Source of the DNA: Thuidium tamariscinum
Taxonomy: Eukaryota; Streptophyta; Bryopsida; Hypnales; Thuidiaceae
Direction of reading: 5' to 3'
Length of the DNA stretch: 64,000 bases
NCBI GenBank assembly: GCA_947034885.2
Contig: OX344755.2
Coordinates: 5,024,501 to 5,088,500 of the forward strand
The notes under the pieces are model-generated. The model was not told where the DNA came from, did not search any database, and saw only the letters and a list, made by a program, of their open reading frames with translations. The stretch's first letter is position 1; each line of letters starts with the position of its first letter. The translations under genes were made by a program, and so were the position numbers. Below, piece by piece: positions 1 through 64,000 of the stretch.

Positions 1-99
1 TGTCAACCCCTACACTGACATATTATAACATTAATTTTAGTAGGCTAAATTATTTCCCCAGTAGAGACTTATCAAATTATTTTATTATCATGGCGGCCA

Positions 100-511
100 T
101 TAGAGCATCCCCACTAGCTGCGCACAGGAGAGGCGCGGCCAGGGGGTGCTTGCCGAGCCATTCAAGAAGGCGGGGCCCGGGCAAATGAATTTCCCCCACC
201 CCGACACGCCAAACGAGCACAAGGAACAATCAATTCCAGATTTCAAGGCACTTTTCCATGGATTCCAAGAAAACAAGCCAGTAGTCAATGGTAAAGCTTC
301 TCGAAAAGAGGAATTAAATTTTAAAAAAAGGCACACCAAGCTTGGCCAAGGTTTCTCCATTTGGCCATGCCATCCTTAAATTTGGCCGGGCCCGGCCTTT
401 CTTTTTGCTTGGTTGTACCTCCCGTGGGGCAATTTATTCGCCCAAGCCCAGCCATTCCCCGAGTTGGCCCACTGCTTGAGTCACTCCCTAAGGCCCATGG
501 GGATGCTCTTA
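100..511. mobile_element. PIF/Harbinger-like MITE, GAGCATCCCCA family, copy 1
   Basis: The element proper is 103-508 (406 bp). It begins GAGCATCCCCA and ends with the inverse TGGGGATGCTC, and is flanked on both sides by TTA (100-102 and 509-511), the 3-bp TWA duplication typical of PIF/Harbinger. The interior is GC-rich and resembles the other family members at 20.7, 21.7, 22.7 and 42.1 kb. Open frames inside are too short and unlike any transposase, so it is non-autonomous. The superfamily is inferred from ends and target site only. Confidence 0.75.
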
Positions 512-539
512 CATCACATTGAGTGTGTATTGTGTAGTT

Positions 540-631
540 TGTCAAAAATTAAAAGAGATTTACTGGTTCCTAACTTCCTATATCAATGGAATTTTGTCCA
601 TTTGTTTCAAAAAAAAACTAAAAAAAACAAG
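540..631 (+). mobile_element. LINE 3'-end-like tail
   Basis: A short stretch with a motif like CAATGGAATTTTGTCC followed by TTTGTTTCAA and an A-rich run. The same (C)AATGAAATT...TTTGTTTCAAAA ending recurs at about 2.9, 20.5, 21.3, 21.45, 48.4 and 50.6 kb and is the usual 3' end of plant L1-type LINEs. Only the tail survives. No target-site duplication was found, because the next element begins right after the A-run. Confidence 0.35.
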
Positions 632-1016
632 TAAAGGAGAAATACCCAATACTACACTTGTATCTTGCATTGGACCCCAGAGTCATCTAGAACTGTCTCT
701 AGACTACAATTGAATAATGTGTTTGCGAAATGCTTGACTCTAATTTGCTCATGTATGTAAAGGACATATACCAAATCTGATTGGATCGCTACTAATTTTA
801 GTAGTTTTAGATTTGGGGCATCTACTGAACAATTTTAGTGGTTTAGGGAGCCAACACTTTGGAAAATCATAGAAGTTACATATGACATCAAAAAAATCTT
901 TTTTTTGAATATTCATGATTTTCACTCACTAATACTAGAAAATATTATCTTTAGAAAAAATTACCTCCAACTATGCTAAATTCCTTATTAGGACGGTTTT
1001 GGGTGTTTCCATTGTA
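632..1016. mobile_element. TA-flanked Tc1/mariner (Stowaway-like) MITE, copy 1
   Basis: The element is 634-1014 (381 bp) between TA dinucleotides at 632-633 and 1015-1016. Its right end GGGTGTTTCCATTG is the inverse of a left end like GGAGAAATACCC. The body is clearly homologous to 2142-2518 and 59862-60281: shared stretches include CCTCCAACTATGCT and GATTTTCACTCACTAATACTA. Non-coding. The empty site for the 59.9-kb copy proves the TA duplication for this family. Confidence 0.75.
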
Positions 1017-1569
1017 AATAGTGTCTTGAATGAAAAACTAGTAGGCCACTCCAAGATTTCTCATATCCACTATGAAACCATGGATGAATTTCTTAGATGA
1101 TAGTCATGGAGTTCTAAGAAAAGGAAAATCCAACATTAGCTACCGAATGTTATATAGTTTTTGAAAAAAGTGCTAAGATGGTGATCATTTCAAATTTGGT
1201 AAAGCATTGTATTTTTACATCCATCCATCTTTTGGAACTAAAAACACTTTCCAATCATGTTCATACATTTTTCATCCAAATTTGACAATTTCATCTATAT
1301 TTTGAATTGAAATGAGAAATTTATAACAAAAAAAGATCACTTTTACCAAAATAAGGAATTCATTTTGAAATGATGCAATTTGGCACCACAATGTTACCAA
1401 AAAGAAGGATTGGTCTGAGACTACCAATTGATGCATGATTAGGCACGTACAATAATTCATACATTGCCAAATTCTGTAATGCGACCAGGGAATTCATAAT
1501 CATTGGCATTGATTGTACTCAACACACTGTAAGGCGGTATTTTCATTTAATCAATCATTTCAGGTATTC
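1017..1569. other. AT-rich spacer with one dispersed repeat fragment
   Basis: I see no gene here. Positions about 1160-1305 are homologous, in opposite orientation, to 24835-24975. The shared stretch encodes a peptide of the form KC-DG-H-KFG-ALYFYIHPSFG in both copies, so it is probably a fragment of a dispersed, formerly coding repeat. Confidence 0.4.
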
Positions 1570-2126
1570 TAAAGGCCACTTCACACTATGGCCGAAGGTT
1601 GAGAGTCTATCGGTTTCCACCAATCAAATTTCAAGAAACCATGAGTTCGGACTCTCGACCCTTCACACTACGCGGCACAATCCAAAGTCCATCAAAATTT
1701 GATGTCCCCAAAACTGCCTACATGGCAACCAAATGCTTACATGGCGACAGACTCTCGACTAGAGTTTGGGTCGAGCAAAAATGGAGACCCAAACTCTAGT
1801 TGAGAGGCCGTGGGAGTTTTTTCATTAAAAATTAGAATCTAATAAGATCTTAATCATTAGATTGGCATAGGTTTGGACTTTGGGCTTGGCCATGGGCCGC
1901 TTCACACTATGGCCGTCCAAGTTGAGAGGCCGTGGGAGTTCATTTTCAAGAGTTTGGACCTTTTGGACTTGGCCTTTGGAGGCTTCACACTATGACCGGC
2001 CAAAGGCTTTAAATCCTATTTTTTATTGCCTTTTAATAGCCCATTTCTTCGGACTCTCGCCAAAGTTTGGGTCACTCACTCCCACAGCCTCTCGACTTGG
2101 TCGGCCATAGTGTGAAGCGGCCCTAA
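1570..2126. mobile_element. TIR element GGCCRCTTCACACTATGGCC, TAA-flanked
   Basis: The element is 1573-2123 (551 bp). The left end AGGCCACTTCACACTATGGCC is inverted at the right end (GGCCATAGTGTGAAGCGGCCC), and both sides carry TAA (1570-1572, 2124-2126), as in PIF/Harbinger. A further copy of the end lies inside at about 1895-1935 and a degenerate one at about 1981-2003, so the element is nested or rearranged. No transposase is encoded. Confidence 0.7.
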
Positions 2127-2139
2127 ACATGATATAGTG

Positions 2140-2520
2140 TAAGAAAGAAACACCTATTTCTGCACATGTTCTTTGTCCCTAAACTCATCCAATTACGTCC
2201 CTAGACTTTGATGAATGTGTCTTCCATATGCTAAACATTGATTTGTTGAGACATTTGAAGGACATATATTTAACTGTGATTCACTAACAACTAATTTTTG
2301 CAAAGTTTAGATTTGAGTGCACCTATGTGACAATTTTAGTGGTCTATGTAGCCAATACTTTGAAAAATCATAGAAATTACATACAACATCCAAAAAATCT
2401 AATTTTTAATAGATATTTATAATTTTCACTTGCTAATACTACAAAAATATTATTTAAAAGAATAGATGCCTTCAACTATGCTAGATTATTTATATTGACA
2501 ATTTTGGGTGCTCCCACCTA
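2140..2520. mobile_element. TA-flanked Tc1/mariner-like MITE, copy 2
   Basis: The element is 2142-2518 (377 bp) with TA on each side. It begins AGAAAGAAACACC and ends GGGTGCTCCCACC. It is about as long as the copies at 0.6 and 59.9 kb, and the two ends and the middle (GCCAATACTTTG, CTTCAACTATGCT) match them. Non-coding. Confidence 0.7.
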
Positions 2521-3782
2521 GTGCAAGGCAAAGCAAATTTTTTCAAAGATGCAACAATAGAAGTTATAGGGATTGCAAAATTTTTGGTAATTTTATCATA
2601 TTAATTGAAATTACTATGAATTTTGAAAGGCAAAAAAAGAACAAGTAACATATATAGACAATCTCTAGATTCTTCTAATTCCAGTCATTCAAAGAACTTC
2701 TTTCCTACTCACTGCTTCCTACTTTCTTGCACACTGCTTTTGAACATGTGTCATGAATTTTTAATCCCAACTTTGAAAAGGAGAAAAAATACATTTTGTA
2801 GGCAGGTCTTTCTTGGTTGTGTTAGGTTGTAGTTGTGGGTTGGGTTTTTTTGTTTTTGTATCTCCAAACCACTTGTGGTTAGTACCTTGTGCTCTTATTC
2901 TTTTGCAATGAAATTGCATTTTCTTATGTGCCAAAAGAAATGTAGGAAGAAATTTTCTTACATTTTGTTTTTGAAGCTAAGGTGGATCTTAGTACGATAT
3001 TAAATAATCATACCAAGTTTCGAAACAAGCAAGTCTCTACATTTATGTGAAGAAGGATTTGAATTTTGTCTATGTATTGATTGGAAAATTTATTATATGC
3101 CTGTATGACGAAATGAGTTTGTGACTGTAGGAAATTAGAGTAGTTTTTTTTAGTGATTTAGCTTTTTTGAAGTATTGGCAATAATTTTCGATGAACTTTG
3201 AGGAAGTGGCTACTTTTGTTCATTGTAGGGAGAAAACAATTTTCCCTAAATAGGTGAATATTAGTGAATTTTGGCTATGCATAGATTTTGATGATAAAGC
3301 AAAAGTGGCAACATATCCATCTTTGTAGTAGATGTATACTAGCCAGAACTAAAAATGTGATCTAATGACTACTATTTGGTGCACGACCTGGTGACTTTGT
3401 TTGGAATGTATGGTCAAAATGAGAGAAGTACAAGTGATTATAAACTTGTGCTTAACAAATTTAGTGACAATGTTATCTTTTGGTAGGAGGCTAGATGGCT
3501 AAATACAATTAGTGGATAGTGAAATTAGGCAAAAAAAAACAATTTCTACTCCTTAAATTCCTTCAGTAAAAGCAAAGTACATGGTCGGTGGGTGAATTTT
3601 GACAATTTTTAGCCAATACAAAAAAAAATTGGATCAGAGTGTCTCAGCTTATTGACATCAACCACTGGTTCTCAATTTCTCATCGATGGTAATTCTTCAA
3701 TGAATCAGGAAATCAATATCATTCAGGTCTTTGGCGATCATTTGCAACAAAGTTCAACACATGACAGAATTTGCTACTGCAG
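2521..3782. other. AT-rich spacer, LINE tail at about 2875-2930
   Basis: No coding region could be supported. Positions about 2875-2930 carry a LINE-tail signature (TTGTGCTCTTATTC, then TTTGCAATGAAATT and a TTTTC-rich end) without a clear poly(A). The rest is AT-rich with no repeat I could pair inside the window. Confidence 0.35.
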
Positions 3783-5146
3783 CGATGGAGACGGACCTCG
3801 TCCGTTTGAGGGAGCGCTTAGGGTTTGGGGTTTGAGCTGCGCCGCCGATAGTTCTTTTTGCATTTTCGGTGGTCGTCAGGTACTCTTGAACAATAAGGGT
3901 AATCGTATGAGAACTTTGCTCCCGAACAAATGATACCAATTATGTCCCTCCTCCCAAGTTCCTAACTCACAATAATACTTTTCTCAATCGATCGATCGGA
4001 TTCGTAGTTTCGCAAGCATCGATCTCGGCTCATTGGGCATTGAGTGTTTTTTGTTTACAAAATTAATCGCATGCATTGCTTCCAATGCCATTCGAATTCC
4101 GTAAAAATGTCTGATTGGTGCAATGCGCGTCGTTGAAATATCACGGTGAACCCTCAGTGCGAAAGAAAGTGAAATGGCATTTAGCAAGCCAGGAGGTGTG
4201 TTTGTGTTAGTGAAAATCACGTACTTATCACCGGTTATCAGTGCACAATACAATGATCAAAAGGCAATTTGTGTATGAATTTATATTTCAAATGGTAAGC
4301 ACAATTGCACAACAAGGTAATGTTAATGTGAATGGTGCATAAATTGATTGAAATGTTGATCACCAATTCAACCAGCAAGACTGGAAGTTTGATTTGAGAT
4401 TGTGTAGGAGAACGCTGCTACGAACTTCCAAAATTTGCTTGCACGCTGTACATACATGTGCCAACTCTGAGCTAATTTATCTTTCGATTGATCCAAGCTC
4501 TTCAAATTGATCGGGACAGTGATCAAGGTACCCACATCCTTCACTGAAACAGTCTAATTTCACTGAAATTTGTCTTCTTCGTTTCAGCTCTGACGCTTTA
4601 AAAGCTCCTGCAGTGTGTACTTCTGAGACTTGCTTGAAATTTGTTCTGTATGTACCAATACATCCGCTTGGCCGTTGGAGCTGTGCAAACTGAAAAGAAG
4701 ATAGTCAAGTACAATCTAAATCCGGAGTGGAACCAAGTGTTTGTTGTCGGGAGGGACAAGAATCAAGGCAGGACTTTGGAATTGATTGTTTGGAATGCGG
4801 TGAGCTCCCGTTGTTTGTATTCTTCCTCTTGATTTGCTTGTCGATGGCTTTACTTTGTTTCAATGTGGATACATAATATGCCAGTGTTCGCATTTTTGGC
4901 TGAAATTTTCATTCTCGCACAAGAAACATTTCCAAACTACAAAACATATGAGTACCACCGAGTTCAAATTCAAATTCGATATCCACTCTAAAAAACCTCA
5001 ACCCTTGAGAGCCAGTTGAGAGTATCATACACTAAACAAGAACTTGACAAGGGCACCACCGAAAATGCAAAAAGAACAATCGGTGGTGCAGCTCAAATCC
5101 CAAACCTTAAGCGGATGGACGAGGTCCGTCTCCGTCGCGGTGCAAC
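3783..5146. mobile_element. Long inverted-repeat unit enclosing a C2-domain exon
   Basis: Positions about 3784-3893 are the inverted counterpart of about 5035-5143. Shared segments include GGAGACGGACCTCGTCC, TTTGAGCTGC and TTCTTTTTGCATTTTCGGTGG, with a few substitutions and an 11-bp length difference. Read outward-in, both arms encode a peptide like NAKRTIGGAAQ-PN-KR. The arms bracket a fragment of a C2-domain gene. This could be a transposon that picked up host exons (Pack-type), or an inverted duplication of a gene's first exon. It sits against the left end of cassette copy A, and no clear target-site duplication was found. Confidence 0.4.
4650..4799 (+). pseudogene. C2-domain exon fragment
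   Basis: The frame reads YIRLAVGAVQTEKK, then IVKYNLNPEWNQVFVV, then LELIVWNA, and ends at a good donor (GCG|GTGAGC at 4799/4800). This is the central strand pattern of a C2 calcium/phospholipid-binding domain (K-x-NLNPEWNQ-F, L-VWDA). Asn replaces the usual Asp in the last motif. C2 domains bind membranes, often with Ca2+. The left acceptor is not clear, and no neighbouring exon of a C2 protein was found before or after it. It is therefore most likely a captured or orphaned exon rather than a working gene. Confidence 0.55.
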
Positions 5147-5196
5147 TCCGTCGGTCAAGGCGCGATGGAGCAGCACGGGTTTAGCGTCCTACGAAT

Positions 5197-6752
5197 CTAC
5201 TCACGGGGAATCTCTTCACAAGAAATTTCTTCACCGGGAATCTCTTGGAAGGGATTCTCTTCATAGGGAATCTCTTCACGGGGATTCTCTTGGAGGGGAC
5301 TTGGGGCACCACCTTTGGCGGGTTCTATAGAAGGAGAAAATCGTTGCCAATTAGAAACATATTGCGTATTCATAAAAAAAAAATTTAGATGGACAACCCT
5401 GCTTCACGTTCTCGTGATTATAGTCATATTTGTTTCTCAATGAGAATCACAGCTCACAACCCTTCAATCAGCTCATTCCAAGCCCTTTCATCAACCAAAA
5501 ACTAGACCGTTTTAACCAAAGTATCACCTTGGCATTACGCATTAGAGAAAATTGGACTCTCCAAAGGGTTGCCTAACTTTGACAAGCCAGTCTATATAAA
5601 GAGCTTGATTTTTGTATAAAGAGCCCAATTTTTGGCACAAGATGCGGTTTAGCTTGTGTATATATCTTCATTGCCACATAGAATATGTCAATTTTTTACA
5701 GCTTTCGTTCAATCAAACTGAAGAGCTCGTATTTCAAAGCTTTAACGTTTGGTTGCACTGTTGAACGCATGACTCACAGCTATAGGAGAAATTTTCTAAA
5801 TAAATGTAATGATGGGTCCCTTTTGCCATTGCTTAGTGGCCCTCTGGAAAGTCCAGATTTTCTCTAACATTTGGGTATGTTCCAGTAATGCTCTTTAGCT
5901 AGCTTCCCAACCCTCAGGCATTATGAAGTCCAACATTGTGATATTCAAGGTGACCAATGCTCAAAACACTAGGATTACTATTGAAAGTTCTCAGGTAATG
6001 CAATTTTGGAAGAGAGGTTCAGGAAATATAGTACATACCAAGTCCTCACGTGACGAAGTAGGTCCTATAGTCTGCAACTCTCCTCCCAAATTGAATTACC
6101 AAACATGATTCAAAGAAGTCACATGTCTTGTACCTCCAAGAGTCCCTTTCTAACTGTGCATATTTAGGACTCCCATACTCCCTAAAATCCAGGACTGGAG
6201 AGTGCAAAAGTAGTGAAATTTTGCCCATTCAACGAAACTGACATTGAAGGCTACCAAAAAACTAGAACACAAGTGAAGCTCTGAAGTCTTTCCATGAAAA
6301 TTTATGGAAAAACATTGCATGGAGTTCAATTCCCCCCCGAAATGCGATCAACTCGTAAATGGGTTGCTTGAAATGGACCCTCGATCTTAGTAGAGGTGGT
6401 GGAAGAGCAATTGGAAGCAATTCATACCTGCTTTGGAAGAGAACATGCCAATAACGGCACTTGTCAGTTTCCTTGGGAAGCTCTCAATCTCTCTTGGAAA
6501 CTCCTTTAGCACGAAGTCTTCGGGAATCTCAATTGTGAAAAGTCGTTGAATGTCGTCCGAAGAAAACGATCCCAACTTCTTATTGTCCGGCAGTTTATAC
6601 AGCACATACTCGTAGTAAGTGGCGCGGCTGTCTGCCTGGATTGTCATGGCCTTCCCCGGCTCCAGCGTTGGGTGCTCGCGGAGTATGTTGGAGTTCCCCT
6701 TCGTCACTAGCACGTTGGAACCCAATTTGTTCGTCAAGGTGGTCTTCCCCAT
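5197..6752 (-). CDS. MGKTTLTN small protein, cassette copy A (2 exons)
   Basis: Proposed CDS: exon 1 is 6752-6428 and exon 2 is 5324-5197, joined to 453 nt (150 residues). The start ATG (MGKTTLTNKLGSN) matches copies B and C. Exon 1 ends at donor GCAG|GTATGA, conserved in all three copies, and exon 2 begins after ...TTCTATAG; the phase is the same in each copy. Exon 1 encodes a compact domain with conserved LEPGK-MTI-ADS-A-YYEYVL, LPDNKKL and a SSDD-Q motif. It is probably a small beta-rich domain of a plant-specific uncharacterised family. Exon 2 is an E(N/I)Pxx pentapeptide run of about six units. No signal peptide or membrane segment is visible. Function unknown. The intron is about 1.1 kb. 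The decayed coiled-coil partner lies upstream on the same strand. Confidence 0.6.
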
Positions 6753-6899
6753 TTCGGCTGTGATTCAACTGCATTCCCACATCTTTTTAGAGCCAAGAAT
6801 TTGGCAGCATTCTCACATTCTTGAACAGAGGGCAACTCGAGATCCTTTCAAAGGAATCTTTCTAGAGAAGAGTTCAAACTCATATCCTGTTAAATTGGT

Positions 6900-7780
6900 T
6901 CAATGAATAAAATATTGTTGTGGCGTAGGTTACAACCTCTTATTCATTAGATACTTTGAATTATCTCCCTCACTTTTGGTGGTATCATGCTTAATTAGTT
7001 CAGAAAGACATTGCTGTGGCTAAGGATATACAACGCTCCTCCATTAGACTATCCCAGGTGGTCATCCAATGTGGGCTGTGATCCAATTGCATCCCCACAG
7101 TTTCCAATTAGCGGAGAATGCAAAAGCATTTTCGCATTCTAGAACGGAGTGCAGCTCATCCTCTAGGAGAAACCTTTAGAAACCTTTGGAGTTCATACTG
7201 ACATCTTACTATTTAACTTCACAAAGAGATCGTTGGGACTCAGGTTCTAAGCTCTTCTCCGGTACACTCTTATACTACCCATTCAATTCTAACACCATCT
7301 ATTATCGACTATTCTCTTTGAACATCATTATCGTCAATTTCAGAAACACACCGGTGCAATTCTGGATGCCAAAATGGTGAAATTCATCTGCATTAAGCTC
7401 AAGAAACCAAGACGGGTAGAGATTTACATTTTAAGCAGGGCACTCTCAAAAGTGCGGCAGCCGAGCAATTCCACCAATTTAATGATCATTCTAATAACTT
7501 CATGTGAGCTTATACATGATTTGCTCAAAAAGGATCATTTTCCTCGTGATTTAATCATAAGCAGAACTACAATCTGATTACCAGTATAACGATGAACGTA
7601 AAACTGAAAATAGAAGTTTCCAAAAATATTGGGGAATGGGGTTTTTAGTAAACTGGAATTTCAACCCTGGTTTCAACAAGCAGTGGGTATTCAGTACATC
7701 AGGTTGCTGAACTTTCAAACATCGTGAAAAATTCTCAATTGATTCACATGAGGAAGGGTCTCAAGTGTACTCACCAGTGA
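6900..7780. other. Conserved spacer between the two cassette genes, copy A
   Basis: This stretch aligns with 45.0-45.9 kb and 61.8-62.7 kb. It holds no certain exon, but a block at 7374-7430 is unusually well kept in all three copies: an ATG-start 14-codon plus-strand frame followed by GT, or on the minus strand an AG followed by ATGAATTTCACCATT. It could be an exon of an overlapping transcript or simply young duplicate DNA. Confidence 0.35.
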
Positions 7781-7814
7781 ACACGGGGACAATCAATCTA
7801 CTCAGAGATCTGAA

Positions 7815-8665
7815 TCACTGGGCAGGAGGAAAACCTGGTTTACACAAAATGCTCCGAAACGAAACAGGAAACAACACTCCAAAGGCAACTAAGGTTAACA
7901 CGACGACCACAAAGTAAATGCGTCTCTTTGTCAACGACGTCCTCTGTTGGTTAGTGTCGTGCTTTATCTCCCAATTCAACTGGGAAAAATCAATTTCCTT
8001 GGATCCTGGTTCGCGAAGCAGTTTTCCCACTTCCACTGCAGTCTATTTGCATACAAAAGTGAATCAGAATCAAAATCAAAATCAATTGAACCCTCCCACA
8101 CCTGCAAATTAATTCCTGGGATTGAAATCTCTACATTCCAAAGACACCCGTAAACATATGAAACACACAGTAGAAGTGCTGCTTGCTAGAACCAGTTTGA
8201 AGGGGGGGAAAAAACATCCTTTCAGAGCTAGTGAGTTTCCAAGCCTTGCATGGTACGGTAAGGTAAGGTAAGCTTCAATATAATCAAAGACCTTGATATC
8301 TCGCTGCTCTGAATCTATGGTCGTCTGCAAATTGTCAATTTGATTCTACTTCTGTGTAACTCCAAAAGTACTGACGTCCACCGAGGCCAGCACCGATAAG
8401 GCAATGCCGGGCTCCACTTGTTGTGGCAGTCCAGAAGGCTCGACTGCGACACGGCCGTGAGCACAACCCCTTGGAACACGCTGACGAATCCGATCAACTG
8501 GTACACCTCGTTCTTCAAACTGGCCACCCGGTTCTTCCTGCGCTCCACTCGACGGCTGAACAACTCCTCCTTGCGGGTCCACTCCGCCAACGTCGCGTTG
8601 AAAATGGGATTCTTCTAATGTCCAACAGTTTCTTGATCTCCTGGTAGCACTCCGGGCTGGATCAA
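7815..8665 (-). pseudogene. Coiled-coil/membrane protein pseudogene, cassette copy A
   Basis: Exon 2 (8042-7815, acceptor CAAATAG, stop TGA) is intact and carries one membrane segment (FVVVVLTLVAFGVLF). Exon 1 survives only from about 8665 down to donor AAG|GTCTTT at 8292/8291, and homology to copy C stops abruptly at 8665, so the 5' half is gone. Within exon 1 there are two 2-bp insertions relative to copy C (near the NKWSP motif and about 30 bp further on) and a TAG where copy C has TGG. It is therefore a truncated, frameshifted relic. The first hydrophobic segment (KNEVYQLIGFVSVFQGVVL) is still readable. Confidence 0.75.
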
Positions 8666-8775
8666 ATTTCAGAATCATTACCAACCGAATGCTGAAATCC
8701 ACACGCCACCAGTAAGCACAATTCGAATATATAATTAATTTCTGTGTTGCAGTTAGTAAGTTTGTTGTGTTGCAG

Positions 8776-9025
8776 AGAACATGCTACTAAGTTATGTGGT
8801 AGGGAGATTGACTACAGATTTCAAGTTCCAGAGTCCCTTCAAGTCCAGCTTCACATGGTGATATTTTGCATGAGCAACGGCGTTGCGGTAGTAAGGTATT
8901 GCTGTACATTTGCTGAAGTTTGTTCTCAATTTTTGCAGATAGTCGCCAAAGACCAGAAGGATGTTCCCGATTGGTTGAAGCATCACCATCAATGGGAACC
9001 GGCAGTTGATGTCAATAAGCTGAAG
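8776..9025 (+). pseudogene. Two unrecognised exons of a broken gene
   Basis: Exon 8776-8857 lies between TTGTTGTGTTGCAG and |GTGATA and reads ...GREIDYRFQVPESLQVQLHM. Exon 8939-9025 lies between CTCAATTTTTGCAG and |GTACAC and reads IVAKDQKDVPDWLKHHHQWE then PAVDVNKLK (exactly 29 codons). Both are phase 0 at the junction, so they can be joined. The splice sites and codon-like sequence argue for real gene remnants, but I do not recognise the family. There is no start or stop, and neighbouring exons are absent, so this is probably a fragment cut off where cassette copy A was truncated. Confidence 0.45.
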
Positions 9026-9135
9026 GTACACTCTGATTTCCTGCAGTCACAAGCTATTTCCGTTGTAGAGACATGCTGGTGCAAGAACAAGCTTCGTAGG
9101 TAAACCGTTTATTTTATATACTGTCAAACTCGGTA

Positions 9136-10659
9136 TTAACCCCTAACTGCCCTAGGCATCAAAATCTGGTGTTTGCAAAACTTTGAAGTTAAATAAAACC
9201 TAACTAAGTTGTCATTTTCAGTAGTTTGTATTTCTGGAAAGTTCTTCTAGAAGTCTAGTTTTAATGTCAAAAATTCAATCTGGAAAATGAATGATAGTGA
9301 TTTTTCTATACAAGATTTTGTGCAAGCGTACCCCTTGCAATCTTGACTTTCTGTAGTGTTGAGAGCTCTTGAAAATGAGTCTCAAATACACTAGATCTTG
9401 GAGAAAAAATCACATTCAAAATTCATTTACAAAAATTGCAAAATTGATTTTGGAGAGCCATAAATTGATTGGAATTATGCATGTTAGGCCCTTTCACCTC
9501 ATATATTTTTGGTCACCAACTTTTTAGATTTAACTTGTAAAAAGAGGGTAGAAACACTTTACAACATTTTGATAAATTGTATCAAACATCTCTTTTTCAA
9601 ACACTTTGTAAAAAGAGGGTAGAAACACTTTACAACATTTTGATAAATTGTATCAAACATCTCTTTTTCAAACACTTTGTAAAAAGAGGGTAGAAGGGTC
9701 ATTGCAAGAAACACCTGTCCTATTTCATGTCACAATTTGAACCACTTTTTTGTTGTCTACAATAACTTTTGGAGATTAAGTCCAATGAAAATGAAATTTT
9801 TATTGAACATACCTAACTTGAAGTTTATTAGATCCCTTATTTTTCAGAAATTAAAAAAAATCATTTTATATTTAAAAAACATTTTCGTTGAGCGTCACAA
9901 AATTACGTTTATGGTTATCATTACGTTCGCAGTGTCTAAATTTAATGATTTGATGACGAAACTTTCATGGTCTATTTGCATAGGTGTAAAACCTACAAAT
10001 TCCAAAAAAAAAATTTAAAATATGTTTTTTTATGTCCTCCACATGAGTACAAATTTTTTTTTTGGCACGCAATTTTTGAACAATGGTAATGGTTCTAAGA
10101 TCAAACTTTTGGTCAAATCTCATCAAAATCAACTTTCCTCAAATGGCCAATTTTTAGTTTTTCTTAAAATTTATTTTCCTATTTTTTACAAATTAAAATG
10201 TCGAAGTACTAATTTTCATGAGATTTTGCACTTTTCTGGATTTCCTACTTAGAGATTTTTCCTATGCTTTTCCTTTCTAGGGTATATTCTTCTTAAAGAT
10301 TTATACATGAAACATATTTTTCACTTTTTTTAAAACTTGTTTTTCTAATTTTAAAGTACTCCCGAAAAAAAAAAGACTACGTTGCAAAACGCTACGCTTT
10401 TTGGTAGATGTTTCTTGCAACGACCTAGAAACACTTTTGCAATTTTAACACCCTCATGATCAAACATTATAATCTTTTACACTTCATAAGTCCTATTGTT
10501 GTGTTTTCTTTTCCTATGCAATCTCTAACATGTCCAAGTTGAATTTGTACGGTTACAATTCAAAAAAAATTGATACAATTTATCAAAATGTTGGCATTTT
10601 GTTCAACTTAGAGCAAATTCTAAGAAGTTCAAAATAGGCCTTGGGCATATAGGGGTTAA
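9136..10659. mobile_element. TTAA-bounded piggyBac-like element, 1.5 kb
   Basis: The element is 9140-10655 (1516 bp) between TTAA at 9136-9139 and 10656-10659. Left end CCCCTAACTGCCCTAGGC; the right end read inward is CCCCTATATGCCCAAGGC. TTAA duplication with CCC-starting ends is the piggyBac hallmark. No transposase frame is present. An internally deleted, inverted relative lies at 23.9-24.5 kb, and a fragment at 55.6-55.9 kb. The interior also holds a 71-bp tandem repeat. Confidence 0.7.
9537..9694. repeat. 71-bp tandem repeat, about 2.2 units
   Basis: Units begin at 9537, 9608 and 9679 (partial), each starting GTAAAAAGAGGGTAGAA. The first two units are almost identical, so the duplication is recent compared with the surrounding element. 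Confidence 0.9.
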
Positions 10660-10812
10660 GAATGTGCCACCTAAATAATCGTTGAGTTTTTCCTTCTTCT
10701 TTTTGGATTAAATAGCATCAATACCTTGGGACCACTATTAAGCTAGAAATTTACATCATCAAGCAATAATCATTGTAGGGTTTCGTTCTTCCCCACTGTC
10801 GGTTTTCTAAGA

Positions 10813-11344
10813 GAGGTGTTGGTACTTGGAACCCTTGCATTCTCAAAAGTACCAGTTGAAGGTGAAAATGTGCTGCTCCAAATGCGCGGAGAAAGTGGTG
10901 GAAGAGATCCTCGAAGTGTATGGCATATTTAATGTGCATGCGGAGTATCTGGAGAACAAGGATGTGGTGATGATGCTGAATGGATTGGAAGAGCATGATG
11001 TGGTGATGAAGGTGAAGAAGATTCACAGGAAAGCAAAGTTTGTGGAGCTCAACGCGAAGGAGAATCCCAAGGACAACAAAAAGAAGGAGGACGGGGATAA
11101 AGGTGGGATGGGCGACAATAAAGGAGGGACTAAGCAAGAGAAAAAAGAAATGCAAGCAAATCCCTTGCAGAGTAAATCATATGTTGTGCAAGTAAATTGG
11201 CCGTCTTGGCCTATTTCACCAAATGCGCCGCGGTTCTTATACTTGCCATCTCACATCTTGCACTATCCACATCCTCGTAGCCAACTCGTCCCAGTTCATT
11301 TAGAGTTAGAGTTGGTTTGCCTAAATTTGGAAGACAAAATTTAA
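10813..11344 (+). CDS. HMA (heavy-metal-associated) domain protein, terminal exon
   Basis: The open frame runs to TAA at 11342-11344. It begins with a beta strand KYQLKVKMCC and contains the metal-binding signature M-x-C-x-x-C (MCCSKC), then AEKVVEEILEVYGIFNV and KVKKIHRKAKFVEL, the beta-alpha-beta order of an HMA domain. A Lys/Gly-rich linker follows (KKKEDGDKGG). This matches small cytosolic plant metal-binding proteins (HIPP-like), but no CaaX prenylation box is present at the end (LNLEDKI). An in-frame TAA at 10808-10810 and the lack of an upstream ATG mean the first exon is elsewhere; an acceptor just after that point (TTTTCTAAGAG) is plausible. The exon is GC-richer than its surroundings. 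The second half (after about residue 110) looks less constrained and may be read-through into non-coding DNA, so this could be a pseudogene. Confidence 0.6.
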
Positions 11345-11801
11345 ACATTTTGTATATAATAAACAAAAAGAGACATTCCATAAGTATTGGCGATGTTCTA
11401 TTGGGAGCTTGTCTACCAGTTAAGTCTCTAGAAATGACACCAAGAGATAACAAGGTCCAAAAATGGTAATACTAATTTGGAAAACCAACCAGGCATATTA
11501 AGGATTGAGTCAATAGTTTGCTCTAAATGCCATTCTCCAACACATACAGTAACTTAAAACTATAGCCAATTAAAAGCATTGTTTTGTTGGATGGGGACCA
11601 TTGTCTTGGAACAATGCAAGAGTTTTGAAGTTTTCACCATATTGCCAGTAATGTTGAAGCTTTGAAGTTCTTGCTGCATGAGTTGTAGAAGTTTTGAATC
11701 TATCATTAAGTGCAAGATCATTGTAAAATGATTTTGAAAACATAGGCTATGTATTGAGTTGGTTTTAACGTATGACTTTTGAGGCCATCCATTAGAGAAA
11801 A

Positions 11802-12099
11802 TCACAACCCTCTAAAGGACATTAGATGAAATTTGAGGGCAGTAGGAGATTGCGGGTTCCCGGACTGCGGGAAGGCAGTTTCTGCCCTGTGAACTCAAAT
11901 CCCTCGGACGCTGCCACGTAATAAAAATTCTTTTTTCTCAAATTTTTTTTGTGGACTTATTTTCATATTTCAGGACTCCAATTTTTTTTGATAAAAGTTG
12001 GCCTGACAGCGGTTAGCGGCATTGGGAGCCGTCTCGGGAATAGACCCAAAACGGCCCTGTAATGCCCTCAGATTTCATCTAATGCTGTTTCACAACCCT
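11802..12099. mobile_element. CATTAG-ended MITE (Mutator-like?), copy 1
   Basis: The ends ATTAGATGAAATTTGAGGGC (from 11821) and its inverse (to 12083) form a 20-bp TIR with one mismatch that extends several bases further out. A perfect 10-bp direct repeat TCACAACCCT flanks the unit (11802-11811 and 12090-12099), as expected of Mutator-like elements (9-10 bp). The interior, GC-rich on both sides of a TTTTTTT-rich middle, is homologous to 19769-20053. Confidence 0.65.
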
Positions 12100-12958
12100 T
12101 CCGAGAACCCCATATATTGGATTTTTTTCTTCTCAAGTATTTCTTTCCCCTATTTACACTCACCCTTTGTCGCAACATTAGTTAGTCATTGTGAATGTCA
12201 TGAAAAATGTTAGTTTATAAACTAGGGCAACAAAAGGCAACTAAGTACAATGTATGGCAATGAAATACAAACATTTCAATTGAAAAGCTAAACCAACTTA
12301 AAGTGACTTTTGTACAATGTAATTAATTGTGTATCACGTTCAAATTCATGCCACTTTAATTATCAATTGTCTGTAATTGAAGGTGAGAAGAGAAGCTCTT
12401 TAAAAGGTAGACATGTCTATTACCACCTTGATTTGCAATCTAGCTATGTTGGGGACAATTTAAAGAAGGGCACATATTTTTCAAAAGTGTGTGCATGTTT
12501 CACAAATCAAATCCAAGTGGAATTATAATTTTCCAATCAAAACTCTAGTTTCTAAGAATTTCTGAAGTGGCTAGTCCTAAATTACAAAACTGCTTCTAGA
12601 CTAGGATCATCAACAACTCATAAACATCCTATAACCACCTAATCAACAACTAGATATTCTTTGTTTAAGGAGTGATACGTTATCCAAACTTGTCATAAAA
12701 ACCCTAATTTTGTCATAGAAACCTTGATTTTGTCATAGAATGAAGGAAATTGGGGGTGGAGGTGGGTTGGTGGAAATGGGGCCAAAACTAAAGTGACAAA
12801 AATGGACTGGTCTGGATGTCTAGTTGGTAGAATTGGATTGCAAATGGAAATGGGCTACTTTACTTTACAAGTCAGATTGTGGTAAGTAAAACAACCCATG
12901 TGGAATATGTGAAATAAGACTAAAAGGAGCTCCACCGTACATGGTTAAGTGAAAATGC
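12100..12958. other. AT-rich spacer, nothing recognised
   Basis: No gene, repeat ends or RNA gene could be supported in this stretch. Confidence 0.4.
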
Positions 12959-13337
12959 AAGAATTGTGTTAAAAGTCAAATTTCAAACCCCATTTAGGCA
13001 TAGTAGAATTCTTTTTTAAACATTCAAACTAAAAAAAGCTTAGGAAATCAAGCTCAATTTTATCTTCAAATATCCATATGAGATTTCAAGACTCCACCTA
13101 AAACGTTATGGACGAATTTCAAAGAGGGTGTTTGAAAAGGCCAATAGAATGTCTCTTCCCCTCTTTTTTTTAAATTTGTTCATAACTCTTAGATGAGTCT
13201 TCAAAATTTCAAATGGATTTTTGAAGATCAAATTTATCTTGGTTCTCCAACTTTTTCTAGTTCAATTTTTTTTGAAAAAGGATATTATACTATGCCCAAA
13301 TGAGGTCTAAAATTCAACTTTGAACACAATTCTTAGA
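12959..13337. repeat. Large imperfect hairpin, arms about 180 bp
   Basis: GAATTGTGTTAAAAGTCAAA at the left is the diverged inverse of TTCAACTTTGAACACAATTC at the right, and pairing continues inward through CATTTAGGCATAGTA / TACTATGCCCAAATG and GAGATTTCAAGACTCC / GAGTCTTCAAAATTTC. A related hairpin sits inside the CACTA element at 54.36-54.71 kb. If transcribed it could form a long dsRNA. Confidence 0.65.
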
Positions 13338-13880
13338 TTTTCTTTTAACCATAAGCGGCTTCATTGTTGGTGATTAAAACTAAAAAACATTGAATATGGT
13401 ATAATCTTAGCAGTGAAGAATTTCTTACTTGAGTAAGTGAACCCAATTTTAATCCTTTTTCTTAAAGTGACTCCTATAAATTCCTATTTAATATATACAA
13501 TATTGTTGTAGAAATACAATTTTTAGCATTGTGAAAATTTATAGTTTATTCTTATGTATGTATGTATATATATGTATTAGGAGATTTTAGAATAGTCTAC
13601 TGACTTCTACCAAAATCCCCCCAAAATTGGTAGTTTCTGATAGGAACATTATGCAATTGTATATTTGGTCACATTTAGGCATAATTAATTTATGTGAATC
13701 TAAGAAATAGTGATGTTTTTATTGTCAATCCTCCATTGCAATTACTTATTTCACATGTATGTGTAATGGATAAGTTTTGTCAATCATAACAAACTTTCAT
13801 ACAAGTAATACAATAAGAACTGAATTTTTTAAGTATTTGAAAGTTAAGTGTTTCTAAATTGATTTAATAAAGATTGGTCA

Positions 13881-14689
13881 TTAACCCCAAAATGCCCAAT
13901 TGACCATACATGGTTGGTTTGAAATTTCAAGCCTATTTTTGGATGGGTAGTTAAATTCCTTTGACCATTTAAAAAAATTGAGGCAATTTTAAAGGTTAAT
14001 TATTGAAAATTTTCATTTTTTTACTACAAAATGTTCATATTTGAATATTGAGAGGTCTTGAAAGGCACACATGTACAATGAATGAAGAGTAAAGCTTGCC
14101 AATTTTACTTCATTTCCTAGCTCTATGCAATTTCACTTAATTTAAGATCTAAGAAATTATACATATCCATTTGCTTTGAGATTGGTCCCAATGGAAAGAG
14201 TAAAATGTTTTCATGATATTCGCCATTGAAAAATTTAAACATGCAACTATTGATTTGAAGCTATTTGCAATTTCTACTTATAAAAAATAATTGCATTTCA
14301 ACAATTGCAAGGTAGATTGTGTAATGAGTTTAATTGCTTTTCATGTGAAGTTAAGTTTTTTAGAAGTGCATTTTAGTTTCCTAACACTTTTTTTAGTTGT
14401 TCATGTCACTTCCAATCCTTACAATAATTTATATGCAAATTTGGGAAACATTGTGGAAAAAGGCATCATACTAAATATAGAAAATGTACTCTTCTCTTGT
14501 TATAATCTCACAATTCCTATGCAATTTTGTGCTAAAAAATTTGGAAAATTTCTAATAAACAAGCTCTTTAAACATCTATATGGTTAGATTTTGGAAAAAA
14601 ATTAATTTGCTTAAGGATGACTACAAGCCAATGCATTTTTTTCATAGTCAAAACACACTTGGAAAGGCTTGGGCATTTAGTAGGGTTGC
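13881..14689. mobile_element. Degenerate TTAA-bounded piggyBac-like element
   Basis: Left end TTAA|CCCCAAAATGCCCAA (13881); the right end read inward is CCCTACTAAATGCCCAA, ending at 14685 with TTGC in place of TTAA. The ends match the family pattern CCCxxxAAATGCCC. The interior is AT-rich and non-coding. One flank is mutated, so this is a weaker call than the others. Confidence 0.45.
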
Positions 14690-15029
14690 TAGGAGGTGAG
14701 CCTGGGAGCATGAGCTTGGGAGTCTAGGAGCTTGTGAGTGGAAAAAAAATTGAATGTTTTTTTGTAGGGGACCTATGACCGTGGATTTTGTATGTTGTGC
14801 AATGGAGAAGAAATAAGGTTAGTTTTGGAGATGTGAGGCACTTATTTGTATTTTTTAGCCTTTCTTTTTGGTAAAGATCAAGTATTGTCAATTAAAAAAA
14901 ATTTAGCAATCCACAAATGTGAAGGGAAATTAAACGCATCCAAAAAGTAGCCATGAAACACACAAATACAATTATAATAAAAATCAACACACAATAGTTT
15001 GACCCAAGAGATTTATCAATCTCATAAAT

Positions 15030-17215
15030 CTAAGTTGTTGTAGACTCAGTCATGGAATTGGAACCAATAGATGACTTTGAGGACTCTCTACCCTTAGATG
15101 CAAACACATTTATAAACTGCAAGACATTTAGAGCATAAGTGTCATTATGGTGTTTTGATTTGGAACAACCAAAATCCGCAAAGGCACTTACCATTTGCTC
15201 GGCATAGATTGGGAGCTCAAAAGTTTTCTCCGGACCAACAAAAAGACTTTGTTTTGGCATGATGACATCTTTTGGTATCAATTTACAATCCTTGCAAAAA
15301 AAAGATATAATATTAAGCTTTTAGAATGTGAAAGTGAATTGAACATGCAAACAAAGAATTCAATATTGCCAACTTACTCATTGGATTTTTCCTTGCAAAC
15401 AAATTTGTAAAGAACCATAGGCATGTCATCCAAATCTTATGAAACCTCAACCATTGGTACTGGTGTAGGTGTTGCCACCACGGATGCTGGTGACTTCTTC
15501 ATCAACTTGAGGATGGCATTGTAAATGTCTTTGTTCCCTTCTAAAGCTACAATATGGCATCTAGTGCCACGGCAAGCCATAATGCATGCACTTAGAGGCA
15601 ATGAAATTAAAATGTATTAATTCTATGGTTGAATTAGTAGAATACAATTAGAGTGTAAAAAATTTGAATTAAACATTGCCTTTTGGATGTAGTACAAGCT
15701 AAAATCAAATCTTCTTCAATGCTTGTAGCTTCAAGAAGGATAGTGAAGAATCTTGGATCTTTTTTGCATTCACTCCACATGGCTTTTCCTCATTTATGGC
15801 CATGTCATCTGCATGGGTGCGATTCATTAACATGTCATTGTGTGCAACGTCAAACCCATGCTTTGTCATGGTGTTGGTCTACTTTAAGAAGAATTTGGAT
15901 TTTTCTTTTGAGCCAAGGTCCTTCACAAGGAAGGTGACTCCAAACTTCTGTACGTGTCTACAACATCTGTGCCAAATGTACATTAGAACGCATTGAATAA
16001 AGTGCATTATATATGAGTTTTTTATAAAAGCCAAAAAATTTGAGTAGAATTTACTGTCTTGGTTTTATTTGTTGCTAAGGCGAGGTGCATGTAGTTCATC
16101 TCCATCCAATCCTTTTTCTATACCAAATCGTATGTTTCACATACTCTTGTAATGTTTTGCCTTGCTTCATGTTGTACAAGTGAAAGACTGTGATGCATCC
16201 ATCATTCTACACTCTTGCAAATGTTCTGCGGCAAAACTACATACTAATTGCAAAACCTCATCTTGTAGATCTGCGTTTCATTGTGACATGTTGTTTGACA
16301 AAGAAGATAGCCCTGGAACCATTGCTTGTGTTACATGAGTGGTCACTTCTACGGTGAGTTGCAAGAAAGTGGTCTTCTTCTTCATGCCACTTTGCATTTA
16401 CTAACCCTCATCGACAGTGGAAGGTGGAACAACTTGGCTTCCTACTTTGTTCTTCATTTTGCCCTTGCCTTTGTTCTTGTCTTCCTTTTTCTTCTCTGCC
16501 TTCTTGGCGGCCCGCTCAGCCTCCCTTTTTTCCTTATTTTCTAGTTGAACTTGACTTCAAGCTTTTTTTGGTCATTTGCATCCTTCCTCATAATGGCCTT
16601 TTTTCTCATATTGTCATCAAGACCAGCAAATTCATCGATTTCTAAGTCCATGACCCCTTTGCTGTCCAAAGATCTCTTCAATTCATCTTCTAAAAGAGAA
16701 GTAAATACGTGCTAACCTAAGCCGTGTTGGCACGTCTTTCATCTCTAGACTAGTTGCACTTGCTTGTGTTGTCATCAAAATTCTCTCCTGCACCTATAAA
16801 CCTCTCATTGCAGACTTCTAGATCTCCAATAATGCCCTTGTTGCCATACTTCAAGACCTTGCAAAAACTAGATGCTAAAGGCTTACCAATTTTGGAAAGG
16901 TTCTTCTTGGCAGTTGGCACATGTCATCCTAGACCTACAGAGTACTTTCAAATTGGAAAAGAATAAAGATCTACATTTCTTTTGCCTCTTTGTAACTCTC
17001 ACACTACTATAGGAAATACTCTCTTCATCTTCTAGCATAGAGAGGTAGAACAAGACATGACATCCTACAAGCTAGAACATGAATGAGAAATGCCCATACA
17101 ATGCACCAAATGACCCTTCCAATTTGAAATATAGTGAGGCTTCTCGATGAAGTCTTAAAGATAGCCTTTTCCTTCATGACCGTGCTTCTTGGCCATCTTC
17201 ATTATAATTGTGTGC
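15030..17215 (-). pseudogene. Decayed multi-exon gene, family not recognised
   Basis: Several minus-strand blocks look coding but are broken by stops and frame changes. About 17215-17060 has MKMAKKHGHEGKGYL...FIEKPHYISNWKGHLVH. About 16700-16430, after an acceptor TTCTCTTTTAG, has VMDLEIDEFAGLDDNMRKKA and a charged stretch EKREAERAAKKAEKKKEDKN in a shifted frame. About 16110-16040 has DWMEMNYMHLALATNKTKT. About 15960-15710 has VTFLVKDLGSKEKSKFFLK and TKHGFDVAHNDMLMNRTHAD. 15281-15030 has an 83-residue open frame ending in a Ser/Thr-rich tail. The Lys/Glu-rich block suggests a coiled coil. This may be a relic of a transposon-carried or captured host gene. No domain was recognised with confidence. 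Confidence 0.4.
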
Positions 17216-17245
17216 TTTGGCATCCACTCTCACGTCAAGGAAGCA

Positions 17246-18172
17246 TTAACCCCTAAAGGACCAAACTACGTTTTTTAGCAACATAGCAATTTTGGGTAGC
17301 TCACTACAGATGGAGTTTGTTTTTTTTCATCGAAATTTTCACACAATATGTGCCCAAGGAGTATCTATAAGGCCTGACAATTTTCATAACTTTTGACTAC
17401 ATGATCAAAAAGTTATTGCATGATATGTAGTTTTCAATGGTTGGCGGGTAGTCCAAAATTTCTTATAAAAACTTTTTTTTCAAAATTAAAAATTTGAAAT
17501 TGGTTTTCTAGATGTACTTACATGCAAAAAGCTTTGAATCACTCCATTTTGATTTATGAGATGAAAGTTATAAAGAGATTTAGTTTGCGGGTAGTTATGG
17601 ATTCTCTACTCTAAAATAAACCTTGAAAGCCTTTATTTTCCTCAATTTTAAATATTTTTGAAAAATAATTAAAAATTTGGATGTTGATTGTTTGTCACAA
17701 CATTACAACCATTGGGGTTGACATTTTTTATTCTATAAATAAAGTTTTAACAATTTAGTATTTTGAATCACTCTCTACTTCTTTCTACTTATTAATTTTT
17801 TCCTATATGTTGTACAATTCCAAATGATGCAAAAAAATTTGAGCATATAGCCAACTTGCCGTGAAGAATGAATCCAAAGAAGCACCACAATTTTGGACAT
17901 TTTTTCATAAAAATGTGACCTTGCGAAGTGCAGCTGCCCACTTTTTTGCAGGGACAAAAAAAGGATTTTTGTCAATTCAAATGCTAATATCTTGCAATAT
18001 ATACTATGAAAAATTCTGAAATTTTTTCCACATCTTATCACACAAGTTTACTATAAGATCTTACAGTTACATGTGTCTTAAAATGTTTTTTTTCAAAAAT
18101 TTGGTGCTTGAAGTAGAAATGGCAGTTTTGGTGTTTTTGGTGAAGACATAGTCTCTAACCTTTAGGGGTTAA
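17246..18172. mobile_element. TTAA-bounded piggyBac-like element, CCCCTAAA family
   Basis: The element is 17250-18168 (919 bp) between TTAA at 17246-17249 and 18169-18172. The left end CCCCTAAAGGACCAAACTACG is matched by CCCCTAAAGGTTAGAGAC read inward from the right. The body is homologous along its full length to 36541-37483 and, more distantly, to copies at 30.3, 50.9 and 52.3-53.6 kb (shared TTTTGGCAACATAGCAATTT-like start). A minus-strand frame at 18041-17775 is conserved with the 37-kb copy (see findings). Confidence 0.75.
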
Positions 18173-18956
18173 AGAAAGAATCTAGCCTCCATCGTGGGGA
18201 ATTCAAATTCATGTAGTGTGAGCCCCTGATTCATCATTGGGGACTCACGGATTCTTTTTCTTGGATTCTTATATAATCAAATACACAAATATGTATACAT
18301 GTTCCTCCATCCTTTCTAGATTTAACTACAAATCTTTAAATTCCTACACTATTTTGGTTATCAAATCTGCGTTCTACATAAATTGGATTTGAACTTTATT
18401 GACTTTTTAGACCTAAAATAGATGCAAATACTTAGCCACTTTGTTAAATGCATTTCCAAAGTTCAAGTTTTGCATTGATAAGACACTATGGTTGGCCAAC
18501 TCTTATACCCTCACTTTTCTCAGACTTGTTAATAATCTCTCAAACTCACAATTAGACCCTAGGATTGGGAAAACATGATATTTTGTGCATTCCACAATTT
18601 TAGGAGTATTCCTCATTACTTCAGTAGGGACTGCTACTAAAACTCTCCACAACTCTCTTTTTATGTTTTTTTGCATAAAATAAACCTAAAAACTATTTTA
18701 AAAAATTGCAAAAAATATATGTAGTATTCAAAGTGCCAACTTGAGGGCTCACACAGTCACACTTCACTTGGTGCTTTGTATTGTTGTTCATGAACTAGTG
18801 ACTCATTATTCAATAGCATTTGTAGTTGGTAGTCTTTGCAAAGCAATAAGACAATTGTTGAAGGAACTTCAATTCTTTTTTTCCAAGCAAGAAGTGATGA
18901 ATGCATTTGATGTTGTTTATACACAATATTGGTTGCAATGTGAAGTAGCAGAATGC

Positions 18957-19224
18957 TTCCCTAAGAAAACCTTATTTTAGGTGATAAGCTCTAATTTTTT
19001 ATGATGAATTTTAGGTGATGTCAATGTTGACAATCCAAAATTTTATGTTGACAAAAATGTTCAATGTAACATCAATGTTAACATGAAAACATTGGACTAT
19101 CAACATTGATGTTACATTTGACATTTTTGTTGACATAAATTTTTTGGGTTGTCAACATTGACATCAGCTAAAATCCATCATAAAAAATTAGAGCTTGTTA
19201 TCAAAACAAGGGTTTCTTATAGTG
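18957..19224. mobile_element. Foldback MITE with CACTA-like end
   Basis: Two arms of about 115 bp (about 18963-19078 and 19104-19220) are near-perfect inverses, for example AGCTCTAATTTTTTATGATG / CATCATAAAAAATTAGAGCT. The right terminus ends TTTCTTATAGTG, the inverse of CACTATAAGAAA, a CACTA-type end. The left terminus has lost that motif (TTCCCTAAGAAAA). No target-site duplication is visible. Confidence 0.6.
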
Positions 19225-19768
19225 TATAGAATATTATTGTTAGTCAAAGTTGATTGAAGCAGACAAGATGAACACCTTGATTCCTCCTATGTCGGACCGG
19301 CACAAGTTGGAGAATAAACAAGATTTGTTCAAATTGGCCATACTCAACAACTCCATCAAGCATATAGAGCTGGCATTTGGTTTGAACCCCTTGGCTTGTT
19401 TGTCGTGTACTTAGATTCATGCACAATTTTCAGAGTTAAGGCCTTCTCTGAAATTACTGTAGTGTAGGTTTTAGGATCATTTTGTACATGAAAGGTGCTT
19501 TAGTTCACTTTCTTTCTTGAAAAATAAGTTGCAAAATTCCTTAAACACACATTTGAAATGTATAATTGGTATGTACTCACACAAAATTTTCAATTTGGAG
19601 AATTTTCCATATGAAGATGCCTATAATGAACCGGAAGCTACAACTGATCATCAATATGGTCTATGACAATCTCTAGGCTACTAGTTTCAATGTAGACTTA
19701 CATCCTAACTTGTTGTAAGTTCTTGTTCTAAAATGGGCCTTAGTTTGGTTCTTTGTATCCATGAAGAG
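19225..19768. other. Spacer, nothing recognised
   Basis: AT-rich sequence without supportable coding potential or paired repeat ends. Confidence 0.35.
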
Positions 19769-20053
19769 CATTAGGAGAGATTTGAGGAGTTTGGGAGCCT
19801 GTGAGTTCCCACAACCCGAAATCGCGAAAACAACTGCGGGAACGCAGTTCTGCAGGAATCCGACGTGGTCGAGACCGTGCCACGTCATTGATTTTTTTTT
19901 TCAAAATTTTTTTTGGACTTTTTTTCATATTCCAGGACCCCAATTTTATTTTACTTTTTGAAAATGCTGACCTGACAGCGACCAACCGTTCCCAAACTAG
20001 TTCCGGGAACAGTCCCGAAACGACCCTTTGAAGCCCTCAAATCCCTCCTAATG
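19769..20053. mobile_element. CATTAG-ended MITE (Mutator-like?), copy 2
   Basis: CATTAGGAGAGATTTGAGG at 19769 is inverted at the right end (CCTCAAATCCCTCCTAATG, to 20053). The interior (TGCGGGAACGCAGTT, a TTTTTT-rich middle, GCTGACCTGACAGCGACC, AACAGTCCCGAAACG) is homologous to the copy at 11.8-12.1 kb. No clean direct repeat was found at the flanks. Confidence 0.6.
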
Positions 20054-20707
20054 CATCAAGAAATGAAACTTTATTTTTGTTCCAAGTTCTTTCTTTTACT
20101 TTGTCAATTTTCACTATATAGTTTGGTAGGTAGTGCCTAAATTCATTCAAAGCTCATGATAAAGGTGCCAAACTTTATTTCTCAAAAACTGGCAAGGTGC
20201 CCCAATACGTCAAGGCTTTAAAGGAATTTTGCCTTTTTTGCATTTCAAAATTTTTCCCAAGTGCTAGAAATTGTCACAAGCTACACCAATAGAGGGCATC
20301 TGACCTCTAGCCAGTCTGGCACTCTGGCTTTCTTTGAAAATCCAAAAAAAGGGCTGCTCATCAGTCATTTTATATGGTAGCATAAGTGTAAATATTCTTA
20401 TCAACTTTCATTATACAGACAGTCAAAGCAGCAGGAAAATCCAACCATGCTTGCATTGCTTGGTTATAAAAGCTACAAACTTTCTATTTTACAATGAAAT
20501 TTGGTTTCATTTGTTTAAAAAAAAAAAACAAAAAAAACTACAAACTTATGCAAGCTTTACCCCAACAAAACTGACACATTCCTCAGGTGGTTTGATAACA
20601 CATGGTTGCAATTGGGATTCTTTGGCAAAAGGCATCACATATCCATCTTGTGGAAACTAGTCCAACCCAAACTGGGTAGCTTCTACTGAGTTGCATTTGC
20701 TTCTAAC
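20054..20707. other. Spacer with a LINE-tail remnant at about 20485-20535
   Basis: Positions about 20485-20535 show TACAATGAAATTTGG then TTCATTTGTTTAAAAAAA, the LINE 3'-end signature. The rest carries nothing I can identify. Confidence 0.35.
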
Positions 20708-21162
20708 TTAGAGCATCCCCATGCCTGCACTCTACAAGCCCAAAACACTTCACTCTGGTGTGTCAAGGCTTTGGCATTGCCCCATGCCAACACTTCAAGT
20801 AAAAAAAATATCCAGTGAACACGCCAAATTAATAAGGGCACTGGCAAATTGTGTGTGTTGAGAGTGCCTCACTATCCCAGTCAAAGCATTCACATCTTGG
20901 TCCTATAGCTTGATTTACTCAATTGACAGCTCCTTGAATTTGACCCTCATAACCAGGATCCTATTGTAGCTAACCACCTGGTCTGACACTTACAAATGTG
21001 TTGAGAGAATCCTTGGAGGATGTGTTTGAGGGGAGAAATTTGAATTTATGCATGGGGAGCCTCTCAAACAAAGACCCCTGTGAAGTTTCCAACCCACGCC
21101 AGACCCCCTTTAAATGGCATTTGGCGCCCCCGTTTCGGGGGTCTGGCATGGGGATGCTCTTA
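20708..21162. mobile_element. PIF/Harbinger-like MITE, GAGCATCCCCA family, copy 2
   Basis: The element is 20711-21159 (449 bp) with TTA on both sides (20708-20710, 21160-21162). It starts GAGCATCCCCATGCC and ends GGCATGGGGATGCTC, a 15-bp perfect TIR. Non-coding. Confidence 0.8.
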
Positions 21163-21239
21163 GTTCTCTCTCAGAGTGACTTGTTTTGCTCTCTAAAAAG
21201 AAAAAAACTATCAAAAACCTAAAAAACACTCTCCAAGGG

Positions 21240-21490
21240 TCCTGTGCCCTTGGACCTTGGTTCAATGTACTTGTTCCTTTATCAATGAAATTTGTCTGTT
21301 TGTTTTTAATGGCTGTACGATTCGGAAATGGTCCCCAGACTTTGCGACAAACTCCATAAATGAATCGATAGGAATTGTTTTTCTGTTTCTGTGCTTTTAA
21401 ATTTAAATGACCGGCAGGCCACTTGTGGTGTACTTTTTACCCTTGCAATGAAATTCCGCTTCATTTGTTTCAAAAAGAAGGAGAGTAGAG
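21240..21490 (+). mobile_element. Two LINE 3'-end-like tails
   Basis: At about 21270-21308 the sequence reads TTTATCAATGAAATTTG then TTTGTTTTT, and at about 21425-21480 CCCTTGCAATGAAATTCCG then TTCATTTGTTTCAAAAAG. Both match the 3'-end signature seen elsewhere in the window. Only short tails remain and no duplications were found. Confidence 0.35.
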
Positions 21491-22053
21491 TAGTAGACTA
21501 CAACCTGCTTTGTATTTAATATAGCAGAGCAGAACAAGAGAAATACCATTTTATAAGTGCAATGCAACGTGATTGAACTGCACCGAAGGAGACTTTGAAT
21601 GAACGTCATACAGTGATCGGTAGGAATCTCAGGACTTCGGACCCACAGTCTTGATTGATTGTTTGACACTCTGGAGTTTGAGACTCAAAAGTCAATTACC
21701 ACCAAACTCACAATCACATCACATAACATTCAGTAGCCCATAAGAGCATCCCAATGCAGCTCAAAATATGGCTCAAACTGGGCATTTCGCCGGGTCAGCC
21801 AACTCTCTGTACCCCACCGCACGCAAAATAAAACTCAAAATATGGCCGGGCGCGGCCAAATTTACTGAGCAGACGGAAAATTTGTGGGTGCAAGGCAGGG
21901 CCCGGAAGGGAGTTTGACTGTACTTTTGGCCCCGATGTCGAGGTACAGACCCGAACTGACCATCTAATTTCAATTTTTTAAATATGAAATGCTTAAAAGC
22001 AATTTCATGGAATTCATTTTCCATCTTGGCTTCAGTTTTTCACAAAAAATAAA

Positions 22054-22186
22054 GCTCACTATATCCTCTAGAGGTGTAGGGAAGAGTCCCAATCTATGTG
22101 GGACAAAAGAGAGTTTCAAGTTGAAACTCTCTTTTGTCCCACATGGATTGGGACTCCTCCCTACACATCTAGAGGATGTAGTGAGC
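22054..22186. repeat. Palindrome 1 with snRNA-promoter-like USE
   Basis: This is a near-perfect inverted repeat centred at 22120, arms about 66 bp (TTTCAA-G-TTGAAA at the centre). Each arm, read outward, has GTCCCACAT(G/A)G, a CTCCCTACAC block and then (left arm) a TATA-like GGATATAGTGA about 30 bp later. RTCCCACATCG is the upstream sequence element of plant snRNA genes, so each arm resembles a small outward-pointing promoter. Activity is inference. Confidence 0.7.
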
Positions 22187-22258
22187 TCCACTTCCCATGG
22201 AAACTCATGCCTTCCTACTTCCACTTCATGTGGTTGTAAGAAGAAGTGAGTTTACAAT

Positions 22259-22476
22259 GGAACAAGGCTCCTTATATCCCCATGGGGTGGAGGGAGGTGC
22301 TCCAACCCATGTGAGATATAAGGATTTGAACTAGTTTGAACTAAGAATTCAAATTTTGAATTTTGAAAATTTAAATTAAAAATTTGAATTCTTAGTTCAA
22401 ACTAGTTCAAATCCTTATATCCCACATCGGTTGGAGCACCTCCCTCCACCCCATGGGGATATAAAGAGCCTTGTTC
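22259..22476. repeat. Palindrome 2 with snRNA-promoter-like USE and TATA
   Basis: This inverted repeat has arms of about 95 bp around an AT-rich centre (about 22360). The right arm, read outward, has ATCCCACATCGG, then TTGGAGCACCTCCCTCC, then GGGGATATAAAG, with about 30 bp between the USE-like motif and TATAAA. The left arm is its diverged inverse. The layout matches palindrome 1, so the two are related duplicates. Confidence 0.75.
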
Positions 22477-22743
22477 TAATGCATTTTCAAATTACTTAGA
22501 GATCTCCTCAAGCTTTGAGAATGAGATCTCAAAGAATTTTAAAAAAAGCCAATGTTCTGTGGCTTCAAAATGAAAGCAAAAAAAATTGGAAAACTTGATT
22601 TTTTTTAAAAAATTCTCTTTTGGAGGGCTGCTTGCACTGTTCAGCAGTGGGGCAGATGAAGAACACTCGGCCCGGCCAGAGTTGGAGAGCCCTCCAAAGA
22701 CCTGATTATGAGTCAGATTCTGAGCCATGCGTTGGGGATGCTC

Positions 22744-23242
22744 TAAGAGCATCCCCATGGCTGCCCGACCAAAGGCGCAAACTGGGTATTTGGCCGGGTT
22801 GGGCAGCCAGCACTTCCCCACGGCTCGCATAATTTGACTCGTTCAGTGGCCGGGCACGGCCAGATTTAGACCAGGGGCGGTGAAATGGCGAGGGAAATGC
22901 CTGGCTCGACATCTGCCTTGGCGCTCATTTCCAGGTACTATTCACGTGAGTTGTCGCAGTAATCCAAGCAATATCTGTATGCTGAAGTCATCTTCGTCAT
23001 CTTCTGCTACCAATCCTCCAGGAATTCAGTTTGACCTCTATATGACCCCGTCCCCACCTCGAAATTCATAGGCTGTAACTTCTGTAGTTTTTTGGGGAAG
23101 AGCGCCTGTTCCCTTTAGCGTGTGTGTTCCCACATCTTGCAGTGGGGCTCTCTGCCACCACACGCCCTGGCCGCTTCTCTTCAACCCGCCATGCACAGCC
23201 TGGCCGAGCCTTTTGGCAGGTGCAGCTGTGGGGATGCTCTAA
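22744..23242. mobile_element. PIF/Harbinger-like MITE, copy 4, abutting copy 3
   Basis: The element is 22747-23239 (493 bp) with TAA at 22744-22746 and 23240-23242. It starts GAGCATCCCCATGGCTGC and ends GCAGCTGTGGGGATGCTC. The subterminal GCAAACTGGGTATTTGGCCGG is also found in copy 3 and at 42.1 kb. Confidence 0.8.
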
Positions 23243-23314
23243 GGATTGCCTTTCCCTTTGTGAAGTCCCCATCACCTAATTTCATCTGACATTTCTTGAA
23301 GTTTGCAACTTTAG

Positions 23315-23402
23315 TTATTGAATGGTGTGGAATATTTCACACCATTTCATCTGCTGGATGGAATGGTGTGGGATATTCCACACCATTTCATCCGTTGGGA
23401 GG
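23315..23402. repeat. Duplicated palindromic unit GGTGTGGAATATTTCACACC
   Basis: GAATGGTGTGGAATATTTCACACCATTTCATC occurs at about 23321 and, with two or three changes, again about 44 bp later. Each unit is itself a palindrome around AATATT. The role is unknown. Confidence 0.8.
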
Positions 23403-23880
23403 CAATGTGACAGGCTACTACTGAATGTTATGCATTTTGATATGAAATCCCGTTTCTTTTTTTCTTTTTCTTTTTTGAACAAATGGGGAGACCATGAAAT
23501 CCCATTTCATTCACTCCTAAAAAAACACCTCACAATCACACGGCTTCTACAGTATTTGGGCAACTCTAAGAAGCTACTGTACTGTACAGTAGTGAGTAAG
23601 AGCATCACCACTGGCAAACAGGGAAATGAACTTGGCCAAGTGAACATGTGGCATGTTGGAATGCCTCTTCATGTGTCTTGACCCATAAATGATGCCACGG
23701 CCATTTTCTGGTCTTTTTTTTTAAACACATGGACAATTACCACTGATAGAGGGAAAAGTACACACGAACTAAGGGACCATTTTCTACTCATTGAATGACA
23801 GAGAATCTTTTATGTACGATATAAGTGCAACTATTCATCCTCAAAATTTTCCATTTTGTGTGGAAAGGGGATGTCTTGTG

Positions 23881-24547
23881 TAACCCCTTTAATGCCGATG
23901 ACCTTTCCTTAGCTTCTAAGAATTTACTCTAAATTGAATTAAAAGTCAACATTCTAATAAGCTGTATCAAATTTTTAGGAAATGAAACCGTACAAATTCA
24001 AACTAAACATGTTCGAGATCTTTGGAAAAGAAAACACAACAATATCACTTATGGATTGAAAGATTATAATGTTTGATCATGAAGATATTAAAATTGCAAA
24101 AAAGAATTGAAGTCTTTTAATCCTCTTTTGACATATCAAATTTAAAGAGTTAGTCACCAAAAAACATAAGGTTTAAGGACCTGACACACATAACCTCAAT
24201 CAATTTATGGCTTCTCAAAAACTATTCTAGAATTTTTTTTTAAATGAATTTTTTCTAGGCTTCTAATGTGGTTTTTTCTCTAAGATCTAGTGTATTTGAT
24301 GCTCATTTCTAAGAGCCCTCATTACTATGAAAAGTTAAGATTGCAATGGACACCCTTGCACAAAAATGTGTAATTGAAAAATCATAATCAATCATTTTCA
24401 AAATCAATTTTTGGATGCTTAAATTAGACTTCAAGAAAATGTTTCTAAAAATACCAACTATCCAAAATAGCAATTGGATTAGATTTTATTTAACTTCAAA
24501 GTTTTGCAAACACAAGATTTTGGTGTCTTGGACATTTAGGGGATAAT
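23881..24547. mobile_element. Inverted, internally deleted copy of the 9.1-10.7 kb TTAA element
   Basis: The left end CCCCTTTAATGCC and right end GGACATTTAGGGG are degenerate piggyBac-like ends; the flanks are GTAA and ATAA rather than TTAA. 23885-24110 is the inverse of about 10430-10650, and 24200-24543 the inverse of about 9140-9490, so about 850 bp of the longer element is missing. Confidence 0.6.
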
Positions 24548-27345
24548 AGTTTGATTTTGAATGAATACATTTGGAATTTTTCAAACCACCTATTTAAACA
24601 ATACCAAAATGGATGATTTTTAAGGTCACCAACTTGTCTTGTAAGGATTAAAGAGGTCCTCATTGGAAGATGGAACAAAAGAAAAAAAAAGTGCAAAATG
24701 CAAATTCCAAAGATTTGGGATGGGTAGGGATGTAGCAGCATAAATACCAGCCCTTTTATTTGCCACCATGGGGCTAGATTGCACCATTTCAAAATAAAAT
24801 TCTTTTTTAGCTATATAAAAGTAAATTTTTTTGCCAAAAAATTTCCAGTTCTCTTTAAAATATGGATGAAGTCACCAAATTTGGATGAAAAAATGTTTTT
24901 AAGTCCAAAAGATGGATGAATGTAGAAATACAATGCTTCACCGAATTTCAAGTGATTGCCATCTTGGCACTTTCTCGAAAAGTAAAAAAAATAGGTTAAT
25001 AAATGCAGAGATAGATTGGAAGATAGGTGCGAAGAGGGGCATAGGGAAAAATAGAAGAAGGGCGTAATAGCTTCAAGTATACCGTACGTGTAGGTCAATT
25101 CTGTAAATAACTTGGAAAAATTTGAAAAATGTCAAAATTTGAAAATTTATTTACAACTATTTCTAAAAATCTGAAAAAAATGGTTTGTGAGAAAAATAGA
25201 AAAAGGAACACAATTACCTATGAATAGGAAGAATCAATCCAAAAGTAGGAGAGTCCTTATAAATTATTGAACTAAGAAAAATAAACTATTTCGGCATGAC
25301 TTGCCGAAACAGACCTACACATACAATAGCAAGTGTAGTTTGAAGAGCTTGAATGGTGTGAGTCCCATAGTTTTCAACCAAGCCTCATTTTTTTTACTTA
25401 TTGTTCATTTTTAGGGTTATTATGGCTAAAAAACAACTAAAAAGAGTGTTTGTAGAACATTTGAAGGAATTCCCTATAATCACGGGGAATTAGTTAGAAT
25501 TGTCCAAGAGTACTCTAAAAACTCCTTAGGAGTGGTTTTTAAAGTTTATTTAGGCATTAAAAGGTGGTTTAGCAGTCTAAAAGAAGTTTGAAGCAAATAG
25601 CATTCCGGGAACAAGTTAATGAAAAAAACATTAATATTGGCCCTTATAGGAATTCTCCTACGAAAAGGCTTGACTTGTTTAGATTCCGATAACGAAAGTG
25701 GGAATCTAAGAGGTTCCTAGGAACTCTTGCAGGGAATTTCACTAGACATATTCAAATTGCAGAATTTGGTGGAAATGGACATCTCCACATATATATAGGT
25801 GAAATCTCACAGACAAAGGCAAATCGCAACCAAGGAGAAAAGATAGGTGTTTTTAGCCCAATTACACGCCTGGAGTGCAACGACAAAGTTAGATTGTAAA
25901 GTTCCCTAGTATGGGAATGATTCCTCCTCGAAGGAATCAATTCAACAAATGTTTGTTTTATATTATATTTAGAAAGTGAGAGTTTTTTGTAAAACTTTGC
26001 ACTTGGATTTTGGAGGCTTCCTAGAAGTTTTCCAAAAAAATTTGTAATTTTTTGAATTGCGAAAATGACTTCATGGGAAGTCAATCACTCTTATCAATAA
26101 TTGGAAATTCATAAAAAATTCCATAATAATAGTAAAATTTCATTAAAAATTAGGATAGTGAGTTTTAGCATAAATAAGTTCCTCACCAAATTTCAAGACA
26201 TTCCAACATCGACAAGACAGTACCAAAACTGGCAACGACAACAACTTTCAACGGTTTTACTAAATTCTTTGCAAGTTGATTGGCGTACAAGGAGTATATG
26301 GTGTCCGATTTGAGTCTACTTGAACTCTTTTCTTACATTCTTGAACCTCCCTGACAACACTAGCCAGTCAAAATGTTTAGAAAAAATCATTTTCAAAAGT
26401 TATATTTTCTATCATTTTCACTAGATCTTAAGGGTTAACTTTTGAGTGTAATTTGGTCTTGAGAGTAAGGGATAAGGGTTTCTGAAGAGTAATATGGGTC
26501 TTCTAAAGCCAATGGAATTGTCTATTTGGTGATCAAACCATTTCTCCAAAAGTTAAAATGGTCACAATAGTAGTGTAGAATTTTGAATGTTAATTTTCAT
26601 TTTCCTTAAGTAGTTTAGCAAGTAATTTGAGGGGGGAAGAGGCCTTGGAATTGGAATTGGAATTGTATAAAAGGCCTCCCCCTCCCCTCACTTCACACCT
26701 CTTTCTATCAAAAACCTTTTATGCATTCTTGTACTCGTGCCAAACGCATTCACATTTCAAGAACTTTGTTGGTATTTCCAAGCCTTTCATTTTCCATTAT
26801 AATTTAACTTCAATTGTATTTTCAAGCATTCTTTGTGTTTTGGAGAGTCCATTCAAGGGACTTTGGGGGTCCTTTGAAGTACTTTGCAAGTATTGTTGTG
26901 TTTTAAAGTATATCAATCATTGTATGTTATTGTAGTTCCTTTGAGTAGTGATACCAACAAATATCCACTTAGGCTTTTTGAGTGGGATTTAAAACATGTA
27001 TTGGTTTGATCAAGAATCCTCCGTAAGTCTAGACGTTGAATTTGTGATCCTAAGTAGTTTTGTTTTTTTAAATTTGGGTTGGATCCAAGCTCTTGATGTC
27101 TTACGCGTATTGGAACTCTTGCTCAAATTGTTCCAAAATTTGAGGTTAACCCCTCTAATACAATGAAGCTATCACCTTCTTTGTTCTTTTGTTACAAAAT
27201 TCTTCCAAAAAGTGTTCGAAATTTGAGCCTAAACTTCCAAAATGGCAAAGCTTCGCTCTTGGATAGAATTTTCCATCTTTGTTTTATGTTAAGAGGTTCC
27301 CTAAAAGGAGATCCAAAGTATTGGATTAAATTCCAAAAATTTGGA
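24548..27345. other. AT-rich spacer with one dispersed repeat fragment
   Basis: Positions 24835-24975 (minus strand) match 1160-1305 and read KCQDGNHLKFGEALYFYIHP, suggesting part of a decayed coding repeat. A small hairpin TTTCGGCATGACTTGCCGAAA lies near 25290. Isolated TTAACCC-type ends occur at 26434 and 27146 without partners. No gene was supported. Confidence 0.4.
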
Positions 27346-28080
27346 TTAACCCCTAAGTGCCGGCAAGCCATTTTGTGGCTTCTGGATGACTTCTCCAAGC
27401 CACCAGAAGGCCTGAACAATAGTTTTTTCATCCATTTTTTTTCCAATGACCTTTCATGTTGAGTTACAAATCGTGTCCAATTGTATTCTTAGTGTAATTA
27501 ATGGTTTTTTTCATGTAGTTGAGAAGTACTTAAGAAAAACGGATGGCAAAATTTGTCATTTTAGTATATTTTGAGAAATTGAGTAAATCTAAAATTTCTC
27601 CTTGAAAATGACATTTTTCGAATTTGAGTCCAACTAATGAAATGGAGGTCCTCTACACTAGTTTCTTCTCCAATTGAAATTTCGTAAAATTTCGTAAAAT
27701 TGAATATTTTATTGCAGTTTGAACTTTGGTTGTATTTTTAATGTCCATTGCATTCTAATTAAAGATATACACGGCAAATTAGTTTATACCATGATGATTA
27801 ACACTGTATTGTTGACACATGGTGAATTTTTTCAGATTTTTTCAGATTATTTTCTATTTTCTATGATTTTTTCTTCAGTTTCTCTTCAAAAACTTTCAAA
27901 AAATACAATTTTCCTCCAAAAAATCTGAAATTTCTGTGAAGTGCAGAGGATATGCAATTTCATCTCTGAAAATTAAAATTAAAAATTTCCATACACATCT
28001 GGTTACAAAATGGTAATAAACTGAGTGATAGACAGTGCAGCCTGAAACCAGTGGTCATAGGCTCGGCATTTCAGGGTTAA
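27346..28080. mobile_element. TTAA-bounded piggyBac-like element, first of three
   Basis: The element is 27350-28076 (727 bp). Left end CCCCTAAGTGCCGGCAAG; right end read inward CCCTGAAATGCCGAGCC. TTAA lies at 27346-27349 and 28077-28080; the latter is shared with the next element. AT-rich and non-coding. Confidence 0.7.
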
Positions 28081-28307
28081 CCCTTGAAGGACGGACCGGT
28101 GGTTGCGGAAACCATGCATTTTGATACCGTGTGACATCACCTACTTTGAAAAAGCCAAATATATGCATTAGAAGTCAAAGTATTGTAGAAGATCTTCCCT
28201 TTCCACCACCAATTCCAAGGATGAAAAGTTGCATTTCTGTCCCTGAAAGGAAAGATTCTTTGTCATTCAGTGGACGCCAAACATCTGCAACGGCGTTCAA
28301 GGGTTAA
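28077..28307. mobile_element. TTAA-bounded 223-bp MITE, second of three
   Basis: The element is 28081-28303 (223 bp). Left end CCCTTGAAGGACGGACC; right end read inward CCCTTGAACGCCGTTGC. TTAA on both sides is shared with its neighbours. A 222-bp relative with TTAA at both ends lies at 58655-58876; the two share GTAGAAGATCTTCCC and GATTCTTTGTCATTCA-like segments. Confidence 0.8.
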
Positions 28308-29165
28308 CCCTTAAGCGCATATGCATCCAAAAAGTGGATGCGCTTTGGTCAACCTTGATTATAACTTTAAATATAACCATTTTTGAAGTTTGACTTCTAC
28401 TAAGAAAATGAAGCTTGACAAGTTTTCTTTCAATTTCAACTTGAAATTTTGAAAAAATTAAAAAATTAAAAAAATTATTGCAATTGCAAGCTCTATGTGT
28501 TAAAATCTAAAAAACACAATTTATTGTGTTTGTCATTCATATTTTTTTCTTTTAAAATGTATTTTCAATTTAAATTACAAAATTAAGTTTTTTATTCTTA
28601 TCTTCATCAATGGTAAATTTTTATATTATTCTAATACATATTCTAGATGATATAATTATTTTTTATCCTTAACTTCAAAAAATAACAATAATTTGTAGTT
28701 TTCATCAAAAAATTTGAATTTTTTTGAATAAATAGGAAGTTCAATCTTCTATTAGTAAAAAATATCGAAATTTTATACTTCTATTCAATAAAGTATTAAA
28801 TGTGGTTTAATAGGCAAATATTACTTCAAGGTCTTTGTTGTAGTTGTTTGGAGTTTTAAAAATAGAATAATCAATTGAAAATTTTGTACACTAATATTCA
28901 TTTTTACTTGTCCGTCTTGAGAAAATTTCAAATAATTTTGATCATTTTTGCTATTTTTACTTATTTATTTCTAATTTTTGCAACAAAAATGATAACAATT
29001 ACAATTATTTACAAAATCAATTAAAATTTCTCCTAATATTACATCATCCATAATTTGAAGTAATAAAAATATAAGACCAATATTTGAAGGCAATCTAATA
29101 TGCTAAATTCACCTAGGACATGATGTTTGACCAAATGGCAAAGGATCTTGCCATTTAAGGGTTAA
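28304..29165. mobile_element. TTAA-bounded piggyBac-like element, third of three
   Basis: The element is 28308-29161 (854 bp). Left end CCCTTAAGCGCATATGC; right end read inward CCCTTAAATGGCAAGATCC. TTAA at 28304-28307 (shared with the second element) and 29162-29165. The interior is very AT-rich with no reading frame. Confidence 0.7.
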
Positions 29166-29502
29166 GAGCCAAAAATTGGCAACAACTGCCAAGGTTAGGA
29201 GACCAGTCACAACACTATTGAGCAGTCACAAGTTGTCCAACAGGCACAGCAGGGCCAGAAGTCATGGCAAAGGCAGCTAGCAATTCACAGCACCTACCCA
29301 CTCAGCAGTCAGCACTAGCTGGTAGGTTCTAGCCGACCAGGGCACCAGGCCTCTTGATCGACCTGATTTGACATACATACATGTAGCCTTTGAAAAAATC
29401 AAATTCACGGATGATGGTGTAAGGCCCCTACTTTGCTTTTTAATTGATTTTTTTTTCTTGTCAATCAAGTGAGTTTGGAAATACAAAACAGACTAAGGTA
29501 GG

Positions 29503-29731
29503 TACACCCAAAAGTGCCAGTTTTTCTACTGTGCCTTGTTCCTGTTATTATGTTGTTCAAATTTTTTTACAGTCTTGTTGGTGAGTGAAAGCATGTTCCA
29601 ACGCACCAAAGAACAGTGGATTTGGATACCGTATGCAAAAGTTATTAACAGTCAAAGCGTGTTTCTGAAAGCGCCATGTACATGATTGATTTTGAAAATC
29701 TATGCATGTGGTACAGAGCGCTTTAAGGTCA
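29503..29731. mobile_element. CACCCAAAAGYGCC element (mariner-like), copy 1
   Basis: It starts TA|CACCCAAAAGTGCC at 29503. The inner part (29593-29685) is the inverse of the copy at 42.8-43.05 kb, sharing TTGGATACCGTATGCAAAAG and AACAGTCAAAGCGTG-like segments. The right end is degenerate (CAGAGCGCTTTAAGG). The orientation difference suggests rearrangement within the element. Confidence 0.5.
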
Positions 29732-30133
29732 GGTGCCATTTCCAAATTAATAGTAGACTGAGTGAGTTTAGAAATTTAGACGAGTCTGGAATGGGTTGGA
29801 ATTTCACAGACTGAGGGAATTTGGAATTTTCAGACCAAACTGAAGTGAGTTGGAATTCAAATAGATTGAAGCTGAGTTGGAATTTCAAACAAGCCGAGTG
29901 CTAGATACCAGTCAAACATACTAGGTGGTGCTGTTGCAAAAAATGATTGAAAAAATTATATGCTGGACTTCAAAAATTTCTATCTGTGGACTCCTGAACT
30001 TTGCCTCCAAACATCTCAAACATGAAATCAATAGAATAAGCACAATTGAAGAGTCTAAGTGGAAAAACTAGCACTTACTAGTTGATGTGGAGAAAGAAGG
30101 AATAAGTTTTAGTTGCACATGCCTTATCCTTGA

Positions 30134-30207
30134 GGAAATATAGTCCATCAAACAAGGTTGGAATTCTCATTTTGGAATATAATCCATCAAACAAGGTTGG
30201 AATTTTC
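30134..30207. repeat. Short direct repeat, period about 41 bp
   Basis: TCCATCAAACAAGGTTGGAA occurs twice with near-identical flanks, at about 30144 and 30184. Confidence 0.85.
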
Positions 30208-30305
30208 TTGTAGGACAAGTAGATACAACAAATTTAGGGAACAATTGACCTTTAGATAGATTTTAGGATTAGTGATTAGTTGATAGAAGTCAAACAAGCT
30301 TTGTC

Positions 30306-30760
30306 TTAACACCTAAAGCCCTGAGCTGCGTTTTTTGGCAACATAAGTTTTTTGGGCAACTCACTACAAATGGAGTTTTTATTTTTTTTCTTTGAAATTT
30401 TTACACAAGATGTGCCTAAGGAGTAGATTTAAGGTCCAACAATTTTCGTAACTTTTAACTTTGTGGTTAAAAAGTTATGGCATGATATGTTGTTTTCTTT
30501 ACTCGGAGGGCTACCTGGGCAGCTGAAAAAACTTCTTTAATTTTTATTTTTTTTCAAAAGTGAAATTTCAAATTGATTCTTTAGGTTTTTATACACATGC
30601 AAAGCTTTGTTTCATTCCATTTGGATTAAGGAGTCAAAAGTTATGAGGAATTTTAGTTTGCGGGCAGGTATGGAATCTTTGAAAACCATACCACATTCTT
30701 GCCACATTCCATACCTACCCGCAAACTGAAACCTAGAAATTAGTTAGAGAATTACATTAG
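30306..30760. mobile_element. Left-end fragment of a TTAA/CCCCTAAA element with hairpin
   Basis: It starts TTAA|CACCTAAAGCCC, and the first about 350 bp follow the 17.2- and 36.5-kb elements (GCGTTTTTTGGCAACATA, TTGGGCAACTCACTACAAATGGAG). The right end is missing. At 30655-30732 AGTTTGCGGGCAGGTATGGAA pairs with its inverse TTCCATACCTACCCGCAAACT, a hairpin not found in the other copies. Confidence 0.55.
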
Positions 30761-33414
30761 CTTTTCAAAATCACCTTCCACATCAAAATCGGACGAAAAC
30801 TCTAAAAGTTATGCTGGTTGGACAATAGTGGGAATTAAATGAAAAGTGAAAATTAATTTAAAGGTATTTAGAATTTAGAGTGAAATTAGGAGAAAATTAT
30901 AAAAATATAAAATTAAGAGCCAAAGGTAAAAGTCCAGTGAATTTTAAAATTCAAAAAGGTAAAATAATTTAATAGGTAAATTTTAATGAACTAGTTGACG
31001 GTCAAAAATTACCAATAAAAATTACATTCATCAAGGTGATTTTTAAGTCTAAATTTTTACTTGTAAGAGAGCATAAAATCAAAACCTTGAAAAGGAATGT
31101 AATTTACTTTGAGAAAGAAGGAATAAAAATACCATTAAAAAAAACAATAGCCACTTATAGGAATTTATAAATTAGGGAAAACGATGAGAGCCAAAGGACT
31201 TAGGACCAAAACTAGCTAGAATAGGTCATAAGCTTTCCAAAACTAATTCATACATAGGAATTATAATCATAATGATGAAGTAGATATTGGATGAAATTTA
31301 GGACCAAATCAATGGAGATTTGGATGAAAGTCAACTAGAGTTGACTAAAATTCTTCAAAGTCAGACCTAAGGTAGAAGATAAAAAATAAAAATTATACAA
31401 AAAATCAAGTCAAATTCCAATAGTTAAAACTTTAGATATCGACAGATGAAGTTTTAATTGGTAGATTGGGAATCGAACTTCATATGCATATATCTTTTAG
31501 GGATTAAGGTCAAATTGGGAGTTCTTCATCTTTTTGAAAAGAGTGTGAAGCTCTACAATCTACAACTTTCACCTCTTTGGATTGATTCATCTTTATTATA
31601 TCTAAGTAGAACTATCATTGAACTAGCATTCTTTACTATTTCTTTTTATTACACAATTTAGAGGAAAACATCTAAAGATACACCATAGTTAAAAGATTCA
31701 TTGCTTGAAAGGTTGAATTGAACTTACACCTAGACATCATAGGATTTCAAATTACAATTTACAATGAAGAACCTAGTTGTGTATATTTTATTCCAAAGGT
31801 GGGAGTAAAGCACCCACAAATGACTAGAAAAAAATTCATGAATTGGATCCCTGGTAGGACTCTCTCCAAAACCTAGCTATGCCAAATCATTCACTAGGCT
31901 AGTATTGTATTCCTTGGTGGAGATGCTTTAGGGTAAGGACACCTAAAATTGTTTGAATAAGGTTTTGAGTATGGTTTGAGAATGGTTTGTGTAGTCTAAT
32001 ACGATTAGTAGTCAATAGGAGATTTTATGTTATTTTTTAATGTGTATTTTGGACATTATATGAATACACAAAAAATTATGGAAGTATTGAAATTTTTTGT
32101 TTCCAAAATCAATTGTAGGCTTACATGAATAGAAAGTTGATTAATAGGGTCTAATTATCTTAGGAAGTTTGTTCCCATGGAGATTGAACACAAAGTTCAT
32201 GAACTTTAGGAAGCTCTAGCATACTAAAAAATGAACATTTTTTTTCCAAACTGCAAATTGTGTTGGAATTTTAGTGAAGAATAATTGAGAACCATAAAAG
32301 ATATGTACATATAAAATTGAAAATCATACAACAATTTGAATTTCTTCTATACACTATCTAGTATTGCCACACTTTATTGACTAGATTACAACTTGCATTC
32401 TATTTGGCATGTTGGGAATAAACCTTTGGAGCTACTTTAGAGATACTTGATCCTCTACTACTTGAATTGTTTCCATCATTTCTTGCTTGTTCTTTGGCTT
32501 GCTCTAGTGTTGCAACAAGATCTTTGATTGCCTTTCAAAGGTTTCCTAAGGTGCATTAGGAAGCCAAACTATAATCTTCATACCACAAGTTTGACTTCAC
32601 TTCTCTAGAAGTTGTTGTGTTATATTTTAAATATACTTATTAGAAATCCAACAAAATTTGTAGCTAAAAAAATTGCACATTTCTTAGCATATATGAGCAT
32701 CTTGAAGTTCATGGATTTTTCACTAGTTGAATCTACCTCGGAAGAAATTCAAAAGATTATTGGACCCTATTGTACATTTTAGGCAAGGATAAAATATGTA
32801 AAGGGTAGGTTTTAGAAACATGCTCGAGGAGGTCATTGTGCAAAAAGTAGAAAACGATAAGAATTAAACTATAAGGTGCATTTTATTCATTGGAAAAAAA
32901 ATTTATAAATGATTTGGATCCACTTTAGCCTAAATTTAATTCTTGAAACATCATTATATGTATACACTGTATTGAAAAATGTCTTGATTTTAAATAAAAG
33001 TAGATACAAATTAGTTTGAATAAAATTAGAGAAGAAAAAAATTAATTTTAGGAAGAATATAATTTCTAGACTTTCTAATAGAGGAATGAAAAATAATATG
33101 TACTTAACAATTTAACACTTTGCATATTGTAGCTAGATGCACTAAATTTTAGGCACTCTACTTTCAAGATTGATACAACAAAATAAAATGGATTAAAGTT
33201 GAAATTAACTATATAATTGTATCTTCATATGAAATGGGAGTATTTTGTCAAAATTAGGTAATCATTCTATGGTAGAATTGGATGATCATAGTGTGTACTT
33301 GAACTAAATTATGCACATTTAGAAATGATATATTTGAAGAAGTGTGCCTTTGGAGTTAAAATAAAATTTTGAATAAAATTTAAAATAAAACTAAAGAGAT
33401 TTATCAATATTTGA
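30761..33414. other. AT-rich spacer, nothing recognised
   Basis: About 2.6 kb at very low GC without coding signal, paired ends or simple repeat arrays that I could identify. Confidence 0.4.
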
Positions 33415-35330
33415 TATCATCACCTCTCTATTTCAACCATTTATATCAATAATAATAGGCTTACAAATAATTAATTGTAAAGTTCATAAGTAACAATGAC
33501 TTTTGAATTAAATAGAATTTTGGTTTTCAAAAATAAAAATAAAAATAAAATGATGGGTAAGGAAATTAAGCAATACTGTAACTTTTTATATCAAAAATAG
33601 ACTTGTATATAATTAAGGTGAAGTTTATAAGTGAGTGACTTTTGAATTAAATAGAATCTTAGTTCAATTTTAAAAAAGACAAATAGGATAACAAGTATAG
33701 TAGTGAGGAACCATGTCAAAAACAATTAAAACCATACATGATTTATAGAAAGGACACATGTGTCAATTTTCCATAGGTTGTAAAAATTTTATACATATTT
33801 TAAAAGGGATACAATACCCATTTTTCTATTGAACGTAAAACTTTTACATTCAATCTAAAACCCTAATTTCCTCAACAACTTTGTCTTCAATCTCATGTCT
33901 CATTCTCCTTAGTTGTGCCTTCACGCTCCTATATTGTTTACAAATGACAAAGAAAGCATCATAAATAAAAAACAAGTGAATAAAAAAGCATTAACAATAA
34001 GAATAACAAAGACAATCAAATAATAATAATAATATTGCAACTATCATAAAATGTCAACATTCAAAATTTCAAACATACTGTAATACTAAATTCCTTATTC
34101 AAAATTCACAAGCACTTCATTCTACCACAATTCAATTGAAATAATGAACATGCTTACAAATCGAGATACAACTTGCCAAACCCTAAAGCTTCTAATCCAC
34201 CTCCAAATTCTACATACAGTGATGCAAATTGCTTAACATGACATTGTAGTGCAAAATCTTCTTCTACATGCATCAAGTTGGTTTTGTACTTTCGAAAATG
34301 ATATCAAAATTATTGAATTTCAAGCAAACACAAAACAATAGGTAGTTGGCTCTTCCAAAAGAATATAATAACTAACAACTTAGTGAAACACTGAAGGTCT
34401 TATGTTTCATCTTTGGCTTGCTTTTTTTAATTTTGGTTTGCTTTTTTATTTTGGTTTGCTTTGTCTCCTTCGATAAAGAGATTACTATTGTTGGCTTATT
34501 GCACAATAAGAAAAAATAAGAATTTGTAGGTCTTAGCATGTTCCATTAAAAATAGCTTTCAAAAATTAAAAACTTCAAATAGTACTTGCAAATACTGCTT
34601 GTTTAGAGGATCATTGCCATGACATTTGAACTCTCTTTAATGATTACAAAGAAGAACATATTCATCACTCAAATGTACTCTACATTAAGTAGCAAGAACA
34701 ACAATAATTGAAACAAGAGCAATGATCATATACAAAGAAGATGTTAAAGAAGATTTGAATAGTCAAGTAATCTTAAGGAAAGAATGTGCTCCCTTTGAAC
34801 ATTAAATTGTATATTTGTAAAACCTTTGATTAGTATCCTCCACCAAAATCTTTTCATCGGTAAGAGGGCCTCAATGCATCGTGGATGGTAACCATCAATG
34901 GCCACCAAAATCTTTTCATACTTTGCAAGGAGGGGGGGAGGACGTGGTTTGTAAACACCATAGATAGTTATTATGCAATGTTGCATTCTTTCATATCATA
35001 AATAGACTCCATACAATTGGTTTGTAAGTAATAGTGATTAGTGATGTTTGAGTTAAATTTTAAGAAATAAAAGTAAAGTTATTTAGCCATGTCCAATGTC
35101 ATCACCTCTTTTTTGCAACCTTTCAAACCAAAAACAACCTTACATACCATTATTGTGAAGTTCATGAGTGAGAGTGACTTTTGAATTAAATAGAAAATTT
35201 GGTCAAATTTTTAAAAATATTATAAAAAGAATTTAACAATGTTAGATGTATCACTCTCACACATAATTATTGTGAAGTTTATGAATGAAAGTAATTTAGG
35301 CATATACAAAATTTTAGATGTTGAAAAGAG
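33415..35330. repeat. Diverged tandem/dispersed repeat, unit about 130-150 bp
   Basis: The phrase GAAGTTCATAAGTGA...TGACTTTTGAATTAAATAGAA recurs at about 33480, 33620, 35160 and, more degenerate, 35020 and 35270. It is preceded by TATATCA-AATAGACTT- or TCATCACCTCT-type sequence. The units are 70-85 percent alike by eye. Between 33.7 and 34.98 kb I see only AT-rich DNA. Confidence 0.5.
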
Positions 35331-36536
35331 TCAAAACATTGATCAAAATTAGAACACATACATTGCTAAAACATAAACAATAAAACACAATTTAAACAAG
35401 CAAATGAATATAACAAAATTTTAAATATAAGAAGAATATAAGATAGTAAGTTAGTTGTATTTGTAAGTAATTGGTGTGTTTTCAATATGCATAGTATTTT
35501 TGTGTTTTTTTCACAAGTATTTCAATAGTTGGAGAATTCTATATTTCTTTTTTCTTATAATATTTGTATATTATGAATGGCATAATCTAAATTTAGAAAT
35601 ATGAATTCCGATTCTTTACACATTTTATGTTATTTGCATTTTGAACACTAAAATGATCACAATGTGATTCCTTGATGACTAAAAGATTAATACAATACAT
35701 GGATGAAATTGACCCCTAAATACCACTAAAGCTAAAAAGTAGTCTTCCAGTCAATGAACAATTTAAGAATCAATGCACTTCCTAGCAACTGCATGGTTTT
35801 CATTCAAGTGCTTTTAGGCTTCTTTGAGTGTGTGTGTGTGTGCACAATAGATGTGGTGAAAATTTCCTAATTGAAGTGATGTTAATCTTTTTATACAAGA
35901 AAATGTGTTAAAAAATAAATCATCAAAGATGCTTTCTTAGTGTATTATGGTACCTTCTATCTCCTTGTTTTGGATCTCAAATTTAGTTGTAAAAATGGTC
36001 TTCATTTAAATTAACCCTTGAAGGACCATTGTTCCTTTAGGGGACAAATGGGATTTTGGGTAGGTACCTATGATCTCAATTTTTGTCTTGATTTTCTTAA
36101 ACTTTATTTGAAGATAGAAATATTGATTAGCTTTGTGGAAATATAATTTTTTTCAATCAATGCTTGGGAACAAAAGTTATTCCCATATAAGCTCAAAATA
36201 GGGGAGAGGGTGCAATCCAAATTTAAAAAAACATTTGAGTTCTAAAAAAAATAAAGATTTCTTCTTATAGACTATATTTTTCTACATGGAAGGTGTTGAT
36301 TCATTCCATTTGGATTTGCTATCAGAAAGCAATGGACAATCTTGTTTTGGGGCAATTCGATTGTCTTCATGAAAAAATTACTTGTAGAATTCATTTCTAA
36401 ATGTAATTTTTAACCATTTTTCAAGAAAAAAAGTTCCACATGGTTTATTTTGTCGTTCAAAATAATCTAATCATTGGTATTAGTGCATTTTAATTTTATC
36501 TTAGAGATATTAATAATTTAGATTTTTCCTTCTATC
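35331..36536. other. AT-rich spacer with a (GT)n run and an unpaired TTAA end
   Basis: A (TG)8-type run lies near 35828. At 36011-36014 TTAA is followed by CCCTTGAAGGACCATTG, matching the left end of the 223-bp TTAA MITE, but no matching right end was found before the next element. Confidence 0.4.
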
Positions 36537-37487
36537 TTAACCCCTAAATGTCCAAACTGCATTTTTTGGCAACATAGCAATTTTGGGCAGCTCACTACGA
36601 ATGGAATTTTTATTTTTTTTCTTTGAAATTTTTACACAAAGTGTGTCCAAGGAATAGCTTTAAGGCCCAAAAATTTTCATAACTTTTGACAACATGAATA
36701 AAAAGTTATTGCATGATATGTGATTTCTTTTACTTGGCGGGCAGACCAAGCAACTGAAAAAACTTCTTCAAAAATCACTTTTTCTAAAATTTGAAATTTG
36801 AAATTTTTTCTTTAGATTTTTATCTACTTTTAAATATTTTAATTATTCCATTTTGATTTGTGAAATGAAAGTTATGGAAGTTTTAGGGTGAAGGTAGTTT
36901 GTGGGAAGTTATGGAATTTCTACTCCAAAATAAACTTTGAAGTCCATTATTTTACTCAATTTTTAATATTTAAAAAAATAAATAAACACATTACGTGAAG
37001 ATTTTCTATTACAACATTAAAACCATTGAGATTGGAAATTTTCAATTTTAAAAATTAATTATTACTATTTTAATATTTTGATTCATTTTCTACCTCTTTC
37101 TACTTACTAATTGTTTTCTACATGTTGTGCAACTCCAAATGATTTGAAATTTTTTAGGCATGTAGCTAACTTGACTAAAAGAATGAATCGAAAGAGTAAC
37201 AACCATTTTGGACTTTTTTTCATACAAAAGTGAGCTACTGAAGTGCAGCTGCCCGGATTTTCGTAGGGACAAAAAAAGCATTTTTGACAATTCAAACACT
37301 ATTATCTTGCAATCTATACGGTGATATTTCTGAAATTTTTTCCACATATTTTCAAACTAGTTTACTATAATATCCTATGGTTACATTTGTCTTAAGATGT
37401 TTTGAAAAATATATTTTGGTCTTGTACTAGAAGTGGCAATTTTGGAGTGTTTTTGGCAAAATATAGTCAAATACATTTAGGGGTTAA
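36537..37487. mobile_element. TTAA-bounded piggyBac-like element, CCCCTAAA family
   Basis: The element is 36541-37483 (943 bp) with TTAA at 36537-36540 and 37484-37487. The left end CCCCTAAATGTCCAAACTGC is matched by CCCCTAAATGTATTTGAC from the right. It aligns end to end with 17250-18168. The minus-strand frame 37347-37090 is conserved with that copy. Confidence 0.75.
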
Positions 37488-37639
37488 ACCTACTTCTACT
37501 CGACAATTTCTTAAAGAATAAAAGTTGAGTTTTTAAATATTTCCTTCTATTTCCTAGACTCTCAACTAAATTCTGCACCATAAATTTTTGAAGCTCAAAA
37601 CTATATAGTGTAAAAATTTAAAATTAAGAAGGTTCAAAG

Positions 37640-37877
37640 TAAAATAATCCAATTGTGCAAAGTGCTCAAAAACTTTATTTTTTACTTTAAGCAAATCTTG
37701 CAATCTCTACACTCAAAATATTTGAAATTTTTTTCACATGCTCTCATACTAATAAGATATAAGATCCTACGGTTAGATGTTCAAAAAAGTAGTTTTCAAA
37801 TGTTTTTACTCTTTAAAATAGAAGTGGTAATTTTGAGTGTTTTTTGGGCAAAAAAATACCTTAGTCCTACAGTGGTT
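37640..37877. mobile_element. Right-end fragment of the same TTAA family
   Basis: AGAAGTGGTAATTTTGAGTGTTTTTTGGGCAAA and the terminus ...CAGTGGTTAA match the right end of the adjacent 36.5-37.5 kb element. It is a degenerate partial copy directly downstream. Confidence 0.5.
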
Positions 37878-38830
37878 AAATTCATTTGACATTACACCAA
37901 AAGGATGTGTTAGATAAATCTAACCACACACAAAGATGGACAACTTAATTTGTTAAAGAATCACTTCAAGTGCAACTTCATCTAAATATTTTAATGATAG
38001 AAAAAACACTTCAAAAACCAAAGTGACCACACTGTAGTCATTCAAGAAGTTAAGGCTAAAATGTTTAATCAATTATTGTTTGTTTCATATTGCTTTTGAG
38101 TTTGATCAAATTTTTTTTGTATGTTGCATGTTTTCACGCCAAACATTCATCCAAGAATCCTTCATTATCAAACAAAACCAAATTTTTTAAGTTTGTAAGT
38201 ATTATAGCGTGCTAAAAATTAATCTAGATTTTCATTTATAATTATTTTCATTTTCACCTATAGGGTGCTTCAAATTAGGACCAGGTAACTTTTTTTTCTA
38301 CTGAAAGTATCCCTTAAAATCATAATTACTAGGTAAATAGCCCCCAAATAATTATGTGGTTAATGCACATGGCTACAAAATATAAGGGGAAGTGACCTTC
38401 CCAAGGAAACATGCCACAATTAGATACACTCATCAAATAGTATTGCAATTGCCTAATTTGATTATAAAACCAACAAGTAAAGGCCTACACACAAATTTCA
38501 ATATAAAGTAGTAAACTAGTCAAGAAGCATATTGTTTCCAAGTAGTTGAAGAATTCAAGTTATTTGTTTGTTTCTACAAGTGGTAGTGTAGAGTGATTTA
38601 GATCCTAATTGGTAATTCTAAATCCTAAGTGTAAAGTTCGTTCAAGGAGGACTTAAAATAGGACTTACTTCTAATACACCTAATTGTCATTGCAACTAAC
38701 ACTAAGAAGTCAATTTGCCCTTCAAAACCACAATAAGTATTTTTATTCCACTAAATAACTAATTAATCAATTAACTTCAATTCTCAAAAGAAACACAAAG
38801 GGTATAAACTCTCCCAGTTTTATAATTCTT
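37878..38830. other. AT-rich spacer, nothing recognised
   Basis: No supportable feature. Confidence 0.35.
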
Positions 38831-38834
38831 CATT

Positions 38835-40275
38835 TTGTCTTCAGCCAACCAAATTGCTCTTCTCAGCAAACCAAACCGAATTGGCCTTTTCCATCACTGC
38901 CAGCCTTCACAGCATCTCCAAATTGAAATGGATCTTTTGCTCACCCTTCTTGGCCGCCTCACCAACCAAATCGAATTTGTCTCCTCCAAATTGAATCACA
39001 GCATGAAACTTCCACCCATAACTCTTCTCTCATTTGGACTTAATCCATTTTTTATTTTTTTTTATTTAACTTTTCTTTCCTTCCTCACAGACCAACTTGA
39101 ATTGAATCCTAATTGGTAATTGATACCATCTTAAACCCGATTAGGAAGCCAGCCTTTAGATTAACTCCAAATTGATTTTTTTCTTCACTTGTAATCACTC
39201 AGCACTATTCACCAACCAACATCACTCCAAATTGTTCTCCCATCACATCAAAACAATTCCAATTTGGCATTTATGCCATAACATACCCACATACATGCAC
39301 AACATCCAAATTGTTTTCCAGTTCACAACATTAAGCTTTATCACCAATTGGAAAATTAATCCAACATACATTCACACACAGGGACTCAAATCACTTCCCA
39401 TTAGCTTCAAATCAGCTTGCTCAACTTGATATTAATTCCGATTTGGTGACAAATCACCCTTAACATTATAATTGTTTTCCATGAGTTTCTTCTAAAATCA
39501 CCGAATAGGACCCTATCTGCAATTTACAAATTGCTCTTATCCTCTCAACTACTTCCTCCTACTAGGAATCATGTTACAAATTTAACTTCCTCCATTATCA
39601 CTGATTCCCTAATTGCTTCCATCATAATTAATAAACTCAAATTGTGGACTCAAATTTCTACAATACACTCCTGTCCCCCAATTCCTATACTTCCTAATTG
39701 GTAATAATTCTTCTGATTATTCCAAAATAGAAATCACTTCCACCACCTGCTCCAGTTCCCCGACTTGGACACAGACTCACATATAAATCCAAACACTCAG
39801 CACACACACATTAACACACAAAAAAACAAAGAATTTTCCCACTTGGAAACACAAACAAAAACTCAAATACGCAGCACGATCGGCTAGGACTCGCAGCGGA
39901 CACATTCAACACTGGGTGACAACAAAATTGCAAAACACAAACTAATAGGAATTCCCAAAAACGGTTACCAAAACTGCCCCGACTTGGAGCCTAACCACTC
40001 AACACAAACCGAATTGGAAACATGACCTAACTGCCAGCCAAATAAACCCAGTTGGAACTAACAAGTGGCCCCGCCTCCAACTACTCCGAATTGATTAAGG
40101 AAAATCCGACTTGGACACAAAAGAAATTCACCAACTGGGTTCTGACCTGACCCACCAACAAACTCGAATTACCCCACTCTGTAGACTCTATCACATCCAA
40201 ATAGAATTCACACAACAAAATTTGTTCAAAATCTGCATTCCCAATTGGTAAAAAACATACAAAATCATCCAATTA
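38835..40275. repeat. C-rich, G-poor block dense in CCRAATTGG-like motifs
   Basis: I count roughly 28 occurrences of AATTG/ACTTGG-type cores, often as CCAAATTG, CCGAATTGG, CCAATTGG or CCGACTTGG, in about 1.4 kb (for example near 38852, 38879, 38920, 38988, 39168, 39228, 39307, 39344, 39970, 40006, 40088, 40107, 40240). The plus strand has far more C than G. Spacing is irregular, so it is not a simple tandem array. Open frames here are short and unconvincing. Confidence 0.55.
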
Positions 40276-40329
40276 GTGCATAAACACCCTAAAAAGCCTT
40301 CAAAAACACAAAATTAACCCCAAAAATCC

Positions 40330-42110
40330 GCACGAAAAACTAAAGTAAAAATCCTACTAGGTTATCTACAGGTAGTCAATTTCTTGAATAATAAATCCCT
40401 AATACTTACAAATGCTAGTTAGATCCTAGCATTTGAATTAGAGGATCACAATTAAATTAACATAGTGACTTTTGCAATTTGTTGCATTGTTGTAATTGTG
40501 CATAGTCTCCTTAATTTACAAGAAGTCATTTTAGGTCAGATTTTTGTGCTATGGTTGAATCCAAAAATAATTTTTAGACTTTCTAACACAAGAATTGCTT
40601 TGTTGAATTTCATGATGTTTACACTTCTATGAGAATAGGGAGAAACTACATTGTAGAAGTAGTTTAGGCTTTTTTCCAAACTAAAAGCAATAAAAAAAGT
40701 TCAAGTCTAATGCTGTAAATATTTTTCCAAAAGTTAGAAAATTACCTCCTTATTTTTTTAATACTATTCTTCATAAAAAAAAATTCAAAAATTCCAATTT
40801 TCCTTATGCAAATATTGCACACTATGAAGTAAAGTTTTGAAAAATCTTTTGTCCTTTTCACAAACATGTACAACGCCTTAATAAAAAAATTTGCAAGTCT
40901 TTTTGTTTCCAAACGAATGCCTTCATTTTCATATGCAATCTTTCTAGCATCATTGCATGCCATTTCAGTCTTAAGCAGGCATACCAAATTTCAATTTATA
41001 AAACCAATGAAAGCTCTAATTGTAAAGCATTTAAAAAATTAAATATCATGATATATTATATGATAATTAATTGAGAGCCATCAATGATTTTTCAAAATGC
41101 ATTTCTACATACATTCTAGAATGCATTCCACAAGCACTAATTACTTAAAGCTAGTTACAACACATAGACATGTTTTTATAGGATTGGGATATGAGACACC
41201 TTGGCATTGAACTCACTGAGGTTAGTCAGAGTGCATTTTGGTTTGATTTCTTGAGGAACTTATGCTGTTTGTTATATGAGAGTAATAAAAGCTTTATTTT
41301 AGGTCTCCTTCGCTGCGTTTTTAATTTCATGAAGCATTGCATACTATAAAAAAATGGTGGGCTTGAATTTTGGAGATATTGAGGCCAATCAAAATATCAG
41401 TATTTGAAAAGGCAGGATGTGATGTGCTTATTTAAATAGAAGCACATCCATAATCAATTAAACTACTCTTAGTTGACGGGCATCACACACAACACTCCAT
41501 TTTTGGTTTCTTGGCATGTGCTACGAAGACTTTTATGAACTCTTCTGGCTAGCATCTTCATGCATTCATGCTTTCCATTGGTGCATTTACTGTCACTTGT
41601 GCGCTCTTCACAACTCGCCCCTATGAACAATAATAGATACCTATAAATGACTTTGCTTCAATAATTCCTAATAAATCCATTGCAACTCAGAATATTGTCA
41701 TTATCATGACCAATGCAACGTTGTTCATTTCTCTTTGCATGAACATAACAAATTTACTGACTGCCTCCACTGATTTCCTCACAAAGATGGTTTTTTCCTT
41801 ACATGCTCACTTTCTGGAACTCCTACCATACATGGAGGTCTGCCATTTGAAAAGCTACAAAACAGGCAATACAAACGAGAAACGTGCTTGCTCAGCTCAT
41901 TTCACATTCATGCTGCCCACTTTTGGATATTTGGCAGTAAACTCCTTGGTAGGTCAATTAGAATGTTTGGCATTGAAGGAAACAACAGTAGTTCACAAGC
42001 AGGAAGTTAAATCTGTCCCACGAAGTGAGATCAGAAGGGTAAAACTTTTGTTACCCAGGGGTAAAAGTAAAAAATCCCTCTATTTCTATGTCTTGTTTTG
42101 AGTGTATTCT
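40330..42110. other. Spacer, one weak open frame
   Basis: The longest frame with an ATG is 41706-42101 (+, 131 codons). It has no recognisable domain and codon use like its AT-rich surroundings, so I do not call it a gene. The rest shows nothing identifiable. Confidence 0.35.
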
Positions 42111-42510
42111 ATGCATCCCCACGCCTCCGCAAAAGAAGACGCAAACTGGGTAATTGGCTGGGCCCGGCCATGGGAATTGCCCCACGGTGCGCACGGGGAA
42201 AGAAAAAATAAGCCCGGGCTTGGCCAAATTTGGTGATGGCTCGGCCAAATGGCGAGCCATCAAGTGCACCCGGCATGTGTTTTTTTTTTCCTTTTTTCCA
42301 ACTTCCGAGGCACTTGGGATTAGAAAAAGGTTTTCACATGTCGGAATCTCCTTAGGTGGCACCTCGAAGTCTGAAATACCTTGCTTCCCCGTCTCGTTGG
42401 CCGTGTTGGGGTGGGGCAAATTTTTTTAGCTAGGCCCAGGCTTTCTTAATGGCTCGGCAAGTGGTCCCTGGCCGGGCCATTTGCCCGAGCCAGGCGTGGG
42501 GATGCTCTAA
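42111..42510. mobile_element. PIF/Harbinger-like MITE, GAGCATCCCCA family, copy 5
   Basis: The right end AGGCGTGGGGATGCTC is followed by TAA (42508-42510). The left end is degenerate (GCATCCCCACGCCT from 42113). The subterminal GCAAACTGGGTAATTGGC matches copies 3 and 4. About 395 bp, GC-rich, non-coding. Confidence 0.65.
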
Positions 42511-42810
42511 TTTGGAGTCTCTGATTGCCAATATGAAATCAGAATTTGTCAAAAAACAACAACTATGTGCAACAAATAACAAAATTCAGCGTTTCCCTCT
42601 GGAGTAAATCCATCCCGCTGGTCCCACTTCGTGAGACGCATTTAATGGTCTCCAGTTCACAATTCTCAGAACTTTGAGCTCAACCAAAGTTACAGTAAAG
42701 TGGGATTAAATTTTTTAACTTCCTCAATGCTAACTACCAATCCCTGGTTTCTAGCCAGTTGGCATTGCCTTCAGTCATGGGCATTGCAACATGATCACAA
42801 CTAAGGTAGG

Positions 42811-43052
42811 TACACCCAAAAGCGCCATCTACAGTGCACATATATTTCCGAAATCAGTCATGTTCACAGACTGTAGATGGCGCTTTCAAAAACAGACTTT
42901 GACTGTTAATAACTTTTGCATACGGTATCCAAATCCTGCGTTCTTTGGTGCATTGGAACATGCTTTCACTTGCCAACAAGACTATATAAAAATTTGAACT
43001 AATTAATATCAGGAACTAGGCTCAGTATGAATAAGTGGCGCTTTTGGGTGTA
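42811..43052. mobile_element. CACCCAAAAGCGCC element (mariner-like), copy 2
   Basis: The element is 42813-43050 (238 bp) between TA at 42811-42812 and 43051-43052, with 14-bp perfect ends CACCCAAAAGCGCC / GGCGCTTTTGGGTG. It is inserted in copy B of the cassette; copy C lacks it. An internal inverted pair CATCTACAGT / ACTGTAGATG gives secondary structure. Confidence 0.75.
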
Positions 43053-43442
43053 AGGTAGGACCACCCATTCCCGACTAGGGACCAATAACCAACCATATTT
43101 CCAACCATAGCAAAAAAGTGTTTTTTTCTCCATTTCAAAATTGGGACTTGTAAGTTATTGACATATGTTCCAATTTTGTGAGTCAGAAAGTAAAAAGCTA
43201 TAAATAAAAAGGTAGTTTTTGAGTGATTAAAGTCAGTGATCGGCAATAGGTCCGAAGCACTTTTTGCCATTCAAAATTCATAATTATTTCAATTTGAGTG
43301 ATAAAATTACCAAAGTTTTTGCAATCCTCCTCATTTCTATCGATGCACCTCTGAAAATTTTTACTTTGCCTTGTCCGATCCTAGATCATATCTCCAATTG
43401 CTTATTTGGTCGACTATAGGTGGTTCTACCTTACCTACCTTA
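43053..43442. mobile_element. GGTAGGACCACC-ended MITE abutting the previous one
   Basis: AAGGTAGGACCACCC (43052) is inverted at GGTGGTTCTACCTTACC (to about 43434), giving a roughly 385-bp element that directly follows the 42.8-kb MITE. Both lie in cassette B where copy C has no insertion. No coding content. Confidence 0.55.
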
Positions 43443-43637
43443 AAGCTAACCCTGTCTGACAATCAAAAATGCCAGACAGCCACACATGAAGCATCTGGCA
43501 AAATGTTTAATAAAAGTAGACTCATAACGCACATTATAAGGCTGTTCACACACTAGAGCCGAGACTGCGTCAGTACCAATACATCATAGAACTGTTCACT
43601 CCTACTGTGCACTGCAATTTCTTGAATAAGCTTACTG

Positions 43638-44865
43638 CTACTGTGTCTCAGTTGAAGACTTCGAAGACTCAGCATTGGCTTCCACATTGGCAGCAGCTTT
43701 GGTATCAGCTTTGGCACCTACAGGAGGAGAAAATCGTTTCCAATCAGAAACATTCCGCATTTTAAAGAAACAACCCTGCTTCATATTTTCACGGTTATGG
43801 TCATATTTGTTTCAGAGGCGGATAATGCAAGTGGGGTGATCAAAACAGCCAGGTCATTGTCTTCCTTGAAGAGAATTTTTACTCATTAACTCCAATCTGC
43901 TCATTCTAAGCCCTTCAATCAAATCAAAACTCTTTGATCGAAATGTTCTTAATTGAGTAGAACGCCTTGGCATTACGGTATGTTTCAAAAATGCTCTTGA
44001 GCCTCTCAACTTTCGAGCACTATGAAGTCCAAAAATGTGATACTCACGGTGACGAATGCTCAAAAAATTAGGATTGCTATCGAAATTTATGGGGTAACTC
44101 AAATCAGGAAGAGCGGTACAAGAAATATAGACATACCAAGTCCTAAGGTGATAAAGTAGGTAATATACAGCCTACGACTCTCCTCCAAAATTGAATTACC
44201 AAGCATGATTCAAAGAAGTCACGAGTGTTATGATTGTGACTCCAAGAGTCCCCTTCTAGTTGTACATATTTAGAACTCCCAAACTCCCCGAAATCCAGGA
44301 CTGGAGAGAGCCAAAGTAGTGGAATTTTGCCCATTCAACGAAACTGGCATTGAAGCTACCAAATAACTAACTTAGAGCAGAATTGGAATGTTCCGAAATC
44401 ATTCCACGAGAGTTTATAGAAAACATTTCAAGAGTTCAGTTTCCCCCAAAATGCGATCAGCTCGTAAATGCATGGTCGCTTTAAGGGGACTCTCGATCTT
44501 AGTAGAGGTGGTGGAAGAGAAATTTCCATACCTGATTTTGTAAAGAACCAGCCAAGAATGGAACCAAACCACGATTTCTTCTCAGCCCCTTTCCGAAGCT
44601 CTCTCCAGGCGAACTCGCCAGTCTCTTCGTCCTCGTAAATCTCAACTGCGTGAAGGTCTTGAATGACATCCGAACTCAACGGCCGCAGCTCCTTGTTGTC
44701 CGGCAGCAAAGTCAGCACATACTCGCGGTCAGTGGCGCTGCTGTCCGCCTTGATTGTCATGCTCTTCCCCGGCTCCAGCACTTGGAGGAGGCGGTAAATA
44801 TTGGAATTCCCCTCTTTCACTTGCACGTTGAAACGCGAATTGTTCGTCAAGGTGGTCCTCCCCAT
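43638..44865 (-). CDS. MGRTTLTN small protein, cassette copy B (2 exons)
   Basis: Exon 1 is 44865-44532 and exon 2 is 43717-43638; the joined CDS is 414 nt (137 residues, stop TAG). The donor ATCAG|GTATGG and acceptor CTCCTGTAG|GTGCC are strong, and the intron phase is the same as in A and C. Exon 1 has the conserved core (LEPGKSMTIKADSSAT, REYVLTLLPDNKEL) and a B-specific acidic stretch YEDEETGEFAWREL followed by a Trp/Phe-rich end. Exon 2 lacks the pentapeptide repeat and encodes AKADTKAAANVEANAES. Intact, so possibly functional although its upstream partner is broken. Soluble, with no signal peptide. Function unknown. Confidence 0.65.
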
Positions 44866-45019
44866 TTTGGCTGTGATTCAACAGCATCCCCACAGCTTTT
44901 TAGAGCCGAGAATTCAGCAGCATTCTCACATTCCTGAATAGAGGGCAACTCATGATCCTCGAAAAGGAATCTTTCTAGAAAAGAGTTCGAACTCAGATCC
45001 TGTTAGATTCGTTGAATGA

Positions 45020-45870
45020 CAATGGTATCGCTGGGGCTTAGCCTATAATCTCTTATCCATAGGACTCTTTAAATGTTCATCGCCAGTTTGGTGATATCAT
45101 GTTTAATTTGTTCAGAAAGAAATTGCCATGGCGAAGGCTATAAGCTTCTCCTCCATTAGACTTTCCCAGGTGGCCATCCATTTTGGACTGTGATCCAAGT
45201 GCATCCCCACAGTGTCTAATTAGCGAAGAATGCAGAAGCATTTTTGCATTCTTGAACGGACTGCAACTCATCCTCTACAAGAAACCCTTAGAAAAGAGTC
45301 CATATTGACATCCTGTTTAACTACTTCACAAAGATATCGTTGTGTTTCAGGTTATAAGCTCTTCTCCGATGGACTCTTCTACCCATTCAATTCTTCTACC
45401 ATCTGTTCAACTATCTTCTTTGACTATCATTATCACCAATTACATTATATTGGCGCAACTGTGGGCACCAAAATGGTGAAATTCATCTGCATGAAGCTCA
45501 AGAAACTAAGACTGGTATAGATTTACATTTCAAGCAGGGCTCCCTTGAAAGTGCGGGAGTCGTGGAATTCCACCAATTTAATGAAATTGACGTTCATTCT
45601 AATAACTTCATGGAAGCTTACACATGATTTGCTCAAAAAGGATCGTCTTCCTAGAGATTTTCTTATAGGGCAGAAGTACATTCAGGTTACTAGTATAACG
45701 ATGAAAGTAAAACTGAAAATAGGAGCTCCCACAAACGTTGGGGATTTTAGTAAAATTGGAATTCAACCCTAGTATCGACAAACATTGGGGATTCATTAAA
45801 TTAGGTTGCCGACCTGTCAAACATCATGAAAAAGTCTCAATTGATTCACACGAGCAAGGGTCAAGTACTC
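45020..45870. other. Conserved spacer between the two cassette genes, copy B
   Basis: It aligns with 6.9-7.8 and 61.8-62.7 kb. It includes the well-kept block at 45472-45520 (ATG-start frame on the plus strand, AG|ATGAATTTCACCATT on the minus) described under findings. Confidence 0.35.
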
Positions 45871-45949
45871 ACCACTATAGCCAGTGACCACGGGCACAGT
45901 CAATCTGTTCAGAGGTTCAGAGATCTGAATCACTGGGAGGAGGGGCAGG

Positions 45950-47656
45950 CGGTACGGTGCACCTTTATAACACAAAATTCTCCAAAACGAAATTGGGAAG
46001 AAGAATACTCCAAAGGCAAGTAAGGCTAATATGACGACCACAAAATAAAGCCAGGCGAGGTTTCTCTTTTTGACAACTTCGATTTTCGGTTAGTGTTGCA
46101 CTCTATCTCCACGTTCAACTGGACAAAATCAATATATTCCCTTGGGTCCTATTCCTCGAAGCAGTTGTCCCACTTGCACTGCAGTCTGTTTGCATACAAA
46201 AGCGAATCAGAATCAGAATCAAAATCAACTGAACCCTCCCACACCTGCAAATTAATTCCTGTGATTGAAATCTATACATTCCACAGACACTCGTAAACAT
46301 GCGAAACACACAGTAGAAGTGCTGCTTGCTAGAAACAGTCCTAGAGAATAAATTAAAGAACTAAACATCCTTCCAGAGCTAGTGAGTTCCAAGCCTTACA
46401 AGGTAAGGTAAGCCACACTCTATTCACAGACCGTGAAGGCTCGCTCCTCTTTATGGATGGTCTTCTGCAAAGAGCCAATTTGTCTCCACTTCTGTAGAAC
46501 TCCAATAGTACTGACCACCGAGGCCAGCACCGACAAGGCAATGGGGCTCCACTTGTTGTGGCAGTACAAAAGCTCGACTGCGACACGGCCGTGAGCACCA
46601 CCCCTTGGAACACGCTGACGAATCCGACCACCTGGTACACCTCGTTCTTCAAACTGGCCACCCGCTTCTTCTTGCGCTCCACCCGACGGTTGTACCACTC
46701 CTCCTTGCGGTTTCACTCCTGCAGCGCTTGCCGAAAATGGGATTCTTCTCAATGTCCAGCAGATTCTTTAACTCCTGGTAGCAATCCGGAAATTTGGGAC
46801 GCCTCAACTTTTTCGCGTTCACATAAGAGATCTCGTCTTTCGCCGTTTCTTCCTCTTCAACAAGTTTCCTTCTCGCCTCCACCTTCTTCTTTCTGGACAT
46901 AAACCGCCACAACCCAGCTCGCTTGGCAGCTTCAGTCCTCTGTTGGGCTTTAATCTCGCGTGGATCCTCAACTTGAATACAACGGTCGTACGCTTTCCGA
47001 AACACGTTCTCGTCCAGAACCTCCAACAGGCGCTGCACCTCCACGTGCACCTCGTTCTTCGCCGGCAGAAGCTCCTCCAGCAGCGCCTGCTTCTTCTTGT
47101 CCCGTTGCTGGCTAGATTGCAAAACACTCTCCACCTAATATGGAATCTCCTCGTCCCCTTCTCCCGCAGAAGAAGAAGCCCCGTCCTCCTGTTGCGATGA
47201 TCTTCGATTATCCTCTCCACTAAGCTTCTTAAGATACTTCACCTTTGATGCCGCATCTTCCTCGCCTAGTTCCACCACAGTCGCTTAAGTCCACCGCCTG
47301 CTCCTTCCCTCCGTCCAAGTGATGCTTCACGACGTTCACCCACCGATCGGCTCTGGGCAGCTCCGCCGACAGTTCCCGTTGCTGCTCGGGCGTCAATGCG
47401 AGTTGTGACGTCCCGGTCCGAGCTCTGGGAAAGAGCTGCTGATCCAGTCAGCCCACAACTGGTCCTGGATAGCCTTGCGACCGACGACAAGCTCCCGAAG
47501 CTCCTGCGACAGCGCCCGCCGTTCCTCCTGGTGCCGATCGTGGAGCTCCTGCAGGACCTTTTGATACTCGGCCTCCCTCAGCAAGTGCCGTTCCGCTTCA
47601 CGTTGCTTGAGGTCAATAAGCCGAGTAGCAGTAAGAGTGACTGGCTCTGTTGCCAT
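45950..47656 (-). pseudogene. Coiled-coil/membrane protein pseudogene, cassette copy B
   Basis: This is the most complete view of the gene's 5' end: ATG at 47656 (MATEPVTLTATRLIDL), a Glu/Arg/Gln-rich coiled coil (LQELHDRHQEERRALSQEL), then a frameshift near GPGRHN, more coiled-coil sequence, an in-frame TAG about 47139 where copy C reads on, a 1-bp deletion near PIFGK and another near the SQS motif. Exon 1 ends at ACG|GTCTGTG (46432). Exon 2 starts at 46185 after AAACAG and has a 4-bp insertion causing a stop. Hydrophobic segments (GFVSVFQGVVLTAVSQ; VVILALLAFGVFFFPISFW) remain readable. Broken by at least five lesions, so not functional as this protein. Confidence 0.8.
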
Positions 47657-47793
47657 GGATGCGAAGTTACCAGCCAGACTCCAGGAGCGTTGGTTAGCTT
47701 GGTGTCGAGTGGCGTGCAAAGTCCGTCAACCAGAGGATCAGGGAGCCGAGACGGCGGCTGGGCAAAATCAAGAGAAACTGTGGAAAGCGACAC

Positions 47794-48101
47794 TAAGGTA
47801 GTATGCTCTACAAGCGACCATTTAAGAGTTGATTGCCTTTGGGGGGAAGCTAAACTCCTTGAATCACTTTTCAATAAATTTTCATAGGAAGGGAAATGGA
47901 ATTGGCATCTAACCCAAGTTGTTTCATCTTTTTTGGACTTGTGTAGAATTAGTTATGAATTCTTAAAGTTCAAATGTAGTAGTTACTAAAAGTGACCACT
48001 TGGTGAATATATACACCTCTAGTACATTGTAGAAACCAAAATGTACCTATGTGTCATGATCACTTTTAGAATAGCGCTTGCTTTTAGAGCATACTACCTT
48101 A
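47794..48101. mobile_element. AGGTAGTATGCTCTA-ended mariner-like MITE
   Basis: The element is 47796-48099 (304 bp) between TA dinucleotides, with ends AGGTAGTATGCTCTA and TAGAGCATACTACCT (15 bp, perfect). It lies about 140 bp upstream of the start codon of coiled-coil pseudogene B. Its interior is homologous to 51.1-51.4 kb (TCTAACCCAAGTTGTTTCAT-like). Confidence 0.75.
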
Positions 48102-48340
48102 TGTCCTGCTCCCACTCTCCGAAACTATACCGATTGCTGAAGTCTCGACATGGTCGTCAAATGGTACGTAATTCGTCGTCAAATGCAGGTCATGAGGTTT
48201 GACTGCAAAATGGGGGGCGTTGCACGACGACTTGCCATTTGACGAGCCGGTGCACAGTCTAGCTGGTTCACTCGTGACCCGAGGTAGAACTAATATAAGT
48301 GTGGTAAAGCAATGATGTCAACATTTGTCAGGAGCACACT
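48102..48340. other. Possible promoter-side sequence of cassette B
   Basis: A moderate-GC stretch with inverted pieces GTCGTCAAATGG and CCATTTGACGAG (about 48150 and 48233). It precedes the coiled-coil pseudogene beyond the MITE. No TATA box or transcript signal could be assigned. Confidence 0.25.
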
Positions 48341-48371
48341 TTTTTTCTTTTTTTTGGAAACAAATGAAATC

Positions 48372-48489
48372 ATGAAGCACAATTCAATTTTTTTTTTTTT
48401 TTTTTTTTTACACAAAAGAAACCGAATTTCATTGCAAAGAAAAAGAATACAACGCCCAGCCACAGGTGGCCTGGGAAGAATGAAGCACA
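48372..48489 (-). mobile_element. 5'-truncated LINE insertion with 10-bp duplication
   Basis: On the minus strand the sequence reads GGCCACCTGTGGCTGGGCGT, TTGTATTCTTTTTC, TTTGCAATGAAATTCGG, then a poly(A) of about 20. This is a standard plant L1 LINE 3' end. A perfect direct repeat ATGAAGCACA (48372-48381 and 48480-48489) flanks it. Only about 85 bp of the LINE was copied. Confidence 0.8.
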
Positions 48490-50060
48490 TTTCCAATACT
48501 GCTAGTATGGTGGATACTTTCTTTTATTTATAAATTTAACTCTGAGGTGCTCTAATCTATACATTAAATTAGCATGGTATATTGTTTGTTTGTTTGTTTG
48601 TTTTTCCAGACTTTGGATTCAAGCCTATTACCTAGATAATAGCTCATTATCTAAATGTCAACACATGGCATAGAACATGTGCTATGAGATGGAAAAGATC
48701 TCTAAAAGCTTAAATTAGAGATGACAAACAAAAATAATCAAAGATAGACTACACTAAAGAGATCATGACTTAGAAGACTGTACAAATTAGGGTATGAGAT
48801 AGATATATATCTCTACCTCATTTCTTCCCTTATTTGCTACTATTTTTTTATAGTGCATATACCATATGGTATGATGCTCCAAACAAACTAATATTATGAT
48901 TTGAATTATCTCACATAAAACCAAATTAAATATTTTGGATATATAGGTTATATACCTTTCAAAATATTTGAGCCACTCTTTAGATGGTTCTATAAAAAAA
49001 TTTACAGTTGTTTTGGACATTCATTAGTCCACTGGCAGTTTAACATTCATTTTTAGCTTCTATGACACCCAAAATGTTCCCTGGCTTCAAAAGAATTACA
49101 GCTTGCTTTATCCTTACTAAAATCAATGAAACCAAGTACTATGGATGGGATGGCTGGATGGCTTAATAACATACCCACCATCAAAGCTGATAATGGGCAT
49201 AGCCACCAAAACTCAGCCTGCATGTACTGTAACAAGCTCTGGCATATGGTACATAAATCAAGAGGTAAATTCAAAATCAAACTTGGATGAAAATTTCAGC
49301 AAATTACCTTCATCTTAATCACAAGTGAGCCAGTAAATAAAGTCCTCTTCTAGTGAGAAAAGAAACACCTTCCTTGCAAGGAATGCTTATTGCTGAGGAT
49401 ACTGTATTACCAAGGGAACAATAGCTTTTTTCAATCCTGCAAGTTTTTGAGAGAACTGTAAAGCAAAGGACTAGCAAAGGATGGCGTTGTCACAGTCTTC
49501 ACAGAACAGTCAGGTCTCAAGTTGTGTGTATGTTTTTTGTTTATTGCTTGAACATGTTTGTGGATGGTTTATTCAAACTTTGAGTTTTCATGCATTTTTC
49601 CAAGTTCTTTTCAAGTGAAAACGATAGCAAGTGAAGTGGTCTGCAGAAACCTGGTACATCCTCACTGACTTCATTGTGTGTGATTTGTCTTTGGGACGGG
49701 TATAGGTGAGGACCACTTCCTCTCGAAAATTTCTTGGAGTATGTTGATTGAATAGGGATGTTTTTCCCTACTTCTCAAAGTTACACATGTTATTTGCTGC
49801 ATTAGATGGGTTAATATTAGTTACAGTTACTAGATTTCTTGGATTGGTAGTAGTCATATGTACAGCCCTTGGCATTACATTGGCACTAAATTTACTTCAA
49901 AGCAATGATCAGATTTTGCTTGAGACTCAGGACTGAGATTATAAAACAATGAGCCTCTTAAGTTTGATGTCTTGGAAAAAATAGCTCTCATGAAAAGTAC
50001 AATGTGATGGGATAGAAGATGCTAGATAAGTACTCTGTATAGAGATGTTCCAGAAAAGGT
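48490..50060. other. Spacer with a (TTTG)n run and one hydrophobic small frame
   Basis: A (TTTG)n run occurs at about 48584-48602. At about 49787-49936 (+) an ATG-start frame MLFAALDGLILVTVTRF then LGLVVVICTALGITLAL would make a membrane helix pair. It has no neighbours or splice context and I do not call it a gene. Nothing else is supportable. Confidence 0.3.
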
Positions 50061-50062
50061 TT

Positions 50063-50265
50063 AATTGTTTGTTTGTTTGTTTGTTACGTTGAGATCTCCC
50101 GGACCGTGAGTCCCCCGGGTGTGTGTTTGGTACCGTCAAAAAGCCCTCGGCGAGGAGGGGTGCACGGGCTTTGATTCATGGTGTTCCAACCTACGGCATG
50201 AAAGTTATTGAATTTTGAAGTTTCTATACATTAAAAAAATGAGACCGTGGCAATGGCACGGGCCA
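50063..50265 (-). mobile_element. Possible retroelement 3' part ending in (CAAA)n
   Basis: On the minus strand a GC-rich block (CTCCTCGCCGAGGGCTTTTT, CCCGGGGGACTCACGGTCC, GGGAGATCTCAACG) runs into TAACAAACAAACAAACAAAC. GC-rich body plus short-unit tail is typical of SINEs or RTE-type LINEs. No Pol III boxes were identified with confidence. Confidence 0.3.
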
Positions 50266-50579
50266 CCCTAGTTTCTATGATGAACACATGAAGGTCCATA
50301 CCTGCTGCCCTGTTCTAAATTTTGGCCTGGCCTTGGATGCCGGACGTGCAACTTTCATCCAAGCTTAGGCTGTGGCTAGAAACCGACCTCAAGCTGCCCA
50401 ATCCATCTGGTCTAAATTTGATAGAGCTTGGTTAAGATCCCCTGTTTTAGCCTACAGAATTGATAGTACTATCATTTGGACCCAAAGGGGTCGTCCCCCT
50501 TGACTTCTTTTTTTTCTAGTTCTAGCTGCTTTCAGTTCTTTCTTGGCGCTCTGTTCTCTTCAATTGCCAATCCTCATGG

Positions 50580-50665
50580 CTTGGTAGGTTTGTATGGTGT
50601 GTTTTTTTCTTTTTAATGCAATGGCTCGTCCATTTGTTCAAAAATAAATAAATAAATAAATAAAA
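50580..50665 (+). mobile_element. LINE 3'-end-like tail with (AAAT)n
   Basis: TTTTTAATGCAATGGCTCGTCC, then TTTGTTCAAAAATAAATAAATAAA. The layout is the same as for the other LINE tails; the poly(A) has evolved into an AAAT microsatellite. Confidence 0.4.
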
Positions 50666-50932
50666 TTTGGCCTGGGAATAGCCTGGGTGTTGACACGAGT
50701 TTTTTGACCTCAGGCACCTCAAAATTTGCCTAGGAACTTTACATATGCCACTTCTAACATTAGTCGTCTCCAATTGTCGTCATGAATACATACGGTGTCA
50801 GCACAAATGCACTGAAAACAAGCCAGACACCCCTAAAGAAAAAAAATTGGATGAAAAGACCTTGTTTTCCACCCCTAGTGACTTTTCATTTTAATTCATT
50901 GTCCATTTTGTGGACATTGATGCACTCCAGGA

Positions 50933-52020
50933 TTAACTACTAAAGAATTAAATTGCATTTTTTTTTAGCAGCATGGCAATTTGGGGCGCCTCACTATAAA
51001 TGGAACTTTTATTTATTTTTCTTTGAAATTTTCATACAAAATGTACTTGAGGAATAGCGTTAAAGCCTAACAATTTTCATAACTTTTGACTAAGATAGGA
51101 GGTCTATAAATCAACCATATAAAGGTTGGAACTAAATTTTGGGGTGGTGAAACATCTTAAAATATTTTTCAATAAAATTTTCTCGAAAGACAAAAGGAAT
51201 AAGCATCTAATCCAAGTTGTTTCATATTTTTTGGAGCTTTGTAGAATTAGTTACAAATTTTTTAAGTTGAAAAAAAGTCATCATTTGCAATCATCAATAG
51301 CAACCACCCCTTGAAATGTGCAGATTTGGTACATTGAAGAAAGTAAAATTAACCTCTAATTCATGTTTGCTTTTAATGTCCAATTGGAGTTTGAGCCTCC
51401 TAGCTCACATGGTTAAAAAACTATTGTAGAATTTATGTAATTTTCATTGATCTTTGGGCAGACTAAAGAGGTCAAAAATTTCTAAAAAATCCATTTTCTT
51501 AAGAAATAAAAATTTGAAATTATCTTTCTAAGATTTATACTTACGCAAAAAGATTTGGATCATTCCATTTTTATTGATGAAATGAAAGTTGTTAGGATTT
51601 TTAGTTTGTGGGCACTTATAGATTCTCTAGTTTGCAATAAACTTTGAAAGTCCTTCATTTAATTCAATTTTCAATATTTTTGAAAGAAAAATATTGGATG
51701 TAGATTGTTTATAATAACATTACAGTCATTTGAATTGGCATTTTTTAATTTAATAACTAAATTCTTTACAATTTAGTATTTTGAATCTTTTTCTATTTCT
51801 TACTACTTACTAATTTTTTCCTATATGTTGTATGATTCCAAATAGTCTGAAAATTGTCAAGCAGTAGCCAACTTGCCTTGAAGAATGATTATTAAGACTA
51901 ACCACCATTTAGGACATTTTTTTAATATAAATCTGACCTACTAAAGTATAGTTGCTTGATTTTTTGCACGACCAATTTTTTTTTATCAATTTAAACACTA
52001 ATATCTTGTAGTGAATGAAT
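50933..52020. mobile_element. TTAA/CCCCTAAA-family element, right end missing, with nested MITE
   Basis: TTAA (50933-50936) is followed by CTACTAAAGAATTAAATTGC and the family's GCAGCATGGCAATTTGGGG start. The body follows the 17.2-kb element to about 52015 and then stops. It is interrupted at about 51095-51405 by a MITE related to 47796-48099 (ends TAGGAGGTCTATAAA / TTTGAGCCTCCTAGC). Confidence 0.55.
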
Positions 52021-52288
52021 TCTAAGCAATGCTTTCCTTTTTTCTTGAAAAAAATGAAACACTTCAAAGTTCAAAGCATTTTCATCTGCAATAAAGTCTC
52101 CTTTGCTTGTATCAAGAAAAAAAAATTTGTATTTTCTAGTGATAAGTGAAGCTCATTATATACACGTAAGTTGGTCTACTTCCTAACACCTCATGCATAT
52201 ACAATGAGCTTTTCATCTACATTGAAATCTCAAACCAAGTTAAAAATACCATTCAAGCAATGAAAGGTAGTTTTCAAAAAATTGAAAG

Positions 52289-53576
52289 TTAACCACTGAA
52301 TGTATCTGACTATGTTTTCACCAAAAACACTTCAAAATTGCCAATTCTAGTATAAGATCCAAATTTTGGGAGAAAAAACAAGTTTAAACACACATAACTA
52401 AAGGATCTCATTGTACATTCATTTAAAAAGATGCAGAAAAAAGTTTCAAAAATTTCTACCATATAGAATGTAAGATATTGACATAAGGGGAGATTTGAGG
52501 GTAACGGAAGGTTGTTTCAAGGTTGTTCCTCTACCTATTCCATGTGCTATCTTGAAATAATAAATCAGCCTATAATGGCTAAATTTTTCAAAATTTCAAA
52601 ATTTTATTTACTTATTTATTTTCATTAATTCAAAAAGTATTAAGAAACCTAAAATTAATTTTTTTTAATTCAATATTTTTTAAATAATTAAAAAATTACT
52701 TTAAAAAAAATTACTATTCATAGCAATCTCTCAACCACATCAAATTGTTGATATGGCATGTTCCCACAATTTGGGAACTCAAGATAACTTGTGGTTTTTT
52801 TATGCCCTCAAATCTCCTCTAATGTGTCAGAATTGACATAAATCTTTTTTGGGACCTATAGAAAATTAGACAATTGCACTTCATAAAGTCACACAAGTGT
52901 TCAAAATGGTAGTGTTTTCTTTAAATCATTCTTCAAAGCAATTTGTATACATGTTTGAAAATTTTTAGATCATTTGGAATTTGTACACCATATAGAAAAA
53001 TTATAATAAATAGAAAAAACTAAAAATTGATTCAAAATACTAAATTATTAAGAATTTATTTATGGAATTGAAAAAGCCTATGCCAAATTGCCAATGGTTG
53101 TAGTTCAATAATAAAAAAATTACATCTAATGTTTTTAATTTTTTGAAAACATTGAAAATTGAATTGAATAAAGGACTTCAAATTAAAGGAGAATTTAGAG
53201 TAGATTATTTATAACTACCTACAAACTAAAATTCTTCATAACTTTCATGTCATTAATCAAAATGAAATGATTCAAAGCTTTCCACATATATATAAATCTA
53301 AAAAATCAATTTTGAGTTTGTATTTCTTAAAAAAATCATTTTTGAAGAATTCTTTTGAGCTACCTTAGTTGCTTGCTAAATAATGAAAATGAAATATCAT
53401 ATAATAATCTTTTAATCATGTAGTCAAAAGTTATGAAAATTGTTGAGCCTTGAAGCTACTTCTAGAGCCCATGTTGTTTGAAAATTTCAAAGAAAAAAAA
53501 TAAAAATTCCAATCATAGTGAGCCACCTAAAATTCCTCTCCTGTCAAAAGACACAATTTGGGCATTTAGGCATTAA
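52289..53576. mobile_element. TTAA/CCCCTAAA-family element, inverted, with nested MITE
   Basis: The element is 52293-53572 between TTAA at 52289-52292 and 53573-53576. Left CCACTGAATGTATCTGACTA is the family's right end; right ...GGGCATTTAGGCA is its left end, so the copy is inverted. It is interrupted by a CATTAG-type MITE (52480-52826). Confidence 0.6.
52480..52826. mobile_element. CATTAG-ended MITE, copy 3 (nested)
   Basis: AAGGGGAGATTTGAGGGTAA at the left and GCCCTCAAATCTCCTCTAATG at the right form the TIR seen at 11.8 and 19.8 kb. It is inserted inside the TTAA element, so it is younger than that insertion. Confidence 0.55.
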
Positions 53577-54357
53577 ATTTTTTGTAGTTCTATTTTGTAG
53601 CAAAGTAAACTTGATGTGGTGCACTACATTTTTCAATCGCAATTCCAATCCCTCTAAGAGTCCTTCATTTACCATTTTGCTATAACATAGATGACTACAA
53701 TACGCATTGGCTACATCTCAAAAGCATGCCAAACAATCTGCTTTTGCACCTCTATCATGTGCCAACCATGGAGTTAATCTTAGTAACATTGCCATCAATT
53801 TTGCAAAATCAGACTACAACATGAAGAAGTGGTGAGGCAATTACTTCTTGCAAGATGTAGTGGTGCACTCAAGATTCAATGCTCTACACTAGCAACTCCA
53901 TAAAATCCTTTGCTAAAGTTCTTTTTTTCACACCTCTCATTAGCCTCTACATCCTCCATTAAAGTCATAGTCGAATTTGACCAAGTTGGTGTGAATGTAA
54001 TATTGCATGCTACAAAGGCATCTATTGCTTAACAAATATACACTACTAGAAAATGATGTCCAAATCAACAAAAAATCAACAAATTTTTGTTAATTTGGGT
54101 ACTGTATTGACCGTTTTCACAAAATTTTGTTGATTTGGCACTAGTTAACAAAACAGTGACAAATTTTTTGTTGATTTGGGTAGTGCAATGTCCAAATCAA
54201 CAAAAAATTTAACACTTATTTGTTAACTAGGAATTTCAAAAGTTTCATATAAGTTTCTTCATTTGTGCAATGTCTAAATAACCGTGCTTGAAATTTTATG
54301 CAAAAACAAATGCTTCTTCCCAAGTCAATCATTCAAAATTCAGTGTTTTTGAACATC

Positions 54358-54706
54358 AGCAGACTTTGGTGGCCATTTTTTCATAGTAAAACAACTTTTT
54401 TGAGAAAACTTTAAACTAATGAAAGTTGAAAAATAAAATTATCTTTCATCTCCAAAAATCCGTTTGAGATTTCAAGTTTCCAATAAAAAGTTATGGACAA
54501 AAATCAGAGAAGGATTAAAGAGGACATTGTATTTGACATTTTAAGAAACCTTCTCTGAATTCTATCCATAACTTTTTATTGGAGACTTGAAATCTCAAAA
54601 GGATTTTTTTAAATGAAAGTTTGTTGTATATTCCAACTTTCATTAGTTGAAAGTTTTCTTAAATAAGTTTTTTTTCTATGTGTAAACGGCCACCAAAGTC
54701 AGCTTA
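54358..54706. repeat. Hairpin inside the CACTA element
   Basis: Arms of about 150 bp: CAGACTTTGGTGGCC at 54359 pairs with GGCCACCAAAGTCAGC near 54690, and pairing continues to GAGAAGG / CCTTCTC at 54504/54552. It is related to the hairpin at 12.96-13.34 kb (shared ATTTCAAG-TCCA--AAAAGTTATGGA). Confidence 0.75.
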
Positions 54707-54784
54707 TTTTAACATAACAAAGACAAACGAAAAGGAAGAAGTAGCTAAATTAATTCTAATTTCATTCTAAATCACTTGTGGTTA

Positions 54785-54950
54785 TACATGTTGTAGTGGT
54801 TTAGGCCTTTGGACCTCAACCTTGTGGTCCAAGGTTCAAACCTTGTGGACGGCGGCCGTCTGCGTGGCGGGGCTGCCTACGTGGCCTGCCCGCGTGGTGG
54901 GTTGGATTTTGCTGACGTGGCAGATGCCACGTGGCAGATTCTGATTGATA
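54785..54950 (+). mobile_element. Possible tRNA-derived SINE head
   Basis: TTGTAGTGGTTTAGGC resembles Pol III box A, and GGTTCAAACC about 35 bp later resembles box B, with tRNA-like folding between (TTGGACC / GGTCCAA). A GC-rich body follows (GGACGGCGGCCGTCTGCGTGG). It could be a SINE inserted in the CACTA element; no poly(A) or duplication was identified. Confidence 0.35.
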
Positions 54951-55129
54951 AAAAAAATTATGTTTTCAAAACTTTCTCATGAATGTCCAAATTAACAAAA
55001 AAATGAACATCCAAATCAACACTTCTCTGTTCTTGTAAGTCCGGGACAACACGTCCAAATCAACAAAACATATGAACAGTTTTCTGTTAAATTTTTGTTG
55101 ATTTGGACACGATTTTTCTAGTAGTGATA

Positions 55130-56631
55130 GAAGTGATGGAAGGAACAATACAACTTTAAACATGATAAGGGATGGGGTGTAGAGCAATTTTTTCAAAATG
55201 AGCTTAACAAGTAAAAAGTAGCATTAATTTCAAGGCCAAGTGGGAGTGTTGGTGGCAATGTTCTTATGCATGATTGCAAGATAGGGTTGTCCTATTCATT
55301 GCTACATAGAAAGTAACTAAGTTTCCATTAGTCATAATTTGTAGAGCATGAAGCCAAAGTACTTGGAATTTTAATTTCTATTTATCTAATTTGTCATACT
55401 TTGCAATTTAGGAGTTACAATACTATAGAACACCCAAAATTAATAATCTAGAGTTGAAAAATTTGCCACCTATTTCCACACTAGAGTTGCATGTACCAAT
55501 AAAAAAGAACCTTTAATTTTTTTTAATTTTGGCCTACATATGCATGCAAATAGAAGTCCCTTGCATACATCATTTTGAACATTGAAGATGGTTTTAAGAT
55601 CATTCTTTCAAATGGTGAAATCTCTTCACCATAAGGTCTTTCCAAATGATCAATTTTTAGTTTCTTAGAAAATTATTTTCCTATTTTTTACAAATTAAAA
55701 CATCATTTGAGTATCTATTTTCATATGATTTTTCCACTTTCTAGTTCTCTTACTTAGAGAGATTTTCTATGTTTTTCCTTCCTAGGGTCTCTTCTTCTTA
55801 AAGGTGCATACATTAAAATATATTTTTTAATCACATTTCAAGAAATTATTTTTCTAATTATGAAGTGCTCCCAAAATAATCATGAGTACTATTCAAAACG
55901 AGACCAAAAAAATGATAGGTGTTCTTTGCAATGACCCTAATTAGCTATTTTCTTTTGGTTACCATATTAAGTAGGTTTTTCAATAAAAGAGTTTGTTTTA
56001 TGTATATAAAAAAATGGATTATTTTCATTTGATCTTTTGTGTGCATTTTCTTTTATGCTATATCCACATGATTGACTTAATCCCTAAAGGTCAATTGTCC
56101 AATGAACATGTATTTGATAACCTAAGTTGGTTTTTATGAAGTCAATCTTGGTAAGATGATTACAAATTTTGGCAAGAGGTGTAAACATATCCCTTTAATA
56201 GGAATATGATTTTTTTCCAATAGGATACTTCGGGATTAGGAGTTATGTTGCCTTGCATTTTTTAGGCCTCCTATAGGTAATTTGGGCATCTTTTGCTAAA
56301 ATCCCATTGACTTTTGATTTTTGGCACCTAACTAATAAAATATGGCATACAATTTTTCAAAATTTTTTTTGTTAGCAAATCACATTCTAAAAGGGTCAAA
56401 TTTTATTAGCTAAGTGACAACTATTTTGAAAAAATATATTTTCTATTTTATTTTGAGGCCCTATTATCTTGCAATCTTTAATGTTAAAGTTCTTGAAATC
56501 TATTCCTACATATTTCAAATGTTATCTCTAATTTTTTACCATTTTTATTTGAAATAAAAAAAGGTTCCTCATTGTACAAAAAATCATCAAAAATTGGCTA
56601 GTGTATTGCCAATCCTCTTAATCTCCTTGCA
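55130..56631. other. AT-rich spacer with a fragment of the 9.1-10.7 kb element
   Basis: Positions about 55640-55940 match about 10140-10430 in the same orientation (TTTTCCTATTTTTTACAAATTAAAA; CCTTCCTAGGGT). The outer ends are lost. Nothing else is recognised. Confidence 0.45.
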
Positions 56632-57214
56632 TTAACCCATTAAGGACCGGTCGACCACTTTTGGGTTGATTTGAGGACTTTTTGTCTCATATAATTTGTA
56701 GAACATTTGATCTCAAAAAACTTAGAGAAGAACGCATTTAGAGTGTCTTTATGCGCATCTAACAAAACCAATTTCAAGAGAATGTGTGCAAAAATGAGTG
56801 AGTTGTGCTTGGCCAAACTTGAAATGGTCCAACCTTTCATATTGAAATTTTCAATGAAAAATGCATATTTTATAGAAAGGACAATTATGTGTGTATTTGA
56901 AATAATAAATTGAAAGGTTTTGGTCAATTTCCAGACAATATATTCAAATCTATATCCAATTGTAGCAAACCCTAATTATAACCAGTGCCAAAGGGTGTTT
57001 ATGACACATCAATGTTTGAAGAGTAATTACAAAGACATGAACCGTTGGATCACTTTTATTTTTTGTGTGGTTCAAGGATTTAACCCATGGAACTCATTTA
57101 TTCAATCCGATCTAGGATTACATCTTTCAAAAAGGCAAAAAATTGCACTTTTTGAGAATTGTGTTCAAAAACTACGTACGCCCCCTAAATCAACCACGGT
57201 CCTTAATGGGTTAA
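56632..57214. mobile_element. TTAA-bounded piggyBac-like element, perfect 14-bp ends
   Basis: The element is 56636-57210 (575 bp) between TTAA at 56632-56635 and 57211-57214. CCCATTAAGGACCG at the left is perfectly inverted at the right (CGGTCCTTAATGGG). This is the cleanest member of the TTAA set. Open frames on both strands are short and unlike transposase. Confidence 0.8.
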
Positions 57215-58118
57215 AGGGGGATTTTAGAGTAAGCTAGATTCCATATTTACTTTTGAAAATTTTCATGAGCAAACCTAACATCATATACAGTCATGTGAAT
57301 GGGAAAATGGTACATTTATATAGAACAAAAATTTTACTCAGAGAAAAGAAGTTGAAGTCTACTGATCTCGTTTCACAATGAAAAAAAATTATTTTTCTAC
57401 ATTTTCAATGTTATAACCTTTCAATCTATGAAGTCAAATGGGTTGCAATTTTTCCACACATAGATTTATTTGTTTGGTACACTTTTTTATATTTGGAATT
57501 CTTTTTAAATTAATTTTGGATTTTAAACAATGCATAAAAATGAATAGTTTTAGACTTTTCTTCTTCCAAAAATCGTCTATCTTCTAGGACTTTGCGACAT
57601 TTTAGTTGTTTTTAATAATTTCATATGGGATTTTTTAATTAAAATATGGTACACTATCAATCTATTATACTTCTAATCTTTCAATTTTTTTCCCCATATA
57701 TTTGATTTTGGCATTCAAAATGAATTCTTTTACTTTTGAGGAAAACTCAAAAAAATAAAGCTTCTAAAATTTAGTTTCTACTCTTCTTGGGAGATTTTTA
57801 AAAATTTCTAAAAAGAAGCATTTCATTAAAGTTTGAAATTGACTATGTTCTTAAATATAGAAAACTACAAAAATATTCTTTACACTAATTTTACTTCTAT
57901 TAGAAAAAAAATTCAGATTTTTTAAGCATGATTTGCATTTGATATGAATTTTCTTCATTTTTTCTTTGAAAATTCATAGTAACTTGAAATTTTCTTGGAA
58001 TTTTTTAGAAATATGTTAAACGTATGAATTCATCTTTGAAAGAACAAAAACAAAAGAAATCACTGATAAAGTAGTCAAGAAATGGAAGATACAAAAGTGA
58101 AAGAGTTTCAAGTGTGCT
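57215..58118. other. AT-rich spacer, nothing recognised
   Basis: No supportable feature. Confidence 0.35.
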
Positions 58119-58460
58119 TACAATAGAATCACCTAAAATGGTCAATATAAGCACTTGAGCATAGTTGGAGGTACCTTTTGTAGAAAATATATTTTTGTAG
58201 TATTAGCAATTGAAAATCATGAATTAAGAAAAAAATTAGATAAATTGGTTGGTTTTTATGAATTTTCAAAGTGGAACTACTAAAACTATCATGTAGCTAG
58301 ACTTGAAACCAAAATTTGACAAAATCAACAATGAATAAATCATAGTTATACAATGGGACACTTTAATGAAAATCTATAGACATAGTTAGAAGAAATCTAA
58401 AGTACATGGATGGATCCAAAGATGATTATAGGTGTTTTCACCTTGCATGGTCACTAGCTC
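58119..58460. mobile_element. TA-flanked mariner-like MITE, copy 4, inverted and degenerate
   Basis: Starting CAATAGAATCACCTAAAATGG after TA (58119-58120), it is the inverse of the right end of the copies at 0.6, 2.1 and 59.9 kb (AGTTGGAGGTACC, GTAGTATTAGCAA). The far end reads ATAGGTGTTTTCACC near 58428 without a clear TA. Confidence 0.5.
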
Positions 58461-58650
58461 TATTCTTTCAGGGATAAATCTTAGATTCTAAAAGTTGTGT
58501 TCAAGCAATTAATAAATTTCAATTCGTTTCAAAAACAAACAAAAAACATATGTACTTAGGATTAGCAAGTTTGGGCATAATGAGGCTTTAGTGTAACTTA
58601 CCTTAGCTATTTTTATGAATACAATTGGTGGTATCTCATGGACCATTGAC

Positions 58651-58880
58651 TTAATCCTTAAAAGACAAATTGGTGACTATGGAAATCATCCATTTTGATA
58701 CCATAGAAAACATTGGTATAAAAAAAATCAAAAAGCATTTATTAGAAGTAAAAGTACTATAGAAGATCTTCCCTTACCACCTTGAAATCTAAAGATGAAT
58801 CGTTGCATTTCTATCCCATACAAGAAAATTCTTTGTCATTCATTGAACACCAAACACTTGTCTCGATGTTTATAGTTTAA
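58651..58880. mobile_element. TTAA-bounded 222-bp MITE
   Basis: The element is 58655-58876 with TTAA at 58651-58654 and 58877-58880. It is a full-length, diverged copy of the 223-bp element at 28081-28303, sharing GATACCAT/GTAGAAGATCTTCCC-like segments and TTCTTTGTCATTCA. The ends have decayed (TCCTTAAAAGAC). Confidence 0.65.
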
Positions 58881-59204
58881 GAAAATGAAATGAGAAATGG
58901 CAACCCAATCCATAGAAACTCAACACAAAATCATTGATAAAGTTCCACACAATGACAAAGTTCCCTTTGATTTGTTCAAAAAACAAGACAATCATTGGTA
59001 AAACAAATAGAATACAATAAGGTATGCCCACTTGTGCATCTAAAATTCTTACCTATTAAAGTAGAATCTCTCTAAATTGGTTCTCTATAAGCCAATAAAA
59101 TTCTAATTTTTTTGTTGTCAAAAATTGTTTTTTTGAATCTTATTAACAACTATACAAAGATTTGAATGTACTTTAGCATACATTATTTGGACACCATGAG
59201 AATG

Positions 59205-59470
59205 GAAGACATTAAATCCTACCATTGAAGGTGGGTCGAGTAGGGTAGATTTACCTCAGGGGAAAATGCAAGAATTTTTTATTTCTTGAAAACGATTTTT
59301 TTTTGCCAATTCTAAATTCATATTTGCAATCAAAGACCCTTGATTAATTAGGAGTGATCTAGAACATACCCTAAAACATGACACAAAATAGGGGACTTTT
59401 TTCACTTTTATCCCAAAGAACCCAAAACTTACCTTGCTAGGCCACCTTCTATGGCAGGATTTAATGTCTT
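59205..59470. mobile_element. GACATTAAATCCT-ended MITE
   Basis: GACATTAAATCCTACCATTG then GAAGGTGG at the left is inverted at the right (CCACCTTCTATGGCAGG then ATTTAATGTC), about 29 bp with three mismatches, and similarity continues several bases outward. The target-site duplication was not resolved, so no superfamily is assigned. Confidence 0.6.
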
Positions 59471-59859
59471 GCCCGTGAGAGTAAGTTATGATTTCTTAAA
59501 CCGTTGCCTCTACGTTTGTCAAAAACTGACTCTAGGCTCACAAAAGCTTTCATATTGAGAGCAATATATATCCCTCTTACAGTAAGCCCTCAGACAATGA
59601 TACCCGACGTTGATTTTAGGTATGATAGTGATAAACTGGGGGCATAAATGCCTTCCCTGATAGATTTCAGTTTTTGGCATTCTCTTCAGTCATGGGCATT
59701 GCATCATGATCACAAGTTCCCAACCAAGAAAATCATCGAAATGCCATACAGCCACGCATGAAGCGTCTGGAAATATTATATTCAATAAAAAAGTACGTTC
59801 AGAACACACATAATTCAAGCCTATTCACACACTCCAGCCTTGGCTGCATTAGTAGCAAA

Positions 59860-60283
59860 TAAGGGCAAAACACTCATTCCCGCACCTGTTCCTTGCAGTG
59901 AACCATAGATTCACCCAAATATGTCCCTAGAGTGTAGTTAACCCCTAAAGTTCCATGACTATGTATTCACCAAAAATGCGTGTTTGTCACATGTGTGATT
60001 GTAATTTGCTGACACAATTGAAGGACACATAGGAAGATCTGGTTGGCTTAATGCTGATTTTTGCAAGGTTCAATTTTGGGGGCACCTACAGGACGGTTCC
60101 GCAGGTCTAGGGAGCCAACACTTTGAAAATTTGTAGAAATTACATACCGTGTCCGAAAAATCTACTTTTTTTTTAATATTCATGATTTTCACTCACTAAT
60201 ACTACAAAATATCATTATTAGAAAACTCTGCCTCCAACTATGCTGAATTCCTTATTTGGACGGTTTTGGGTGTTTCCACTGTA
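59860..60283. mobile_element. TA-flanked mariner-like MITE, copy 3, with empty site in cassette B
   Basis: The element is 59862-60281 (420 bp) between TA at 59860-59861 and 60282-60283. Cassette B has the uninterrupted site ...CAATACATCATAGAA with one TA at 43580-43581, while here the same flanks are split (GTAGCAAATA...TACATCATAGAA). This directly shows insertion with TA duplication. Confidence 0.9.
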
Positions 60284-60467
60284 CATCATAGAAATGTACA
60301 AGTCAAGGTCCTGCAATTAATTTCTCGAATACTAAGGTGGCGACTCGGCATTGGCAGCAGTTTGAGTATCAGTTTTGAGAGAAGTTCCTGTATCAGCGTC
60401 CTCAGGAGTTGAACCGGCTTCACTAGGAGTTCGGTCTTTCTCTTTGCGGACTCTCTTCGAGAGCAAT

Positions 60468-61682
60468 CTATTTGTGGGGATTTTCTTCGCAGGGATTTTC
60501 TTCGTGAGCAATCTCTTTGCGGGGATTTTCTTCGCGAGCAATCTCTTTGCGAGGATTCTCTTCGCGGGCAATCTCTTCACCGGGATTCTCTTCGCGGGCA
60601 ATCTCTTCACCGGGATTCTCTTCACGGGCAATCTCTTTGCGGGGAATCTCTTCGAGAGCAATCTCTTTGCCGGGATTCTCCTCATGGGGATTCTCATCGC
60701 CGACAATCTCTTTGCGGGGATTCTCTTTCAGGTCACTTGAGGTACCTACAGGAGGAAATTGTAGCCAATCAGAAACATTTTGCATATTGGATAAACAAAA
60801 TGCTTAGATAGACAACCCTGCTTCACATTCTCACGGTTATAGTCATATTTGTTTCAGTGTCGGATAATGCAAGTGCGGTGATCAAAACAGCCAGGTCACT
60901 GCCTCATTTGCTAGTTTGATGAAAATTATAGTCCATAACCCTTCAATCAGCTCATTCGAAGCCCTTTCATCAACCAAAAACTAGCTTTGATCGAAACGTT
61001 CTTATTTGAGTACAACGCCTTGGCATTACGCTATGTCCCAATAATGCTCTTCAGCCTCCCAACTCTCAAGCATTCTGAAGTCCAACATTGTCCATTTCTA
61101 ATTATGTATATTTAGGACTCCCATGCTGAAATCCAGGACTGGAGAGTGCGAAAGTAGTGGAATTTTGCCCATTCAACGAAACTGACATTGAAGCTACCAA
61201 AAAATAGAACAGAAGTGAAAAGTTCCGAAGTCTTTCCAGGAAAATTCATGGAAAAACATTTCAAGGAGTTCTGTTTCCCCCAAATGCGATGAACTCGTAA
61301 ATGGTCGCTTGAAATGGACCCTCGATCTTAGTAGAGGTGGTGGAAGAGCAATTTCCATACCTGCTTTGGAGAACACGCCACGAATGGCACTTCTCACTAT
61401 CCCTCGGAGGCTCTCAGTCTCTCTCGGAAACTCCATCAGGGCGAAGTCTTCGGAAATCTCAATTGCGGAAAGTCGTTGCAAGTCGACCGAAGAAAACGAC
61501 CCCAACTTCTTGTTGTCCGGCAGCAAAATCAGCACATACTCGTAGTAAATGGCGTTGCTGTCCGCCTTGATTGTCATGGTCTTCCCCGGCTCCAACACTT
61601 GAAGGGGGTGGAGAATATCGGAATTCCCCTCCTTCACTTGCACGTTGAAACGCGATTTGTTCGTCAAGGTGGTCCTCCCCAT
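60468..61682 (-). CDS. MGRTTLTN small protein, cassette copy C (2 exons)
   Basis: Exon 1 is 61682-61361 and exon 2 is 60745-60468; the joined CDS is 600 nt (199 residues, stop TAG). The donor GCAG|GTATGG and acceptor CTCCTGTAG|GTACC match copy B. Exon 1 encodes the conserved core (MGRTTLTNKSRFNVQV, LEPGKTMTIKADSNA, YEYVLILLPDNKKLGSFSS). Exon 2 is TSSDLK followed by 17 pentapeptides of the form E(N/I)(P/A)x(K/E), for example ENPRKEIAREENPGE: highly charged, probably extended or helical. The 5' leader (AATCACAGCCAAAATGG) is also conserved in copy B. It lies 1.06 kb downstream of the coiled-coil gene on the same strand. Function unknown. Confidence 0.65.
60471..60730. repeat. 30-bp (2 x 15-bp) in-frame tandem repeat
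   Basis: A GAGCA/GGGCA marker recurs at 60506, 60536, 60566, 60596, 60626 and 60656, an exact 30-bp period, each unit made of two related 15-mers like GGGATTCTCTTCGCG. As 15 is a multiple of three, all frames stay open across the array, which produces spurious long frames on both strands. Six 15-bp units occur in copy A (5205-5300); copy B has none. Confidence 0.95.
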
Positions 61683-62746
61683 TTTGGCTGTGATTCAACA
61701 GCATCCCCACAGCTTTTTAGAGCCGAGAATTCAGCAGCATTCTCACATTCTTGAACAGAGGGCAACTCAAGATCCTTCAAAAGGAATCTTTCTAGAAAAG
61801 AGTTCGAACTCATATCCTGTTAAATTGGTTCGATGAATAAAATATCGTCATGACATTAGCCTCTTAGCCATTAGACACTTTGAATTATCTCCCCCACTTT
61901 TGGTGGTATCATGCTTAATTAGTTCAGAAAGACATTGCTGTGGCTAAGGATATACTGCGCTCCTTCATCAGACTATCCCAGGTGGTCATCCAATTTGGGC
62001 TGTGATCCAATTGCATCACCACAGTTTCTAATTAGCGGAGAATGCAGAAGCATTTTTTGCATTCTTAAACGGAGTGCAGCTCATCCTCTAAGAGAAACCT
62101 TTAGAAACCTTTGGAGTTCATACTGACATCCTACTTTATTACTTCACAAAGAGATCGTTGAGACTCAGGTTATACGCTCTTCTCCGGTACACTCTTCTAC
62201 CCATTCAATTCTTCCACTATTCTCTTTGAACATCATTATCGTCAATTTCAGAAACACGTCGGCGCAATTCTGGACGCCGAAATGGTGAAATTCATCTCCA
62301 TTAAGCTCAAGAAACGAAGACGGGTACAGATCTACATTTCTAGCAGGGCACTCTCGAAAGTGCAGCAGCCGAGGAATTCCACCAATTTCATGAAATTGAC
62401 GATCATTCTAATAACTTCATGTAAGCTTATACATGATTTGCTCATAAAGGATCGTTTACATCGTGATTTAATCATAGGCAGAACTACAATCAGATTACTA
62501 GTGTGATTACTAGATGAATGTAAAACTGAGAATAGGAGTTTCCACAAAACATTGAGGAATGCGGATTTCAGTAAACTGGATTTTCAACCCTGGTATCAAC
62601 AAACATTGGGGATTCAGTAAATCAGGTTGCTGAACTTTCAAACATCGTGAAAAATTCTCAATTGATTCACATGAGGAAGGGTCTCAAGTGTACTCACCAC
62701 TGTCATCAGTGAACACGGGGACAATCAATCTGCTCAGAGATCCGAA

Positions 62747-64000
62747 TCACTGGGCAGGAGGAGGGGCACCTGATTTACACAAAATACTCCAAAAAGAAAC
62801 AGGAAATAACACTCCAAAGGCAACTAAGGTTAATATGACGAACACATAGTAAAGGCTTTTGCCTCTCGACGACTTCGATTTTGGCTTAGCGCCGCCCTCT
62901 ATCTCCACGTTCAACCGGACAAAATCAATTTCTTTGGGTCCTGTTCCTCGAAGCCGTTTTCCCACTTGCGCTGCAGTCTGTTTGCACACAATAGCGATTC
63001 AGAATCAGAATCAAAATCAACTGAACCCTCCCACACCTGCAAATTCATTTCTGTGATTGAAATCTCTACATTCCAAAGACGACCGTAAACATGTGAAACA
63101 CACAGTAGAAGTGCTGCTTGCTAGAAACAGTCCTAAAGGGGAAAAAAAACATCCTTTCAGAGCTAGTGAGTCCAAGCCTTGCATGGTAAGGTAAGGTAAG
63201 TAACAATATGTACAGACCCTGCTATCTCGATCCTCTGAATCTATGGTCTTCTGCAAAGAGCCAATTTGTTTCCACTTCTGTAGAACTCCAATAGTACTGA
63301 CCACCGAGGCCAGCACCGACAAGGCAATGGGGCTCCACTTGTTGTGGCAGTCCAGAAGGCCGGACTGCGACACGGCCGTGAGCACAACCCCTTGGAACAC
63401 GCTGACGAATCCGATCAACTGGTACACCTCGTTCTTCAAAATGGCCACCTGGTTCTTCTTGCGCTCCACCCGACGGATGAGCAACTCCTCCTTGCGATTC
63501 CACTCCGCCAGCGTCGTGCTGAAAATGGGACTCTTCTCGATGTCCAACAGCTTCTTTATCTCCTCGTAGCACTCCGGAAATTTTGGACGCCCTCTACGAC
63601 CGTCCACGAATTCGATTTCGGCTTTCGCTGAGATCTGCTGGTGGGCTTCAATCTCGCGCGGATCCTCAACTTCAATACGATGGTCGTACACTTTCCGAAG
63701 CTCTTTCTTATCCAAATCCTCCAACAGGTGCTGCACCTCCACGTGCTTCTCGGTTTTGGCGGCCAGATGCTCCTTCCACAGCGCCTGATTGTCCTTGTCC
63801 CGCTGGCTAGCTTTCAAAGAACACTTCTCACTAACCGGAATCCTCCCGTCCCCTTCTCCTAGTACCTCCTTCCCTTTCGAAGCAGCAGCAGAAGAAGAAG
63901 CCCTGTTCTCCTGTTGCGATGATCCTCGATTCTCCTCACCACTGATGTTGCCCGGCCACAACCTCCCCTCCTGCACGTCCCAGCAAGTGCGAGCAAGCTC
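62747..64000 (-). CDS. Coiled-coil protein with three hydrophobic segments, cassette copy C (5' partial)
   Basis: Exon 1 runs from the window edge (64000, in frame, 261 codons) to donor AGG|GTCTGT at 63218. Exon 2 is 62977-62747 after acceptor AAACAG, stop TGA; both exons keep phase 0. Order: Gln/Ser-rich linker; charged helical region (KHVEVQHLLEDLDKKELRKV, DPREIEAHQQ); RRGRPKFPECYEEIKKLLDI; RKEELLIRRVERKKNQ; then KNEVYQLIGFVSVFQGVVLT and SPIALSVLASVVSTIGVL as two hydrophobic segments; exon 2 adds SLYYVFVILTLVAFGVLF as a third. Probably an integral membrane protein with a cytosolic coiled coil. I do not recognise a named family; similar uncharacterised plant proteins are likely. A conserved GTGAGTA donor (62697) after the stop suggests a spliced 3' UTR. 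Only intact copy of three. Confidence 0.7.

Follow-up and report, generated by a model that had tools for sequence, protein, structure and literature searches.

This study indicates that a family of paired reading frames in the moss Thuidium tamariscinum is probably organized as bicistronic genes: each intact unit would be one transcription unit, in which the downstream reading frame (ORF2) is reached by leaky scanning. Judging from the sequence, we put the probability of this reading at about two in three. In the proposed mechanism, one mRNA would carry both reading frames, separated by a spacer of 13-161 nt directly or of ~25-86 nt after splicing, where an intron that begins shortly past the ORF1 stop and ends shortly ahead of the ORF2 ATG would be removed. 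Selection would have cleared AUG codons in all three frames from both ORF1 and the mature spacer, and a ribosome missing the ORF1 start would then meet the ORF2 start as its next AUG.

Organization of the copies in the window

The window is the whole stretch of DNA that was analyzed, 64,000 nt in length. Sequence reading and repeat comparison located three copies (A, B, and C) at the places given by the original prediction, all on the minus strand. The features were as follows.

63218..64000 (runs past the window edge), minus: copy C ORF1 exon 1, coiled coil and two predicted membrane spans; open frame
64174 in window numbering (C7:5088674), minus: copy C ORF1 start codon
62747..62977, minus: copy C ORF1 exon 2, third predicted membrane span, ending in ILCKSGAPPPAQ and a stop; span profile match and stop, with inferred borders and acceptor GCAAACAG
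61688..62697, minus: copy C predicted inter-ORF intron; splice-site pattern
61361..61682, minus: copy C ORF2 (DUF7748) exon 1; PF24928, 46.7 bits
60468..60745, minus: copy C ORF2 exon 2, repeat-rich tail (EENP..EI units); 199-aa joined ORF, 15-nt repeat
46429..47656 (borders approximate), minus: copy B ORF1 exon 1, a pseudogene for ORF1; three-frame translation
44871..45872, minus: copy B region matching the predicted inter-ORF intron; GTGAGTAC at 45872, CACAG at 44875-44871
44532..44865, minus: copy B ORF2 (DUF7748) exon 1; PF24928, E 6.7e-17, scanned with the tail joined
43638..43717, minus: copy B ORF2 exon 2, short tail; sequence reading, total 414 nt
8303..8663 (borders approximate), minus: copy A ORF1 exon 1 remnant, 5' half lost and frame broken
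7815..8042, minus: copy A ORF1 exon 2, third membrane span
6758..7774, minus: copy A predicted inter-ORF intron; GTGAGTAC and CACAG
6428..6752, minus: copy A ORF2 (DUF7748) exon 1; PF24928, E 7.8e-13
5197..5324, minus: copy A ORF2 exon 2, repeat-rich tail; sequence reading, total 453 nt

Ungapped repeat blocks among the three copies showed ~61-94% identity across exons, introns, and spacer, indicating that the pair was duplicated as a single segment. The distance from the ORF1 stop to the ORF2 ATG was 951-1064 nt, in agreement with the predicted spacing of about 1 kb, and the small ORFs, which start at 6752 (A), 44865 (B), and 61682 (C), had the predicted joined lengths (600 nt in C from a computed model, and 414 nt in B and 453 nt in A from sequence reading). 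The fast-evolving tail also proved real, with the 15-nt repeat present in C and shorter in A. The coiled-coil ORF1 is intact in the window only in copy C, with its start codon 174 nt beyond the window edge. Homology to ORF1 ends near 8663 in copy A, and stops and frame changes disrupt ORF1 in copy B.

ORF2 matched Pfam DUF7748 (PF24928) with 61.8 bits in B, 48.8 in A, and 46.7 in C, each exceeding the 25-bit curated cut-off; its product is a DUF7748 beta-sandwich protein of ~110-200 aa. The term DUF7748 was not found in the literature searched. ORF1 has two exons; its product (~395 aa in copy C) combines a coiled coil with three predicted membrane spans and belongs to a membrane-protein family without a name. 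Among 21 ORF1 members, any one Pfam family matched two at most (best E 0.0029), and the ORF1 pieces of copy B gave only Pfam matches below the cut-off. With ORF2 matching just a domain of unknown function, none of these results lends specific support to the defence or conflict role suggested originally.

The paired family across the genome

A search of the whole genome (363 Mb) revealed 69 DUF7748 matches at E≤1, 66 of which exceed the Pfam cut-off, and 71 coiled-coil matches at E≤1; the locus is thus not the triplication originally described. In the local cluster (C7 4.72-5.09 Mb) alone, seven copies are paired and two lack DUF7748. DUF7748 lay within 2 kb at 33 of 63 coiled-coil loci, downstream and on the same strand in all 33, and these pairs were spread over 17 one-Mb bins (15 with adjacent bins merged). 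The divergence of ORF1 tracked that of ORF2 (Mantel r 0.80 for 22 units and 0.57 for 14 one-per-neighbourhood units, p 0.0001). The loci of the family are related and so not fully independent. The invariant order and strand and the correlated divergence strongly support a functional pair that has probably been kept together; homologues never being neighbours elsewhere would have counted against the predicted pairing, and the 33 neighbouring loci found genome-wide leave that claim standing.

The two families also occur apart (30 of 63 coiled-coil loci and 33 of 68 DUF7748 loci). The pairs might be two separate genes copied together, with DUF7748 transcribed from its own promoter, located in the final intron or exon of the coiled-coil gene, and with overlapping transcripts. 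A well-supported branch has on one side of it 20 or more DUF7748 genes that lack a coiled-coil neighbour, and the upstream 1.5 kb of 10 of these genes contained 206 ATG versus 246 CAT, with no common long ORF visible by eye. On this evidence the family can be monocistronic. Nevertheless, we consider this explanation of the pairs unlikely, given the spacers, the extent of AUG depletion, and the copies with ORF2 deleted, all described below.

Spacers and the predicted inter-ORF intron

Spacing was measured in the 28 of 33 pairs that each have a third-span match; the five pairs without one were left out (C2:29.36, C4:31.05, C4:31.06, C5:15.943, and C5:15.984). The ORF1 stop lies 13-161 nt from the ORF2 start in 14 of the 28 units, in all three relative frames, and 13 of these 14 short spacers contain no ATG. 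Seven of the 28 units have spacers of 13-27 nt, too small for a terminator and a promoter, which argues against two separate genes.

Among the 14 long-spaced units, nine have a donor-like site 23-54 nt past the ORF1 stop and an acceptor preceding the ORF2 start, and predicted splicing would leave a spacer of ~25-86 nt. The retained spacers of these nine units hold 2 ATGs in 468 nt, and the predicted introns 159 in 6765 nt. In copy C, GTGAGT occurs 49 nt past the ORF1 stop and CACAG 5 nt before the ORF2 ATG, and 34 of the 35 ATGs in the spacer lie inside the predicted intron. The donor pattern was not found in the other five long-spaced units (C2:29.340, C2:29.347, C7:4.963, B, and C8:8.305); copy B was tallied among them because its donor sits upstream of the stop of the altered exon-2 frame. 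The apparent gap between the two genes thus seems to bear the marks of an intron within one transcription unit, and the original description of two genes is probably wrong, the evidence favouring a single bicistronic transcript.

Splicing across the ORF1 stop could, in principle, yield a single gene encoding one fused protein, and the exon-2 frame of the altered copy B is indeed open up to the donor. However, all three frames of ORF2 relative to ORF1 (0, 1, and 2) occur among the loci, and compact loci contradict fusion. At C2:39.79 Mb, the ORF2 ATG is preceded at a distance of 18 nt by a TAA in its own frame, and the stretch between the two contains no AG, so that splicing cannot fuse the two ORFs there. 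We regard a fused product as extremely improbable.

Depletion of AUG codons in ORF1

AUG codons were counted in 23 of the 28 units, leaving out those with a coiled-coil domain that is missing or below 300 nt (C2:39.97, C6:7.446, C7:4.93, A, and B). ORF1 at these 23 loci contained 61 ATG versus 199 CAT, with depletion in all frames, and only 19 of 5879 aa were Met. The 42 out-of-frame ATGs compare with 75.5 +/- 6.0 in synonymous shuffles, none of 1000 shuffles being as low. ATG was rarer than CAT in 16 of 16 neighbourhoods, and both ORF1 exons were depleted. The controls showed no such deficit (ORF2, 87 ATG versus 81 CAT; intron 1, 183 versus 196). In copy C, the 960 nt from the ATG to the domain end contain a single ATG, the start itself. 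Some paired loci retain several ATGs in exon 1 (seven each at C2:39.80 and C6:7.455, and six at C5:4.04). Exon 1, which lies upstream of intron 1, contained 46 ATG versus 133 CAT, a depletion that an internal DUF7748 promoter does not explain.

A purine at -3 was found at 12 of 19 ORF1 starts, which we chose ourselves, mostly as the 5'-most in-frame ATG, versus 26 of 28 ORF2 starts (p 0.02). The ORF1 context thus appears only partly weak.

The same counts bear on a bicistronic mRNA whose ribosomes reach ORF2 not by leaky scanning but by reinitiating once ORF1 translation has terminated, or by entering internally. Many loci have the short spacers that reinitiation would use, and AUG scarcity close to the stop would aid it as well. 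A long first ORF, however, disfavours reinitiation, and ORF1 reaches ~395 codons; moreover, AUGs are depleted over the whole of ORF1 and not just near the stop, and spacer length and sequence differ among loci. These routes therefore seem quite improbable. Reinitiation after a long ORF1 is also discussed in PMC11892635.

Copies without ORF2

Two sister copies in the cluster share one deletion of the ORF2 exon, and their exon 1 holds 5 and 6 ATGs; C and C7:4.72, the two paired relatives of full length, have 0 and 1. That AUGs are commoner where ORF2 is deleted further argues against independent genes and is consistent with leaky scanning. Of the 30 coiled-coil loci that have no DUF7748 within 2 kb, AUG codons were counted in 8; these eight solo loci were also rather Met-poor (0.74% versus 0.32% in the paired ones), a point against the model. 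Four solo loci with a donor past the ORF1 stop were read further downstream. One of them, the AUG-poor C1:30.03, has a GTGAGT...TGTGCAG intron followed by an ORF that weakly resembles DUF7748; no ORF2 was found in the other three, namely the two with the shared deletion and C6:7.46. C1:30.03 and C1:30.06 had first been counted as solo, and both were moved to the paired class after an ORF2 was found at C1:30.03, the one of the two that was read further. After this post hoc move, paired and solo loci contained 63 ATG in 18885 nt versus 36 in 4809 nt (p 0.0002).

Discussion

Plant nuclear genes are generally taken to encode one protein per mRNA, with few exceptions, and a family of two-protein mRNAs is unusual for a plant. 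Leaky-scanned bicistronic mRNAs are already known in green algae, and on our best reading they occur here as an expanded plant family. In the nuclear bicistronic loci of Chlamydomonas and Auxenochlorella, as described in PMC11892635, leaky scanning was shown by mutation and the ORF2 start context is stronger. Like the units studied here, those loci have two independent ORFs in any frame, a short spacer, and AUG depletion before ORF2. The spacer is short directly in 14 of our 28 units and in nine more after predicted splicing; the remaining five have no donor match. According to the same text, the algal ORF1 is short (median 357 and 291 nt), ORF2 is long, and the loci are mostly unrelated in function, whereas the present family is a single expanded one with a long membrane-protein ORF1, a short ORF2 (~395 versus 199 aa in copy C), and sometimes a predicted intron between the ORFs. 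An ORF1 shorter than ORF2 is typical of the algal loci but not essential to the type; the reversed proportions here are a point against the model.

Arabidopsis CDC26-TTM3 and Drosophila stoned/Snapin likewise yield two proteins per nuclear mRNA, and the Drosophila cases have an AUG-poor first ORF, as here; the text of PMC11892635 describes them as single loci, in contrast to a lineage-expanded family of dozens. Intergenic splicing in Arabidopsis readthrough transcripts joins a first and a second gene in one mRNA, as predicted here, and PMC9768141 reports that these mRNAs are degraded by nonsense-mediated decay and that the second ORF is rarely translated. Unlike in those transcripts, the first ORF here shows signs of selection for letting ribosomes pass. 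In the cluster, ORF2 is interrupted by a further intron downstream, and the mRNA could on that account be subject to nonsense-mediated decay, a point against the bicistronic model.

Our guess is that ORF1 may provide a membrane scaffold and ORF2 a peripheral beta-sandwich partner, produced in a fixed ratio and acting jointly; the function of DUF7748 and its membrane partner becomes testable as a pair. The signature of AUG poverty and a donor after the stop offers a simple genome-scale handle for finding more cases, and annotation limited to a single ORF per transcript would be likely to split or miscall such loci. The copies with deleted ORF2 serve as natural controls. On balance, we lean toward a plant nuclear multigene family, with dozens of loci on many chromosomes, that radiated as obligately bicistronic, its ORF1 re-coded to be nearly Met-free for scanning through up to some 400 codons to ORF2, and its ORF2-losing copies regaining AUGs. 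If true, a land plant would have evolved leaky scanning of long ORFs as a system of gene expression, and if other mosses share the arrangement, leaky-scanned bicistronic genes would be an established mode of gene organization in land plants.

Gene pairs in the window and on contig C7

The original prediction placed three same-strand copies of a gene pair in the window, and this arrangement was recovered. All three copies, each comprising a two-exon coiled-coil gene (ORF1) and a small gene (ORF2), lie on the minus strand, with the small-ORF starts read from the sequence as follows.

Small-ORF starts of the three window copies
6752, minus strand, small ORF start of copy A (sequence)
44865, minus strand, small ORF start of copy B (sequence)
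61682, minus strand, small ORF start of copy C (sequence)

The repeat analysis revealed similarity between the copies through exons, introns, and intergenic space, and the pair was therefore copied as a block. Among the three, only copy C retains an open coiled-coil ORF; that of copy A is cut off on its 5' side near 8663, and that of copy B is broken by stops and frame changes. In genome coordinates, the window spans C7:5024501-5088500. A DNA search of the 363-Mb genome (19 contigs) with unit B as the query identified seven same-strand copies, including B, at 4.72-5.09 Mb of contig C7.

The ORF2 tail exon of copy C is a 15-nt tandem repeat (EENP..EI units, 60407-60766), and a shorter version occurs in copy A (5181-5300); the repeat analysis reported none for copy B. 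Adjoining copy B is a repeat of approximately 385 nt (43051-43434), found among the matches listed in at least 33 other places on C1-C10 at 92-98% identity and resembling by eye a short inverted-terminal element with AAGGTAG ends, nested in another. A second element-like stretch (47792-48105; inverted ends aaggtagtatgctct / agagcatactacctt, by eye) lies approximately 140 nt ahead of the start of ORF1 in copy B and may have disturbed the promoter of that copy. On the plus strand, an ORF with a CCSKC motif (10811-11344) resembles by eye heavy-metal-associated plant proteins; the sole match of this frame in the Pfam scan was sub-threshold and unrelated.

Two protein families across the genome

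The Pfam scan assigned the small protein to DUF7748, whose modeled fold is a beta-sandwich. The ORF1 protein is predicted from hydropathy and helices to carry a coiled coil at its N terminus, two membrane spans where exon 1 ends, and one further span encoded by exon 2 (three spans by hydropathy in 3 of the 4 units looked at); no Pfam family matched more than 2 of its 21 members (best E 0.0029). At E<=1, DUF7748 yielded 69 matches (66 above the cut-off), merged into 68 loci, and the coiled-coil family 71 matches, merged into 63 loci.

We checked genome-wide whether homologues of the two genes are ever neighbors elsewhere, and 33 of the 63 coiled-coil loci had a DUF7748 gene within 2 kb, in every case downstream and on the same strand, across 17 one-Mb bins; the other 30 had none within that distance. 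With 33 paired loci, the window is the edge of a large family, and the description of a triplicated cassette does not hold. Protein divergence of ORF1 and ORF2 was correlated across units (r 0.80; r 0.57 with one unit per neighborhood). In a tree of 53 DUF7748 sequences, the paired and solo labels required 2 changes versus 16.9 in shuffles, and 20 of the 21 solo sequences grouped together. These 20 stand-alone genes have an aromatic tail and, in most of them, an SSDDCCD-like signature; they are locally grouped, on either strand, for instance at C7:25.19-25.24 Mb and at C2:37.88-37.91 Mb.

Spacing between ORF1 and ORF2

The spacing was determined in 28 units with both the third span and DUF7748 located. 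In 14 units, the ORF1 stop lay 13, 15, 15, 15, 17, 26, 27, 41, 65, 65, 73, 79, 146, and 161 nt from the ORF2 ATG; in the other 14, the distance was 295-1064 nt. All three relative frames were observed. An ORF1-ORF2 fusion protein was excluded at the compact loci. Thirteen of the short spacers contained no ATG and one contained two. Nine long spacers carried a donor-like hexamer (GTGAGT, GTGAGA, or GTATGT) 23-54 nt past the ORF1 stop, and in these a YAG acceptor occurred no more than 50 nt from the ORF2 ATG. If splicing used the last of these acceptors, the spacers left in the mRNA would measure 25-86 nt and together contain 2 ATGs (468 nt in total); the predicted introns hold 159 ATGs in 6765 nt. 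The hexamer pattern found no donor in the remaining five, which weighs against a bicistronic reading.

AUG depletion in ORF1

Across ORF1 of 23 paired loci (17,637 nt, start codon excluded), we counted 61 ATG versus 199 CAT, and methionine accounted for 19 of 5879 residues despite the membrane spans. Out-of-frame ATGs numbered 42 versus 75.5 +/- 6.0 when synonymous codons were permuted within each exon, and none of 1000 shuffles was as low; the depletion therefore does not arise merely from the protein sequence. It was observed separately in exons 1 and 2, and ATG was rarer than CAT in all 16 neighborhoods. In copy C, exon 1 is free of ATG in all frames across the 957 nt past the start. The controls showed no such bias (ORF2, 87 ATG and 81 CAT; intron 1, 183 and 196).

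An AUG-poor ORF1 would let ribosomes pass to the ORF2 start on one mRNA by leaky scanning. An internal promoter could instead drive ORF2, but would leave the depletion of exon 1 unaccounted for; reinitiation after ORF1 could also yield ORF2, but would not depend on AUGs being scarce throughout a long ORF1. Counting against leaky scanning, several paired loci have 6-7 ATGs in exon 1. The Met-poor solo relatives also weigh against it. The eight solo coiled-coil loci measured showed a weaker depletion (38 ATG, 56 CAT; out-of-frame, 23 versus 29.2 +/- 3.8, with 59 of 1000 shuffles as low).

Solo loci and loss of ORF2

Two solo copies in the C7 cluster, located at 4.97 and 5.017 Mb, match unit C in alignment on either side of a missing ORF2 exon 1 stretch; their break points are identical, indicating one deletion event. 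Both still carry a donor-like site past the end of ORF1. Their exon 1 contains 5 and 6 ATGs, compared with 0 in copy C and 1 in C7:4.72, both full-length and paired. Because they nest inside the paired cluster of the coiled-coil tree, ORF2 loss followed by AUG gain would be the simpler order.

A donor-like site past the ORF1 stop was present at five of the eight solo loci, four of which (the two deletion copies, C6:7.46, and C1:30.03) were read further downstream. Nothing was found at C6:7.46. At the AUG-poor C1:30.03 locus, a TGTGCAG acceptor lies 15 nt ahead of the ATG of a downstream ORF, which was weakly DUF7748-like in a search of the four loci (E 0.0066); in this single case, the signature pointed to a probable ORF2 missed by the Pfam search. 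Two coiled-coil loci without DUF7748, C4:9463870 and C4:9473497, share a different short ORF past the ORF1 stop (GFVCVRFV...VEAHQRH.ES), which may represent a further type of second ORF or a coincidence.

Relation to known bicistronic genes

Bicistronic leaky scanning is in itself already known. Duenas and colleagues describe green algal bicistronic genes in which the two ORFs stand close together, AUGs are scarce ahead of ORF2, and the ORF1 start has the weaker context; mutations demonstrated leaky scanning there (PMC11892635). The present family matches this pattern in its short spacers and AUG depletion. A purine at -3 occurred at 12 of 19 ORF1 starts versus 26 of 28 ORF2 starts, a modest difference with analyst-chosen ORF1 starts. 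In Arabidopsis, readthrough mRNAs formed by intergenic splicing are reported to undergo degradation, with rare translation of the second ORF (PMC9768141), a precedent that by analogy would weigh against bicistronic translation here. A radiated plant family of such genes with a long Met-poor membrane-protein ORF1 was not found in the literature searched. On the sequence evidence, the window holds the edge of a large gene family whose members are probably bicistronic, rather than a triplet.
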